NCBI RefSeq assembly: GCF_052324685.1
Contig: NW_027506919.1
Coordinates: 179,314-243,313 of the forward strand
Direction of reading: 5' to 3'
Origin: Brachyhypopomus gauderio
Taxonomy: Eukaryota; Chordata; Actinopteri; Gymnotiformes; Hypopomidae
DNA: 64,000 nucleotides
The notes below the pieces were generated by a model that had not been told where the DNA came from, did no database searches, and was given only the letters and a program-made list of their open reading frames with translations. Below, piece after piece: positions 1 through 64,000 of the stretch; positions within the stretch are counted from its first letter, which is position 1, and every line of letters starts with the position of its first letter. A program made the position numbers and the translations under genes.

Positions 1-2
1 GT

Positions 3-76
3 GGCGCCGTGGCTTAGCTGGTCATAGCGCCTGTCTAGTAAACAGGAAGTCCTGGGTTCAAATTCCAGCAGTGCCT
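3..76 (+). tRNA. tRNA-Thr (AGT), first copy in window
   Basis: Complete cloverleaf with anticodon AGT at 37-39. Two departures from the reference copy: C61 is T (TTCAAATTCC), weakening the conserved G53-C61 pair to G-U, and the acceptor 3' strand is CAGTGCC, leaving C6 opposite A67. The C61T form recurs in over 20 units, usually paired with a D- and T-class Arg. Confidence 0.93.
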
Positions 77-156
77 TTCTATTATGTAAGCAGTTGTTAG
101 GTCATGACATTCAGCCTCATGCTGAAGAGCAACTGTCAAAACTTTAACACATACTG

Positions 157-246
157 GGCTCTGTGGAGCAATGGATAGCGCATTGGACTTCTAGACGCAG
201 GTGTGTGGCCATTCAAAGGTTGTGGGTTCGAGTACCACCAGAGTCG
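157..246 (+). tRNA. tRNA-Arg (TCT), D+T variant, first copy
   Basis: Full length with anticodon at 190-192 and intron at 194-210, followed by T6. It carries C11A (TGGAGCAATGG), which breaks a D-stem pair and departs from the A-box consensus, and C61A (GAGTACCAC), which breaks the G53-C61 pair and the end of the B box. About 23 units share both changes. Probably a weak or inactive gene, though it keeps the terminator and intron. Confidence 0.85.
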
Positions 247-319
247 TTTTTTCTTTGAAAACAACAAAATTCATCGCTCCTCACTAATGACACCAATGCA
301 CAGTAAAAAGCCATGGCGC

Positions 320-393
320 GGCGCCGTGGCTTAGCTGGTCATAGCGCCTGTCTAGTAAACAGGAAGTCCTGGGTTCAAATCCCAGCGGTGCCT
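320..393 (+). tRNA. tRNA-Thr (AGT), reference copy
   Basis: Reads ACU, and ACC if A34 is converted to inosine. The 74-base sequence folds as a cloverleaf: acceptor GGCGCCG with CGGTGCC (one G-U pair at 4:69), anticodon stem CCTGT/ACAGG around loop CTAGTAA, T stem CTGGG/CCCAG around TTCAAAT, discriminator T. Anticodon is at 354-356. The A box TGGCTTAGCTGG and B box GGTTCAAATCC fit Pol III consensus. No intron and no encoded CCA. Only T3 follows (start of a CCTTTCC-type run), so this gene lacks a strong terminator of its own. Sequence is close to vertebrate Thr-AGT genes (recalled, not searched). Confidence 0.96.
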
Positions 394-473
394 TTCCTTT
401 ATGTAGGCAGTTGTTAGGTCATGACATTCAGCCTCATGCTGAAGAGCAACTGTCAAAACTTTAACACATACTG
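394..473 (+). other. Thr-Arg intergenic linker with nested hairpin
   Basis: The 80-base linker is conserved throughout the array. It holds an outer 6-bp inverted repeat (CAGTTG 408-413 with CAACTG 447-452), an inner one (TTCAGC 427-432 with GCTGAA 438-443, loop CTCAT) and the palindrome GTCATGAC at 418-425. A second common form has TTTAGC with loop CTCCT, which keeps the inner stem through a U-G pair. No T4 run is present in this copy. Function unknown; it could guide processing of a dicistronic precursor or simply be hitchhiking DNA. Confidence 0.7.
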
Positions 474-563
474 GGCTCTGTGGCGCAATGGATAGCGCAT
501 TGGACTTCTAGACGCAGGTGTGTGGCCATTCAAAGGTTGTGGGTTCGAGTCCCACCAGAGTCG
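474..563 (+). tRNA. tRNA-Arg (TCT) with 17-base intron, reference copy
   Basis: Reads AGA (and AGG by wobble). Acceptor GGCTCTG pairs with CAGAGTC (G2-U71 wobble), D stem GCGC/GCGC, anticodon stem TTGGA/TTCAA, T stem GTGGG/CCCAC around TTCGAGT, discriminator G. Anticodon TCT is at 507-509, and the intron at 511-527 (GACGCAGGTGTGTGGCC) lies after position 37, the canonical nuclear site. The mature RNA is 73 bases. A box TGGCGCAATGG and B box GGTTCGAGTCC match consensus. Very close to the vertebrate intron-bearing Arg-TCT gene (recalled). It is followed at once by T6. This is the apparently intact form, shared by roughly one third of full-length Arg copies. Confidence 0.96.
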
Positions 564-569
564 TTTTTT
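564..569 (+). terminator. Pol III oligo-T terminator after tRNA-Arg
   Basis: T6 directly abuts the Arg discriminator base and is followed by CTTTGAAAAC. The same position holds T5 to T7 in nearly all full-length Arg units (T5 then G in the forms with TTTTTGC). It is the only run of four or more T in this unit. Confidence 0.9.
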
Positions 570-636
570 CTTTGAAAACAACAAAATTCATCGCTCCTCA
601 CTAATTACACCAATCCACAGTAAAAAGCCATGGCGT
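570..636 (+). other. Arg-to-Thr spacer
   Basis: With the T run this makes the 73 bases between Arg and the next Thr. It is AT-rich at its left (GAAAACAACAAAATTC), with an A-rich stretch GTAAAAAG about 20 bases before the next Thr and then CCATGG. The A-rich stretch sits where upstream Pol III elements can lie, but no clear TATA box is seen. Main variants: CAATCCAC or CAATGCAC; GTAAAAAG, GTAAACAG or GTCAAAAG; TAATGAC, TATTGAC or TAATTAC. Confidence 0.6.
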
Positions 637-1741
637 GGCGCCGTGGCTTAGCTGGTCATAGCGCCTGTCTAGTAAACAGGAAGTCCTGGGTTCAAATCCC
701 AGCGGTGCCTTTCTATTATGTAAGCAGTTGTTAGGTCATGACATTCAGCCTCATGCTGAAGAGCAACTGTCAAAACTTTAACACATACTGGGCTCTGTGG
801 AGCAATGGATAGCGCATTGGACTTCTAGACGCAGGTGTGTGGCCATTCAAAGGTTGTGGGTTCGAGTACCACCAGAGTCGTTTTTTCTTTGAAAACAACA
901 AAATTCATCGCTCCTCACTAATGACACCAATGCACAGTAAAAAGCCATGGCGCGGCGCCGTGGCTTAGCTGGTCATAGCGCCTGTCTAGTAAACAGGAAG
1001 TCCTGGGTTCAAATCCCAGCGGTGCCTTTCCTTTATGTAAGCAGTTGTTAGGTCATGACATTTAGCCTCCTGCTGAAGAGCAACTGTCAAAACTTTAACA
1101 CATACTGGGCTCTGTGGCGCAATGGATAGCGCATTGGACTTCTAGACGCAGGTGTGTGGCCATTCAAAGGTTGTGGGTTCGAGTACCACCAGAGTCGTTT
1201 TTTCTTTGAAAACAACAAAATTCATCGCTCCTCACTATTGACACCAATGCACAGTAAAAAGCCATGGCGCGGCGCCGTGGCTTAGCTTGTCATAGCGCCT
1301 GTCTAGTAAACAGGAAGTCCTGGGTTCAAATCCCAGCGGTGCCTTTCCTTTATGTAAGCAGTTGTTAGGTCATGACATTCAGCCTCATGCTGAAGAGCAA
1401 CTGTCAAAACTTTAACACAAACTGGGCTTTGTGGCGCAATGGATAGCGCATTGGACTTCTAGACGCAGGTGTGTGGCCATTCAAAGGTTGTGGGTTCGAG
1501 TCCCACCCGAGTCATTTTTTCTTTGAAAACAACAAAATTCATCGCTCCTCACTAATGACACCAATGCACAGTAAAAAGCCATGGCGTGGCGCCGTGGCTT
1601 AGCTGGTCATAGCGCCTGTCTAGTAAACAGGAAGTCCTGGGTTCAAATCCCAGCGGTGCCTTTCCTTTATGTAAGCAGTTGTTAGGTCATGACATTTAGC
1701 CTCCTGCTGAAGAGCAACTGTCAAAACTTTAACACATACTG

Positions 1742-1822
1742 GGCTCTGTGGCGCAATGGATAGCGCATTGGACTTCTAGACGCAGGTGTGTGGCCATTCA
1801 AAGGTTGTGGGTTCGAGTCCCA
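1742..1822 (+). pseudogene. tRNA-Arg, 3'-truncated
   Basis: Keeps bases 1-81 of 90 (through T-stem CCCA) and loses the 3' acceptor strand, oligo-T and most of the spacer. CCATGG at the join suggests deletion between CCA repeats in GTCCCACC and AAGCCATGG. The next Thr starts 7 bases on. Confidence 0.9.
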
Positions 1823-3884
1823 TGGCGCGGCTCCGTGGCTTAGCTGGTCATAGCGCCTGTCTAGTAAACAGGAAGTCCTGGGTTCAAATCCCAGCGGTGC
1901 CTTTCTATTATGTAAGCAGTTGTTAGGTCATGACATTCAGCCTCATGCTGAAGAGCAACTGTCAAAACTTTAACACATACTGGGCTCTGTGGCGCAATGG
2001 ATAGCGCATTGGACTTCTAGACGCAGGTGTGTGGCCATTCAAAGGTTGTGGGTTCGAGTCCCACCAGAGTCGTTTTTGCTTTGAAAACAACAAAATTCAT
2101 CGCTCCTCACTAATGACACCAATCCACAGTAAAAAGCCATGGCGTGGCGCCGTGGCTTAGCTGGTCATAGCGCCTGTCTAGTAAACAGGAAGTCCTGGGT
2201 TCAAATTCCAGCGGTGCCTTTCTATTATGTAAGCAGTTGTTAGGTCATGACATTCAGCCTCATGCTGAAGAGCAACTGTCAAAACTTTAACACATACTGG
2301 GCTCTGTGGAGCAATGGATAGCGCATTGGACTTCTAGACGCAGGTGTGTGGCCATTCAAAGGTTGTGGGTTCGAGTACCACCAGAGTCATTTTTTCTTTG
2401 AAAACAACAAAATTCATCGCTCCTCACTAATGACACCAATGCACAGTAAAAAGCCATGGCGCGGCGCCGTGGCTTAGCTGGTCATAGCGCCTGTCTAGTA
2501 AACAGGAAGTCCTGGGTTCAAATCCCAGCGGTGCCTTTCTATTATGTAAGCAGTTGTTAGGTCATGACATTCAGCCTCATGCTGAAGAGCAACTGTCAAA
2601 ACTTTAACACATACTGGGCTCTGTGGCGCAATGGATAGCGCATTGGACTTCTAGACGCAGGTGTGTGGCCATTCAAATGTTGTGGGTTTGAGTACCACCA
2701 GAGTCGTTTTTTCTTTGAAAACAACAAAATTCATCGCTCCTCACTAATGACACCAATCCACAGTAAAAAGCCATGGCGTGGTGCCGTGGCTTAGCTGGTC
2801 ATAGCGCCTGTCTAGTAAACAGGAAGTCCTGGGTTCAAATCCCAGCGGTGCCTTTCTATTATGTAAGCAGTTGTTAGGTCATGACATTCAGCCTCATGCT
2901 GAAGAGCAACTGTCAAAACTTTAACACATACTGGGCTCTGTGGCGCAATGGATAGCGCATTGGACTTCTAGACGCAGGTGTGTGGCCATTCAAAGGTTGT
3001 GGGTTCGAGTACCACCAGAGTCGTTTTTTCTTTGAAAACAACAAAATTCATCGCTCCTCACTAATGACACCAATGCACAGTAAAAAGCCATGGCGCGGCG
3101 CCGTGGCTTAGCTGGTCATAGCGCCTGTCTAGTAAACAGGAAGTCCTGGGTTCAAATCCCAGCGGTGCCTTTCCTTTATGTAAGCAGTTGTTAGGTCATG
3201 ACATTCAGCCTCATGCTGAAGAGCAACTGTCAAAACTTTAACACATACTGGGCTCTGTGGCGCAATGGATAGCGCATTGGACTTCTAGACGCAGGTGTGT
3301 GGCCATTCAAATGTTGTGGGTTTGAGTACCACCAGAGTCGTTTTTTCTTTGAAAACAACAAAATTCATCGCTCCTCACTAATGACACCAATCCACAGTAA
3401 AAAGCCATGGCGTGGTGCCGTGGCTTAGCTGGTCATAGCGCCTGTCTAGTAAACAGGAAGTCCTGGGTTCAAATCCCAGCGGTGCCTTTCTATTATGTAA
3501 GCAGTTGTTAGGTCATGACATTCAGCCTCATGCTGAAGAGCAACTGTCAAAACTTTAACACATACTGGGCTCTGTGGCGCAATGGATAGCGCATTGGACT
3601 TCTAGACGCAGGTGTGTGGCCATTCAAAGGTTGTGGGTTCGAGTCCCACCAGAGTCATTTTTTCTTTGAAAACAACAAAATTCATCGCTCCTCACTAATG
3701 ACACCAATCCACAGTAAAAAGCCATGGCGAGGCTCCGTGGCTTAGCTGGTCATAGCGCCTGTCTAGTAAACAGGAAGTCCTGGGTTCAAATCCCAGCGGT
3801 GCCTTTCTATTATGTAAGCAGTTGTTAGGTCATGACATTCAGCCTCATGCTGAAGAGCAACTGTCAAAATTTTAACACATACTG

Positions 3885-3963
3885 GGCTCTGTGGCGCAAT
3901 GGATAGCACATTGGACTTCTAGACGCAGGTGTGGCCATTCAAAGGTTGTGGGTTCGAGTCCCA
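3885..3963 (+). pseudogene. tRNA-Arg, 3'-truncated, 15-base intron
   Basis: Same deletion as at 1742; the intron has also lost one GT (GCAGGTGTGGCC) and the D stem reads GCAC. Confidence 0.9.
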
Positions 3964-4440
3964 TGGCGCGGCGCCATGGCTTAGCTGGTCATAGCGCCTG
4001 TCTAGTAAACAGGAAGTCCTGGGTTCAAATCCCAGCGGTGCCTTTCTATTATGTAAGCAGTTGTTAGGTCATGACATTCAGCCTCATGCTGAAGAGCAAC
4101 TGTCAAAACTTTAACACATACTGGGCTCTGTGGCGCAATGGATAGCGCATTGGACTTCTAGACGCAGGTGTGTGGCCATTCAAAGGTTGTGGGTTCGAGT
4201 CCCACCAGAGTCGTTTTTTCTTTGAAAACAACAAAATTCATCGCTCCTCACTAATGACACCAATCCACAGTAAACAGCCATGGCGTGGCGCCGTGGCTTA
4301 GCTGGTCATAGCGCCTGTCTAGTAAACAGGAAGTCCTGGGTTCAAATCCCAGCGGTGCCTTTCTATTATGTAAGCAGTTGTTAGGTCATGACATTCAGCC
4401 TCCTGCTGAAGAGCAACTGTCAAAACTTTAACACATACTG

Positions 4441-4521
4441 GGCTCTGTGGCGCAATGGATAGCGCATTAGACTTCTAGACGCAGGTGTGTGGCCATTCAA
4501 AGGTTGTGGGTTCGAGTCCCA
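4441..4521 (+). pseudogene. tRNA-Arg, 3'-truncated, G29A
   Basis: Same deletion; the anticodon stem has ATTAGAC. Followed by Thr of the GGCGCCA type. Confidence 0.9.
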
Positions 4522-4997
4522 TGGCGCGGCGCCATGGCTTAGCTGGTCATAGCGCCTGTCTAGTAAACAGGAAGTCCTGGGTTCAAAACCCAGCGGTGCC
4601 TTTCTATTATGTAAGCAGTTGTTAGGTCATGACATTCAGCCTCATGCTGAAGAGCAACTGTCAAAACTTTAACACATACTGGGCTCTGTGGCGCAATGGA
4701 TAGCACATTGGACTTCTAGACGCAGGTGTGTGGCCATTCAAAGGTTGTGGGTTCGAGTCCCCCCAGAGTCGTTTTTTCTTTGAAAACAACAAAATTCATC
4801 GCTCCTCACTAATGACACCAATCCACAGTAAAAAGCATGGCGTGGCGCCATGGCTTAGCTGGTCATAGCGCCTGTCTAGTAAACAGGAAGTCCTGGGTTC
4901 AAATCCCAGCGGTGCCTTTCTATTATGTAAGCAGTTGTTAGGTCATGACATTCAGCCTCCTGCTGAAGAGCAACTGTCAAAACTTTAACACATACTG

Positions 4998-5078
4998 GGC
5001 TCTGTGGCGCAATGGATAGCGCATTAGACTTCTAGACGCAGGTGTGTGGCCATTCAAAGGTTGTGGGTTCGAGTCCCA
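4998..5078 (+). pseudogene. tRNA-Arg, 3'-truncated, G29A
   Basis: Twin of the copy at 4441, 557 bp on, again followed by a GGCGCCA Thr. Confidence 0.9.
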
Positions 5079-7457
5079 TGGCGCGGCGCCATGGCTTAGC
5101 TGGTCATAGCGCCTGTCTAGTAAACAGGAAGTCCTGGGTTCAAATCCCAGCGGTGCCTTTCTATTATGTAAGCAGTTGTTAGGTCATGACATTCAGCCTC
5201 ATGCTGAAGAGCAACTGTCAAAACTTTAACACATACTGGGCTCTGTGGCGCAATGGATAGCGCATTGGACTTCTAGACGCAGGTGTGTGGCCATTCAAAG
5301 GTTGTGGGTTCGAGTCCCACCAGAGTCGTTTTTTCTTTGAAAACAACAAAATTCATCGCTCCTCACTAATGACACCAATCCACAGTAAACAGCCATGGCG
5401 TGGCGCCGTGGCTTAGCTGGTCATAGCGCCTGTCTAGTAAACAGGAAGTCCTGGGTTCAAATCCCAGCGGTGCCTTTCTATTATGTAAGCAGTTGTTAGG
5501 TCATGACATTCAGCCTCATGCTGAAGAGCAACTGTCAAAACTTTAACACATACTGGGCTCTGTGGCGCAATGGATAGCGCATTGGACTTCTAGACGCAGG
5601 TGTGTGGCCATTCAAAGGTTGTGGGTTCGAGTCCCCCCAGAGTCGTTTTTTCTTTGAAAACAACAAAATTCATCGCTCCTCACTAATGACACCAATCCAC
5701 AGTAAAAAGCCATGTCGTGGCGCCGTGGCTTAGCTGGTCATAGCGCCTGTCTAGTAAACAGGAAGTCCTGGGTTCAAATCCCAGCGGTGCCTTTCTATTA
5801 TGTAAGCAGTTGTTAGGTCATGACATTCAGCCTCATGCTGAAGAGCAACTGTCAAAACTTTAACACATACTGGGCTCTGTGGTGCAATGGATAGCGCATT
5901 GGACTTCTAGACGCAGGTGTGTGGCCATTCAAAGGTTGTGGGTTCGAGTCCCACCAGAGTCGTTTTTTCTTTGAAAACAACAAAATTCATCGCTCCTCAC
6001 TAATGACACCAATCCACAGTAAAAAGCCATGGCGTGGCGCCGTGGCTTAGCTGGTCATAGCGCCTGTCTAGTAAACAGGAAGTCCTGGGTTCAAATCCCA
6101 GCGGTGCCTTTCTATTATGTAAGCAGTTGTTAGGTCATGACATTCAGCCTCATGCTGAAGAGCAACTGTCAAAACTTTAACACATACTGGGCTCTGTGGC
6201 GCAATGGATAGCGCATTGGACTTCTAGACGCAGGTGTGTGGCCATTCAAAGGTTGTGGGTTTGAGTCCCACCAGAGTCGTTTTTGCTTTGAAAACAACAA
6301 AATTCATCGCTCCTCACTAATGACACCAATCCACAGTAAAAAGCCATGGCGTGGCGCCGTGGCTTAGCTGGTCATAGCGCCTGTCTAGTAAACAGGAAGT
6401 CCTGGGTTCAAATTCCAGCGGTGCCTTTCTATTATGTAAGCAGTTGTTAGGTCATGACATTCAGCCTCATGCTGAAGAGCAACTGTCAAAACTTTAACAC
6501 ATACTGGGCTCTGTGGAGCAATGGATAGCGCATTGGACTTCTAGACGCAGGTGTGTGGCCATTCAAAGGTTGTGGGTTCGAGTACCACCAGAGTCGTTTT
6601 TTCTTTGAAAACAACAAAATTCATCGCTCCTCACTAATGACACCAATGCACAGTAAAAAGCCATGGCGCGGCGCCGTGGCTTAGCTGGTCATAGCGCCTG
6701 TCTAGTAAACAGGAAGTCCTGGGTTCAAATCCCAGCGGTGCCTTTCCTTTATGTAAGCAGTTGTTAGGTCATGACATTCAGCCTCATGCTGAAGAGCAAC
6801 TGTCAAAACTTTAACACAAACTGGGCTTTGTGGCGCAATGGATAGCGCATTGGACTTCTAGACGCAGGTGTGTGGCCATTCAAAGGTTGTGGGTTCGAGT
6901 CCCACCCGAGTCATTTTTTCTTTGAAAACAACAAAATTCATCGCTCCTCACTAATGACACCAATGCACAGTAAAAAGCCATGGCGCGGCGCCGTGGCTTA
7001 GCTGGTCATAGCGCCTGTCTAGTAAACAGGAAGTCCTGGTTTCAAATCCCAGCGGTGCCTTTCTATTATGTAAGCAGTTGTTAGGTCATGACATTCAGCC
7101 TCATGCTGAAGAGCAACTGTCAAAACTTTAACACATACTGGGCTCTGTGGCGCAATGGATAGCGCATTGGACTTCTAGACGCAGGTGTGTGGCCATTCAA
7201 AGGTTGTGGGTTCGAGTACCACCAGAGTCGTTTTTTCTTTGAAAACAACAAAATTCATCGCTCCTCACTAATGACACCAATCCACAGTAAACAGCCATGG
7301 CGTGGCGCCGTGGCTTAGCTGGTCATAGCGCCTGTCTAGTAAACAGGAAGTCCTGGGTTCAAATCCCAGCGGTGCCTTTCTATTATGTAAGCAGTTGTTA
7401 GGTCATGACATTCAGCCTCATGCTGAAGAGCAACTGTCAAAACTTTAACACATACTG

Positions 7458-7568
7458 GGCTCTGTGGAGCAATGGATAGCGCATTGGACTTCTAGACGCA
7501 GGTGTGTGTCCATTCAAAGGTTGTTGGTTCGAGGAAGGAAGTCCTGGGTTCAAATCCCAGCGGTGCCT
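7458..7568 (+). tRNA. Arg(TCT)/Thr fusion tRNA gene, copy 1
   Basis: The first 76 or so bases are tRNA-Arg (acceptor, D arm, anticodon TCT, intron, start of T arm to GGTTCGAG). The rest is the Thr variable loop, T arm and 3' acceptor. The join is AG/AG with GAAG doubled (GAGGAAGGAAGTCC). Acceptor strands GGCTCTG and CGGTGCC can pair except one U-U. The mature RNA would be 94 bases with a 26-base variable region. A box is the C11A form; B box comes from Thr and is intact. The intron has GTCC in place of GGCC, and the Arg part reads TTGTTGGTTC. No terminator before the next Arg. Confidence 0.85.
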
Positions 7569-9233
7569 TTCTATTATGTAAGCAGTTGTTAGGTCATGAC
7601 ATTCAGCCTCATGCTGAAGAGCAACTGTCAAAACCTTAACACATACTGGGCTCTGTGGAGCAATGGATAGCGCATTGGACTTCTAGACGCAGGTGTGTGG
7701 CCATTCAAAGGTTGTGGGTTCGAGTACCACCAGAGTCATTTTTTCTTTGAAAACAACAAAATTCATCGCTCCTCACTAATGACACCAATGCACAGTAAAA
7801 AGCCATGGCGCGGCGCCGTGGCTTAGCTGGTCATAGCGCCTGTCTAGTAAACAGGAAGTCCTGGGTTCAAATCCCAGCGGTGCCTTTCTATTATGTAAGC
7901 AGTTGTTAGGTCATGACATTCAGCCTCATGCTGAAGAGCAACTGTCAAAACTTTAACACATACTGGGCTCTGTGGTGCAATGGATAGCGCATTGGACTTC
8001 TAGACGCAGGTGTGTGGCCATTCAAAGGTTGTGGGTTCGAGTCCCACCAGAGTCGTTTTTTCTTTGAAAACAACAAAATTCATCGCTCCTCACTAATGAC
8101 ACCAATCCACAGTAAAAAGCCATGGCGTGGCGCCGTGGCTTAGCTGGTCATAGCGCCTGTCTAGTAAACAGGAAGTCCTGGGTTCAAATCCCAGCGGTGC
8201 CTTTCTATTATGTAAGCAGTTGTTAGGTCATGACATTCAGCCTCATGCTGAAGAGCAACTGTCAAAACTTTAACACATACTGGGCTCTGTGGCGCAATGG
8301 ATAGCGCATTGGACTTCTAGACGCAGGTGTGTGGCCATTCAAAGGTTGTGGGTTTGAGTCCCACCAGAGTCGTTTTTGCTTTGAAAACAACAAAATTCAT
8401 CGCTCCTCACTAATGACACCAATCCACAGTAAAAAGCCATGGCGTGGCGCCGTGGCTTAGCTGGTCATAGCGCCTGTCTAGTAAACAGGAAGTCCTGGGT
8501 TCAAATTCCAGCGGTGCCTTTCTATTATGTAAGCAGTTGTTAGGTCATGACATTCAGCCTCATGCTGAAGAGCAACTGTCAAAACTTTAACACATACTGG
8601 GCTCTGTGGAGCAATGGATAGCGCATTGGACTTCTAGACGCAGGTGTGTGGCCATTCAAAGGTTGTGGGTTCGAGTACCACCAGAGTCGTTTTTTCTTTG
8701 AAAACAACAAAATTCATCGCTCCTCACTAATGACACCAATGCACAGTAAAAAGCCATGGCGCGGCGCCGTGGCTTAGCTGGTCATAGCGCCTGTCTAGTA
8801 AACAGGAAGTCCTGGGTTCAAATCCCAGCGGTGCCTTTCCTTTATGTAAGCAGTTGTTAGGTCATGACATTCAGCCTCATGCTGAAGAGCAACTGTCAAA
8901 ACTTTAACACAAACTGGGCTTTGTGGCGCAATGGATAGCGCATTGGACTTCTAGACGCAGGTGTGTGGCCATTCAAAGGTTGTGGGTTCGAGTCCCACCC
9001 GAGTCATTTTTTCTTTGAAAACAACAAAATTCATCGCTCCTCACTAATGACACCAATGCACAGTAAAAAGCCATGGCGCGGCGCCGTGGCTTAGCTGGTC
9101 ATAGCACCTGTCTAGTAAACAGGAAGTCCTGGGTTCAAATCCCAGCGGTGCCTTTCCTTTATGTAAGCAGTTGTTAGGTCATGACATTTAGCCTCCTGCT
9201 GAAGAGCAACTGTCAAAACTTTAACACATACTG

Positions 9234-9314
9234 GGCTCTGTGGCGCAATGGATAGCGCATTGGACTTCTAGACGCAGGTGTGTGGCCATTCAAAGGTTGT
9301 GGGTTCGAGTCCCA
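9234..9314 (+). pseudogene. tRNA-Arg, 3'-truncated
   Basis: Same deletion; leads into the Thr with the one-base-short acceptor at 9321. Confidence 0.9.
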
Positions 9315-10425
9315 TGGCGCGGCGCTGGGCTTAGCTGGTCATAGCGCCTGTCTAGTAAACAGGAAGTCCTGGGTTCAAATCCCAGCGGTGCCTTTCTATT
9401 ATGTAAGCAGTTGTTAGGTCATGACATTCAGCCTCATGCTGAAGAGCAACTGTCAAAACTTTAACACATACTGGGCTCTGTGGCGCAATGGATAGCGCAT
9501 TGGACTTCTAGACGCAGGTGTGTGGCCATTCAAAGGTTGTGGGTTCGAGTACCACCAGAGTCGTTTTTTCTTTGAAAACAACAAAATTCATCGCTCCTCA
9601 CTAATGACACCAATGCACAGTAAAAAGCCATGGCGCGGCGCCGTGGCTTAGCTGGTCATAGCGCCTGTCTAGTAAACAGGAAGTCCTGGGTTCAAATCCC
9701 AGCGGTGCCTTTCCTTTATGTAAGCAGTTGTTAGGTCATGACATTTAGCCTCCTGCTGAAGAGCAACTGTCAAAACTTTAACACATACTGGGCTCTGTGG
9801 CGCAATGGATAGCGCATTGGACTTCTAGACGCAGGTGTGTGGCCATTCAAAGGTTGTGGGTTCGAGTACCACCAGAGTTGTTTTTTCTTTGAAAACAACA
9901 AAATTCATCGCTCCTCACTATTGACACCAATGCACAGTAAAAAGCCATGGCGCGGCGCCGTGGCTTAGCTGGTCATAGCGCCTGTCTAGTAAACAGGAAG
10001 TCCTGGGTTCAAATCCCAGCGGTGCCTTTCCTTTATGTAAGCAGTTGTTAGGTCATGACATTCAGCCTCATGCTGAAGAGCAACTGTCAAAACTTTAACA
10101 CAAACTGGGCTTTGTGGCGCAATGGATAGCGCATTGGACTTCTAGACGCAGGTGTGTGGCCATTCAAAGGTTGTGGGTTCGAGTCCCACCCGAGTCATTT
10201 TTTTCTTTGAAAACAACAAAATTCATCGCTCCTCACTAATGACACCAATGCACAGTAAAAAGCCATGGCGTGGCGCCGTGGCTTAGCTGGTCATAGCGCC
10301 TGTCTAGTAAACAGGAAGTCCTGGGTTCAAATCCCAGCGGTGCCTTTCCTTTATGTAAGCAGTTGTTAGGTCATGACATTTAGCCTCCTGCTGAAGAGCA
10401 ACTGTCAAAACTTTAACACATACTG

Positions 10426-10506
10426 GGCTCTGTGGCGCAATGGATAGCGCATTGGACTTCTAGACGCAGGTGTGTGGCCATTCAAAGGTTGTGGGTTCGA
10501 GTCCCA
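10426..10506 (+). pseudogene. tRNA-Arg, 3'-truncated
   Basis: Same deletion; the join reads CCATGGTGCGG rather than CCATGGCGCGG. Confidence 0.9.
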
Positions 10507-10983
10507 TGGTGCGGCGCCGTGGCTTAGCTGGTCATAGCGCCTGTCTAGTAAACAGGAAGTCCTGGGTTCAAATCCCAGCGGTGCCTTTCTATTATGTAAG
10601 CAGTTGTTAGGTCATGACATTCAGCCTCATGCTGAAGAGCAACTGTCAAAACTTTAACACATACTGGGCTCTGTGGCGCAATGGATAGCGCATTGGACTT
10701 CTAGACGCAGGTGTGTGGCCATTCAAAGGTTGTGGGTTCGAGTACCACCAAAGTCGTTTTTTCTTTGAAAACAACAAAATTCATCGCTCCTCACTAATGA
10801 CACCAATCCACAGTAAAAAGCCATGGCGTGGCGCCGTGGCTTAGCTGGTCATAGCGCCTGTCTAGTAAACAGGAAGTCCTGGGTTCAAATCCCAGCGGTG
10901 CCTTTCTATTATGTAAGCAGTTGTTAGGTCATGACATTCAGCCTCATGCTGAAGAGCAACTGTCAAAACTTTAACACATACTG

Positions 10984-11094
10984 GGCTCTGTGGAGCAATG
11001 GATAGCGCATTGGACTTCTAGACGCAGGTGTGTGTCCATTCAAAGGTTGTGGGTTCGAGGAAGGAAGTCCTGGGTTCAAATCCCAGCAGTGCCT
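10984..11094 (+). tRNA. Arg/Thr fusion tRNA gene, copy 2
   Basis: Same junction and GTCC intron as the fusion at 7458, but with the normal TTGTGGGTTC. The Thr-derived acceptor has CAGTGCC instead of CGGTGCC, so it pairs less well with the Arg 5' strand. Confidence 0.85.
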
Positions 11095-13393
11095 TTCTAT
11101 TATGTAAGCAGTTGTTAGGTCATGACATTCAGCCTCATGCTGAAGAGCAACTGTCAAAACTTTAACACATACTGGGCTCTGTGGCGCAATGGATAGCGCA
11201 TTGGACTTCTAGACGCAGGTGTGTGGCCATTCAAAGGTTGTGGGTTCGAGTCCCACCAGAGTCGTTTTTGCTTTGAAAACAACAAAATTCATTGCTCCTC
11301 ACTAATGACACCAATCCACAGTAAAAAGCCATGGCGTGGCGCCGTGGCTTAGCTGGTCATAGCGCCTGTCTAGTAAACAGGAAGTCCTGGGTTCAAATTC
11401 CAGCGGTGCCTTTCTATTATGTAAGCAGTTGTTAGGTCATGACATTCAGCCTCATGCTGAAGAGCAACTGTCAAAACTTTAACACATACTGGGCTCTGTG
11501 GAGCAATGGATAGCGCATTGGACTTCTAGACGCAGGTGTGTGGCCATTCAAAGGTTGTGGGTTCGAGTACCACCAGAGTCGTTTTTTCTTTGAAAACAAC
11601 AAAATTCATCGCTCCTCACTAATGACACCAATGCACAGTAAAAAGCCATGGCGCGGCGCCGTGGCTTAGCTGGTCATAGCGCCTGTCTAGTAAACAGGAA
11701 GTCCTGGGTTCAAATCCCAGCGGTGCCTTTCCTTTATGTAAGCAGTTTTTAGGTCATGACATTTAGCCTCCTGCTGAAGAGCAACTGTCAAAACTTTAAC
11801 ACATACTGGGCTCTGTGGCGCAATGGATAGCGCATTGGACTTCTAGACGCAGGTGTGTGGCCATTCAAAGGTTGTGGGTTCGAGTCCCACCAGAGTCATT
11901 TTTTCTTTGAAAACAACAAAATTCATCGCTCCTCACTAATGACACCAATCCACAGTAAAAAGCCATGGCGAGGCTCCGTGGCTTAGCTGGTCATAGCGCC
12001 TGTCTAGTAAACAGGAAGTCCTGGGTTCAAATCCCAGCGGTGCCTTTCTATTATGTAAGCAGTTGTTAGGTCATGACATTCAGCCTCATGCTGAAGAGCA
12101 ACTGTCAAAACTTTAACACATACTGGGCTCTGTGGCGCAATGGATAGCACATTGGACTTCTAGACGCAGGTGTGTGGCCATTCAAAGGTTGTGGGTTCGA
12201 GTCCCACCAGAGTCGTTTTTTCTTTGAAAACAACAAAATTCATCGCTCCTCACTAATGACACCAATCCACAGTAAAAAGCCATGGCGTGGCGCCGTGGCT
12301 TAGCTGGTCATAGCGCCTGTCTAGTAAACAGGAAGTCCTGGGTTCAAATCCCAGCGGTGCCTTTCTATTATGTAAGCAGTTGTTAGGTCATGACATTCAG
12401 CCTCATGCTGAAGAGCAACTGTCAAAACTTTAACACATACTGGGCTCTGTGGCGCAATGGATAGCGCATTGGACTTCTAGACGCAGGTGTGTGGCCATTC
12501 AAAGGTTGTGGGTTTGAGTCCCACCAGAGTCGTTTTTGCTTTGAAAACAACAAAATTCATCGCTCCTCACTAATGACACCAATCCACAGTAAAAAGCCAT
12601 GGCGTGGCGCCGTGGCTTAGCTGGTCATAGCGCCTGTCTAGTAAACAGGAAGTCCTGGGTTCAAATTCCAGCGGTGCCTTTCTATTATGTAAGCAGTTGT
12701 TAGGTCATGACATTCAGCCTCATGCTGAAGAGCAACTGTCAAAACTTTAACACATACTGGGCTCTGTGGAGCAATGGATAGCGCATTGGACTTCTAGACG
12801 CAGGTGTGTGGCCATTCAAAGGTTGTGGGTTCGAGTACCACCAGAGTCGTTTTTTCTTTGAAAACAACAAAATTCATCGCTCCTCACTAATGACACCAAT
12901 GCACAGTAAAAAGCCATGGCGCGGCGCCGTGGCTTAGCTGGTCATAGCGCCTGTCTAGTAAACAGGAAGTCCTGGGTTCAAATCCCAGCGGTGCCTTTCC
13001 TTTATGTAAGCAGTTGTTAGGTCATGACATTCAGCCTCATGCTGAAGAGCAACTGTCAAAACTTTAACACAAACTGGGCTTTGTGGCGCAATAGATAGCG
13101 CATTGGACTTCTAGACGCAGGTGTGTGGCCATTCAAAGGTTGTGGGTTCGAGTCACACCCGAGTCATTTTTTCTTTGAAAACAACAAAATTCATCGCTCC
13201 TCACTAATGACACCAATGCACAGTAAAAAGCCATGGCGCGGCGCCGTGGCTTAGCTGGTCATAGCGCCTGTCTAGTAAACAGGAAGTCCTGGGTTCAAAT
13301 CCCAGCGGTGCCTTTCCTTTATGTAAGCAGTTGTTAGGTCATGACATTTAGCCTCCTGCTGAAGAGCAACTGTCAAAACTTTAACACATACTG

Positions 13394-13474
13394 GGCTCTG
13401 TGGCGCAATGGATAGCGCATTGGACTTCTAGACGCAGGTGTGTGGCCATTCAAAGGTTGTGGGTTCGAGTCCCA
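13394..13474 (+). pseudogene. tRNA-Arg, 3'-truncated
   Basis: Counterpart of 9234 at 4,160 bp, again followed by a short-acceptor Thr (13481). Confidence 0.9.
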
Positions 13475-14902
13475 TGGCGCGGCGCTGGGCTTAGCTGGTC
13501 ATAGCGCCTGTCTAGTAAACAGGAAGTCCTGGGTTCAAATCCCAGCGGTGCCTTTCTATTATGTAAGCAGTTGTTAGGTCATGACATTCAGCCTCATGCT
13601 GAAGAGCAACTGTCAAAACTTTAACACATACTGGGCTCTGTGGCGCAATGGATAGCGCATTGGACTTCTAGACGCAGGTGTGTGGCCATTCAAAGGTTGT
13701 GGGTTCGAGTACCACCAGAGTCGTTTTTTCTTTGAAAACAACAAAATTCATCGCTCCTCACTAATGACACCAATCCACAGTAAAAAGCCATGGCGTGGCG
13801 CCGTGGCTTAGCTGGTCATAGCGCCTGTCTAGTAAACAGGAAGTCCTGGGTTCAAATCCCAGCAGTGCCTTTCTATTATGTAAGCAGTTGTTAGGTCATG
13901 ACATTCAGCCTCATGCTGAAGAGCAACTGTCAAAACTTTAAAACATACTGGGCTCTGTGGCGCAATGGATAGCGCATTGGACTTCTAGACGCAGGTGTGT
14001 GGCCATTCAAAGGTTGTGGGTTCGAGTACCACCAGAGTCGTTTTTTCTTTGAAAACAACAAAATTCATCGCTCCTCACTAATGACACCAATGCACAGTAA
14101 AAAGCCATGGCGCGGCGCCGTGGCTTAGCTGGTCATAGCGCCTGTCTAGTAAACAGGAAGTCCTGGGTTCAAATCCCAGCGGTGCCTTTCCTTTATGTAA
14201 GCAGTTGTTAGGTCATGACATTTAGCCTCCTGCTGAAGAGCAACTGTCAAAACTTTAACACATACTGGGCTCTGTGGCGCAATGGATAGCGCATTGGACT
14301 TCTAGACGCAGGTGTGTGGCCATTCAAAGGTTGTGGGTTCGAGTACCACCAGAGTTGTTTTTTCTTTGAAAACAACAAAATTCATCGCTCCTCACTATTG
14401 ACACCAATGCACAGTAAAAAGCCATGGCGCGGCGCCGTGGCTTAGCTGGTCATAGCGCCTGTCTAGTAAACAGGAAGTCCTGGGTTCAAATCCCAGCGGT
14501 GCCTTTCCTTTATGTAAGCAGTTGTTAGGTCATGACATTCAGCCTCATGCTGAAGAGCAACTGTCAAAACTTTAACACAAACTGGGCTTTGTGGCGCAAT
14601 GGATAGCGCATTGGACTTCTAGACGCAGGTGTGTGGCCATTCAAAGGTTGTGGGTTCGAGTCCCACCCGAGTCATTTTTTTCTTTGAAAACAACAAAATT
14701 CATCGCTCCTCACTAATGACACCAATGCACAGTAAAAAGCCATGGCGTGGCACCGTGGCTTAGCTGGTCATAGCGCCTGTCTAGTAAACAGGAAGTCCTG
14801 GGTTCAAATCCCAGCGGTGCCTTTCCTTTATGTAAGCAGTTGTTAGGTCATGACATTTAGCCTCCTGCTGAAGAGCAACTGTCAAAACTTTAACACATAC
14901 TG

Positions 14903-14983
14903 GGCTCTGTGGCGCAATGGATAGCGCATTGGACTTCTAGACGCAGGTGTGTGGCCATTCAAAGGTTGTGGGTTCGAGTCCCA
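14903..14983 (+). pseudogene. tRNA-Arg, 3'-truncated
   Basis: Counterpart of 10426 at 4,477 bp; normal GGCGCCG Thr follows. Confidence 0.9.
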
Positions 14984-15460
14984 TGGCGCGGCGCCGTGGC
15001 TTAGCTGGTCATAGCGCCTGTCTAGTAAACAGGAAGTCCTGGGTTCAAATCCCAGCGGTGCCTTTCTATTATGTAAGCAGTTGTTAGGTCATGACATTCA
15101 GCCTCATGCTGAAGAGCAACTGTCAAAACTTTAACACATACTGGGCTCTGTGGTGCAATGGATAGCGCATTGGACTTCTAGACGCAGGTGTGTGGCCATT
15201 CAAAGGTTGTGGGTTCGAGTACCACCAAAGTCGTTTTTTCTTTGAAAACAACAAAATTCATCGCTCCTCACTAATGACACCAATCCACAGTAAAAAGCCA
15301 TGGCGTGGCGCCGTGGCTTAGCTGGTCATAGCGCCTGTCTAGTAAACAGGAAGTCCTGGGTTCAAATCCCAGCGGTGCCTTTCTATTATGTAAGCAGTTG
15401 TTAGGTCATGACATTCAGCCTCATGCTGAAGAGCAACTGTCAAAACTTTAACACATACTG

Positions 15461-15571
15461 GGCTCTGTGGAGCAATGGATAGCGCATTGGACTTCTAGAC
15501 GCAGGTGTGTGTCCATTCAAAGGTTGTGGGTTCGAGGAAGGAAGTCCTGGGTTCAAATCCCAGCGGTGCCT
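15461..15571 (+). tRNA. Arg/Thr fusion tRNA gene, copy 3
   Basis: Identical junction; GTCC intron form; Thr part normal (CGGTGCC). Followed 80 bases later by an M-class Arg at 15652. Confidence 0.85.
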
Positions 15572-17237
15572 TTCTATTATGTAAGCAGTTGTTAGGTCAT
15601 GACATTCAGCCTCATGCTGAAGAGCAACTGTCAAAACTTTAACACATACTGGGCTCTGTGGCGCAATGGATAGCGCATTGGACTTCTAGACGCAGGTGTG
15701 TGGCCATTCAAAGGTTGTGGGTTCGAGTCCCCCCAGAGTCGTTTTTTCTTTGAAAACAACAAAATTCATCGCTCCTCACTAATGACACCAATCCACAGTA
15801 AAAAGCCATGTCGTGGCGCCGTGGCTTAGCTGGTCATAGCGCCTGTCTAGTAAACAGGAAGTCCTGGGTTCAAATCCCAGCGGTGCCTTTCTATTATGTA
15901 AGCAGTTGTTAGGTCATGACATTCAGCCTCATGCTGAAGAGCAACTGTCAAAACTTTAACACATACTGGGCTCTGTGGTGCAATGGATAGCGCATTGGAC
16001 TTCTAGACGCAGGTGTGTGGCCATTCAAAGGTTGTGGGTTCGAGTCCCACCAGAGTCGTTTTTTCTTTGAAAACAACAAAATTCATCGCTCCTCACTAAT
16101 GACACCAATCCACAGTAAAAAGCCATGGCGTGGCGCCGTGGCTTAGCTGGTCATAGCGCCTGTCTAGTAAACAGGAAGTCCTGGGTTCAAATCCCAGCGG
16201 TGCCTTTCTATTATGTAAGCAGTTGTTAGGTCATGACATTCAGCCTCATGCTGAAGAGCAACTGTCAAAACTTTAACACATACTGGGCTCTGTGGCGCAA
16301 TGGATAGCGCATTGGACTTCTAGACGCAGGTGTGTGGCCATTCAAAGGTTGTGGGTTTGAGTCCCACCAGAGTCGTTTTTGCTTTGAAAACAACAAAATT
16401 CATCGCTCCTCACTAATGACACCAATCCACAGTAAAAAGCCATGGCGTGGCGCCGTGGCTTAGCTGGTCATAGCGCCTGTCTAGTAAACAGGAAGTCCTG
16501 GGTTCAAATTCCAGCGGTGCCTTTCTATTATGTAAGCAGTTGTTAGGTCATGACATTCAGCCTCATGCTGAAGAGCAACTGTCAAAACTTTAACACATAC
16601 TGGGCTCTGTGGAGCAATGGATATCGCATTGGACTTCTAGACGCAGGTGTGTGGCCATTCAAAGGTTGTGGGTTCGAGTACCACCAGAGTCGTTTTTTCT
16701 TTGAAAACAACAAAATTCATCGCTCCTCACTAATGACACCAATGCACAGTAAAAAGCCATGGCGCGGCGCCGTGGCTTAGCTGGTCATAGCGCCTGTCTA
16801 GTAAACAGGAAGTCCTGGGTTCAAATCCCAGCGGTGCCTTTCCTTTATGTAAGCAGTTGTTAGGTCATGACATTCAGCCTCATGCTGAAGAGCAACTGTC
16901 AAAACTTTAACACAAACTGGGCTTTGTGGCGCAATGGATAGCGCATTGGACTTCTAGACGCAGGTGTGTGGCCATTCAAAGGTTGTGGGTTCGAGTCCCA
17001 CCCGAGTCATTTTTTTCTTTGAAAACAACAAAATTCATCGCTCCTCACTAATGACACCAATGCACAGTAAAAAGCCATGGCGTGGCACCGTGGCTTAGCT
17101 GGTCATAGCGCCTGTCTAGTAAACAGGAAGTCCTGGGTTCAAATCCCAGCGGTGCCTTTCCTTTATGTAAGCAGTTGTTAGGTCATGACATTTAGCCTCC
17201 TGCTGAAGAGCAACTGTCAAAACTTTAACACATACTG

Positions 17238-17318
17238 GGCTCTGTGGTGCAATGGATAGCGCATTGGACTTCTAGACGCAGGTGTGTGGCCATTCAAAGG
17301 TTGTGGGTTCGAGTCCCA
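17238..17318 (+). pseudogene. tRNA-Arg, 3'-truncated
   Basis: Same deletion; A box is TGGTGCAATGG. Precedes the third short-acceptor Thr (17325). Confidence 0.9.
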
Positions 17319-19063
17319 TGGCGCGGCGCTGGGCTTAGCTGGTCATAGCGCCTGTCTAGTAAACAGGAAGTCCTGGGTTCAAATCCCAGCGGTGCCTTTC
17401 TATTATGTAAGCAGTTGTTAGGTCATGACATTCAGCCTCATGCTGAAGAGCAACTGTCAAAACTTTAACACATACTGGGCTCTGTGGCGCAATGGATAGC
17501 GCATTGGACTTCTAGACGCAGGTGTGTGGCCATTCAAAGGTTGTGGGTTCGAGTACCACCAGAGTCGTTTTTTCTTTGAAAACAACAAAATTCATCGCTC
17601 CTCACTAATGACACCAATCCACAGTAAAAAGCCATGGCGTGGCGCCGTGGCTTAGCTGGTCATAGCGCCTGTCTAGTAAACAGGAAGTCCTGGGTTCAAA
17701 TCCCAGCGGTGCCTTTCTATTATGTAAGCAGTTGTTAGGTCATGACATTCAGCCTCATGCTGAAGAGCAACTGTCAAAACTTTAACACATACTGGGCTCT
17801 GTGGCGCAATGGATAGCGCATTGGACTTCTAGACGCAGGTGTGTGGCCATTCAAAGGTTGTGGGTTCGAGTACCACCAGAGTCGTTTTTTCTTTGAAAAC
17901 AACAAAATTCATCGCTCCTCACTAATGACACCAATGCACAGTAAAAAGCCATGGCGCGGCGCCGTGGCTTAGCTGGTCATAGCGCCTGTCTAGTAAACAG
18001 GAAGTCCTGGGTTCAAATCCCAGCGGTGCCTTTCCTTTATGTAAGCAGTTGTTAGGTCATGACATTTAGCCTCCTGCTGAAGAGCAACTGTCAAAACTTT
18101 AACACATACTGGGCTCTGTGGCGCAATGGATAGCGCATTGGACTTCTAGACGCAGGTGTGTGGCCATTCAAAGGTTGTGGGTTCGAGTACCACCAGAGTT
18201 GTTTTTTCTTTGAAAACAACAAAATTCATCGCTCCTCACTATTGACACCAATGCACAGTAAAAAGCCATGGCGCGGCGCCGTGGCTTAGCTGGTCATAGC
18301 GCCTGTCTAGTAAACAGGAAGTCCTGGGTTCAAATCCCAGCGGTGCCTTTCCTTTATGTAAGCAGTTGTTAGGTCATGACATTTAGCCTCATGCTGAAGA
18401 GCAACTGTCAAAACTTTAACACAAACTGGGCTCTGTGGCGCAATGGATAGCGCATTGGACTTCTAGACGCAGGTGTGTGGCCATTCAAAGGTTGTGGGTT
18501 CGAGTACCACCAGAGTTGTTTTTTCTTTGAAAACAACAAAATTCATCGCTCCTCACTATTGACACCAATGCACAGTAAAAAGCCATGGCGCGGCGCCGTG
18601 GCTTAGCTGGTCATAGCGCCTGTCTAGTAAACAGGAAGTCCTGGGTTCAAATCCCAGCGGTGCCTTTCCTTTATGTAAGCAGTTGTTAGGTCATGACATT
18701 CAGCCTCATGCTGAAGAGCAACTGTCAAAACTTTAACACAAACTGGGCTTTGTGGCGCAATGGATAGCGCATTGGACTTCTAGACGCAGGTGTGTGGCCA
18801 TTCAAAGGTTGTGGGTTCGAGTCCCACCCGAGTCATTTTTTTCTTTGAAAACAACAAAATTCATCGCTCCTCACTAATGACACCAATGCACAGTAAAAAG
18901 CCATGGCGTGGCACCGTGGCTTAGCTGGTCATAGCGCCTGTCTAGTAAACAGGAAGTCCTGGGTTCAAATCCCAGCAGTGCCTTTCCTTTATGTAAGCAG
19001 TTGTTAGGTCATGATATTTAGCCTCCTGCTGAAGAGCAACTGTCAAAACTTTAACACATACTG

Positions 19064-19144
19064 GGCTCTGTGGCGCAATGGATAGCGCATTGGACTTCTA
19101 GACGCAGGTGTGTGGCCATTCAAAGGTTGTGGGTTCGAGTCCCA
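19064..19144 (+). pseudogene. tRNA-Arg, 3'-truncated
   Basis: Counterpart of 14903 at 4,161 bp. Its linker has a private ATGATATT in place of ATGACATT. Confidence 0.9.
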
Positions 19145-19621
19145 TGGCGCGGCGCCGTGGCTTAGCTGGTCATAGCGCCTGTCTAGTAAACAGGAAGTCC
19201 TGGGTTCAAATCCCAGCGGTGCCTTTCTATTATGTAAGCAGTTGTTAGGTCATGACATTCAGCCTCATGCTGAAGAGCAACTGTCAAAACTTTAACACAT
19301 ACTGGGCTCTGTGGCGCAATGGATAGCGCATTGGACTTCTAGACGCAGGTGTGTGGCCATTCAAAGGTTGTGGGTTCGAGTACCACCAAAGTCGTTTTTT
19401 CTTTGAAAACAACAAAATTCATCGCTCCTCACTAATGACACCAATCCACAGTAAAAAGCCATGGCGTGGCGCCGTGGCTTAGCTGGTCATAGCGCCTGTC
19501 TAGTAAACAGGAAGTCCTGGGTTCAAATCCCAGCGGTGCCTTTCTATTATGTAAGCAGTTGTTAGGTCATGACATTCAGCCTCATGCTGAAGAGCAACTG
19601 TCAAAACTTTAACACATACTG

Positions 19622-19732
19622 GGCTCTGTGGAGCAATGGATAGCGCATTGGACTTCTAGACGCAGGTGTGTGTCCATTCAAAGGTTGTGGGTTCGAGGAA
19701 GGAAGTCCTGGGTTCAAATCCCAGCGGTGCCT
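19622..19732 (+). tRNA. Arg/Thr fusion tRNA gene, copy 4
   Basis: Same as the copy at 15461 as far as I can read, and at a matching place in its higher-order copy (4,161 bp on). Confidence 0.85.
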
Positions 19733-21398
19733 TTCTATTATGTAAGCAGTTGTTAGGTCATGACATTCAGCCTCATGCTGAAGAGCAACTGTCAAAACTT
19801 TAACACATACTGGGCTCTGTGGCGCAATGGATAGCGCATTGGACTTCTAGACGCAGGTGTGTGGCCATTCAAAGGTTGTGGGTTCGAGTCCCCCCAGAGT
19901 CGTTTTTTCTTTGAAAACAACAAAATTCATCGCTCCTCACTAATGACACCAATCCACAGTAAAAAGCCATGGCGTGGCGCCGTGGCTTAGCTGGTCATAG
20001 CGCCTGTCTAGTAAACAGGAAGTCCTGGGTTCAAATCCCAGCGGTGCCTTTCTATTATGTAAGCAGTTGTTAGGTCATGACATTCAGCCTCATGCTGAAG
20101 AGCAACTGTCAAAACTTTAACACATACTGGGCTCTGTGGTGCAATGGATAGCGCATTGGACTTCTAGACGCAGGTGTGTGGCCATTCAAAGGTTGTGGGT
20201 TCGAGTCCCACCAGAGTCATTTTTTCTTTGAAAACAACAAAATTCATCGCTCCTCACTAATGACACCAATCCACAGTAAAAAGCCATGGCGTGGCGCCGT
20301 GGCTTAGCTGGTCATAGCGCCTGTCTAGTAAACAGGAAGTCCTGGGTTCAAATCCCAGCGGTGCCTTTCTATTATGTAAGCAGTTGTTAGGTCATGACAT
20401 TCAGCCTCATGCTGAAGAGCAACTGTCAAAACTTTAACACATACTGGGCTCTGTGGCGCAATGGATAGCGCATTGGACTTCTAGACGCAGGTGTGTGGCC
20501 ATTCAAAGGTTGTGGGTTTGAGTCCCACCAGAGTCGTTTTTGCTTTGAAAACAACAAAATTCATCGCTCCTCACTAATGACACCAATCCACAGTAAAAAG
20601 CCATGGCGTGGCGCCGTGGCTTAGCTGGTCATAGCGCCTGTCTAGTAAACAGGAAGTCCTGGGTTCAAATTCCAGCGGTGCCTTTCTATTATGTAAGCAG
20701 TTGTTAGGTCATGACATTCAGCCTCATGCTGAAGAGCAACTGTCAAAACTTTAACACATACTGGGCTCTGTGGAGCAATGGATAGCGCATTGGACTTCTA
20801 GACGCAGGTGTGTGGCCATTCAAAGGTTGTGGGTTCGAGTACCACCAGAGTCGTTTTTTCTTTGAAAACAACAAAATTCATCGCTCCTCACTAATGACAC
20901 CAATGCACAGTAAAAAGCCATGGCGCGGCGCCGTGGCTTAGCTGGTCATAGCGCCTGTCTAGTAAACAGGAAGTCCTGGGTTCAAATCCCAGCGGTGCCT
21001 TTCCTTTATGTAAGCAGTTGTTAGGTCATGACATTCAGCCTCATGCTGAAGAGCAACTGTCAAAACTTTAACACAAACTGGGCTTTGTGGCGCAATGGAT
21101 AGCGCATTGGACTTCTAGACGCAGGTGTGTGGCCATTCAAAGGTTGTGGGTTCGAGTCCCACCCGAGTCATTTTTTTCTTTGAAAACAACAAAATTCATC
21201 GCTCCTCACTAATGACACCAATGCACAGTAAAAAGCCATGGCGTGGCACCGTGGCTTAGCTGGTCATAGCGCCTGTCTAGTAAACAGGAAGTCCTGGGTT
21301 CAAATCCCAGCGGTGCCTTTCCTTTATGTAAGCAGTTGTTAGGTCATGACATTTAGCCTCCTGCTGAAGAGCAACTGTCAAAACTTTAACACATACTG

Positions 21399-21479
21399 GG
21401 CTCTGTGGCGCAATGGATAGCGCATTGGACTTCTAGATGCAGGTGTGTGGCCATTCAAAGGTTGTGGGTTCGAGTCCCA
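21399..21479 (+). pseudogene. tRNA-Arg, 3'-truncated
   Basis: Same deletion; the intron begins GATGC. Confidence 0.9.
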
Positions 21480-21956
21480 TGGCGCGGCGCCGTGGCTTAG
21501 CTGGTCATAGCGCCTGTCTAGTAAACAGGAAGTCCTGGGTTCAAATCCCAGCGGTGCCTTTCTATTATGTAAGCAGTTGTTAGGTCATGACATTCAGCCT
21601 CATGCTGAAGAGCAACTGTCAAAACTTTAACACATACTGGGCTCTGTGGCGCAATGGATAGCGCATTGGACTTCTAGACGCAGGTGTGTGGCCATTCAAA
21701 GGTTGTGGGTTCGAGTACCACCAAAGTCGTTTTTTCTTTGAAAACAACAAAATTCATCGCTCCTCACTAATGACACCAATCCACAGTAAAAAGCCATGGC
21801 GTGGCGCCGTGGCTTAGCTGGTCATAGCGCCTGTCTAGTAAACAGGAAGTCCTGGGTTCAAATCCCAGCGGTGCCTTTCTATTATGTAAGCAGTTGTTAG
21901 GTCATGACATTCAGCCTCATGCTGAAGAGCAACTGTCAAAACTTTAACACATACTG

Positions 21957-22067
21957 GGCTCTGTGGAGCAATGGATAGCGCATTGGACTTCTAGACGCAG
22001 GTGTGTGTCCATTCAAAGGTTGTGGGTTCGAGGAAGGAAGTCCTGGGTTCAAATCCCAGCGGTGCCT
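21957..22067 (+). tRNA. Arg/Thr fusion tRNA gene, copy 5
   Basis: Same as the copy at 19622, 2,335 bp on. Last of the fusions with the GTCC intron. Confidence 0.85.
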
Positions 22068-25000
22068 TTCTATTATGTAAGCAGTTGTTAGGTCATGACA
22101 TTCAGCCTCATGCTGAAGAGCAACTGTCAAAACTTTAACACATACTGGGCTCTGTGGCGCAATGGATAGCGCATTGGACTTCTAGACGCAGGTGTGTGGC
22201 CATTCAAAGGTTGTGGGTTCGAGTCCCCCCAGAGTCGTTTTTTCTTTGAAAACAACAAAATTCATCGCTCCTCACTAATGACACCAATCCACAGTAAAAA
22301 GCCATGGCGTGGCGCCGTGGCTTAGCTGGTCATAGCGCCTGTCTAGTAAACAGGAAGTCCTGGGTTCAAATCCCAGCGGTGCCTTTCTATTATGTAAGCA
22401 GTTGTTAGGTCATGACATTCAGCCTCATGCTGAAGAGCAACTGTCAAAACTTTAACACATACTGGGCTCTGTGGTGCAATGGATAGCGCATTGGACTTCT
22501 AGACGCAGGTGTGTGGCCATTCAAAGGTTGTGGGTTCGAGTCCCACCAGAGTCATTTTTTCTTTGAAAACAACAAAATTCATCGCTCCTCACTAATGACA
22601 CCAATCCACAGTAAAAAGCCATGGCGTGGCGCCGTGGCTTAGCTGGTCATAGCGCCTGTCTAGTAAACAGGAAGTCCTGGGTTCAAATCCCAGCGGTGCC
22701 TTTCTATTATGTAAGCAGTTGTTAGGTCATGACATTCAGCCTCATGCTGAAGAGCAACTGTCAAAACTTTAACACATACTGGGCTCTGTGGCGCAATGGA
22801 TAGCGCATTGGACTTCTAGACGCAGGTGTGTGGCCATTCAAAGGTTGTGGGTTTGAGTCCCACCAGAGTCGTTTTTGCTTTGAAAACAACAAAATTCATC
22901 GCTCCTCACTAATGACACCAATCCACAGTAAAAAGCCATGGCGTGGCGCCGTGGCTTAGCTGGTCATAGCGCCTGTCTAGTAAACAGGAAGTCCTGGGTT
23001 CAAATTCCAGCGGTGCCTTTCTATTATGTAAGCAGTTGTTAGGTCATGACATTCAGCCTCATGCTGAAGAGCAACTGTCAAAACTTTAACACATACTGGG
23101 CTCTGTGGAGCAATGGATAGCGCATTGGACTTCTAGACGCAGGTGTGTGGCCATTCAAAGGTTGTGGGTTCGAGTACCACCAGAGTCGTTTTTTCTTTGA
23201 AAACAACAAAATTCATCGCTCCTCACTAATGACACCAATGCACAGTAAAAAGCCATGGCGCGGCGCCGTGGCTTAGCTGGTCATAGCGCCTGTCTAGTAA
23301 ACAGGAAGTCCTGGGTTCAAATCCCAGCGGTGCCTTTCCTTTATGTAAGCAGTTGTTAGGTCATGACATTCAGCCTCATGCTGAAGAGCAACTGTCAAAA
23401 CTTTAACACAAACTGGGCTTTGTGGCGCAATGGATAGCGCATTGGACTTCTAGACGCAGGTGTGTGGCCATTCAAAGGTTGTGGGTTCGAGTCCCACCCG
23501 AGTCATTTTTTTCTTTGAAAACAACAAAATTCATCGCTCCTCACTAATGACACCAATGCACAGTAAAAAGCCATGGCGTGGCACCGTGGCTTAGCTGGTC
23601 ATAGCGCCTATCTAGTAAACAGGAAGTCCTGGGTTCAAATCCCAGCGGTGCCTTTCTATTATGTAAGCAGTTGTTAGGTCATGACATTCAGCCTCCTGCT
23701 GAAGAGCAACTGTCAAAACTTAAACACATACTGGGCTCTGTGGCGCAATGGATAGCGCATTAGACTTCTAGACGCAGGCGTGTGGCCATTCAAAGGTTGT
23801 GGGTTCGAGTCCCATGGCGCGGCGCCATGGCTTAGCTGGTCATAGCGCCTGTCTAGTAAACAGGAAGTCCTGGGTTCAAATCCCAGCGGTGCCTTTCTAT
23901 TATGTAAGCAGTTGTTAGGTCATGACATTCAGCCTCATGCTGAAGAGCAACTGTCAAAACTTTAACACATACTGGGCTCTGTGGCGCAATGGATAGCGCA
24001 TTGGACTTCTAGACGCAGGTGTGTGGCCATTCAAAGGTTGTGGGTTCGAGTCCCCCCAGAGTCGTTTTTTCTTTGAAAACAACAAAATTCATCGCTCCTC
24101 ACTAATGACACCAATCCACAGTAAAAAGCCATGTCGTGGCGCCGTGGCTTAGCTGGTCATAGCGCCTGTCTAGTAAACAGGAAGTCCTGGGTTCAAATCC
24201 CAGCGGTGCCTTTCTATTATGTAAGCAGTTGTTAGGTCATGACATTCAGCCTCATGCTGAAGAGCAACTGTCAAAACTTTAACACATACTGGGCTCTGTG
24301 GTGCAATGGATAGCGCATTGGACTTCTAGACGCAGGTGTGTGGCCATTCAAAGGTTGTGGGTTCGAGTCCCACCAGAGTCGTTTTTTCTTTGAAAACAAC
24401 AAAATTCATCGCTCCTCACTAATGACACCAATCCACAGTAAAAAGCCATGGCGTGGCGCCGTGGCTTAGCTGGTCATAGCGCCTGTCTAGTAAACAGGAA
24501 GTCCTGGGTTCAAATCCCAGCGGTGCCTTTCTATTATGTAAGCAGTTGTTAGGTCATGACATTCAGCCTCATGCTGAAGAGCAACTGTCAAAACTTTAAC
24601 ACATACTGGGCTCTGTGGCGCAATGGATAGCGCATTGGACTTCTAGACGCAGGTGTGTGGCCATTCAAAGGTTGTGGGTTCGAGTCCCACCAGAGTCGTT
24701 TTTGCTTTGAAAACAACAAAATTCATCGCTCCTCACTAATGACACCAATCCACAGTAAAAAGCCATTGCGTGGCGCCGTGGCTTAGCTGGTCATAGCGCC
24801 TGTCTAGTAAACAGGAAGTCCTGGGTTCAAATCCCAGCGGTGCCTTTCCATTATGTAAGCAGTTGTTAGGTCATGACATTCAGCCTCATGCTGAAGAGCA
24901 ACTGTCAAAACTTTAACACATACTGGGCTCTGTGGCGCAATGGATAGCGCATTGGACTTCTAGACGCAGGTGTGTGGCCATTCAAAGGTTGTGGGTTCGA

Positions 25001-26037
25001 GTCCCACCAGAGTCATTTTTTCTTTGAAAACAACAAAATTCATCGCTCCTCACTAATGACACCAATGCACAGTAAAAAGCCATGGCGTGGCGTCGTGGCT
25101 TAGCTGGTCATAGCGCCTGTCTAGTAAACAGGAAGTCCTGGGTTCAAATCCCAGCGGTGCCTTTCCTTTATGTAAGCAGTTGTTAGGTCATGACATTTAG
25201 CCTCCTGCTGAAGAGCAACTGTCAAAACTTTAACACGTACTGGGCTCTGTGGCGCAATGGATAGCGCATTGGACTTCTAGACGCAGGTGTGTGGCCATTC
25301 AAAGGTTGTGGGCTTAAGTCCCACCAGAGTCATTTTTTCTTTGAAAACAACAAAATTCATCGCTCCTCACTAATGACACCAATGCACAGTCAAAAGCCAT
25401 GGCACGGCGCCGTGGCTTAGCTGGTCATAGCGCCTGTCTAGTAAACAGGAAGTCCTGGGTTCAAATCCCAGCGGTGCCTTTCTATTATGTAAGCAGTTGT
25501 TAGGTCATGACATTCAGCCTCATGCTGAAGAGCAACTGTCAAAATTTTAACACATACTGGGCTCTGTGGCGCAATGGATAGCACATTGGACTTCTAGACG
25601 CAGGTGTGGCCATTCAAAGGTTGTGGTTTCGAGTCCCCCCAGAGTCGTTTTTTCTTTGAAAACAACAAAATTCATCGCTCCTCACTAATGACACCAATCC
25701 ACAGTAAAAAGCCATGGCGTGGCGCCGTGGCTTAGCTGGTCATAGCGCCTGTCTAGTAAACAGGAAGTCCTGGGTTCAAATCCCAGCGGTGCCTTTCTAT
25801 TCTGTAAGCAGTTGTTAGGTCATGACATTCAGCCTCATGCTGAAGAGCAACTGTCAAAACTTTAACACATACTGGGCTCTGTGGCGCAATGGATAGCGCA
25901 TTGGACTTCTAGACGCAGGTGTGTGGCCATTCAAAGGTTGTGGGTTCGAGTCCCACCAGAGTCGTTTTTTCTTTGAAAACAACAAAATTCATCGCTCCTC
26001 ACTAATGACACCAATCCACAGTAAAAAGCCATTGCGT
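22068..26037 (+). tRNA. Block 7: 12 Thr/Arg units
   Basis: Solo Arg at 22148 (M). Thr starts with Arg code: 22311 ok, 22628 U, 22945 DT, 23262 Q, 23580 X, 23821 M, 24138 ok, 24455 ok, 24772 ok, 25089 K, 25406 M (15-base intron), 25721 ok. Thr 23580 is GGCACCG and has CCTAT in its anticodon stem, opposite ACAGG, so one pair is lost. Thr 25089 is GGCGTCG (U5-G68 wobble). The first K-class Arg of the window is here. Confidence 0.92.
23734..23814 (+). pseudogene. tRNA-Arg, 3'-truncated, G29A
   Basis: Same deletion; ATTAGAC, and an intron change (CAGGCGTG). Followed by a GGCGCCA Thr. Confidence 0.9.
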
Positions 26038-29000
26038 GGGGCCGTGGCTTAGCTGGTCATAGCGCCTGTCTAGTAAACAGGAAGTCCTGGGTTCAAATCC
26101 CAGCGGTGCCTTTCTATTATGTAAGCAGTTGTTAGGTCATGACATTCAGCCTCATGCTGAAGAGCAACTGTCAAAACTTTAACACATACTGGGCTCTGTG
26201 GTGCAATGGATAGCACATTGGACTTCTAGACGCAGGTGTGTGGCCATTCAAAGGTTGTGGGTTCGAGTCCCACCAGAGTCGTTTTTTCTTTGAAAACAAC
26301 AAAATTCATCGCTCCTCACTAATGACACCAATCCACAGTAAAAAGCCATGGCGTGGCGCCGTGGCTTAGCTGGTCATAGCGCCTGTCTAGTAAACAGGAA
26401 GTCCTGGGTTCAAATCCCAGCGGTGCCTTTCTATTATGTAAGCAGTTGTTAGGTCATGACATTCAGCCTCATGCTGAAGAGCAACTGTCAAAACTTTAAC
26501 ACATACTGGGCTCTGTGGCGCAATGGATAGCGCATTGGACTTCTAGACGCAGGTGTGTGGCCATTCAAAGGTTGTGGGTTCGAGTCCCACCAGAGTCGTT
26601 TTTTCTTTGAAAACAACCAAATTCATCGCTCCTCACTAATGACACCAATCCACAGTAAAAAGCCATTGCGTGGCGCCGTGGCTTAGCTGGTCATAGCGCC
26701 TGTCTAGTAAACAGGAAGTCCTGGGTTCAAATCCCAGCGGTGCCTTTCCATTATGTAAGCAGTTGTTGGGTCATGACATTCAGCCTCATGCTGAAGAGCA
26801 ACTGTCAAAACTTTAACACATTCTGGGCTCTGTGGCGCAATGGATAGCGCATTGGACTTCTAGACGCAGGTGTGTGGCCATTCAAAGGTTGTGGGTTCGA
26901 GTCCCACCAGAGTCGTTTTTGCTTTGAAAACAACAAAATTCATCGCTCCTCACTAATGACACCAATCCACAGTAAAAAGCCATTGCGTGGCGCCGTGGCT
27001 TAGCTGGTCATAGCGCCTGTCTAGTAAACAGGAAGTCCTGGGTTCAAATCCCAGCGGTGCCTTTCCATTATGTAAGCAGTTGTTAGGTCATGACATTCAG
27101 CCTCATGCTGAAGAGCAACTGTCAAAACTTTAACACATACTGGGCTCTGTGGCGCAATGGATAGCGCATTGGACTTCTAGACGCAGGTGTGTGGCCATTC
27201 AAAGGTTGTGGGCTTAAGTCCCACCAGAGTCATTTTTTTCTTTGAAAACAACAAAATTCATCGCTCCTCACTAATGACACCAATGCACAGTCAAAAGCCA
27301 TGGCGCGGCGCCGTGGCTTAGCTGGTCATAGCGCCTGTCTAGTAAACAGGAAGTCCTGGGTTCAAATCCCAGCGGTGCCTTTCCTTTATGTAAGCAGTTT
27401 TTAGGTCATGACATTTAGCCTCCTGCTGAAGAGCAACTGTCAAAACTTTAACACATACTGGGCTCTGTGGCGCAATGGATAGCGCATTGGACTTCTAGAC
27501 GCAGGTGTGTGGCCATTCAAAGGTTGTGGGTTCGAGTCCCACCAGAGTCGTTTTTTCTTTGAAAACAACAAAATTCATCGCTCCTCACTAATGACACCAA
27601 TCCACAGTAAAAAGCCATTGCGTGGCGCCGTGGCTTAGCTGGTCATAGCGCCTGTCTAGTAAACAGGAAGTCCTGGGTTCAAATCCCAGCGGTGCCTTTC
27701 CATTATGTAAGCAGTTGTTAGGTCATGACATTCAGCCTCATGCTGAAGAGCAACTGTCAAAACTTTAACACATACTGGGCTCTGTGGCGCAATGGATAGC
27801 GCATTGGACTTCTAGACGCAGGTGTGTGGCCATTCAAAGGTTGTGGGCTTAAGTCCCACCAGAGTCATTTTTTTCTTTGAAAACAACAAAATTCATCGCT
27901 CCTCACTAATGACACCAATGCACAGTCAAAAGCCATGGCGCGGCGCCGTGGCTTAGCTGGTCATAGCGCCTGTCTAGTAAACAGGAAGTCCTGGGTTCAA
28001 ATCCCAGCGGTGCCTTTCCTTTATGTAAGCAGTTTTTAGGTCATGACATTTAGCCTCCTGCTGAAGAGCAACTGTCAAAACTTTAACACATACTGGGCTC
28101 TGTGGCGCAATGGATAGCGCATTGGACTTCTAGACGCAGGTGTGTGGCCATTCAAAGGTTGTGGGTTCGAGTCCCACCAGAGTCGTTTTTTCTTTGAAAA
28201 CAACAAAATTCATCGCTCCTCACTAATGACACCAATCCACAGTAAAAAGCCATGGCGTGGCGCCGTGGCTTAGCTGGTCATAGCGCCTGTCTAGTAAACA
28301 GGAAGTCCTGGGTTCAAATCCCAGCGGTGCCTTTCTATTATGTAAGCAGTTGTTAGGTCATGACATTCAGCCTCATGCTGAAGAGCAACTGTCAAAACTT
28401 TAACACATACTGGGCTCTGTGGCGCAATGGATAGCGCATTGGACTTCTAGACGCAGGTGAGTGGCCATTCAAAGGTTGTGGGTTCGAGTCCCACCAGAGT
28501 CGTTTTTTCTTTGAAAACAACCAAATTCATCGCTCCTCACTAATGACACCAATCCACAGTAAAAAGCCATTGCGTGGCGCCGTGGCTTAGCTGGTCATAG
28601 CGCCTGTCTAGTAAACAGGAAGTCCTGGGTTCAAATCCCAGCGGTGCCTTTCCATTATGTAAGCAGTTGTTGGGTCATGACATTCAGCCTCATGCTGAAG
28701 AGCAACTGTCAAAACTTTAACACATTCTGGGCTCTGTGGCGCAATGGATAGCGCATTGGACTTCTAGACGCAGGTGTGTGGCCATTCAAAGGTTGTGGGT
28801 TCGAGTCCCACCAGAGTCGTTTTTGCTTTGAAAACAACAAAATTCATCGCTCCTCACTAATGACACCAATCCACAGTAAAAAGCCATTGCGTGGCGCCGT
28901 GGCTTAGCTGGTCATAGCGCCTGTCTAGTAAACAGGAAGTCCTGGGTTCAAATCCCAGCGGTGCCTTTCCATTATGTAAGCAGTTGTTAGGTCATGACAT

Positions 29001-31430
29001 TCAGCCTCATGCTGAAGAGCAACTGTCAAAACTTTAACACATACTGGGCTCTGTGGCGCAATGGATAGCGCATTGGACTTCTAGACGCAGGTGTGTGGCC
29101 ATTCAAAGGTTGTGGGCTTAAGTCCCACCAGAGTCATTTTTTTCTTTGAAAACAACAAAATTCATCGCTCCTCACTAATGACACCAATGCACAGTCAAAA
29201 GCCATGGCGCGGCGCCGTGGCTTAGCTGGTCATAGCGCCTGTCTAGTAAACAGGAAGTCCTGGGTTCAAATCCCAGCGGTGCCTTTCCTTTATGTAAGCA
29301 GTTTTTAGGTCATGACATTTAGCCTCCTGCTGAAGAGCAACTGTCAAAACTTTAACACATACTGGGCTCTGTGGCGCAATGGATAGCGCATTGGACTTCT
29401 AGACGCAGGTGTGTGGCCATTCAAAGGTTGTGGGTTCGAGTCCCACCAGAGTCGTTTTTTCTTTGAAAACAACAAAATTCATCGCTCCTCACTAATGACA
29501 CCAATCCACAGTAAAAAGCCATTGCGTGGCGCCGTGGCTTAGCTGGTCATAGCGCCTGTCTAGTAAACAGGAAGTCCTGGGTTCAAATCCCAGCGGTGCC
29601 TTTCCATTATGTAAGCAGTTGTTAGGTCATGACATTCAGCCTCATGCTGAAGAGCAACTGTCAAAACTTTAACACATACTGGGCTCTGTGGCGCAATGGA
29701 TAGCGCATTGGACTTCTAGACGCAGGTGTGTGGCCATTCAAAGGTTGTGGGCTTAAGTCCCACCAGAGTCATTTTTTTCTTTGAAAACAACAAAATTCAT
29801 CGCTCCTCACTAATGACACCAATGCACAGTCAAAAGCCATGGCGCGGCGCCGTGGCTTAGCTGGTCATAGCGCCTGTCTAGTAAACAGGAAGTCCTGGGT
29901 TCAAATCCCAGCGGTGCCTTTCCTTTATGTAAGCAGTTTTTAGGTCATGACATTTAGCCTCCTGCTGAAGAGCAACTGTCAAAACTTTAACACATACTGG
30001 GCTCTGTGGCGCAATGGATAGCGCATTGGACTTCTAGACGCAGGTGTGTGGCCATTCAAAGGTTGTGGGTTCGAGTCCCACCAGAGTCGTTTTTTCTTTG
30101 AAAACAACAAAATTCATCGCTCCTCACTAATGACACCAATGCACAGTCAAAAGCCATGGCACGGCGCCGTGGCTTAGCTGGTCATAGCGCCTGTCTAGTA
30201 AACAGGAAGTCCTGGGTTCAAATCCCAGCGGTGCCTTTCTATTATGTAAGCAGTTGTTAGGTTATGACATTCAGCCTCATGCTGAAGAGCAACTGTCAAA
30301 ACTTTAACACATACTGGGCTCTGTGGCGCAATGGATAGCGCATTGGACTTCTAGACGCAGGTGTGTGGCCATTCAAAGGTTGTGGGTTCGAGTCCCACCA
30401 GAGTCGTTTTTTCTTTGAAAACAACAAAATTCATCGCTCCTCACTAATGACACCAATCCACAGTAAAAAGCCATTGCGTGGCGCCGTGGCTTAGCTGGTC
30501 ATAGCGCCTGTCTAGTAAACAGGAAGTCCTGGGTTCAAATCCCAGCGGTGCCTTTCTATTATGTAAGCAGTTGTTAGGTCATGACATTCAGCCTCATGCT
30601 GAAGAGCAACTGTCAAAACTTTAACACATACTGGGCTCTGTGGTGCAATGGATAGCACATTGGACTTCTAGACGCAGGTGTGTGGCCATTCAAAGGTTGT
30701 GGGTTCGAGTCCCACCAGAGTCGTTTTTTCTTTGAAAACAACAAAATTCATCGCTCCTCACTAATGACACCAATCCACAGTAAAAAGCCATGGCGTGGCG
30801 CCGTGGCTTAGCTGGTCATAGCGCCTGTCTAGTAAACAGGAAGTCCTGGGTTCAAATCCCAGCGGTGCCTTTCTATTATGTAAGCAGTTGTTAGGTCATG
30901 ACATTCAGCCTCATGCTGAAGAGCAACTGTCAAAACTTTAACACATACTGGGCTCTGTGGCGCAATGGATAGCGCATTGGACTTCTAGACGCAGGTGTGT
31001 GGCCATTCAAAGGTTGTGGGTTCGAGTCCCACCAGAGTCGTTTTTTCTTTGAAAACAACAAAATTCATCGCTCCTCACTAATGACACCAATCCACAGTAA
31101 AAAGCCATTGCGTGGCGCCGTGGCTTAGCTGGTCATAGCGCCTGTCTAGTAAACAGGAAGTCCTGGGTTCAAATCCCAGCGGTGCCTTTCCATTATGTAA
31201 GCAGTTGTTGGGTCATGACATTCAGCCTCATGCTGAAGAGCAACTGTCAAAACTTTAACACATTCTGGGCTCTGTGGCGCAATGGATAGCGCATTGGACT
31301 TCTAGACGCAGGTGTGTGGCCATTCAAAGGTTGTGGGTTCGAGTCCCACCAGAGTCGTTTTTGCTTTGAAAACAACAAAATTCATCGCTCCTCACTAATG
31401 ACACCAATCCACAGTAAAAAGCCATTGCGT
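26038..31430 (+). tRNA. Block 8: 17 Thr/Arg units, ok/K alternation
   Basis: Thr starts with Arg code: 26038 ok, 26355 ok, 26672 ok, 26989 K, 27307 ok, 27624 K, 27942 ok, 28259 ok, 28576 ok, 28893 K, 29211 ok, 29528 K, 29846 ok, 30163 ok, 30480 ok, 30797 ok, 31114 ok. The longest stretch rich in intact Arg genes; none carries C61A, and no X or F unit occurs. T5 lies in the linkers of 27307, 27942, 29211 and 29846. Thr 26038 starts GGGGCCG (C3G). K-class units here carry T7 terminators and are 318 bp. Confidence 0.93.
26672..30162 (+). repeat. 1,904-bp tandem duplication with ok/K units
   Basis: The five units 26672-28258 (ok, K, ok, K, ok) recur at 28576-30162 at an offset of 1,904 bp, sharing CACATTCTGG in the first linker and T5 in two linkers. 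Within each copy an ok/K pair is itself doubled (635-bp step). The units at 26038, 26355 and 26672 also match those at 30480, 30797 and 31114 (4,442 bp). Confidence 0.8.
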
Positions 31431-32535
31431 GGCGCCGTGGCTTAGCTGGTCATAGCGCCTGTCTAGTAAACAGGAAGTCCTGGGTTCAAATCCCAGCGGT
31501 GCCTTTCCTTTATGTAGGCAGTTGTTAGGTCATGACATTCAGCCTCATGCTGAAGAGCAACTGTCAAAACTTTAACACATACTGGGCTCTGTGGCGCAAT
31601 GGATAGCGCATTGGACTTCTAGACGCAGGTGTGTGGCCATTCAAAGGTTGTGGGTTCGAGTCCCACCAGAGTCGTTTTTTCTTTGAAAACAACAAAATTC
31701 ATCGCTCCTCACTAATTACACCAATCCACAGTAAAAAGCCATGGCGTGGCGCCGTGGCTTAGCTGGTCATAGCGCCTGTCTAGTAAACAGGAAGTCCTGG
31801 GTTCAAATTCCAGCGGTGCCTTTCTATTATGTAAGCAGTTGTTAGGTCATGACATTCAGCCTCATGCTGAAGAGCAACTGTCAAAACTTTAACACATACT
31901 GGGCTCTGTGGCGCAATGGATAGCGCATTGGACTTCTAGACGCAGGTGTGTGGCCATTCAAAGGTTGTGGGTTCGAGTCCCACCAGAGTCGTTTTTTCTT
32001 TGAAAACAACAAAATTCATCGCTCCTCACTAATGACACCAATGCACAGTAAAAAGCCATGGCGCGGCGCCGTGGCTTAGCTGGTCATAGCGCCTGTCTAG
32101 TAAACAGGAAGTCCTGGGTTCAAATCCCAGCGGTGCCTTTCCTTTATGTAAGCAGTTGTTAGGTCATGACATTTAGCCTCCTGCTGAAGAGCAACTGTCA
32201 AAACTTTAACACATACTGGGCTCTGTGGCGCAATGGATAGCGCATTGGACTTCTAGATGCAGGTGTGTGGCCATTCAAAGGTTGTGGGTTCGAGTCCCAC
32301 CCGAGTCATTTTTTCTTTGAAAACAACAAAATTCATCACTCCTCACTAATGACACCAATGCACAGTAAAAAGCCATGGCGCGGCGCCGTGGCTTAGCTGG
32401 TCATAGCGCCTGTCTAGTAAACAGGAAGTCCTGGGTTCAAATCCCAGCGGTGCCTTTCCTTTATGTAAGCAGTTGTTAGGTCATGACATTTAGCCTCCTG
32501 CTGAAGAGCAACTGTCAAAACTTTAACACATACTG

Positions 32536-32616
32536 GGCTCCGTGGCGCAATGGATAGCGCATTGGACTTCTAGACGCAGGTGTGTGGCTATTCAAAGGTT
32601 GTGGGTTCGAGTCCCA
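32536..32616 (+). pseudogene. tRNA-Arg, 3'-truncated
   Basis: Same deletion; acceptor starts GGCTCCG and the intron end reads GGCT. Confidence 0.9.
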
Positions 32617-34361
32617 TGGCGCGGCGCCGTGGCTTAGCTGGTCATAGCGCCTGTCTAGTAAACAGGAAGTCCTGGGTTCAAATCCCAGCGGTGCCTTTCT
32701 ATTATGTAAGCAGTTGTTAGGTCATGACATTCAGCCTCATGCTGAAGAGCAACTGTCAAAACTTTAACACATACTGGGCTCTGTGGCGCAATGGATAGCG
32801 CATTGGACTTCTAGACGCAGGTGTGTGGCCATTCAAAGGTTGTGGGTTCGAGTACCACCAGAGTCGTTTTTTCTTTGAAAACAACAAAATTCATCGCTCC
32901 TCACTAATGACACCAATCCACAGTAAAAAGCCATGGCGTGGCGCCGTGGCTTAGCTGGTCATAGCGCCTGTCTAGTAAACAGGAAGTCCTGGGTTCAAAT
33001 CCCAGCGGTGCCTTTCTATTATGTAAGCAGTTGTTAGGTCATGACATTCAGCCTCATGCTGAAGAGCAACTGTCAAAACATTAACACATACTGGGCTCTG
33101 TGGAGCAATGGATAGCGCATTGGACTTCTAGACGCAGGTGTGTGGCCATTCAAAGGTTGTGGGTTCGAGTACCACCAGAGTCATTTTTTCTTTGAAAACA
33201 ACAAAATTCATCGCTCCTCACTAATGACACCAATGCACAGTAAAAAGCCATGGCGCGGCGCCGTGGCTTAGCTGGTCATAGCGCCTGTCTAGTAAACAGG
33301 AAGTCCTGGGTTCAAATCCCAGCGGTGCCTTTCCTTTATGTAGGCAGTTGTTAGGTCATGACATTCAGCCTCATGCTGAAGAGCAACTGTCAAAACTTTA
33401 ACACATACTGGGCTCTGTGGCGCAATGGATAGCGCATTGGACTTCTAGACGCAGGTGTGTGGCCATTCAAAGGTTGTGGGTTCGAGTCCCACCAGAGTCG
33501 TTTTTTCTTTGAAAACAACAAAATTCATCGCTCCTCACTAATTACACCAATCCACAGTAAAAAGCCATGGCGTGGCGCCGTGGCTTAGCTGGTCATAGCG
33601 CCTGTCTAGTAAACAGGAAGTCCTGGGTTCAAATTCCAGCGGTGCCTTTCTATTATGTAAGCAGTTGTTAGGTCATGACATTCAGCCTCATGCTGAAGAG
33701 CAACTGTCAAAACTTTAACACATACTGGGCTCTGTGGAGCAATGGATAGCGCATTGGACTTCTAGACGCAGGTGTGTGGCCATTCAAAGGTTGTGGGTTC
33801 GAGTACCACCAGAGTCGTTTTTTCTTTGAAAACAACAAAATTCATCGCTCCTCACTAATGACACCAATGCACAGTAAAAAGCCATGGCGCGGCGCCGTGG
33901 CTTAGCTGGTCATAGCGCCTGTCTAGTAAACAGGAAGTCCTGGGTTCAAATCCCAGCGGTGCCTTTCCTTTATGTAAGCAGTTGTTAGGTCATGACATTT
34001 AGCCTCCTGCTGAAGAGCAACTGTCAAAACTTTAACACATACTGGGCTCTGTGGCGCAATGGATAGCGCATTGGACTTCTAGATGCAGGTGTGTGGCCAT
34101 TCAAAGGTTGTGGGTTCGAGTCCCACCCGAGTCATTTTTTCTTTGAAAACAACAAAATTCATCACTCCTCACTAATGACACCAATGCACAGTAAAAAGCC
34201 ATGGCGCGGCACCGTGGCTTAGCTGGTCATAGCGCCTGTCTAGTAAACAGGAAGTCCTGGGTTCAAATCCCAGCGGTGCCTTTCCTTTATGTAAGCAGTT
34301 GTTAGGTCATGACATTTAGCCTCCTGCTGAAGAGCAACTGTCAAAACTTTAACACATACTG

Positions 34362-34442
34362 GGCTCCGTGGCGCAATGGATAGCGCATTGGACTTCTAGA
34401 CGCAGGTGTGTGGCCATTCAAAGGTTGTGGGTTCGAGTCCCA
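34362..34442 (+). pseudogene. tRNA-Arg, 3'-truncated
   Basis: Counterpart of 32536 at 1,826 bp (also GGCTCCG). The join reads CCATGGCGCCGCG, which gives the next Thr a C at base 1. Confidence 0.9.
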
Positions 34443-35870
34443 TGGCGCCGCGCCGTGGCTTAGCTGGTTATAGCGCCTGTCTAGTAAACAGGAAGTCCTG
34501 GGTTCAAATCCCAGCGGTGCCTTTCTATTATGTAAGCAGTTGTTAGGTCATGACATTCAGCCTCATGCTGAAGAGCAACTGTCAAAACTTTAACACATAC
34601 TGGGCTCTGTGGAGCAATGGATAGCGCATTGGACTTCTAGACGCAGGTGTGTGGCCATTCAAAGGTTGTGGGTTCGAGTACCACCAGAGTCGTTTTTTCT
34701 TTGAAAACAACAAAATTCATCGCTCCTCACTAATGACACCAATGCACAGTAAAAAGCCATGGCGCGGCGCCGTGGCTTAGCTGGTCATAGCGCCTGTCTA
34801 GTAAACAGGAAGTCCTGGGTTCAAATCCCAGCGGTGCCTTTCCTTTATGTAGGCAGTTGTTAGGTCATGACATTCAGCCTCATGCTGAAGAGCAACTGTC
34901 AAAACTTTAACACATACTGGGCTCTGTGGCGCAATGGATAGCGCATTGGACTTCTAGACGCAGGTGTGTGGCCATTCAAAGGTTGTGGGTTCGAGTCCCA
35001 CCAGAGTCGTTTTTTCTTTGAAAACAACAAAATTCATCGCTCCTCACTAATGACACCAATCCACAGTAAAAAGCCATGGCGTGGCGCCGTGGCTTAGCTG
35101 GTCATAGCGCCTGTCTAGTAAACAGGAAGTCCTGGGTTCAAATTCCAGCGGTGCCTTTCTATTATGTAAGCAGTTGTTAGGTCATGACATTCAGCCTCAT
35201 GCTGAAGAGCAACTGTCAAAACTTTAACACATACTGGGCTCTGTGGAGCAATGGATAGCGCATTGGACTTCTAGACGCAGGTGTGTGGCCATTCAAAGGT
35301 TGTGGGTTCGAGTACCACCAGAGTCGTTTTTTCTTTGAAAACAACAAAATTCATCGCTCCTCACTAATGACACCAATGCACAGTAAAAAGCCATGGCGCG
35401 GCGCCGTGGCTTAGCTGGTCATAGCGCCAGTCTAGTAAACAGGAAGTCCTGGGTTCAAATCCCAGCGGTGCCTTTCCTTTATGTAAGCAGTTGTTAGGTC
35501 ATGACATTTAGCCTCCTGCTGAAGAGCAACTGTCAAAACTTTAACACATACTGGGCTCTGTGGCGCAATGGATAGCGCATTGGACTTCTAGACGCAGGTG
35601 TGTGGCCATTCAAAGGTTGTGGGTTCGAGTCCCACCAGAGTCGTTTTTGCTTTGAAAACAACAAAATTCATCGCTCCTCACTAATGACACCAATCCACAG
35701 TAAAAAGCCATGGCGTGGCGCCGTGGCTTAGCTGGTCATAGCGCCTGTCTAGTAAACAGGAAGTCCTGGGTTCAAATTCCAGCGGTGCCTTTCTATTATG
35801 TAAGCAGTTGTTAGGTCATGACATTCAGCCTCATGCTGAAGAGCAACTGTCAAAACTTTAACACATACTG

Positions 35871-35951
35871 GGCTCTGTGGCGCAATGGATAGCGCATTGG
35901 ACTTCTAGACGCAGGTGTGTGGCCATTCAAAGGTTGTGGGTTCGAGTCCCA
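35871..35951 (+). pseudogene. tRNA-Arg, 3'-truncated
   Basis: Same deletion in a unit whose Thr (35717) has C61T. Confidence 0.9.
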
Positions 35952-36907
35952 TGGCGCGGCGCCGTGGCTTAGCTGGTTATAGCGCCTGTCTAGTAAACAG
36001 GAAGTCCTGGGTTCAAATCCCAGCTGTGCCTTTCTATTATGTAAGCAGTTGTTAGGTCATGACATTCAGCCTCATGCTGAAGAGCAACTGTCAAAACTTT
36101 AACACATTCTGGGCTCTGTGGCGCAATGGATAGCGCATTGGACTTCTAGACGCAGGTGTGTGGCCATTCAAAGGTTGTGGGTTCGAGTACCACCAGAGTC
36201 GTTTTTTCTTTGAAAACAACAAAATTCATCGCTCCTCACTAATGACACCAATCCACAGTAAAAAGCCATGGCGTGGTGCCGTGGCTTAGCTGGTCATAGC
36301 GCCTGTCTAGTAAACAGGAAGTCCTGGGTTCAAATCCCAGTGGTGCCTTTCTATTATGTAAGCAGTTGTTAGGTCATGACATTCAGCCTCATGCTGAAGA
36401 GCAACTGTCAAAACTTTAACACATACTGGGCTCTGTGGCGCAATGGATAGCGCATTGGACTTCTAGACGCAGGTGTGTGGCCATTCAAAGGTTGTGGGTT
36501 GAGTCCCACCAGAGTCGTTTTTGCTTTGAAAACAACAAAATTCATCGCTCCTCACTAATGACACCAATCCACAGTAAAAAGCCATGGCGTGGCGCCGTGG
36601 CTTAGCTGGTCATAGCGCCTGTCTAGTAAACAGGAAGTCCTGGGTTCAAATTCCAGCGGTGCCTTTCTATTATGTAAGCAGTTGTTAGGTCATGACATTC
36701 AGCCTCATGCTGAAGAGCAACTGTCAAAACTTTAACACATACTGGGCTCTGTGGAGCAATGGATAGCGCATTGGACTTCTAGACGCAGGTGTGTGGCCAT
36801 TCAAGGGTTGTGGGTTCGAGTACCACCAGAGTCGTTTTTTCTTTGAAAACAACAAAATTCATCGCTCCTCACTAATGACACCAATGCACAGTAAAAAGCC
36901 ATGGCGC

Positions 36908-39900
36908 GGCGCCGTGGCTTAGCTGGTCATAGCGCCTGTCTAGTAAACAGGAAGTCCTGGGTTCAAATCCCAGCGGTGCCTTTCCTTTATGTAGGCAGTT
37001 GTTAGGTCATGACATTCAGCCTCATGCTGAAGAGCAACTGTCAAAACTTTAACACATACTGGGCTCTGTGGCGCAATGGATAGCGCATTGGACTTCTAGA
37101 CGCAGGTGTGTGGCCATTCAAAGGTTGTGGGTTCGAGTCCCACCAGAGTCGTTTTTTCTTTGAAAACAACAAAATTCATCGCTCCTCACTAATTACACCA
37201 ATCCACAGTAAAAAGCCATGGCGTGGCGCCGTGGCTTAGCTGGTCATAGCGCCTGTCTAGTAAACAGGAAGTCCTGGGTTCAAATCCCAGCGGTGCCTTT
37301 CTATTATGTAAGCAGTTGTTAGGTCATGACATTCAGCCTCATGCTGAAGAGCAACTGTCAAAACTTTAACACATACTGGGCTCTGTGGAGCAATGGATAG
37401 CGCATTGGACTTCTAGACGCAGGTGTGTGGCCATTCAAAGGTTGTGGGTTCGAGTACCACCAGAGTCGTTTTTTCTTTGAAAACAACAAAATTCATCGCT
37501 CCTCACTAATGACACCAATGCACAGTAAAAAGCCATGGCGCGGCGCCGTGGCTTAGCTGGTCATAGCGCCTGTCTAGTAAACAGGAAGTCCTGGGTTCAA
37601 ATCCCAGCGGTGCCTTTCCTTTATGTAAGCAGTTGTTAGGTCATGACATTTAGCCTCCTGCTGAAGAGCAACTGTCAAAACTTTAACACATACTGGGCTC
37701 TGTGGCGCAATGGATAGCGCATTGGACTTCTAGACGCAGGTGTGTGGCCATTCAAAGGTTGTGGGTTCGAGTACCACCAGAGTCGTTTTTTCTTTGAAAA
37801 CAACAAAATTCATCGCTCCTCACTATTGACACCAATGCACAGTAAAAAGCCATGGCGCGGCGCCGTGGCTTAGCTTGTCATAGCGCCTGTCTAGTAAACA
37901 GGAAGTCCTGGGTTCAAATCCCAGCGGTGCCTTTCCTTTATGTAAGCAGTTGTTAGGTCATGACATTCAGCCTCATGCTGAAGAGCAACTGTCAAAACTT
38001 TAACACAAACTGGGCTTTGTGGCGCAATGGATAGCGCATTGGACTTCTAGACGCAGGTGTGTGGCCATTCAAAGGTTGTGGGTTCGAGTCCCACCCGAGT
38101 CATTTTTTCTTTGAAAACAACAAAATTCATCGCTCCTCACTAATGACACCAATGCACAGTAAAAAGCCATGGCGTGGCGCCGTGGCTTAGCTGGTCATAG
38201 CGCCTGTCTAGTAAACAGGAAGTCCTGGGTTCAAATCCCAGCGGTGCCTTTCCTTTATGTAAGCAGTTGTTAGGTCATGACATTTAGCCTCCTGCTGAAG
38301 AGCAACTGTCAAAACTTTAACACATACTGGGCTCTGTGGCGCAATGGATAGCGCATTGGACTTCTAGACGCAGGTGTGTGGCCATTCAAAGGTTGTGGGT
38401 TCGAGTCCCATGGCGCGGCTCCGTGGCTTAGCTGGTCATAGCGCCTGTCTAGTAAACAGGAAGTCCTGGGTTCAAATCCCAGCGGTGCCTTTCTATTATG
38501 TAAGCAGTTGTTAGGTCATGACATTCAGCCTCATGCTGAAGAGCAACTGTCAAAACTTTAACACATACTGGGCTCTGTGGCGCAATGGATAGCGCATTGG
38601 ACTTCTAGACGCAGGTGTGTGGCCATTCAAAGGTTGTGGGTTCGAGTCCCACCAGAGTCGTTTTTGCTTTGAAAACAACAAAATTCATCGCTCCTCACTA
38701 ATGACACCAATCCACAGTAAAAAGCCATGGCGTGGCGCCGTGGCTTAGCTGGTCATAGCGCCTGTCTAGTAAACAGGAAGTCCTGGGTTCAAATTCCAGC
38801 GGTGCCTTTCTATTATGTAAGCAGTTGTTAGGTCATGACATTCAGCCTCATGCTGAAGAGCAACTGTCAAAACTTTAACACATACTGGGCTCTGTGGAGC
38901 AATGGATAGCGCATTGGACTTCTAGACGCAGGTGTGTGGCCATTCAAAGGTTGTGGGTTCGAGTACCACCAGAGTCATTTTTTCTTTGAAAACAACAAAA
39001 TTCATCGCTCCTCACTAATGACACCAATGCACAGTAAAAAGCCATGGCGCGGCGCCGTGGCTTAGCTGGTCATAGCGCCTGTCTAGTAAACAGGAAGTCC
39101 TGGGTTCAAATCCCAGCGGTGCCTTTCTATTATGTAAGCAGTTGTTAGGTCATGACATTCAGCCTCATGCTGAAGAGCAACTGTCAAAACTTTAACACAT
39201 ACTGGGCTCTGTGGCGCAATGGATAGCGCATTGGACTTCTAGACGCAGGTGTGTGGCCATTCAAATGTTGTGGGTTTGAGTACCACCAGAGTCGTTTTTT
39301 CTTTGAAAACAACAAAATTCATCGCTCCTCACTAATGACACCAATCCACAGTAAAAAGCCATGGCGTGGTGCCGTGGCTTAGCTGGTCATAGCGCCTGTC
39401 TAGTAAACAGGAAGTCCTGGGTTCAAATCCCAGCGGTGCCTTTCTATTATGTAAGCAGTTGTTAGGTCATGACATTCAGCCTCATGCTGAAGAGCAACTG
39501 TCAAAACTTTAACACATACTGGGCTCTGTGGCGCAATGGATAGCGCATTGGACTTCTAGACGCAGGTGTGTGGCCATTCAAAGGTTGTGGGTTCGAGTAC
39601 CACCAGAGTCGTTTTTTCTTTGAAAACAACAAAATTCATCGCTCCTCACTAATGACACCAATGCACAGTAAAAAGCCATGGCGCGGCGCCGTGGCTTAGC
39701 TGGTCATAGCGCCTGTCTAGTAAACAGGAAGTCCTGGGTTCAAATCCCAGCGGTGCCTTTCCTTTATGTAAGCAGTTGTTAGGTCATGACATTCAGCCTC
39801 ATGCTGAAGAGCAACTGTCAAAACTTTAACACATACTGGGCTCTGTGGCGCAATGGATAGCGCATTGGACTTCTAGACGCAGGTGTGTGGCCATTCAAAT

Positions 39901-40001
39901 GTTGTGGGTTTGAGTACCACCAGAGTCGTTTTTTCTTTGAAAACAACAAAATTCATCGCTCCTCACTAATGACACCAATCCACAGTAAAAAGCCATGGCG
40001 T
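36908..40001 (+). repeat. Segmental repeat A, right copy
   Basis: Matches 320-3413 unit for unit. After it the copies diverge: here a T unit (40002), there an ok unit (3414). Confidence 0.85.
38330..38410 (+). pseudogene. tRNA-Arg, 3'-truncated
   Basis: Counterpart of 1742 at 36,588 bp, again followed by a GGCTCCG Thr. Confidence 0.9.
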
Positions 40002-41106
40002 GGTGCCGTGGCTTAGCTGGTCATAGCGCCTGTCTAGTAAACAGGAAGTCCTGGGTTCAAATCCCAGCGGTGCCTTTCTATTATGTAAGCAGTTGTTAGG
40101 TCATGACATTCAGCCTCATGCTGAAGAGCAACTGTCAAAACTTTAACACATACTGGGCTCTGTGGCGCAATGGATAGCGCATTGGACTTCTAGACGCAGG
40201 TGTGTGGCCATTCAAAGGTTGTGGGTTCGAGTACCACCAGAGTCGTTTTTTCTTTGAAAACAACAAAATTCATCGCTCCTCACTAATGACACCAATGCAC
40301 AGTAAAAAGCCATGGCGCGGCGCCGTGGCTTAGCTGGTCATAGCGCCTGTCTAGTAAACAGGAAGTCCTGGGTTCAAATCCCAGCGGTGCCTTTCCTTTA
40401 TGTAAGCAGTTGTTAGGTCATGACATTTAGCCTCCTGCTGAAGAGCAACTGTCAAAACTTTAACACATACTGGGCTCTGTGGCGCAATGGATAGCGCATT
40501 GGACTTCTAGACGCAGGTGTGTGGCCATTCAAAGGTTGTGGGTTCGAGTACCACCAGAGTCGTTTTTTCTTTGAAAACAACAAAATTCATCGCTCCTCAC
40601 TATTGACACCAATGCACAGTAAAAAGCCATGGCGCGGCGCCGTGGCTTAGCTGGTCATAGCGCCTGTCTAGTAAACAGGAAGTCCTGGGTTCAAATCCCA
40701 GCGGTGCCTTTCCTTTATGTAAGCAGTTGTTAGGTCATGACATTCAGCCTCATGCTGAAGAGCAACTGTCAAAACTTTAACACAAACTGGGCTTTGTGGC
40801 GCAATGGATAGCGCATTGGACTTCTAGACGCAGGTGTGTGGCCATTCAAAGGTTGTGGGTTCGAGTCCCACCCGAGTCATTTTTTCTTTGAAAACAACAA
40901 AATTCATCGCTCCTCACTAATGACACCAATGCACAGTAAAAAGCTATGGCGTGGCGCCGTGGCTTAGCTGGTCATAGCGCCTGTCTAGTAAACAGGAAGT
41001 CCTGGGTTCAAATCCCAGCGGTGCCTTTCCTTTATGTAAGCAGTTGTTAGGTCATGACATTTAGCCTCCTGCTGAAGAGCAACTGTCAAAACTTTAACAC
41101 ATACTG

Positions 41107-41186
41107 GGCTCTGTGGCGCAATGGATAGCGCATTGGACTTCTAGACGCAGGTGTGTGGCCATTCAAAGGTTGTGGGTTCGAGTCCC
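41107..41186 (+). pseudogene. tRNA-Arg, 3'-truncated, larger deletion
   Basis: Ends GAGTCCC and joins GCGGCGCC: five bases (ATGGC) fewer at the join than the common X form, probably a second step on it. Confidence 0.9.
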
Positions 41187-41342
41187 GCGGCGCCGTGGCT
41201 TAGCTGGTCATAGCGCCTGTCTAGTAAACAGGAAGTCCTGGGTTCAAATCCCAGCGGTGCCTTTCTATTATGTAAGCAGTTGTTAGGTCATGACATTCAG
41301 CCTCATGCTGAAGAGCAACTGTCAAAACTTTAACACATACTG

Positions 41343-41422
41343 GGCTCTGTGGCGCAATGGATAGCGCATTGGACTTCTAGACGCAGGTGTGTGGCCATTC
41401 AAAGGTTGTGGGTTCGAGTCCC
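41343..41422 (+). pseudogene. tRNA-Arg, 3'-truncated, larger deletion
   Basis: Tandem duplicate of the preceding 236-bp unit with the same join. Confidence 0.9.
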
Positions 41423-41895
41423 GCGGCGCCGTGGCTTAGCTGGTCATAGCGCCTGTCTAGTAAACAGGAAGTCCTGGGTTCAAATCCCAGCGGTGCCTTT
41501 CTATTATGTAAGCAGTTGTTAGGTCATGACATTCAGCCTCATGCTGAAGAGCAACTGTCAAAACTTTAACACATACTGGGCTCTGTGGCGCAATGGATAG
41601 CGCATTGGACTTCTAGACGCAGGTGTGTGGCCATTCAAAGGTTGTGGGTTCGAGTACCACCAGAGTCGTTTTTTCTTTGAAAACAACAAAATTCATCGCT
41701 CCTCACTAATGACACCAATCCACAGTAAAAAGCCATGGCGTGGCGCCGTGGCTTAGCTGGTCATAGCGCCTGTCTAGTAAACAGGAAGTCCTGGGTTCAA
41801 ATCCCAGCGGTGCCTTTCTATTATGTTAGCAGTTGTTAGGTCATGACATTCAGCCTCATGCTGAAGAGCAACTGTCAAAACTTTAACACATACTG

Positions 41896-42006
41896 GGCTC
41901 TGTGGAGCAATGGATAGCGCATTGGACTTCTAGACGCAGGTGTGTGGCCATTCAAAGGTTGTGGGTTCGAGGAAGGAAGTCCTGGGTTCAAATCCCAGCG
42001 GTGCCT
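41896..42006 (+). tRNA. Arg/Thr fusion tRNA gene, copy 6
   Basis: Same GAGGAAGGAAGTCC junction but with the standard GGCC intron, and followed by a linker reading GTAACCAG instead of GTAAGCAG: the second fusion lineage. The next Arg (42087) is itself 3'-truncated, so no oligo-T occurs until the unit after. Confidence 0.85.
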
Positions 42007-42086
42007 TTCTATTATGTAACCAGTTGTTAGGTCATGACATTCAGCCTCATGCTGAAGAGCAACTGTCAAAACTTTAACACATACTG

Positions 42087-42167
42087 GGCTCTGTGGCGCA
42101 ATGGATAGCGCATTGGACTTCTAGACGCAGGTGTGTGGCCATTCAAAGGTTGTGGGTTCGAGTCCCA
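42087..42167 (+). pseudogene. tRNA-Arg, 3'-truncated, after a fusion
   Basis: Common CCATGG join. The only truncated Arg that directly follows a fusion gene, so Thr, fusion, truncated Arg and the next Thr and Arg run on for about 680 bp without oligo-T. Confidence 0.9.
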
Positions 42168-45100
42168 TGGCGCGGCGCCGTGGCTTAGCTGGTCATAGCG
42201 CCTGTCTAGTAAACAGGAAGTCCTGGGTTCAAATCCCAGCGGTGCCTTTCTATTATGTAAGCAGTTGTTAGGTCATGACATTCAGCCTCATGCTGAAGAG
42301 CAACTGTCAAAACTTTAACACATACTGGGCTCTGTGGCGCAATGGATAGCGCATTGGACTTCTAGACGCAGGTGTGTGGCCATTCAAAGGTTGTGGGTTC
42401 GAGTCCCACCAGAGTCGTTTTTGCTTTGAAAACAACAAAATTCATCGCTCCTCACTAATGACACCAATCCACAGTAAAAAGCCATGGCGTGGCGCCGTGG
42501 CTTAGCTGGTCATAGCGCCTGTCTAGTAAACAGGAAGTCCTGGGTTCAAATTCCAGCGGTGCCTTTCTATTATGTAAGCAGTTGTTAGGTCATGACATTC
42601 AGCCTCATGCTGAAGAGCAACTGTCAAAACTTTAACACATACTGGGCTCTGTGGAGCAATGGATAGCGCATTGGACTTCTAGACGCAGGTGTGTGGCCAT
42701 TCAAAGGTTGTGGGTTCGAGTCCCACCAGAGTCGTTTTTGCTTTGAAAACAACAAAATTCATCGCTCCTCACTAATGACACCAATCCACAGTAAAAAGCC
42801 ATGGCGTGGCGCCGTGGCTTAGCTGGTCATAGCGCCTGTCTAGTAAACAGGAAGTCCTGGGTTCAAATTCCAGCGGTGCCTTTCTATTATGTAAGCAGTT
42901 GTTAGGTCATGACATTCAGCCTCATGCTGAAGAGCAACTGTCAAAACTTTAACACATACTGGGCTCTGTGGAGCAATGGATAGCGCATTGGACTTCTAGA
43001 CGCAGGTGTGTGGCCATTCAAAGGTTGTGGGTTCGAGTACCACCAGAGTCATTTTTTCTTTGAAAACAACAAAATTCATCGCTCCTCACTAATGACACCA
43101 ATGCACAGTAAAAAGCCATGGCGCGGCGCCGTGGCTTAGCTGGTCATAGCGCCTGTCTAGTAAACAGGAAGTCCTGGGTTCAAATCCCAGCGGTGCCTTT
43201 CCTTTATGTAAGCAGTTGTTAGGTCATGACATTCAGCCTCATGCTGAAGAGCAACTGTCAGAACTTTAACACAAACTGGGCTTTGTGGCGCAATGGATAG
43301 CGCATTGGACTTCTAGACGCAGGTGTGTGGCCATTCAAAGGTTGTGGGTTCGAGTCCCACCCGAGTCATTTTTTCTTTGAAAACAACAAAATTCATCGCT
43401 CCTCACTAATGACACCAATGCACAGTAAAAAGCCATGGCGCGGCGCCGTGGCTTAGCTGGTCATAGCGCCTGTCTAGTAAACAGGAAGTCCAGGGTTCAA
43501 ATCCCAGCGGTGCCTTTCTATTATGTAAGCAGTTATTAGGTCATGACATTCAGCCTCATGCTGAAGAGCAACTGTCAAAACTTTAACACATACTGGGCTC
43601 TGTGGCGCAATGGATAGCGCATTCGACTTCTAGACGCAGGTGTGTGGCCATTCAAATGTTGTGGGTTCGAGTACCACCAGAGTCGTTTTTTCTTTGAAAA
43701 CAACAAAATTCATCGCTCCTCACTAATGACACCAATCCACAGTAAAAAGCCATGGCGTGGCGCCGTGGCTTAGCTGGTCATAGCGCCTGTCTAGTAAACA
43801 GGAAGTCCTGGGTTCAAATCCCAGCGGTGCCTTTCTATTATGTAAGCAGTTGTTAGGTCATGACATTCAGCCTCATGCTGAAGAGCAACTGTCAAAACTT
43901 TAACACATACTGGGCTCTGTGGCGCAATGGATAGCGCATTGGACTTCTAGACGCAGGTGTGTGGCCATTCAAAGGTTGTGGGTTCGAGTACCACCAGAGT
44001 CGTTTTTTCTTTGAAAACAACAAAATTCATCGCTCCTCACTAATGACACCAATGCACAGTAAAAAGCCATGGCGCGGCGCCGTGGCTTAGCTGGTCATAG
44101 CGCCTGTCTAGTAAACAGGAAGTCCTGGGTTCAAATTCCACCGGTGCCTTTCTATTATGTAAGCAGTTGTTAGGTCATGACATTCAGCCTCATGCTGAAG
44201 AGCAACTGTCAAAACTTTAACACATACTGGGCTCTGTGGAGCAATGGATAGCGCATTGGACTTCTAGACGCAGGTGTGTGGCCATTCAAAGGTTGTGGGT
44301 TCGAGTACCACCAGAGTCATTTTTTCTTTGAAAACAACAAAATTCATCGCTCCTCACTAATGACACCAATGCACAGTAAAAAGCCATGGCGCGGCGCCGT
44401 GGCTTAGCTGGTCATAGCGCCTGTCTAGTAAACAGGAAGTCCTGGGTTCAAATCCCAGCGGTGCCTTTCCTTTATGTAAGCAGTTGTTAGGTCATGACAT
44501 TCAGCCTCATGCTGAAGAGCAACTGTCAGAACTTTAACACAAACTGGGCTTTGTGGCGCAATGGATAGCGCATTGGACTTCTAGACGCAGGTGTGTGGCC
44601 ATTCAAAGCTTGTGGGTTCGAGTCCCACCCGAGTCATTTTTTCTTTGAAAACAACAAAATTCATCGCTCCTCACTAATGACACCAATGCACAGTAAAAAG
44701 CCATGGCGCGGCGCCGTGGCTTAGCTGGTCATAGCGCCTGTCTAGTAAACAGGAAGTCCTGGGTTCAAATCCCAGCGGTGCCTTTCTATTATGTAAGCAG
44801 TTGTTAGGTCATGACATTCAGCCTCATGCTGAAGAGCAACTGTCAAAACTTTAACACATACTGGGCTCTGTGGCGCAATGGATAGCGCATTGGACTTCTA
44901 GACGCAGGTGTGTGGCCATTCAAATGTTGTGGGTTCGAGTACCACCAGAGTCGTTTTTTCTTTGAAAACAACAAAATTCATCGCTCCTCACTAATGACAC
45001 CAATCCACAGTAAAAAGCCATGGCGTGGCGCCGTGGCTTAGCTGGTCATAGCGCCTGTCTAGTAAACAGGAAGTCCTGGGTTCAAATCCCAGCGGTGCCT

Positions 45101-46448
45101 TTCTATTATGTAAGCAGTTGTTAGGTCATGACATTCAGCCTCATGCTGAAGAGCAACTGTCAAAACTTTAACACATACTGGGCTCTGTGGCGCAATGGAT
45201 AGCGCATTGGACTTCTAGACGCAGGTGTGTGGCCATTCAAAGGTTGTGGGTTCGAGTACCACCAGAGTCGTTTTTTCTTTGAAAACAACAAAATTCATCG
45301 CTCCTCACTAATGACACCAATGCACAGTAAAAAGCCATGGCGCGGCGCCGTGGCTTAGCTGGTCATAGCGCCTGTCTAGTAAACAGGAAGTCCTGGGTTC
45401 AAATCCCAGCGGTGCCTTTCCTTTATGTAAGCAGTTGTTAGGTCATGACATTTAGCCTCCTGCTGAAGAGCAACTGTCAAAACTTTAACACATACTGGGC
45501 TCTGTGGCGCAATGGATAGCGCATTGGACTTCTAGACGCAGGTGTGTGGCCATTCAAAGGTTGTGGGTTCGAGTACCACCAGAGTCGTTTTTTCTTTGAA
45601 AACAACAAAATTCATCGCTCCTCACTATTGACACCAATGCACAGTAAAAAGCCATGGCGCGGCGCCGTGGCTTAGCTGGTCATAGCGCCTGTCTAGTAAA
45701 CAGGAAGTCCTGGGTTCAAATCCCAGCGGTGCCTTTCCTTTATGTAAGCAGTTGTTAGGTCATGACATTCAGCCTCATGCTGAAGAGCAACTGTCAAAAC
45801 TTTAACACAAACTGGGCTTTGTGGCGCAATGGATAGCGCATTGGACTTCTAGACGCAGGTGTGTGGCCATTCAAAGGTTGTGGGTTCGAGTCCCACCCGA
45901 GTCATTTTTTCTTTGAAAACAACAAAATTCATCGCTCCTCACTAATGACACCAATGCACAGTAAAAAGCCATGGCGTGGCGCCGTGGCTTAGCTGGTCAT
46001 AGCGCCTGTCTAGTAAACAGGAAGTCCTGGGTTCAAATCCCAGCGGTGCCTTTCCTTTATGTAAGCAGTTGTTAGGTCATGACATTTAGCCTCCTGCTGA
46101 AGAGCAACTGTCAAAACTTTAACACATACTGGGCTCTGTGGCGCAATGGATAGCGCATTGGACTTCTAGACGCAGGTGTGTGGCCATTCAAAGGTTGTGG
46201 GTTCGAGTACCACCAGAGTCGTTTTTTCTTTGAAAACAACAAAATTCATCGCTCCTCACTAATGACACCAATCCACAGTAAAAAGCCATGGCGTGGCGCC
46301 GTGGCTTAGCTGGTCATAGCGCCTGTCTAGTAAACAGGAAGTCCTGGGTTCAAATCCCAGCGGTGCCTTTCTATTATGTAAGCAGTTGTTAGGTCATGAC
46401 ATTCAGCCTCATGCTGAAGAGCAACTGTCAAAACTTTAACACATACTG

Positions 46449-46559
46449 GGCTCTGTGGAGCAATGGATAGCGCATTGGACTTCTAGACGCAGGTGTGTGG
46501 CCATTCAAAGGTTGTGGGTTCGAGGAAGGAAGTCCTGGGTTCAAATCCCAGCGGTGCCT
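46449..46559 (+). tRNA. Arg/Thr fusion tRNA gene, copy 7
   Basis: Second-lineage fusion (GGCC intron, GTAACCAG linker) inside higher-order copy 1; followed by an intact-looking Arg at 46640. Confidence 0.85.
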
Positions 46560-48387
46560 TTCTATTATGTAACCAGTTGTTAGGTCATGACATTCAGCCT
46601 CATGCTGAAGAGCAACTGTCAAAACTTTAACACATACTGGGCTCTGTGGCGCAATGGATAGCGCATTGGACTTCTAGACGCAGGTGTGTGGCCATTCAAA
46701 GGTTGTGGGTTCGAGTCCCACCAGAGTCGTTTTTGCTTTGAAAACAACAAAATTCATCGCTCCTCACTAATGACACCAATCCACAGTAAAAAGCCATGGC
46801 GTGGCGCCGTGGCTTAGCTGGTCATAGCGCCTGTCTAGTAAACAGGAAGTCCTGGGTTCAAATTCCAGCGGTGCCTTTCTATTATGTAAGCAGTTGTTAG
46901 GTCATGACATTCAGCCTCATGCTGAAGAGCAACTGTCAAAACTTTAACACATACTGGGCTCTGTGGAGCAATGGATAGCGCATTGGACTTCTAGACGCAG
47001 GTGTGTGGCCATTCAAAAGTTGTGGGTTCGAGTACCACCAGAGTCCTTTTTTTTTTGAAAACAACAAAATTCATCGCTCCTCACTAATGACACCAATGCA
47101 CAGTAAAAAGCCATGGCGCGGCGCCGTGGCTTAGCTGGTCATAGCGCCTGTCTAGTAAACAGGAAGTCCTGGGTTCAAATCCCAGCGGTGCCTTTCCTTT
47201 ATGTAAGCAGTTGTTAGGTCATGACATTTAGCCTCCTGCTGAAGAGCAACTGTCAAAACTTTAACACATACTGGGCTCTGTGGCGCAATGGATAGCGCAT
47301 TGGACTTCTAGACGCAGGTGTGTGGCCATTCAAAGGTTGTGGGCTTAAGTCCCACCAGAGTCATTTTTTCTTTGAAAACAACAAAATTCATCGCTCCTCA
47401 CTAATGACACCAATGCACAGTCAAAAGCCATGGCGCGGCGCCATGGCTTAGCTGGTCATAGCGCCTGTCTAGTAAACAGGAAGTCCTGGGTTCAAATCCC
47501 AGCGGTGCCTTTCCTTTATGTAAGCAGTTTTTAGGTCATGACATTTAGCCTCCTGCTGAAGAGCAACTGTCAAAACTTTAACACATACTGGGCTCTGTGG
47601 CGCAATGGATAGCGCATTGGACTTCTAGACGCAGGTGTGTGGCCATTCAAAGGTTGTGGGTTCGAGTCCCACCAGAGTCATTTTTTCTTTGAAAACAACA
47701 AAATTCATCGCTCCTCACTAATGACACCAATCCACAGTAAAAAGCCATGGCGAGGCTCCGTGGCTTAGCTGGTCATAGCGCCTGTCTAGTAAACAGGAAG
47801 TCCTGGGTTCAAATCCCAGCGGTGCCTTTCTATTATGTAAGCAGTTGTTAGGTCATGACATTCAGCCTCATGCTGAAGAGCAACTGTCAAAACTTTAACA
47901 CATACTGGGCTCTGTGGCGCAATGGATAGCGCATTGGACTTCTAGACGCAGGTGTGTGGCCATTCAAAGGTTGTGGGTTCGAGTCCCACCAGAGTCATTT
48001 TTTCTTTGAAAACAACAAAATTCATCGCTCCTCACTAATGACACCAATCCACAGTAAAAAGCCATGGCGCGGCGTTGTGGCTTAGCTGGTCATAGCGCCT
48101 GTCTAGTAAACAGGAAGTCCTGGGTTCAAATCCCAGCGGTGCCTTTCCTTTATGTAAGCAGTTGTTAGGTCATGACATTTAGCCTCCTGCTGAAGAGCAA
48201 CTGTCAAAACTTTAACACATACTGGGCTCTGTGGCGCAATGGATAGCGCATTGGACTTCTAGACGCAGGTGTGTGGCCATTAAAAGGTTGTGGGCTTAAG
48301 TCCCACCAGAGTCATTTTTTCTTTGAAAACAACAAAATTCATCGCTCCTCACTAATGACACCAATGCACAGTCAAAAGCCATGGCGC

Positions 48388-48420
48388 GGCGCCGTGGCTT
48401 AGCTGGTCATAGCGCCTGTC
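48388..48420 (+). pseudogene. tRNA-Thr, 5' fragment
   Basis: Only the first 33 bases remain (acceptor 5' strand, D arm, half the anticodon stem to CCTGTC). The next base is inside the linker at ATGACATT. The 68-bp deletion lies between GTC repeats in CCTGTCTAG and AGGTCATGAC. The A box is kept, the B box lost; Arg follows at 48474. Confidence 0.9.
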
Positions 48421-49424
48421 ATGACATTCAGCCTCATGCTGAAGAGCAACTGTCAAAACTTTAACACATACTGGGCTCTGTGGCGCAATGGATAGCGCAT
48501 TGGACTTCTAGACGCAGGTGTGTGGCCATTCAAAGGTTGTGGGTTCGAGTCCCACCAGAGTCATTTTTTCTTTGAAAACAACAAAATTCATCGCTCCTCA
48601 CTAATGACACCAATCCACAGTAAAAAGCCATGGCGAGGCTCCGTGGCTTAGCTGGTCATAGCGCCTGTCTAGTAAACAGGAAGTCCTGGGTTCAAATCCC
48701 AGCGGTGCCTTTCTATTATGTAAGCAGTTGTTAGGTCATGACATTCAGCCTCATGCTGAAGAGCAACTGTCAAAACTTTAACACATACTGGGCTCTGTGG
48801 CGCAATGGATAGCGCATTGGACTTCTAGACGCAGGTGTGTGGCCATTCAAAGGTTTTGGGTTCGAGTCCCACCAGAGTCATTTTTTCTTTGAAAACAACA
48901 AAATTCATCGCTCCTCACTAATGACACCAATCCACAGTAAAAAGCCATGGCGCGGCGTTGTGGCTTAGCTGGTCATAGCGCCTGTCTAGTAAACAGGAAG
49001 TCCTGGGTTCAAATCCCAGCGGTGCCTTTCCTTTATGTAAGCAGTTGTTAGGTCATGACATTTAGCCTCCTGCTGAAGAGCAACTGTCAAAACTTTAACA
49101 CATACTGGGCTCTGTGGCGCAATGGATAGCGCATTGGACTTCTAGACGCAGGTGTGTGGCCATTCAAAGGTTGTGGGCTTAAGTCCCACCAGAGTCATTT
49201 TTTCTTTGAAAACAACAAAATTCATCGCTCCTCACTAATGACACCAATGCACAGTCAAAAGCCATGGCGCGGCGCCGTGGCTTAGCTGGTCATAGCGCCT
49301 GTCTAGTAAACAGGAAGTCCTGGGTTCAAATCCCAGCGGTGCCTTTCTATTATGTAAGCAGTTGTTAGGTCATGACATTCAGCCTCCTGCTGAAGAGCAA
49401 CTGTCAAAACTTTAACACATACTG

Positions 49425-49505
49425 GGCTCTGTGGCGCAATGGATAGCGCATTAGACTTCTAGACGCAGGTGTGTGGCCATTCAAAGGTTGTGGGTTCGAG
49501 TCCCA
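49425..49505 (+). pseudogene. tRNA-Arg, 3'-truncated, G29A
   Basis: ATTAGAC form in higher-order copy 1; followed by a GGTGCCA Thr. Confidence 0.9.
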
Positions 49506-50145
49506 TGGCGCGGTGCCATGGCTTAGCTGGTCATAGTGCCTGTCTAGTAAACAGGAAGTCCTGGGTTCAAATCCCAGCGGTTCCTTTCTATTATGTAAGC
49601 AGTTGTTAGGTCATGACATTCAGCCTCATGCTGAAGAGCAACTGTCAAAACTTTAACACATACTGGGCTCTGTGGCGCAATGGATAGCGCATTGGACTTC
49701 TAGACGCAGGTGTGTGGCCATTCAAAGGTTGTGGGTTCGAGTCCCACCAGAGTCATTTTTTCTTTGAAAACAACAAAATTCATCGCTCCTCACTAATGAC
49801 ACCAATCCACAGTAAAAAGTCATGGCGCGGCGTCGTGGCTTAGCTGGTCATAGCGCCTGTCTAGTAAACAGGAAGTCCTGGGTTCAAATCCCAGCGGTGC
49901 CTTTCCTTTATGTAAGCAGTTGTTAGGTCATGACATTTAGCCTCCTGCTGAAGAGCAACTGTCAAAACTTTAACACATACTGGGCTCTGTGGCGCAATGG
50001 ATAGCGCATTGGACTTCTAGACGCAGGTGTGTGGCCATTCAAAGGTTGTGGGCTTAAGTCCCACCAGAGTCATTTTTTCTTTGAAAACAACAAAATTCAT
50101 CGCTCCTCACTAATGACACCAATGCACAGTCAAAAGCCATGGCGC

Positions 50146-53100
50146 GGCGCCATGGCTTAGCTGGTCATAGCGCCTGTCTAGTAAACAGGAAGTCCAGGGT
50201 TCAAATCCCAGCGGTGCCTTTCTATTATGTAAGCAGTTATTAGGTCATGACATTCAGCCTCATGCTGAAGAGCAACTGTCAAAACTTTAACACATACTGG
50301 GCTCTGTGGCGCAATGGATAGCGCATTGGACTTCTAGACGCAGGTGTGTGGCCATTCAAATGTTGTGGGTTCGAGTACCACCAGAGTCGTTTTTTCTTTG
50401 AAAACAACAAAATTCATCGCTCCTCACTAATGACACCAATCCACAGTAAAAAGCCATGGCGTGGCGCCGTGGCTTAGCTGGTCATAGCGCCTGTCTAGTA
50501 AACAGGAAGTCCTGGGTTCAAATCCCAGCGGTGCCTTTCTATTATGTAAGCAGTTGTTAGGTCATGACATTCAGCCTCATGCTGAAGAGCAACTGTCAAA
50601 ACTTTAACACATACTGGGCTCTGTGGCGCAATGGATAGCGCATTGGACTTCTAGACGCAGGTGTGTGGCCATTCAAAGGTTGTGGGTTCGAGTACCACCA
50701 GAGTCGTTTTTTCTTTGAAAACAACAAAATTCATCGCTCCTCACTAATGACACCAATGCACAGTAAAAAGCCATGGCGCGGCGCCGTGGCTTAGCTGGTC
50801 ATAGCGCCTGTCTAGTAAACAGGAAGTCCTGGGTTCAAATTCCACCGGTGCCTTTCTATTATGTAAGCAGTTGTTAGGTCATGACATTCAGCCTCATGCT
50901 GAAGAGCAACTGTCAAAACTTTAACACATACTGGGCTCTGTGGAGCAATGGATAGCGCATTGGACTTCTAGACGCAGGTGTGTGGCCATTCAAAGGTTGT
51001 GGGTTCGAGTACCACCAGAGTCATTTTTTCTTTGAAAACAACAAAATTCATCGCTCCTCACTAATGACACCAATGCACAGTAAAAAGCCATGGCGCGGCG
51101 CCGTGGCTTAGCTGGTCATAGCGCCTGTCTAGTAAACAGGAAGTCCTGGGTTCAAATCCCAGCGGTGCCTTTCCTTTATGTAAGCAGTTGTTAGGTCATG
51201 ACATTCAGCCTCATGCTGAAGAGCAACTGTCAGAACTTTAACACAAACTGGGCTTTGTGGCGCAATGGATAGCGCATTGGACTTCTAGACGCAGGTGTGT
51301 GGCCATTCAAAGCTTGTGGGTTCGAGTCCCACCCGAGTCATTTTTTCTTTGAAAACAACAAAATTCATCGCTCCTCACTAATGACACCAATGCACAGTAA
51401 AAAGCCATGGCGCGGCGCCGTGGCTTAGCTGGTCATAGCGCCTGTCTAGTAAACAGGAAGTCCTGGGTTCAAATCCCAGCGGTGCCTTTCTATTATGTAA
51501 GCAGTTGTTAGGTCATGACATTCAGCCTCATGCTGAAGAGCAACTGTCAAAACTTTAACACATACTGGGCTCTGTGGCGCAATGGATAGCGCATTGGACT
51601 TCTAGACGCAGGTGTGTGGCCATTCAAATGTTGTGGGTTCGAGTACCACCAGAGTCGTTTTTTCTTTGAAAACAACAAAATTCATCGCTCCTCACTAATG
51701 ACACCAATCCACAGTAAAAAGCCATGGCGTGGCGCCGTGGCTTAGCTGGTCATAGCGCCTGTCTAGTAAACAGGAAGTCCTGGGTTCAAATCCCAGCGGT
51801 GCCTTTCTATTATGTAAGCAGTTGTTAGGTCATGACATTCAGCCTCATGCTGAAGAGCAACTGTCAAAACTTTAACACATACTGGGCTCTGTGGCGCAAT
51901 GGATAGCGCATTGGACTTCTAGACGCAGGTGTGTGGCCATTCAAAGGTTGTGGGTTCGAGTACCACCAGAGTCGTTTTTTCTTTGAAAACAACAAAATTC
52001 ATCGCTCCTCACTAATGACACCAATGCACAGTAAAAAGCCATGGCGCGGCGCCGTGGCTTAGCTGGTCATAGCGCCTGTCTAGTAAACAGGAAGTCCTGG
52101 GTTCAAATCCCAGCGGTGCCTTTCCTTTATGTAAGCAGTTGTTAGGTCATGACATTTAGCCTCCTGCTGAAGAGCAACTGTCAAAACTTTAACACATACT
52201 GGGCTCTGTGGCGCAATGGATAGCGCATTGGACTTCTAGACGCAGGTGTGTGGCCATTCAAAGGTTGTGGGTTCGAGTACCACCAGAGTCGTTTTTTCTT
52301 TGAAAACAACAAAATTCATCGCTCCTCACTATTGACACCAATGCACAGTAAAAAGCCATGGCGCGGCGCCGTGGCTTAGCTGGTCATAGCGCCTGTCTAG
52401 TAAACAGGAAGTCCTGGGTTCAAATCCCAGCGGTGCCTTTCCTTTATGTAAGCAGTTGTTAGGTCATGACATTCAGCCTCATGCTGAAGAGCAACTGTCA
52501 AAACTTTAACACAAACTGGGCTTTGTGGCGCAATGGATAGCGCATTGGACTTCTAGACGCAGGTGTGTGGCCATTCAAAGGTTGTGGGTTCGAGTCCCAC
52601 CCGAGTCATTTTTTCTTTGAAAACAACAAAATTCATCGCTCCTCACTAATGACACCAATGCACAGTAAAAAGCCATGGCGTGGCGCCGTGGCTTAGCTGG
52701 TCATAGCGCCTGTCTAGTAAACAGGAAGTCCTGGGTTCAAATCCCAGCGGTGCCTTTCCTTTATGTAAGCAGTTGTTAGGTCATGACATTTAGCCTCCTG
52801 CTGAAGAGCAACTGTCAAAACTTTAACACATACTGGGCTCTGTGGCGCAATGGATAGCGCATTGGACTTCTAGACGCAGGTGTGTGGCCATTCAAAGGTT
52901 GTGGGTTCGAGTACCACCAGAGTCGTTTTTTCTTTGAAAACAACAAAATTCATCGCTCCTCACTAATGACACCAATCCACAGTAAAAAGCCATGGCGTGG
53001 CGCCGTGGCTTAGCTGGTCATAGCGCCTGTCTAGTAAACAGGAAGTCCTGGGTTCAAATCCCAGCGGTGCCTTTCTATTATGTAAGCAGTTGTTAGGTCA

Positions 53101-53263
53101 TGACATTCAGCCTCATGCTGAAGAGCAACTGTCAAAACTTTAACACATACTGGGCTCTGTGGAGCAATGGATAGCGCATTGGACTTCTAGACGCAGGTGT
53201 GTGGCCATTCAAAGGTTGTGGGTTCGAGGAAGGAAGTCCTGGGTTCAAATCCCAGCGGTGCCT
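50146..53263 (+). tRNA. Block 13: 10 Thr/Arg units ending in a fusion
   Basis: Thr starts with Arg code: 50146 T, 50463 T, 50780 DT, 51097 Q, 51414 T, 51731 T, 52048 T, 52365 Q, 52682 T, 52999 F. The order matches 43442-46559 exactly at an offset of 6,704 bp, including the private AGTCCAGGG change in the first Thr and CCACCGG in Thr 50780. Confidence 0.93.
53153..53263 (+). tRNA. Arg/Thr fusion tRNA gene, copy 8
   Basis: Counterpart of the copy at 46449, exactly 6,704 bp on, with the same linker change. Confidence 0.85.
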
Positions 53264-55091
53264 TTCTATTATGTAACCAGTTGTTAGGTCATGACATTCA
53301 GCCTCATGCTGAAGAGCAACTGTCAAAACTTTAACACATACTGGGCTCTGTGGCGCAATGGATAGCGCATTGGACTTCTAGACGCAGGTGTGTGGCCATT
53401 CAAAGGTTGTGGGTTCGAGTCCCACCAGAGTCGTTTTTGCTTTGAAAACAACAAAATTCATCGCTCCTCACTAATGACACCAATCCACAGTAAAAAGCCA
53501 TGGCGTGGCGCCGTGGCTTAGCTGGTCATAGCGCCTGTCTAGTAAACAGGAAGTCCTGGGTTCAAATTCCAGCGGTGCCTTTCTATTATGTAAGCAGTTG
53601 TTAGGTCATGACATTCAGCCTCATGCTGAAGAGCAACTGTCAAAACTTTAACACATACTGGGCTCTGTGGAGCAATGGATAGCGCATTGGACTTCTAGAC
53701 GCAGGTGTGTGGCCATTCAAAGGTTGTGGGTTCGAGTACCACCAGAGTCATTTTTTTTTTGAAAACAACAAAATTCATCGCTCCTCACTAATGACACCAA
53801 TGCACAGTAAAAAGCCATGGCGCGGCGCCGTGGCTTAGCTGGTCATAGCGCCTGTCTAGTAAACAGGAAGTCCTGGGTTCAAATCCCAGCGGTGCCTTTC
53901 CTTTATGTAAGCAGTTGTTAGGTCATGACATTTAGCCTCCTGCTGAAGAGCAACTGTCAAAACTTTAACACATACTGGGCTCTGTGGCGCAATGGATAGC
54001 GCATTGGACTTCTAGACGCAGGTGTGTGGCCATTCAAAGGTTGTGGGCTTAAGTCCCACCAGAGTCATTTTTTCTTTGAAAACAACAAAATTCATCGCTC
54101 CTCACTAATGACACCAATGCACAGTCAAAAGCCATGGCGCGGCGCCATGGCTTAGCTGGTCATAGCGCCTGTCTAGTAAACAGGAAGTCCTGGGTTCAAA
54201 TCCCAGCGGTGCCTTTCCTTTATGTAAGCAGTTTTTAGGTCATGACATTTAGCCTCCTGCTGAAGAGCAACTGTCAAAACTTTAACACATACTGGGCTCT
54301 GTGGCGCAATGGATAGCGCATTGGACTTCTAGACGCAGGTGTGTGGCCATTCAAAGGTTGTGGGTTCGAGTCCCACCAGAGTCATTTTTTCTTTGAAAAC
54401 AACAAAATTCATCGCTCCTCACTAATGACACCAATCCACAGTAAAAAGCCATGGCGAGGCTCCGTGGCTTAGCTGGTCATAGCGCCTGTCTAGTAAACAG
54501 GAAGTCCTGGGTTCAAATCCCAGCGGTGCCTTTCTATTATGTAAGCAGTTGTTAGGTCATGACATTCAGCCTCATGCTGAAGAGCAACTGTCAAAACTTT
54601 AACACATACTGGGCTCTGTGGCGCAATGGATAGCGCATTGGACTTCTAGACGCAGGTGTGTGGCCATTCAAAGGTTGTGGGTTCGAGTCCCACCAGAGTC
54701 ATTTTTTCTTTGAAAACAACAAAATTCATCGCTCCTCACTAATGACACCAATCCACAGTAAAAAGCCATGGCGCGGCGTTGTGGCTTAGCTGGTCATAGC
54801 GCCTGTCTAGTAAACAGGAAGTCCTGGGTTCAAATCCCAGCGGTGCCTTTCCTTTATGTAAGCAGTTGTTAGGTCATGACATTTAGCCTCCTGCTGAAGA
54901 GCAACTGTCAAAACTTTAACACATACTGGGCTCTGTGGCGCAATGGATAGCGCATTGGACTTCTAGACGCAGGTGTGTGGCCATTAAAAGGTTGTGGGCT
55001 TAAGTCCCACCAGAGTCATTTTTTCTTTGAAAACAACAAAATTCATCGCTCCTCACTAATGACACCAATGCACAGTCAAAAGCCATGGCGC

Positions 55092-55124
55092 GGCGCCGTG
55101 GCTTAGCTGGTCATAGCGCCTGTC
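55092..55124 (+). pseudogene. tRNA-Thr, 5' fragment
   Basis: Identical deletion 6,704 bp after the first; Arg follows at 55178. Confidence 0.9.
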
Positions 55125-56128
55125 ATGACATTCAGCCTCATGCTGAAGAGCAACTGTCAAAACTTTAACACATACTGGGCTCTGTGGCGCAATGGATAGC
55201 GCATTGGACTTCTAGACGCAGGTGTGTGGCCATTCAAAGGTTGTGGGTTCGAGTCCCACCAGAGTCATTTTTTCTTTGAAAACAACAAAATTCATCGCTC
55301 CTCACTAATGACACCAATCCACAGTAAAAAGCCATGGCGAGGCTCCGTGGCTTAGCTGGTCATAGCGCCTGTCTAGTAAACAGGAAGTCCTGGGTTCAAA
55401 TCCCAGCGGTGCCTTTCTATTATGTAAGCAGTTGTTAGGTCATGACATTCAGCCTCATGCTGAAGAGCAACTGTCAAAACTTTAACACATACTGGGCTCT
55501 GTGGCGCAATGGATAGCGCATTGGACTTCTAGACGCAGGTGTGTGGCCATTCAAAGGTTTTGGGTTCGAGTCCCACCAGAGTCATTTTTTCTTTGAAAAC
55601 AACAAAATTCATCGCTCCTCACTAATGACACCAATCCACAGTAAAAAGCCATGGCGCGGCGTTGTGGCTTAGCTGGTCATAGCGCCTGTCTAGTAAACAG
55701 GAAGTCCTGGGTTCAAATCCCAGCGGTGCCTTTCCTTTATGTAAGCAGTTGTTAGGTCATGACATTTAGCCTCCTGCTGAAGAGCAACTGTCAAAACTTT
55801 AACACATACTGGGCTCTGTGGCGCAATGGATAGCGCATTGGACTTCTAGACGCAGGTGTGTGGCCATTCAAAGGTTGTGGGCTTAAGTCCCACCAGAGTC
55901 ATTTTTTCTTTGAAAACAACAAAATTCATCGCTCCTCACTAATGACACCAATGCACAGTCAAAAGCCATGGCGCGGCGCCGTGGCTTAGCTGGTCATAGC
56001 GCCTGTCTAGTAAACAGGAAGTCCTGGGTTCAAATCCCAGCGGTGCCTTTCTATTATGTAAGCAGTTGTTAGGTCATGACATTCAGCCTCCTGCTGAAGA
56101 GCAACTGTCAAAACTTTAACACATACTG

Positions 56129-56209
56129 GGCTCTGTGGCGCAATGGATAGCGCATTAGACTTCTAGACGCAGGTGTGTGGCCATTCAAAGGTTGTGGGTT
56201 CGAGTCCCA
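56129..56209 (+). pseudogene. tRNA-Arg, 3'-truncated, G29A
   Basis: Counterpart of 49425 at 6,704 bp, same GGTGCCA Thr after it. Confidence 0.9.
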
Positions 56210-59068
56210 TGGCGCGGTGCCATGGCTTAGCTGGTCATAGTGCCTGTCTAGTAAACAGGAAGTCCTGGGTTCAAATCCCAGCGGTTCCTTTCTATTATGT
56301 AAGCAGTTGTTAGGTCATGACATTCAGCCTCATGCTGAAGAGCAACTGTCAAAACTTTAACACATACTGGGCTCTGTGGCGCAATGGATAGCGCATTGGA
56401 CTTCTAGACGCAGGTGTGTGGCCATTCAAAGGTTGTGGGTTCGAGTCCCACCAGAGTCATTTTTTCTTTGAAAACAACAAAATTCATCGCTCCTCACTAA
56501 TGACACCAATCCACAGTAAAAAGTCATGGCGCGGCGTCGTGGCTTAGCTGGTCATAGCGCCTGTCTAGTAAACAGGAAGTCCTGGGTTCAAATCCCAGCG
56601 GTGCCTTTCCTTTATGTAAGCAGTTGTTAGGTCATGACATTTAGCCTCCTGCTGAAGAGCAACTGTCAAAACTTTAACACATACTGGGCTCTGTGGCGCA
56701 ATGGATAGCGCATTGGACTTCTAGACGCAGGTGTGTGGCCATTCAAAGGTTGTGGGCTTAAGTCCCACCAGAGTCATTTTTTCTTTGAAAACAACAAAAT
56801 TCATCGCTCCTCACTAATGACACCAATGCACAGTAAAAAGCCATGGCGCGGCGCCGTGGCTTAGCTGGTCATAGCGCCTGTCTAGTAAACAGGAAGTCCT
56901 GGGTTCAAATCCCAGCGGTGCCTTTCTATTATGTAAGCAGTTGTTAGGTCATGACATTCAGCCTCATGCTGAAGAGCAACTGTCAAAACTTTAACACATA
57001 CTGGGCTCTGTGGCGCAATGGATAGCGCATTGGACTTCTAGACGCAGGTGTGTGGCCATTCAAATGTTGTGGGTTCGAGTACCACCAGAGTCGTTTTTTC
57101 TTTGAAAACAACAAAATTCATCGCTCCTCACTAATGACACCAATCCACAGTAAAAAGCCATGGCGTGGTGCCGTGGCTTAGCTGGTCATAGCGCCTGTCT
57201 AGTAAACAGGAAGTCCTGGGTTCAAATCCCAGCGGTGCCTTTCTATTATGTAAGCAGTTGTTAGGTCATGACATTCAGCCTCATGCTGAAGAGCAACTGT
57301 CAAAACTTTAACACATACTGGGCTCTGTGGCGCAATGGATAGCGCATTGGACTTCTAGACGCAGGTGTGTGGCCATTCAAAGGTTGTGGGTTCGAGTACC
57401 ACCAGAGTCGTTTTTTCTTTGAAAACAACAAAATTCATCGCTCCTCACTATTGACACCAATGCACAGTAAAAAGCCATGGCGCGGCGCCGTGGCTTAGCT
57501 GGTCATAGCGCCTGTCTAGTAAACAGGAAGTCCTGGGTTCAAATCCCAGCGGTGCCTTTCCTTTATGTAAGCAGTTGTTAGGTCATGACATTCAGCCTCA
57601 TGCTGAAGAGCAACTGTCAAAACTTTAACACAAACTGGGCTTTGTGGCGCAATGGATAGCGCATTGGACTTCTAGACGCAGGTGTGTGGCCATTCAAAGG
57701 TTGTGGGTTCGAGTCCCACCCGAGTCGTTTTTGCTTTGAAAACAACAAAATTCATCGCTCCTCACTAATGACACCAATGCACAGTAAAAAGCCATGGCGC
57801 GGCGCCGTGGCTTAGCTGGTCATAGCGCCTGTCTAGTAAACAGGAAGTCCTGGGTTCAAATCCCAGCGGTGCCTTTCCTTTATGTAAGCAGTTGTTAGGT
57901 CATGACATTTAGCCTCCTGCTGAAGAGCAACTGTCAAAACTTTAACACATACTGGGCTCTGTGGCGCAATGGATAGCGCATTGGACTTCTAGACGCAGGT
58001 GTGTGGCCATTCAAAGGTTGTGGGCTTAAGTCCCACCAGAGTCATTTTTTCTTTGAAAACAACAAAATTCATCGCTCCTCACTAATGACACCAATGCACA
58101 GTCAAAAGCCATGGCGCGGCGCCGTGGCTTAGCTGGTCATAGCGCCTGTCTAGTAAACAGGAAGTCCTGGGTTCAAATCCCAGCGGTGCCTTTCCTTTAT
58201 GTAAGCAGTTTTTAGGTCATGACATTTAGCCTCCTGCTGAAGAGCAACTGTCAAAACTTTAACACATACTGGGCTCTGTGGCGCAATGGATAGCGCATTG
58301 GACTTCTAGACGCAGGTGTGTGGCCATTCAAAGGTTGTGGGTTCGAGTCCCACCAGAGTCATTTTTTCTTTGAAAACAACAAAATTCATCGCTCCTCACT
58401 AATGACACCAATCCACAGTAAAAAGCCATGGCGAGGCTCCGTGGCTTAGCTGGTCATAGCGCCTGTCTAGTAAACAGGAAGTCCTGGGTTCAAATCCCAG
58501 CGGTGCCTTTCTATTATGTAAGCAGTTGTTAGGTCATGACATTCAGCCTCATGCTGAAGAGCAACTGTCAAAACTTTAACACATACTGGGCTCTGTGGCG
58601 CAATGGATAGCGCATTGGACTTCTAGACGCAGGTGTGTGGCCATTCAAAGGTTGTGGGTTCGAGTCCCACCAGAGTCATTTTTTCTTTGAAAACAACAAA
58701 ATTCATCGCTCCTCACTAATGACACCAATCCACAGTAAAAAGCCATGGCGCGGCGTTGTGGCTTAGCTGGTCATAGCGCCTGTCTAGTAAACAGGAAGTC
58801 CTGGGTTCAAATCCCAGCGGTGCCTTTCCTTTATGTAAGCAGTTGTTAGGTCATGACATTTAGCCTCCTGCTGAAGAGCAACTGTCAAAACTTTAACACA
58901 TACTGGGCTCTGTGGCGCAATGGATAGCGCATTGGACTTCTAGACGCAGGTGTGTGGCCATTCAAAGGTTGTGGGCTTAAGTCCCACCAGAGTCATTTTT
59001 TCTTTGAAAACAACAAAATTCATCGCTCCTCACTAATGACACCAATGCACAGTCAAAAGCCATGGCGC

Positions 59069-59101
59069 GGCGCCGTGGCTTAGCTGGTCATAGCGCCTGT
59101 C
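59069..59101 (+). pseudogene. tRNA-Thr, 5' fragment
   Basis: Third copy of the same deletion, 3,977 bp on; Arg follows at 59155. Confidence 0.9.
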
Positions 59102-60105
59102 ATGACATTCAGCCTCATGCTGAAGAGCAACTGTCAAAACTTTAACACATACTGGGCTCTGTGGCGCAATGGATAGCGCATTGGACTTCTAGACGCAGGT
59201 GTGTGGCCATTCAAAGGTTGTGGGTTCGAGTCCCACCAGAGTCATTTTTTCTTTGAAAACAACAAAATTCATCGCTCCTCAGTAATGACACCAATCCACA
59301 GTAAAAAGCCATGGCGAGGCTCCGTGGCTTAGCTGGTCATAGCGCCTGTCTAGTAAACAGGAAGTCCTGGGTTCAAATCCCAGCGGTGCCTTTCTATTAT
59401 GTAAGCAGTTGTTAGGTCATGACATTCAGCCTCATGCTGAAGAGCAACTGTCAAAACTTTAACACATACTGGGCTCTGTGGCGCAATGGATAGCGCATTG
59501 GACTTCTAGACGCAGGTGTGTGGCCATTCAAAGGTTTTGGGTTCGAGTCCCACCAGAGTCATTTTTTCTTTGAAAACAACAAAATTCATCGCTCCTCACT
59601 AATGACACCAATCCACAGTAAAAAGCCATGGCGCGGCGTTGTGGCTTAGCTGGTCATAGCGCCTGTCTAGTAAACAGGAAGTCCTGGGTTCAAATCCCAG
59701 CGGTGCCTTTCCTTTATGTAAGCAGTTGTTAGGTCATGACATTTAGCCTCCTGCTGAAGAGCAACTGTCAAAACTTTCACACATACTGGGCTCTGTGGCG
59801 CAATGGATAGCGCATTGGACTTCTAGACGCAGGTGTGTGGCCATTCAAAGGTTGTGGGCTTAAGTCCCACCAGAGTCATTTTTTCTTTGAAAACAACAAA
59901 ATTCATCGCTCCTCACTAATGACACCAATGCACAGTCAAAAGCCATGGCGCGGCGCCGTGGCTTAGCTGGTCATAGCGCCTGTCTAGTAAACAGGAAGTC
60001 CTGGGTTCAAATCCCAGCGGTGCCTTTCTATTATGTAAGCAGTTGTTAGGTCATGACATTCAGCCTCCTGCTGAAGAGCAACTGTCAAAACTTTAACACA
60101 TACTG

Positions 60106-60186
60106 GGCTCTGTGGCGCAATGGATAGCGCATTAGACTTCTAGACGCAGGTGTGTGGCCATTCAAAGGTTGTGGGTTCGAGTCCCA
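60106..60186 (+). pseudogene. tRNA-Arg, 3'-truncated, G29A
   Basis: Counterpart of 56129 at 3,977 bp; the following Thr is GGCGCCA rather than GGTGCCA. Confidence 0.9.
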
Positions 60187-61612
60187 TGGCGCGGCGCCAT
60201 GGCTTAGCTGGTCATAGTGCCTGTCTAGTAAACAGGAAGTCCTGGGTTCAAATCCCAGCGGTTCCTTTCTATTATGTAAGCAGTTGTTAGGTCATGACAT
60301 TCAGCCTCATGCTGAAGAGCAACTGTCAAAACTTTAACACATACTGGGCTCTGTGGCGCAATGGATAGCGCATTGGACTTCTAGACGCAGGTGTGTGGCC
60401 ATTCAAAGGTTGTGGGTTCGAGTCCCACCAGAGTCATTTTTTCTTTGAAAACAACAAAATTCATCGCTCCTCACTAATGACACCAATCCACAGTAAAAAG
60501 TCATGGCGCGGCGTCGCGGCTTAGCTGGTCATAGCGCCTGTCTAGTAAACAGGAAGTCCTGGGTTCAAATCCCAGCGGTGCCTTTCCTTTATGTAAGCAG
60601 TTGTTAGGTCATGACATTTAGCCTCCTGCTGAAGAGCAACTGTCAAAACTTTAACACATACTGGGCTCTGTGGCGCAATGGATAGCGCATTGGACTTCTA
60701 GACGCAGGTGTGTGGCCATTCAAAGGTTGTGGGCTTAAGTCCCACCAGAGTCATTTTTTCTTTGAAAACAACAAAATTCATCGCTCCTCACTAATGACAC
60801 CAATGCACAGTCAAAAGCCATGGCGCGGCGCCATGGCTTAGCTGGTCATAGCGCCTGTCTAGTAAACAGGAAGTCCTGGGTTCAAATCCCAGCGGTGCCT
60901 TTCTATTATGTAAGCAGTTGTTAGGTCATGACATTCAGCCTCATGCTGAAGAGCAACTGTCAAAATTTTAACACATACTGGGCTCTGTGGCGCAATGGAT
61001 AGCACATTGGACTTCTAGACGCAGGTGTGGCCATTCAAAGGTTGTGGGTTCGAGTCCCCCCAGAGTCGTTTTTTCTTTGAAAACAACAAAATTCATCGCT
61101 CCTCACTAATGACACCAATCCACAGTAAAAAGCCATGGCGTGGCGCCGTGGCTTAGCTGGTCATATCGCCTGTCTAGTAAAGAGGAAGTCCTGGGTTCAA
61201 ATCCCAGCGGTGCCTTTCCATTATGTAAGCAGTTGTTAGGTCATGACATTCAGCCTCATGCTGAAGAGCAACTGTCAAAACTTTAACACATACTGGGCTC
61301 TGTGACGCAATGGATAGCGCATTGGACTTCTAGACGCAGGTGTGTGGCCATTCAAAGGTTGTGGGTTCGAGTCCCACCAGAGTCATTTTTTCTTTGAAAA
61401 CAACAAAATTCATCGCTCCTCACTAATGACACCAATGCACAGTAAAAAGCCATGGCGCGGCGTCGTGGCTTAGCTGGTCATAGCGCCTGTCTAGTAAACA
61501 GGAAGTCCTGGGTTCAAATCCCAGCGGTGCCTTTCCTTTATGTAAGCAGTTGTTAGGTCATGACATTTAGCCTCCTGCTGAAGAGCAACTGTCAAAACTT
61601 TAACACATACTG

Positions 61613-61723
61613 GGCTCTGTGGCGCAATGGATAGCGCATTGGACTTCTAGACGCAGGTGTGTGGCCATTCAAAGGTTGTGGGTTCGAGGAAGGAAGTCCT
61701 GGGTTCAAATCCCAGCGGTGCCT
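61613..61723 (+). tRNA. Arg/Thr fusion tRNA gene, copy 9
   Basis: The only fusion whose Arg part has the normal A box and D stem (GCGC rather than GAGC), so it looks the fittest of the nine. It is preceded by the TTTAGC form of the linker. It lies 240 bp before the strand switch and is followed by GTAACCAG and a good Arg at 61804. Confidence 0.85.
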
Positions 61724-61949
61724 TTCTATTATGTAACCAGTTGTTAGGTCATGACATTCAGCCTCATGCTGAAGAGCAACTGTCAAAACTTTAACACATA
61801 CTGGGCTCTGTGGCGCAATGGATAGCGCATTGGACTTCTAGACGCAGGTGTGTGGCCATTCAAAGGTTGTGGGTTCGAGTCCCACCAGAGTCGTTTTTGC
61901 TTTGAAAACAACAAAATTCATCGCTCCTCACTAATGACACCAATCCACA

Positions 61950-61970
61950 GTAAAAAGCCATTTGAACCGC
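61950..61970. other. Strand-switch junction between convergent arrays
   Basis: The + strand spacer runs normally to AAAAAGCCAT (about 61961) and then meets the inverted Thr gene at ACCGCTGGG. The few bases TTGA at the join fit neither side, though TTTGAACC also occurs 14 bases further on inside the inverted Thr, so slippage or short templated insertion is possible. The inverted Thr has lost about five bases of its 3' acceptor strand. Confidence 0.85.
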
Positions 61971-62035
61971 TGGGATTTGAACCCAGGACTTCCTGTTTAC
62001 TAGACAGGCGCTATGACCAGCTAAGCCACGGCGCC
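61966..62035 (-). pseudogene. tRNA-Thr (AGT), 3' end cut by the strand switch
   Basis: Acceptor 5' strand, D arm, anticodon arm and T arm are normal, but the 3' acceptor strand ends at about CGGT and then runs into TTCAAATGG-type sequence, so the acceptor stem cannot close. Confidence 0.85.
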
Positions 62036-62041
62036 GCGCCA

Positions 62042-62122
62042 TGGGACTCGAACCCACAACCTTTGAATGGCCACACACCTGCGTCTAGAAGTCTAATGCG
62101 CTATCCATTGCGCCACAGAGCC
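62042..62122 (-). pseudogene. tRNA-Arg, 3'-truncated, G29A
   Basis: Same CCATGG join and ATTAGAC mark as the truncated copies on the + strand; shows that the inverted segment came from this array after the deletion arose. Confidence 0.9.
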
Positions 62123-62202
62123 CAGTATGTGTTAAAGTTTTGACAGTTGCTCTTCAGCAGGAGGCTAAATGTCATGACCTAACAACTGCTTACATAAAGG
62201 AA

Positions 62203-62276
62203 AGGCACTGCTGGGATTTGAACCCAGGACTTCCTGTATACTAGACAGGCGCTATGACCAGCTAAGCCACGGCGCC
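62203..62276 (-). tRNA. tRNA-Thr (AGT)
   Basis: Full length. The anticodon loop has A38T (CTAGTATACAGG) and the acceptor has CAGTGCC (C6 opposite A67), so probably weakened. Confidence 0.88.
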
Positions 62277-62349
62277 GCGCCATGGCTTTTTACTGTGCAT
62301 TGGTGTCATTAGTGAGGAGCAATGAATTTTGTTGTTTTCAAAGAAAAAA

Positions 62350-62439
62350 TGACTCGGGTGGGACTCGAACCCACAACCTTTGAATGGCCACACACCTGCG
62401 TCTAGAAGTCCAATGCGCTATCCATTGCGCCACAGAGCC
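62350..62439 (-). tRNA. tRNA-Arg (TCT), Q variant
   Basis: Full length with 17-base intron; acceptor GGCTCTG against CCGAGTC leaves U6 opposite C67. Discriminator A, then T6. Confidence 0.88.
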
Positions 62440-62519
62440 CAGTATGTGTTAAAGTTTTGACAGTTGCTCTTCAGCAGGAGGCTAAATGTCATGCCCTAAC
62501 AACTGCTTACATAAAGGAA

Positions 62520-62593
62520 AGGCACCGCTGGGATTTGAACCCAGGACTTCCTGTTTACTAGACAGGCGCTATGATCAGCTAAGCCACGGCGCC
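62520..62593 (-). tRNA. tRNA-Thr (AGT)
   Basis: Full length; one D-loop change (AGCTGATCAT). Its linker reads GGGCATGAC in place of GGTCATGAC, breaking the linker palindrome. Confidence 0.92.
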
Positions 62594-62666
62594 ACGCCAT
62601 GGCTGTTTACTGTGGATTGGTGTCATTAGTGAGGAGCGATGAATTTTGTTGTTTTCAAAGAAAAAA

Positions 62667-62756
62667 CGACTCTGGTGGGACTCGAACCCACAACCTTTGA
62701 ATGGCCACACACCAGCGTCTAGAAGTCCAATGCACTATCCATTGCGCCACAGAGCA
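62667..62756 (-). tRNA. tRNA-Arg (TCT), G1T
   Basis: T arm is normal. Base 1 is T (TGCTCTG), losing the G1-C72 pair. D stem reads GTGC on its 3' side, and the intron has GCTGG for GCAGG. Ends with discriminator G and T6. Confidence 0.86.
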
Positions 62757-62836
62757 CAGTATGTGTTAAAGTTTTGACAGTTGCTCTTCAGCATGAGGCT
62801 GAATGTCATGACCTAACAACTGCTTACATAATAGAA

Positions 62837-62910
62837 AGGCACCGCTGGGATTTGAACTCAGGACTTCCTGTTTACTAGACAGGCGCTATGACCAGCTAAG
62901 CCACGGCGCC
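62837..62910 (-). tRNA. tRNA-Thr (AGT)
   Basis: Full length; T stem CTGAG against CCCAG has one mismatch (G52A), and B box reads AGTTCAAATCC. Confidence 0.88.
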
Positions 62911-62983
62911 ACGCCATGGCTTGTTACTGTGGATTGGTGTCATTAGTGAGGAGCGATGAATTTTGTTGTTTTCAAAGAAAAAA

Positions 62984-63073
62984 CGACTCTGGGGGGACTC
63001 GAACCCACAACCTTTGAATGGCCACACACCTGCGTCTAGAAGTCCAATGCGCTATCCATTGCGCCACAGAGCA
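62984..63073 (-). tRNA. tRNA-Arg (TCT), G1T and M variant
   Basis: Base 1 is T as in the next gene downstream (62667-62756), and the T-stem 3' strand is CCCCC. Two stem defects, so probably inactive. Confidence 0.85.
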
Positions 63074-63153
63074 CAGTATGTGTTAAAGTTTTGACAGTTG
63101 CTCTTCAGCAGGAGGCTAAATGTCATGACCTAACAACTGCTTACATAAAGGAA

Positions 63154-63227
63154 AGGCACCGCTGGTATTTGAACCCAAGACTTCCTGTTTACTAGACAGG
63201 CGCTATGACCAGCTAAGCCACGGCGCC
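63154..63227 (-). tRNA. tRNA-Thr (AGT), T-stem defects
   Basis: Full length but T stem TTGGG against ACCAG has lost G53-C61 and weakened 49-65; B box ends ATACC. Likely poor. Confidence 0.86.
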
Positions 63228-63300
63228 GCGCCATGGCTTTTTACTGTGCATTGGTGTCATTAGTGAGGAGCGATGAATTTTGTTGTTTTCAAAGAAAAAA

Positions 63301-63390
63301 CAACTCTGGTGGGACTCGAACCCACAACCTTTGAATGGCCACACACCTGCATCTAGAAGTCCAATGCGCTATCCATTGCGCCACAGAGCC
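63301..63390 (-). tRNA. tRNA-Arg (TCT)
   Basis: T arm normal; acceptor end CAGAGTT gives a G1-U72 pair; intron begins GATGC. T6 follows. Confidence 0.9.
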
Positions 63391-63470
63391 CAGTATGTGT
63401 TAAAGTTTTGACAGTTGCTCTTCAGCATGAGGCTGAATGTCATGACCTAACAACTGCTTACATAATAGAA

Positions 63471-63544
63471 AGGCACCGCTGGGATTTGAACCCAGGACTT
63501 CCTGTTTACTAGACAGGCGATATGACCAGCTAAGCCACGGCGCC
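63471..63544 (-). tRNA. tRNA-Thr (AGT)
   Basis: Full length; one change near the D stem (CATATCGCC), as in Thr 61142. The rest matches the reference copy. Confidence 0.92.
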
Positions 63545-63617
63545 ACGCCATGGCTTTTTACTGTGGATTGGTGTCATTAGTGAGGAGCGATGAATTTTGT
63601 TGTTTTCAAAGAAAAAA

Positions 63618-63707
63618 CGACTCTGGTGGGACTCGAACCCACAACCTTTGAATGGCCACACACCTGCATCTAGAAGTCCAATGCGCTATCCATTGCGCCA
63701 CAGAGCC
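63618..63707 (-). tRNA. tRNA-Arg (TCT)
   Basis: Intact-looking full-length copy with intron start GATGC, discriminator G and T6. Confidence 0.93.
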
Positions 63708-63787
63708 CAGTATGTGTTAAAGTTTTGACAGTTGCTCTTCAGCAGGAGGCTAAATGTCATGACCTAACAACTGCTTACATAAAGGAA

Positions 63788-63861
63788 AGGCACTGCTGGG
63801 ACTTGAACCCAGGACTTCCTGTTTACTAGACAGGCGCTATGACCAGCTAAGCCACGGCGCC
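63788..63861 (-). tRNA. tRNA-Thr (AGT)
   Basis: Full length; T loop TTCAAGT and acceptor CAGTGCC (C6 opposite A67). Confidence 0.9.
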
Positions 63862-63934
63862 ACGCCATGGCTTTTTACTGTGGATTGGTGTCATTAGTGA
63901 GGAGCGATGAATTTTGTTGTTTTCAAAGAAAAAA

Positions 63935-64000
63935 CGACTCTGGTGGGACTCGAACCCACAACCTTTGAATGGCCACACACCTGCGTCTAGAAGTCCAATG
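63935..64000 (-). tRNA. tRNA-Arg (TCT), partial at window edge
   Basis: The 3' 66 bases of an intact-looking Arg copy (anticodon, intron, T arm, acceptor 3' strand). The 5' end lies beyond the window. Confidence 0.92.

Follow-up and report, generated by a model that had tools for sequence, protein, structure and literature searches.

Background

The tRNA gene (tDNA) repeat of Xenopus laevis has a unit of ~3.2 kb with eight tRNA genes, the dimeric tRNA genes of yeast consist of two genes with one terminator and spacers of about ten bases, and the Ser-Tyr-Tyr cluster of Arabidopsis is much smaller than the array described here. The Arabidopsis cluster is mostly silent and is reactivated in certain cells (PMC12308677). 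The human tRNA VNTR at 1q23.3 has a GC-rich unit of 7.3 kb, of which tRNA genes make up less than 6%, and contains a CTCF site (PMC4041453). Arg-Thr ranks with the most frequent tDNA pairs of zebrafish (Bermudez-Santana et al. 2010, PMC2888827). The same study describes clusters with fifty or more members, and one figured cluster, whose species is not stated in the available text, combines Arg(TCT) with Thr(AGT or TGT) genes and has TCT pseudogenes interspersed. The isodecoders of zebrafish eggs lie in highly repetitive regions, those used later are isolated, and Thr-AGT/TGT/CGT is a named example of this switch (Rappol et al. 2024, PMC11417395). The basis of selective tRNA expression is still to be clarified, and genomic context is a speculated contributor (PMC11417395). 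Among the titles and abstract openings listed by our literature search, of limited coverage, none concerned a pure Thr-Arg cassette array of the size described below or a dicistronic Thr-Arg gene, which is weak evidence of absence.

We describe a single-locus, satellite-like Thr-Arg array of ~280 kb. Of the roles that we considered, supply of the germline or egg with a Thr-AGT isodecoder specific to the array, and with Arg-TCT, seems the most likely, with about an even chance of being right.

Organization of the array

The window, i.e., the whole stretch of 64,000 nucleotides analyzed here, is throughout a tandem array of one 317-bp cassette, in the order tRNA-Thr(AGT), 80-bp spacer, intron-containing tRNA-Arg(TCT), and 73-bp spacer. 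A preliminary description, made from the letters of the window, had proposed such an array, and blastn, ARAGORN, and the tRNA model RF00005 all confirm it. The main features are as follows.

3 to 61961, forward strand: array block of cassettes, most of them 317 bp, in the order Thr(AGT), spacer, Arg(TCT), spacer (blastn, ARAGORN)
320 to 393, forward strand: example tRNA-Thr(AGT), identical to the array consensus (RF00005, 66.4 bits)
394 to 473, forward strand: Thr-Arg spacer, 80 bp, a copy without a TTTT run (sequence)
474 to 563, forward strand: example tRNA-Arg(TCT), with a 17-nt intron at 511-527 (Rfam tRNA model, ARAGORN)
564 to 636, forward strand: Arg-Thr spacer, 73 bp, with a T6 Pol III terminator at its start (564-569) (sequence)
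1588 to 1828, forward strand: example 241-bp deletion unit (unit comparison)
7458 to 7568, forward strand: example 191-type fusion, in which Arg bases 1-76 run into Thr bases 42-74 (unit comparison)
23821 to 32616, forward strand: regular 317-bp units, in which most genes are intact (unit comparison)
61962 to 64000, reverse strand: start of an inverted array block that extends to 358.87 kb of the contig (junction read)

Blastn delimited 212 Thr-like and 212 Arg-like stretches in the window, partial ones included. With introns allowed, ARAGORN called 366 genes (200 Thr(AGT), 164 Arg(TCT), and two odd 'Pyl' calls), and in bacterial mode 321. The RF00005 model (Infernal, Rfam), applied to the first 4000 bases of the window, yielded 25 hits that reached or exceeded its threshold. 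The initial estimate of about 200 Thr and 200 Arg genes therefore holds for the copy numbers, but many of the Arg copies are damaged or truncated. The window had also been thought to be made of the cassette only; the array does run throughout, but it is not uniform, since deletion units recur and the final 2 kb are inverted from a junction near 61,961.

With spacers of 80 and 73 bp, neighboring tDNAs are less than 1000 nt apart, the limit for the heterogeneous clusters of PMC2888827, and in the regions read Arg(TCT) and Thr(AGT) alternate in parallel, with switches of orientation only at block junctions. Recurrent deletion units of ~241, 236, 249, and 191 bp stand beside the 317-bp units. The 241-bp unit lacks the Arg 3' end, the terminator, and the greater part of the second spacer, so that an Arg remnant is joined to the next Thr. 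A 2-kb stretch is repeated 36.6 kb away at 100% identity, which points to recent local copying. Like satellite DNA, the array is long, tandem, and homogenized, with local higher-order repeats.

One locus on two haplotypes

The window lies inside an array of 283 kb (75.84–358.87 kb of contig C75), which continues far past both window ends and comprises three orientation blocks. A second copy, of 271–276 kb, is found on the 33.8-Mb contig C7. The flanks of the two copies are 97–99% identical on both sides and their total sizes are similar; hence, we regard them as alleles, i.e., the array is one locus on two haplotypes. Their inversions are at different places and their internal order is different. 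We thus rejected a second, independent array on C7, which is the other allele. In agreement with a single locus, one form of the 241-bp deletion junction has 122 copies genome-wide, all on these two contigs. A genome search with a 40-base cassette pattern gave 756 + 457 exact matches, and none for the control. By extrapolation, each haplotype has ~870 Thr genes and ~730 Arg genes. The similar size of the array on both haplotypes (283 kb against 271–276 kb) is in favor of a role in supply.

Could a short array have been inflated by the assembler? Two probes inside the C7 array read all N. However, the array stands on two contigs, with different internal order, closely similar flanks at either end, and a comparable total length, while the window contains no N and many distinct variants are present among its units, which makes an artefact very improbable.

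A gene matching U2SURP lies ~4.3 kb from one array edge; this assignment rests on other exons, as a candidate U2SURP first exon gave no match. The U2SURP match marks the DNA as that of an animal, presumably a fish. An Rfam scan of 60.7 kb of flank found no match, e.g., no 5S rRNA or snRNA, and we therefore rejected a maternal gene neighborhood like that of zebrafish chromosome 4. The flank without Rfam matches also counts against supply. The proximity of the gene matching U2SURP would suit a chromatin boundary or nuclear-architecture element, in which many TFIIIC sites part domains, and the human 1q23.3 tRNA tandem repeat is a proposed CTCF boundary (PMC4041453). Yet that repeat, with its 7.3-kb unit and less than 6% of tRNA genes, is unlike the 317-bp cassette (PMC4041453), a few sites should suffice for a boundary, and many B boxes of the array are mutated. 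We consider a boundary role improbable.

Gene integrity and variation

Intact genes make up part of the copies. Among the genes read on C75, all stems and both promoter boxes are intact in 324/553 Thr and 176/565 Arg; the B box is kept in 486/553 and 369/565, respectively. The anticodon is unchanged, in raw counts, in 552/553 Thr and 565/565 Arg genes. In the window, 113 of the 200 Thr genes are identical to the array consensus, and only 54 of the 208 Arg genes are fully intact. Within 24–32 kb, all stems are paired and the B box is kept in 23 of 25 Thr and 19 of 24 Arg genes. In the central block, 87/368 Arg genes are intact versus 237/352 Thr genes; in the right-hand inverted block, the counts are 79/168 for Arg and 73/173 for Thr. 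A trend of intact Thr and decaying Arg along the whole array was thus rejected, as the recount shows it in the central block only. The window count for Arg and the right-block count for Thr both count against supply.

Unit extraction gave 507 Thr 5' ends and 495 units, of which the 424 full-length ones entered the column statistics and 71, shorter or longer, were excluded. Variants that damage the genes are not depleted: 30 of 48 were observed in Thr, for 26.3 expected, and 31 of 50 in Arg, for 27.7 expected. We saw no purifying selection on single copies in these tests for either gene, and this suggests that single copies evolve like a satellite and counts against supply. The term tRNA satellite, used in the preliminary description, is thus apt, given the tandem units, the local higher-order blocks, the re-amplified deletion units, and the damaging variants that are not depleted. 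Variants per site amount to 0.65 in Thr, 0.64 in Arg, and 0.38 in each spacer. Sites with a diversity above 0.1 number 3/74 in Thr versus 6/80 and 4/73 in the spacers. Variants are in excess at CpG sites, as expected of methylated, perhaps silent DNA; this excess is a further point against supply, as is a T-T mismatch in the D stem of the array consensus Thr.

These data bear on a serious rival, namely that the cassette was amplified by unequal exchange and is kept by drift, methylated and untranscribed, while the isolated genes described below do the work. It would account for genes with no fewer variants per site than the spacers, damaging variants at the expected frequency, re-amplified truncated units, the CpG excess, the recent local copying over 36.6 kb, the limited share of intact genes, and the very existence of isolated Thr-AGT and Arg-TCT genes. 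Still, over half of the Thr genes read are fully intact, common variants are fewer in Thr than in either spacer, and, in raw counts, almost all anticodons are unchanged. Moreover, zebrafish isodecoders from repetitive regions do occur in eggs (PMC11417395), and concerted evolution can mask selection on the whole array. A silent satellite is quite possible in our view, though its chances fall somewhat short of even.

Terminators and a putative dicistronic unit

Most cassettes have one canonical Pol III terminator. It follows Arg, mostly as T6 (390 aligned full units) and sometimes as T5 (30 units; together 420/424), and a TTTT run occurs in the Thr-Arg spacer of 30/424. The sequence that immediately follows Thr is TTTC. 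In the window, TTTT is found within 75 nt of 12/200 Thr genes and within 25 nt of 177/208 Arg genes; over all C75 copies read, it lies within 25 nt of 33/553 Thr and 501/565 Arg genes. As in dicistronic tRNA genes, a canonical terminator is usually missing between Thr and Arg, and with T6 as the usual sequence after Arg, dicistronic Thr–Arg transcripts are predicted. One isolated Arg gene (on C19) also has no nearby TTTT, so the lack of a T4 is no sure sign of read-through. RNA structure predictions gave z-scores of -0.98 and -0.55 for two variants of the Thr-Arg spacer, 0.75 for the second spacer, and -0.81 for a whole putative Thr-Arg transcript. The spacer values do not support a hairpin as a conserved structure.

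From sequence, we tentatively propose that the cassette may be a dicistronic Pol III unit, reading from Thr-AGT into Arg-TCT with a shared T6, present in many hundreds of copies per haplotype and encoding a germline-specific Thr isodecoder; in this full form, the proposal is rather unlikely. If it were true, deletion units without a terminator would give still longer, polycistronic tRNA precursors. The array would also be on its way to a Thr factory in its central block, given the faster decay of Arg than of Thr there; no such trend is seen in the right block.

Isolated genes and a possible supply role

Pattern searches identified a single canonical Thr-AGT gene elsewhere in the genome, which differs from the array consensus at six bases, and three isolated Arg-TCT genes, whose introns differ from the array intron. 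After splicing, one of these Arg genes equals the array consensus; the two others differ from it at pair 6:67. For Thr, the genes thus suggest a genomic split as in zebrafish, with a repeated isodecoder beside an isolated one. For Arg, the split fails in part, judging from the isolated gene with the array's mature sequence, and this too counts against supply. The preliminary description mentioned neither these isolated genes nor the inversion, the broken gene copies, the lack of a terminator after Thr, or the single locus on two haplotypes.

We favor germline or egg supply because of the zebrafish data, i.e., the Arg–Thr tDNA pairs, the egg isodecoders in repetitive regions, and the isolated later ones; among oocyte supply, boundary, and satellite evolution, the roles offered in the preliminary description, it appears to have the best outside support. 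The single locus, the share of genes that are intact, the unchanged anticodons, and the terminator after Arg also speak in its favor. Under this supply model, unequal exchange, deletion, and inversion would maintain and reshuffle the array like a satellite. The array would be transcribed in the germline or egg and supply much of an array-specific Thr-AGT isodecoder, together with Arg-TCT, and the few isolated genes would serve somatic cells. Read-through from Thr into Arg would give a dicistronic precursor, presumably cut by the usual tRNA-processing enzymes. The share of Thr-AGT in zebrafish goes up late, at 10 and 24 hpf (PMC11417395), which is the opposite direction to that of an egg Thr-AGT.

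Array Thr, by its six differences, and the array Arg intron can be distinguished from the isolated genes found, so tRNA or pre-tRNA sequencing can tell array products from isolated ones. Hence, this locus allows a test between two views of giant vertebrate tRNA arrays, as factories of egg tRNA or as inert satellites, and its two assembled haplotypes show how such an array gets rearranged.

Comparison with known systems

Large blocks of tRNA genes linked to the egg tRNA stock are already known from zebrafish, and the present array may be a further case. It resembles the heterogeneous Arg-Thr tDNA clusters (PMC2888827) in its two isoacceptors, adjacent and parallel, and in forming large clusters, but differs from them as a pure 283-kb single-locus array of one 317-bp cassette in three orientation blocks, in a comparison of gene organization. 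Like the early isodecoders of zebrafish (PMC11417395), it combines, for Thr, a much-repeated isodecoder with an isolated gene for another one; unlike them, it is described here from its genes, and the mature sequence of one isolated Arg gene is that of the array. With the Arabidopsis cluster (PMC12308677) it shares a tandem tRNA gene cassette, but that cluster is from a plant and encodes other amino acids. The human 1q23.3 VNTR (PMC4041453) is likewise a tandem tRNA repeat of variable copy number. The array resembles the oocyte-specific tandem arrays of Xenopus (PMC11500080), as both are tandem Pol III tRNA genes of a vertebrate; in contrast to the X. laevis repeat, its unit is 317 bp with two genes, not ~3.2 kb with eight. 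Finally, as in the dimeric tRNA genes of yeast, two tRNA genes have one terminator, but the spacer here is 80 bp and co-transcription is a prediction.

Organization of the tRNA array

The repeat unit of the window sequence is a 317-bp cassette with the following parts:

tRNA-Thr(AGT) gene (Thr), 74 bp
Thr-Arg spacer, 80 bp
tRNA-Arg(TCT) gene (Arg), 90 bp, interrupted after base 37 by an intron of 17 nt
Arg-Thr spacer, 73 bp

The most frequent start-to-start spacing of Thr in the window is 317 bp, and deletion has given rise to the shorter recurring units of around 241, 236, 249, and 191 bp. Using blastn, and counting partial stretches, we identified 205 Thr-like stretches on the plus strand and 7 on the minus strand, and likewise 205 and 7 Arg-like ones. 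ARAGORN, with introns allowed, called 200 Thr(AGT), 164 Arg(TCT), and 2 odd genes. The Rfam tRNA model, applied to the window's first 4,000 bases, scored Thr at up to 66.4 bits and Arg at up to 60. The orientation of the array reverses at around 61,961 of the window.

The array extends past the window on either side. On the contig containing it (C75, 958,944 bp), the array runs from around 75,840 to 358,866, i.e., 283 kb, and everything read within these limits is array sequence. The gene counts cover 179,327 of its 283,027 bases, in which ARAGORN called 551 Thr(AGT), 461 Arg(TCT), and 20 other or odd genes; linear extrapolation gives around 870 Thr and 730 Arg for the full C75 array.

Blocks of the C75 array, with strand and intact genes among the copies read (all consensus stem pairs, B box, and A box)
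Left, to 89.55 kb, minus strand: Thr 14/28, Arg 10/29
Centre, 89.55 to 241.27 kb, plus strand: Thr 237/352, Arg 87/368
Right, 241.27 kb to array end, minus strand: Thr 73/173, Arg 79/168

Exons matching U2SURP (PDB 9r8v chain SR, E 9e-27 and 1e-22) lie outside the right edge, from C75:363.1 kb onward, with the RRM domain over the cut-off and the CID under it. These exons point to an animal genome, probably that of a fish, as the Arg-Thr pairing and the genome size suggest. An insertion of around 540 bp lies in one of the array spacers (L010:8266-8803, C75 around 261.3 kb); its ends (TGTAG...CTACA) and its target duplication (TGTGG) resemble those of a solo LTR. A reverse transcriptase fragment was found at L016:3032-3535 (C75:666 kb; Pfam RVT_1, E 5.2e-15).

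One locus in two haplotypes

The same array is present near the start of a 33.8-Mb contig (C7), from around 14.4 kb to somewhere in 285.7-290.0 kb. The right flank of C75 aligns with C7:9,001-15,100 at 99.25% identity over 4,158 bp and the left flank with C7:300,001-300,355 at 99.2%; two more left-flank probes gave 97.2% and 98.9%. Pattern searches spanned the genome of 796.5 Mb in 840 contigs. A deletion junction typical of the 241-bp units had 122 matches (81 + 41; control, 0). Among the matches listed, 69 are on C7 and 31 on C75, and the 22 unlisted ones equal in number those (22) in the C75 sequence read beyond the last listed place; hence, the junction is confined to the array locus. The C7 array lacks this deletion junction over its first 88 kb, and the last C75 block has it only once, next to the block junction, which fits allelism. 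A 40-base cassette pattern had 1,213 matches in the genome, the first 100 of which are all on C7. Taken together, the sequence comparisons indicate that the array is a single locus carried by two haplotypes.

The strand of the deletion junction places the orientation flips of the C7 array in 173.7-177.0 kb and 272.7-274.6 kb; their distances from the U2SURP edge therefore differ from those on C75. Within this array, C7:180,001-180,700 and 190,001-190,700 are all N, with exact array matches between them at 183-185 kb; they are gaps or withheld stretches. An Arg gene relic, 73.9% similar to the array Arg, lies around 0.8 kb beyond the array edge in both haplotypes (L030:935-1022 and L032:4555-4642; ARAGORN called no tRNA in L030), and may mark a former array edge.

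Isolated genes

A search with 40 bases of the canonical vertebrate Thr-AGT, allowing up to 2 mismatches, gave one genome match, exact, on another contig (C19:11,034,029), this pattern being blind to array-type Thr elsewhere and to Thr with more than 2 mismatches. The match is one gene (69.5 bits, TTTT around 20 bases downstream) with six base differences from the array consensus, at one of which the array has a T-T mismatch in its D stem. For Arg-TCT, an exact pattern with an intron beginning with G then C, G, or T, and blind to intronless genes, other intron starts, and any mismatch, had six matches: three C7 array variants and three isolated genes. Two of the latter are on contig C1, each with an intron of 19 nt and with C-G in place of T-A as the 6:67 pair; they lie 85 kb apart (32.562 and 32.647 Mb) in opposite orientation, with nearly identical introns. 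The third, on C19, has a different 17-nt intron and a mature sequence equal to the array consensus. The C19 Thr-AGT and Arg-TCT are around 104 kb apart (11.034 and 10.930 Mb, respectively), and this region is a possible source of the cassette.

State of the genes and terminators

Of the Thr in the window, 134/200 are intact. Its 208 Arg comprise 32 truncated or chimeric genes and 176 others, of which 54 are intact; the most frequent damage to Arg is C61A (64 genes), which lies in both the T stem and the B box. The region at 24-32 kb is in a better state, with stems and B box kept in 23/25 Thr and 19/24 Arg. Across the C75 copies read, with no gene counted twice, 324/553 Thr and 176/565 Arg are intact, and the counts per block show that Arg is in a poorer state than Thr only in the centre block. 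The anticodon is unaltered in 552/553 Thr and 565/565 Arg of these copies.

Four T are enough for vertebrate Pol III to stop. Of the 424 aligned units, 422 have a run of at least five T after Arg (390 with six T, 30 with five, and 2 with ten) and 2 lack one; TTTT is present in the Thr-Arg spacer of 30/424. In the window, 12/200 Thr have TTTT within 75 nt and 177/208 Arg have it within 25 nt; in the C75 copies read, it lies within 25 nt of 33/553 Thr and 501/565 Arg. Most cassettes thus have one terminator, after Arg. Given the T run after Arg and the scarcity of TTTT after Thr, read-through is predicted, i.e., transcription from Thr would continue into Arg. In yeast, five T are the minimal terminator and six T give relatively efficient termination, according to part of PMC9278858. 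The isolated C19 Arg counts against the predicted read-through: it has no TTTT in the following 34 bases, although both C1 genes have one, and non-canonical stops may therefore operate in this genome.

Variation and turnover

The variant analysis covered 424 full-length units, drawn from the window and from ten more loci. The number of variants per site is 0.65 in Thr, 0.64 in Arg, and 0.38 in each spacer; outside CpG, it is 0.52 in Thr, 0.57 in Arg exons, 0.40 in the Arg intron, and 0.38 and 0.35 in the spacers. Damaging variants are not depleted in Thr (30/48, expected 26.3) or Arg (31/50, expected 27.7). Common variants are rarer in Thr than in the remaining cassette parts. A 2-kb stretch is repeated at a distance of 36.6 kb with 100% identity. 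We read this as satellite-like turnover, with selection on single copies weak at most. Selection on the whole array would be compatible with such turnover.

Putative role of the array

Several observations count against a role of the array in supplying tRNA to the egg or germline: the numerous decayed copies, the excess of variants at CpG sites, the isolated C19 Arg, whose mature sequence matches the array consensus exactly, and the lack of Rfam matches in 60.7 kb of array flank. The same holds for the late increase of the Thr-AGT share in zebrafish (in part of PMC11417395). That the array is instead a silent satellite is a real possibility, if short of an even chance. Egg or germline supply, to which we give about even chances, is the role best supported by work on zebrafish, where egg isodecoders come from repetitive regions and later ones from isolated genes. 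There, Arg-Thr is among three tDNA pairs named most frequent in one section of PMC2888827, which also figures a cluster in which Arg(TCT) occurs with Thr(AGT or TGT), its species not given in that section. Excerpts of other studies propose the zebrafish chromosome-4 tRNA genes as maternal (PMC11075544) and describe the oocyte-specific tandem tRNA genes of Xenopus as becoming active when the zygotic genome is activated (PMC11500080). The Thr-AGT/TGT/CGT group is named as an example of the isodecoder switch in zebrafish (in a portion of PMC11417395), and the Thr of the array locus shares the genomic split described there, between a repetitive and an isolated isodecoder.
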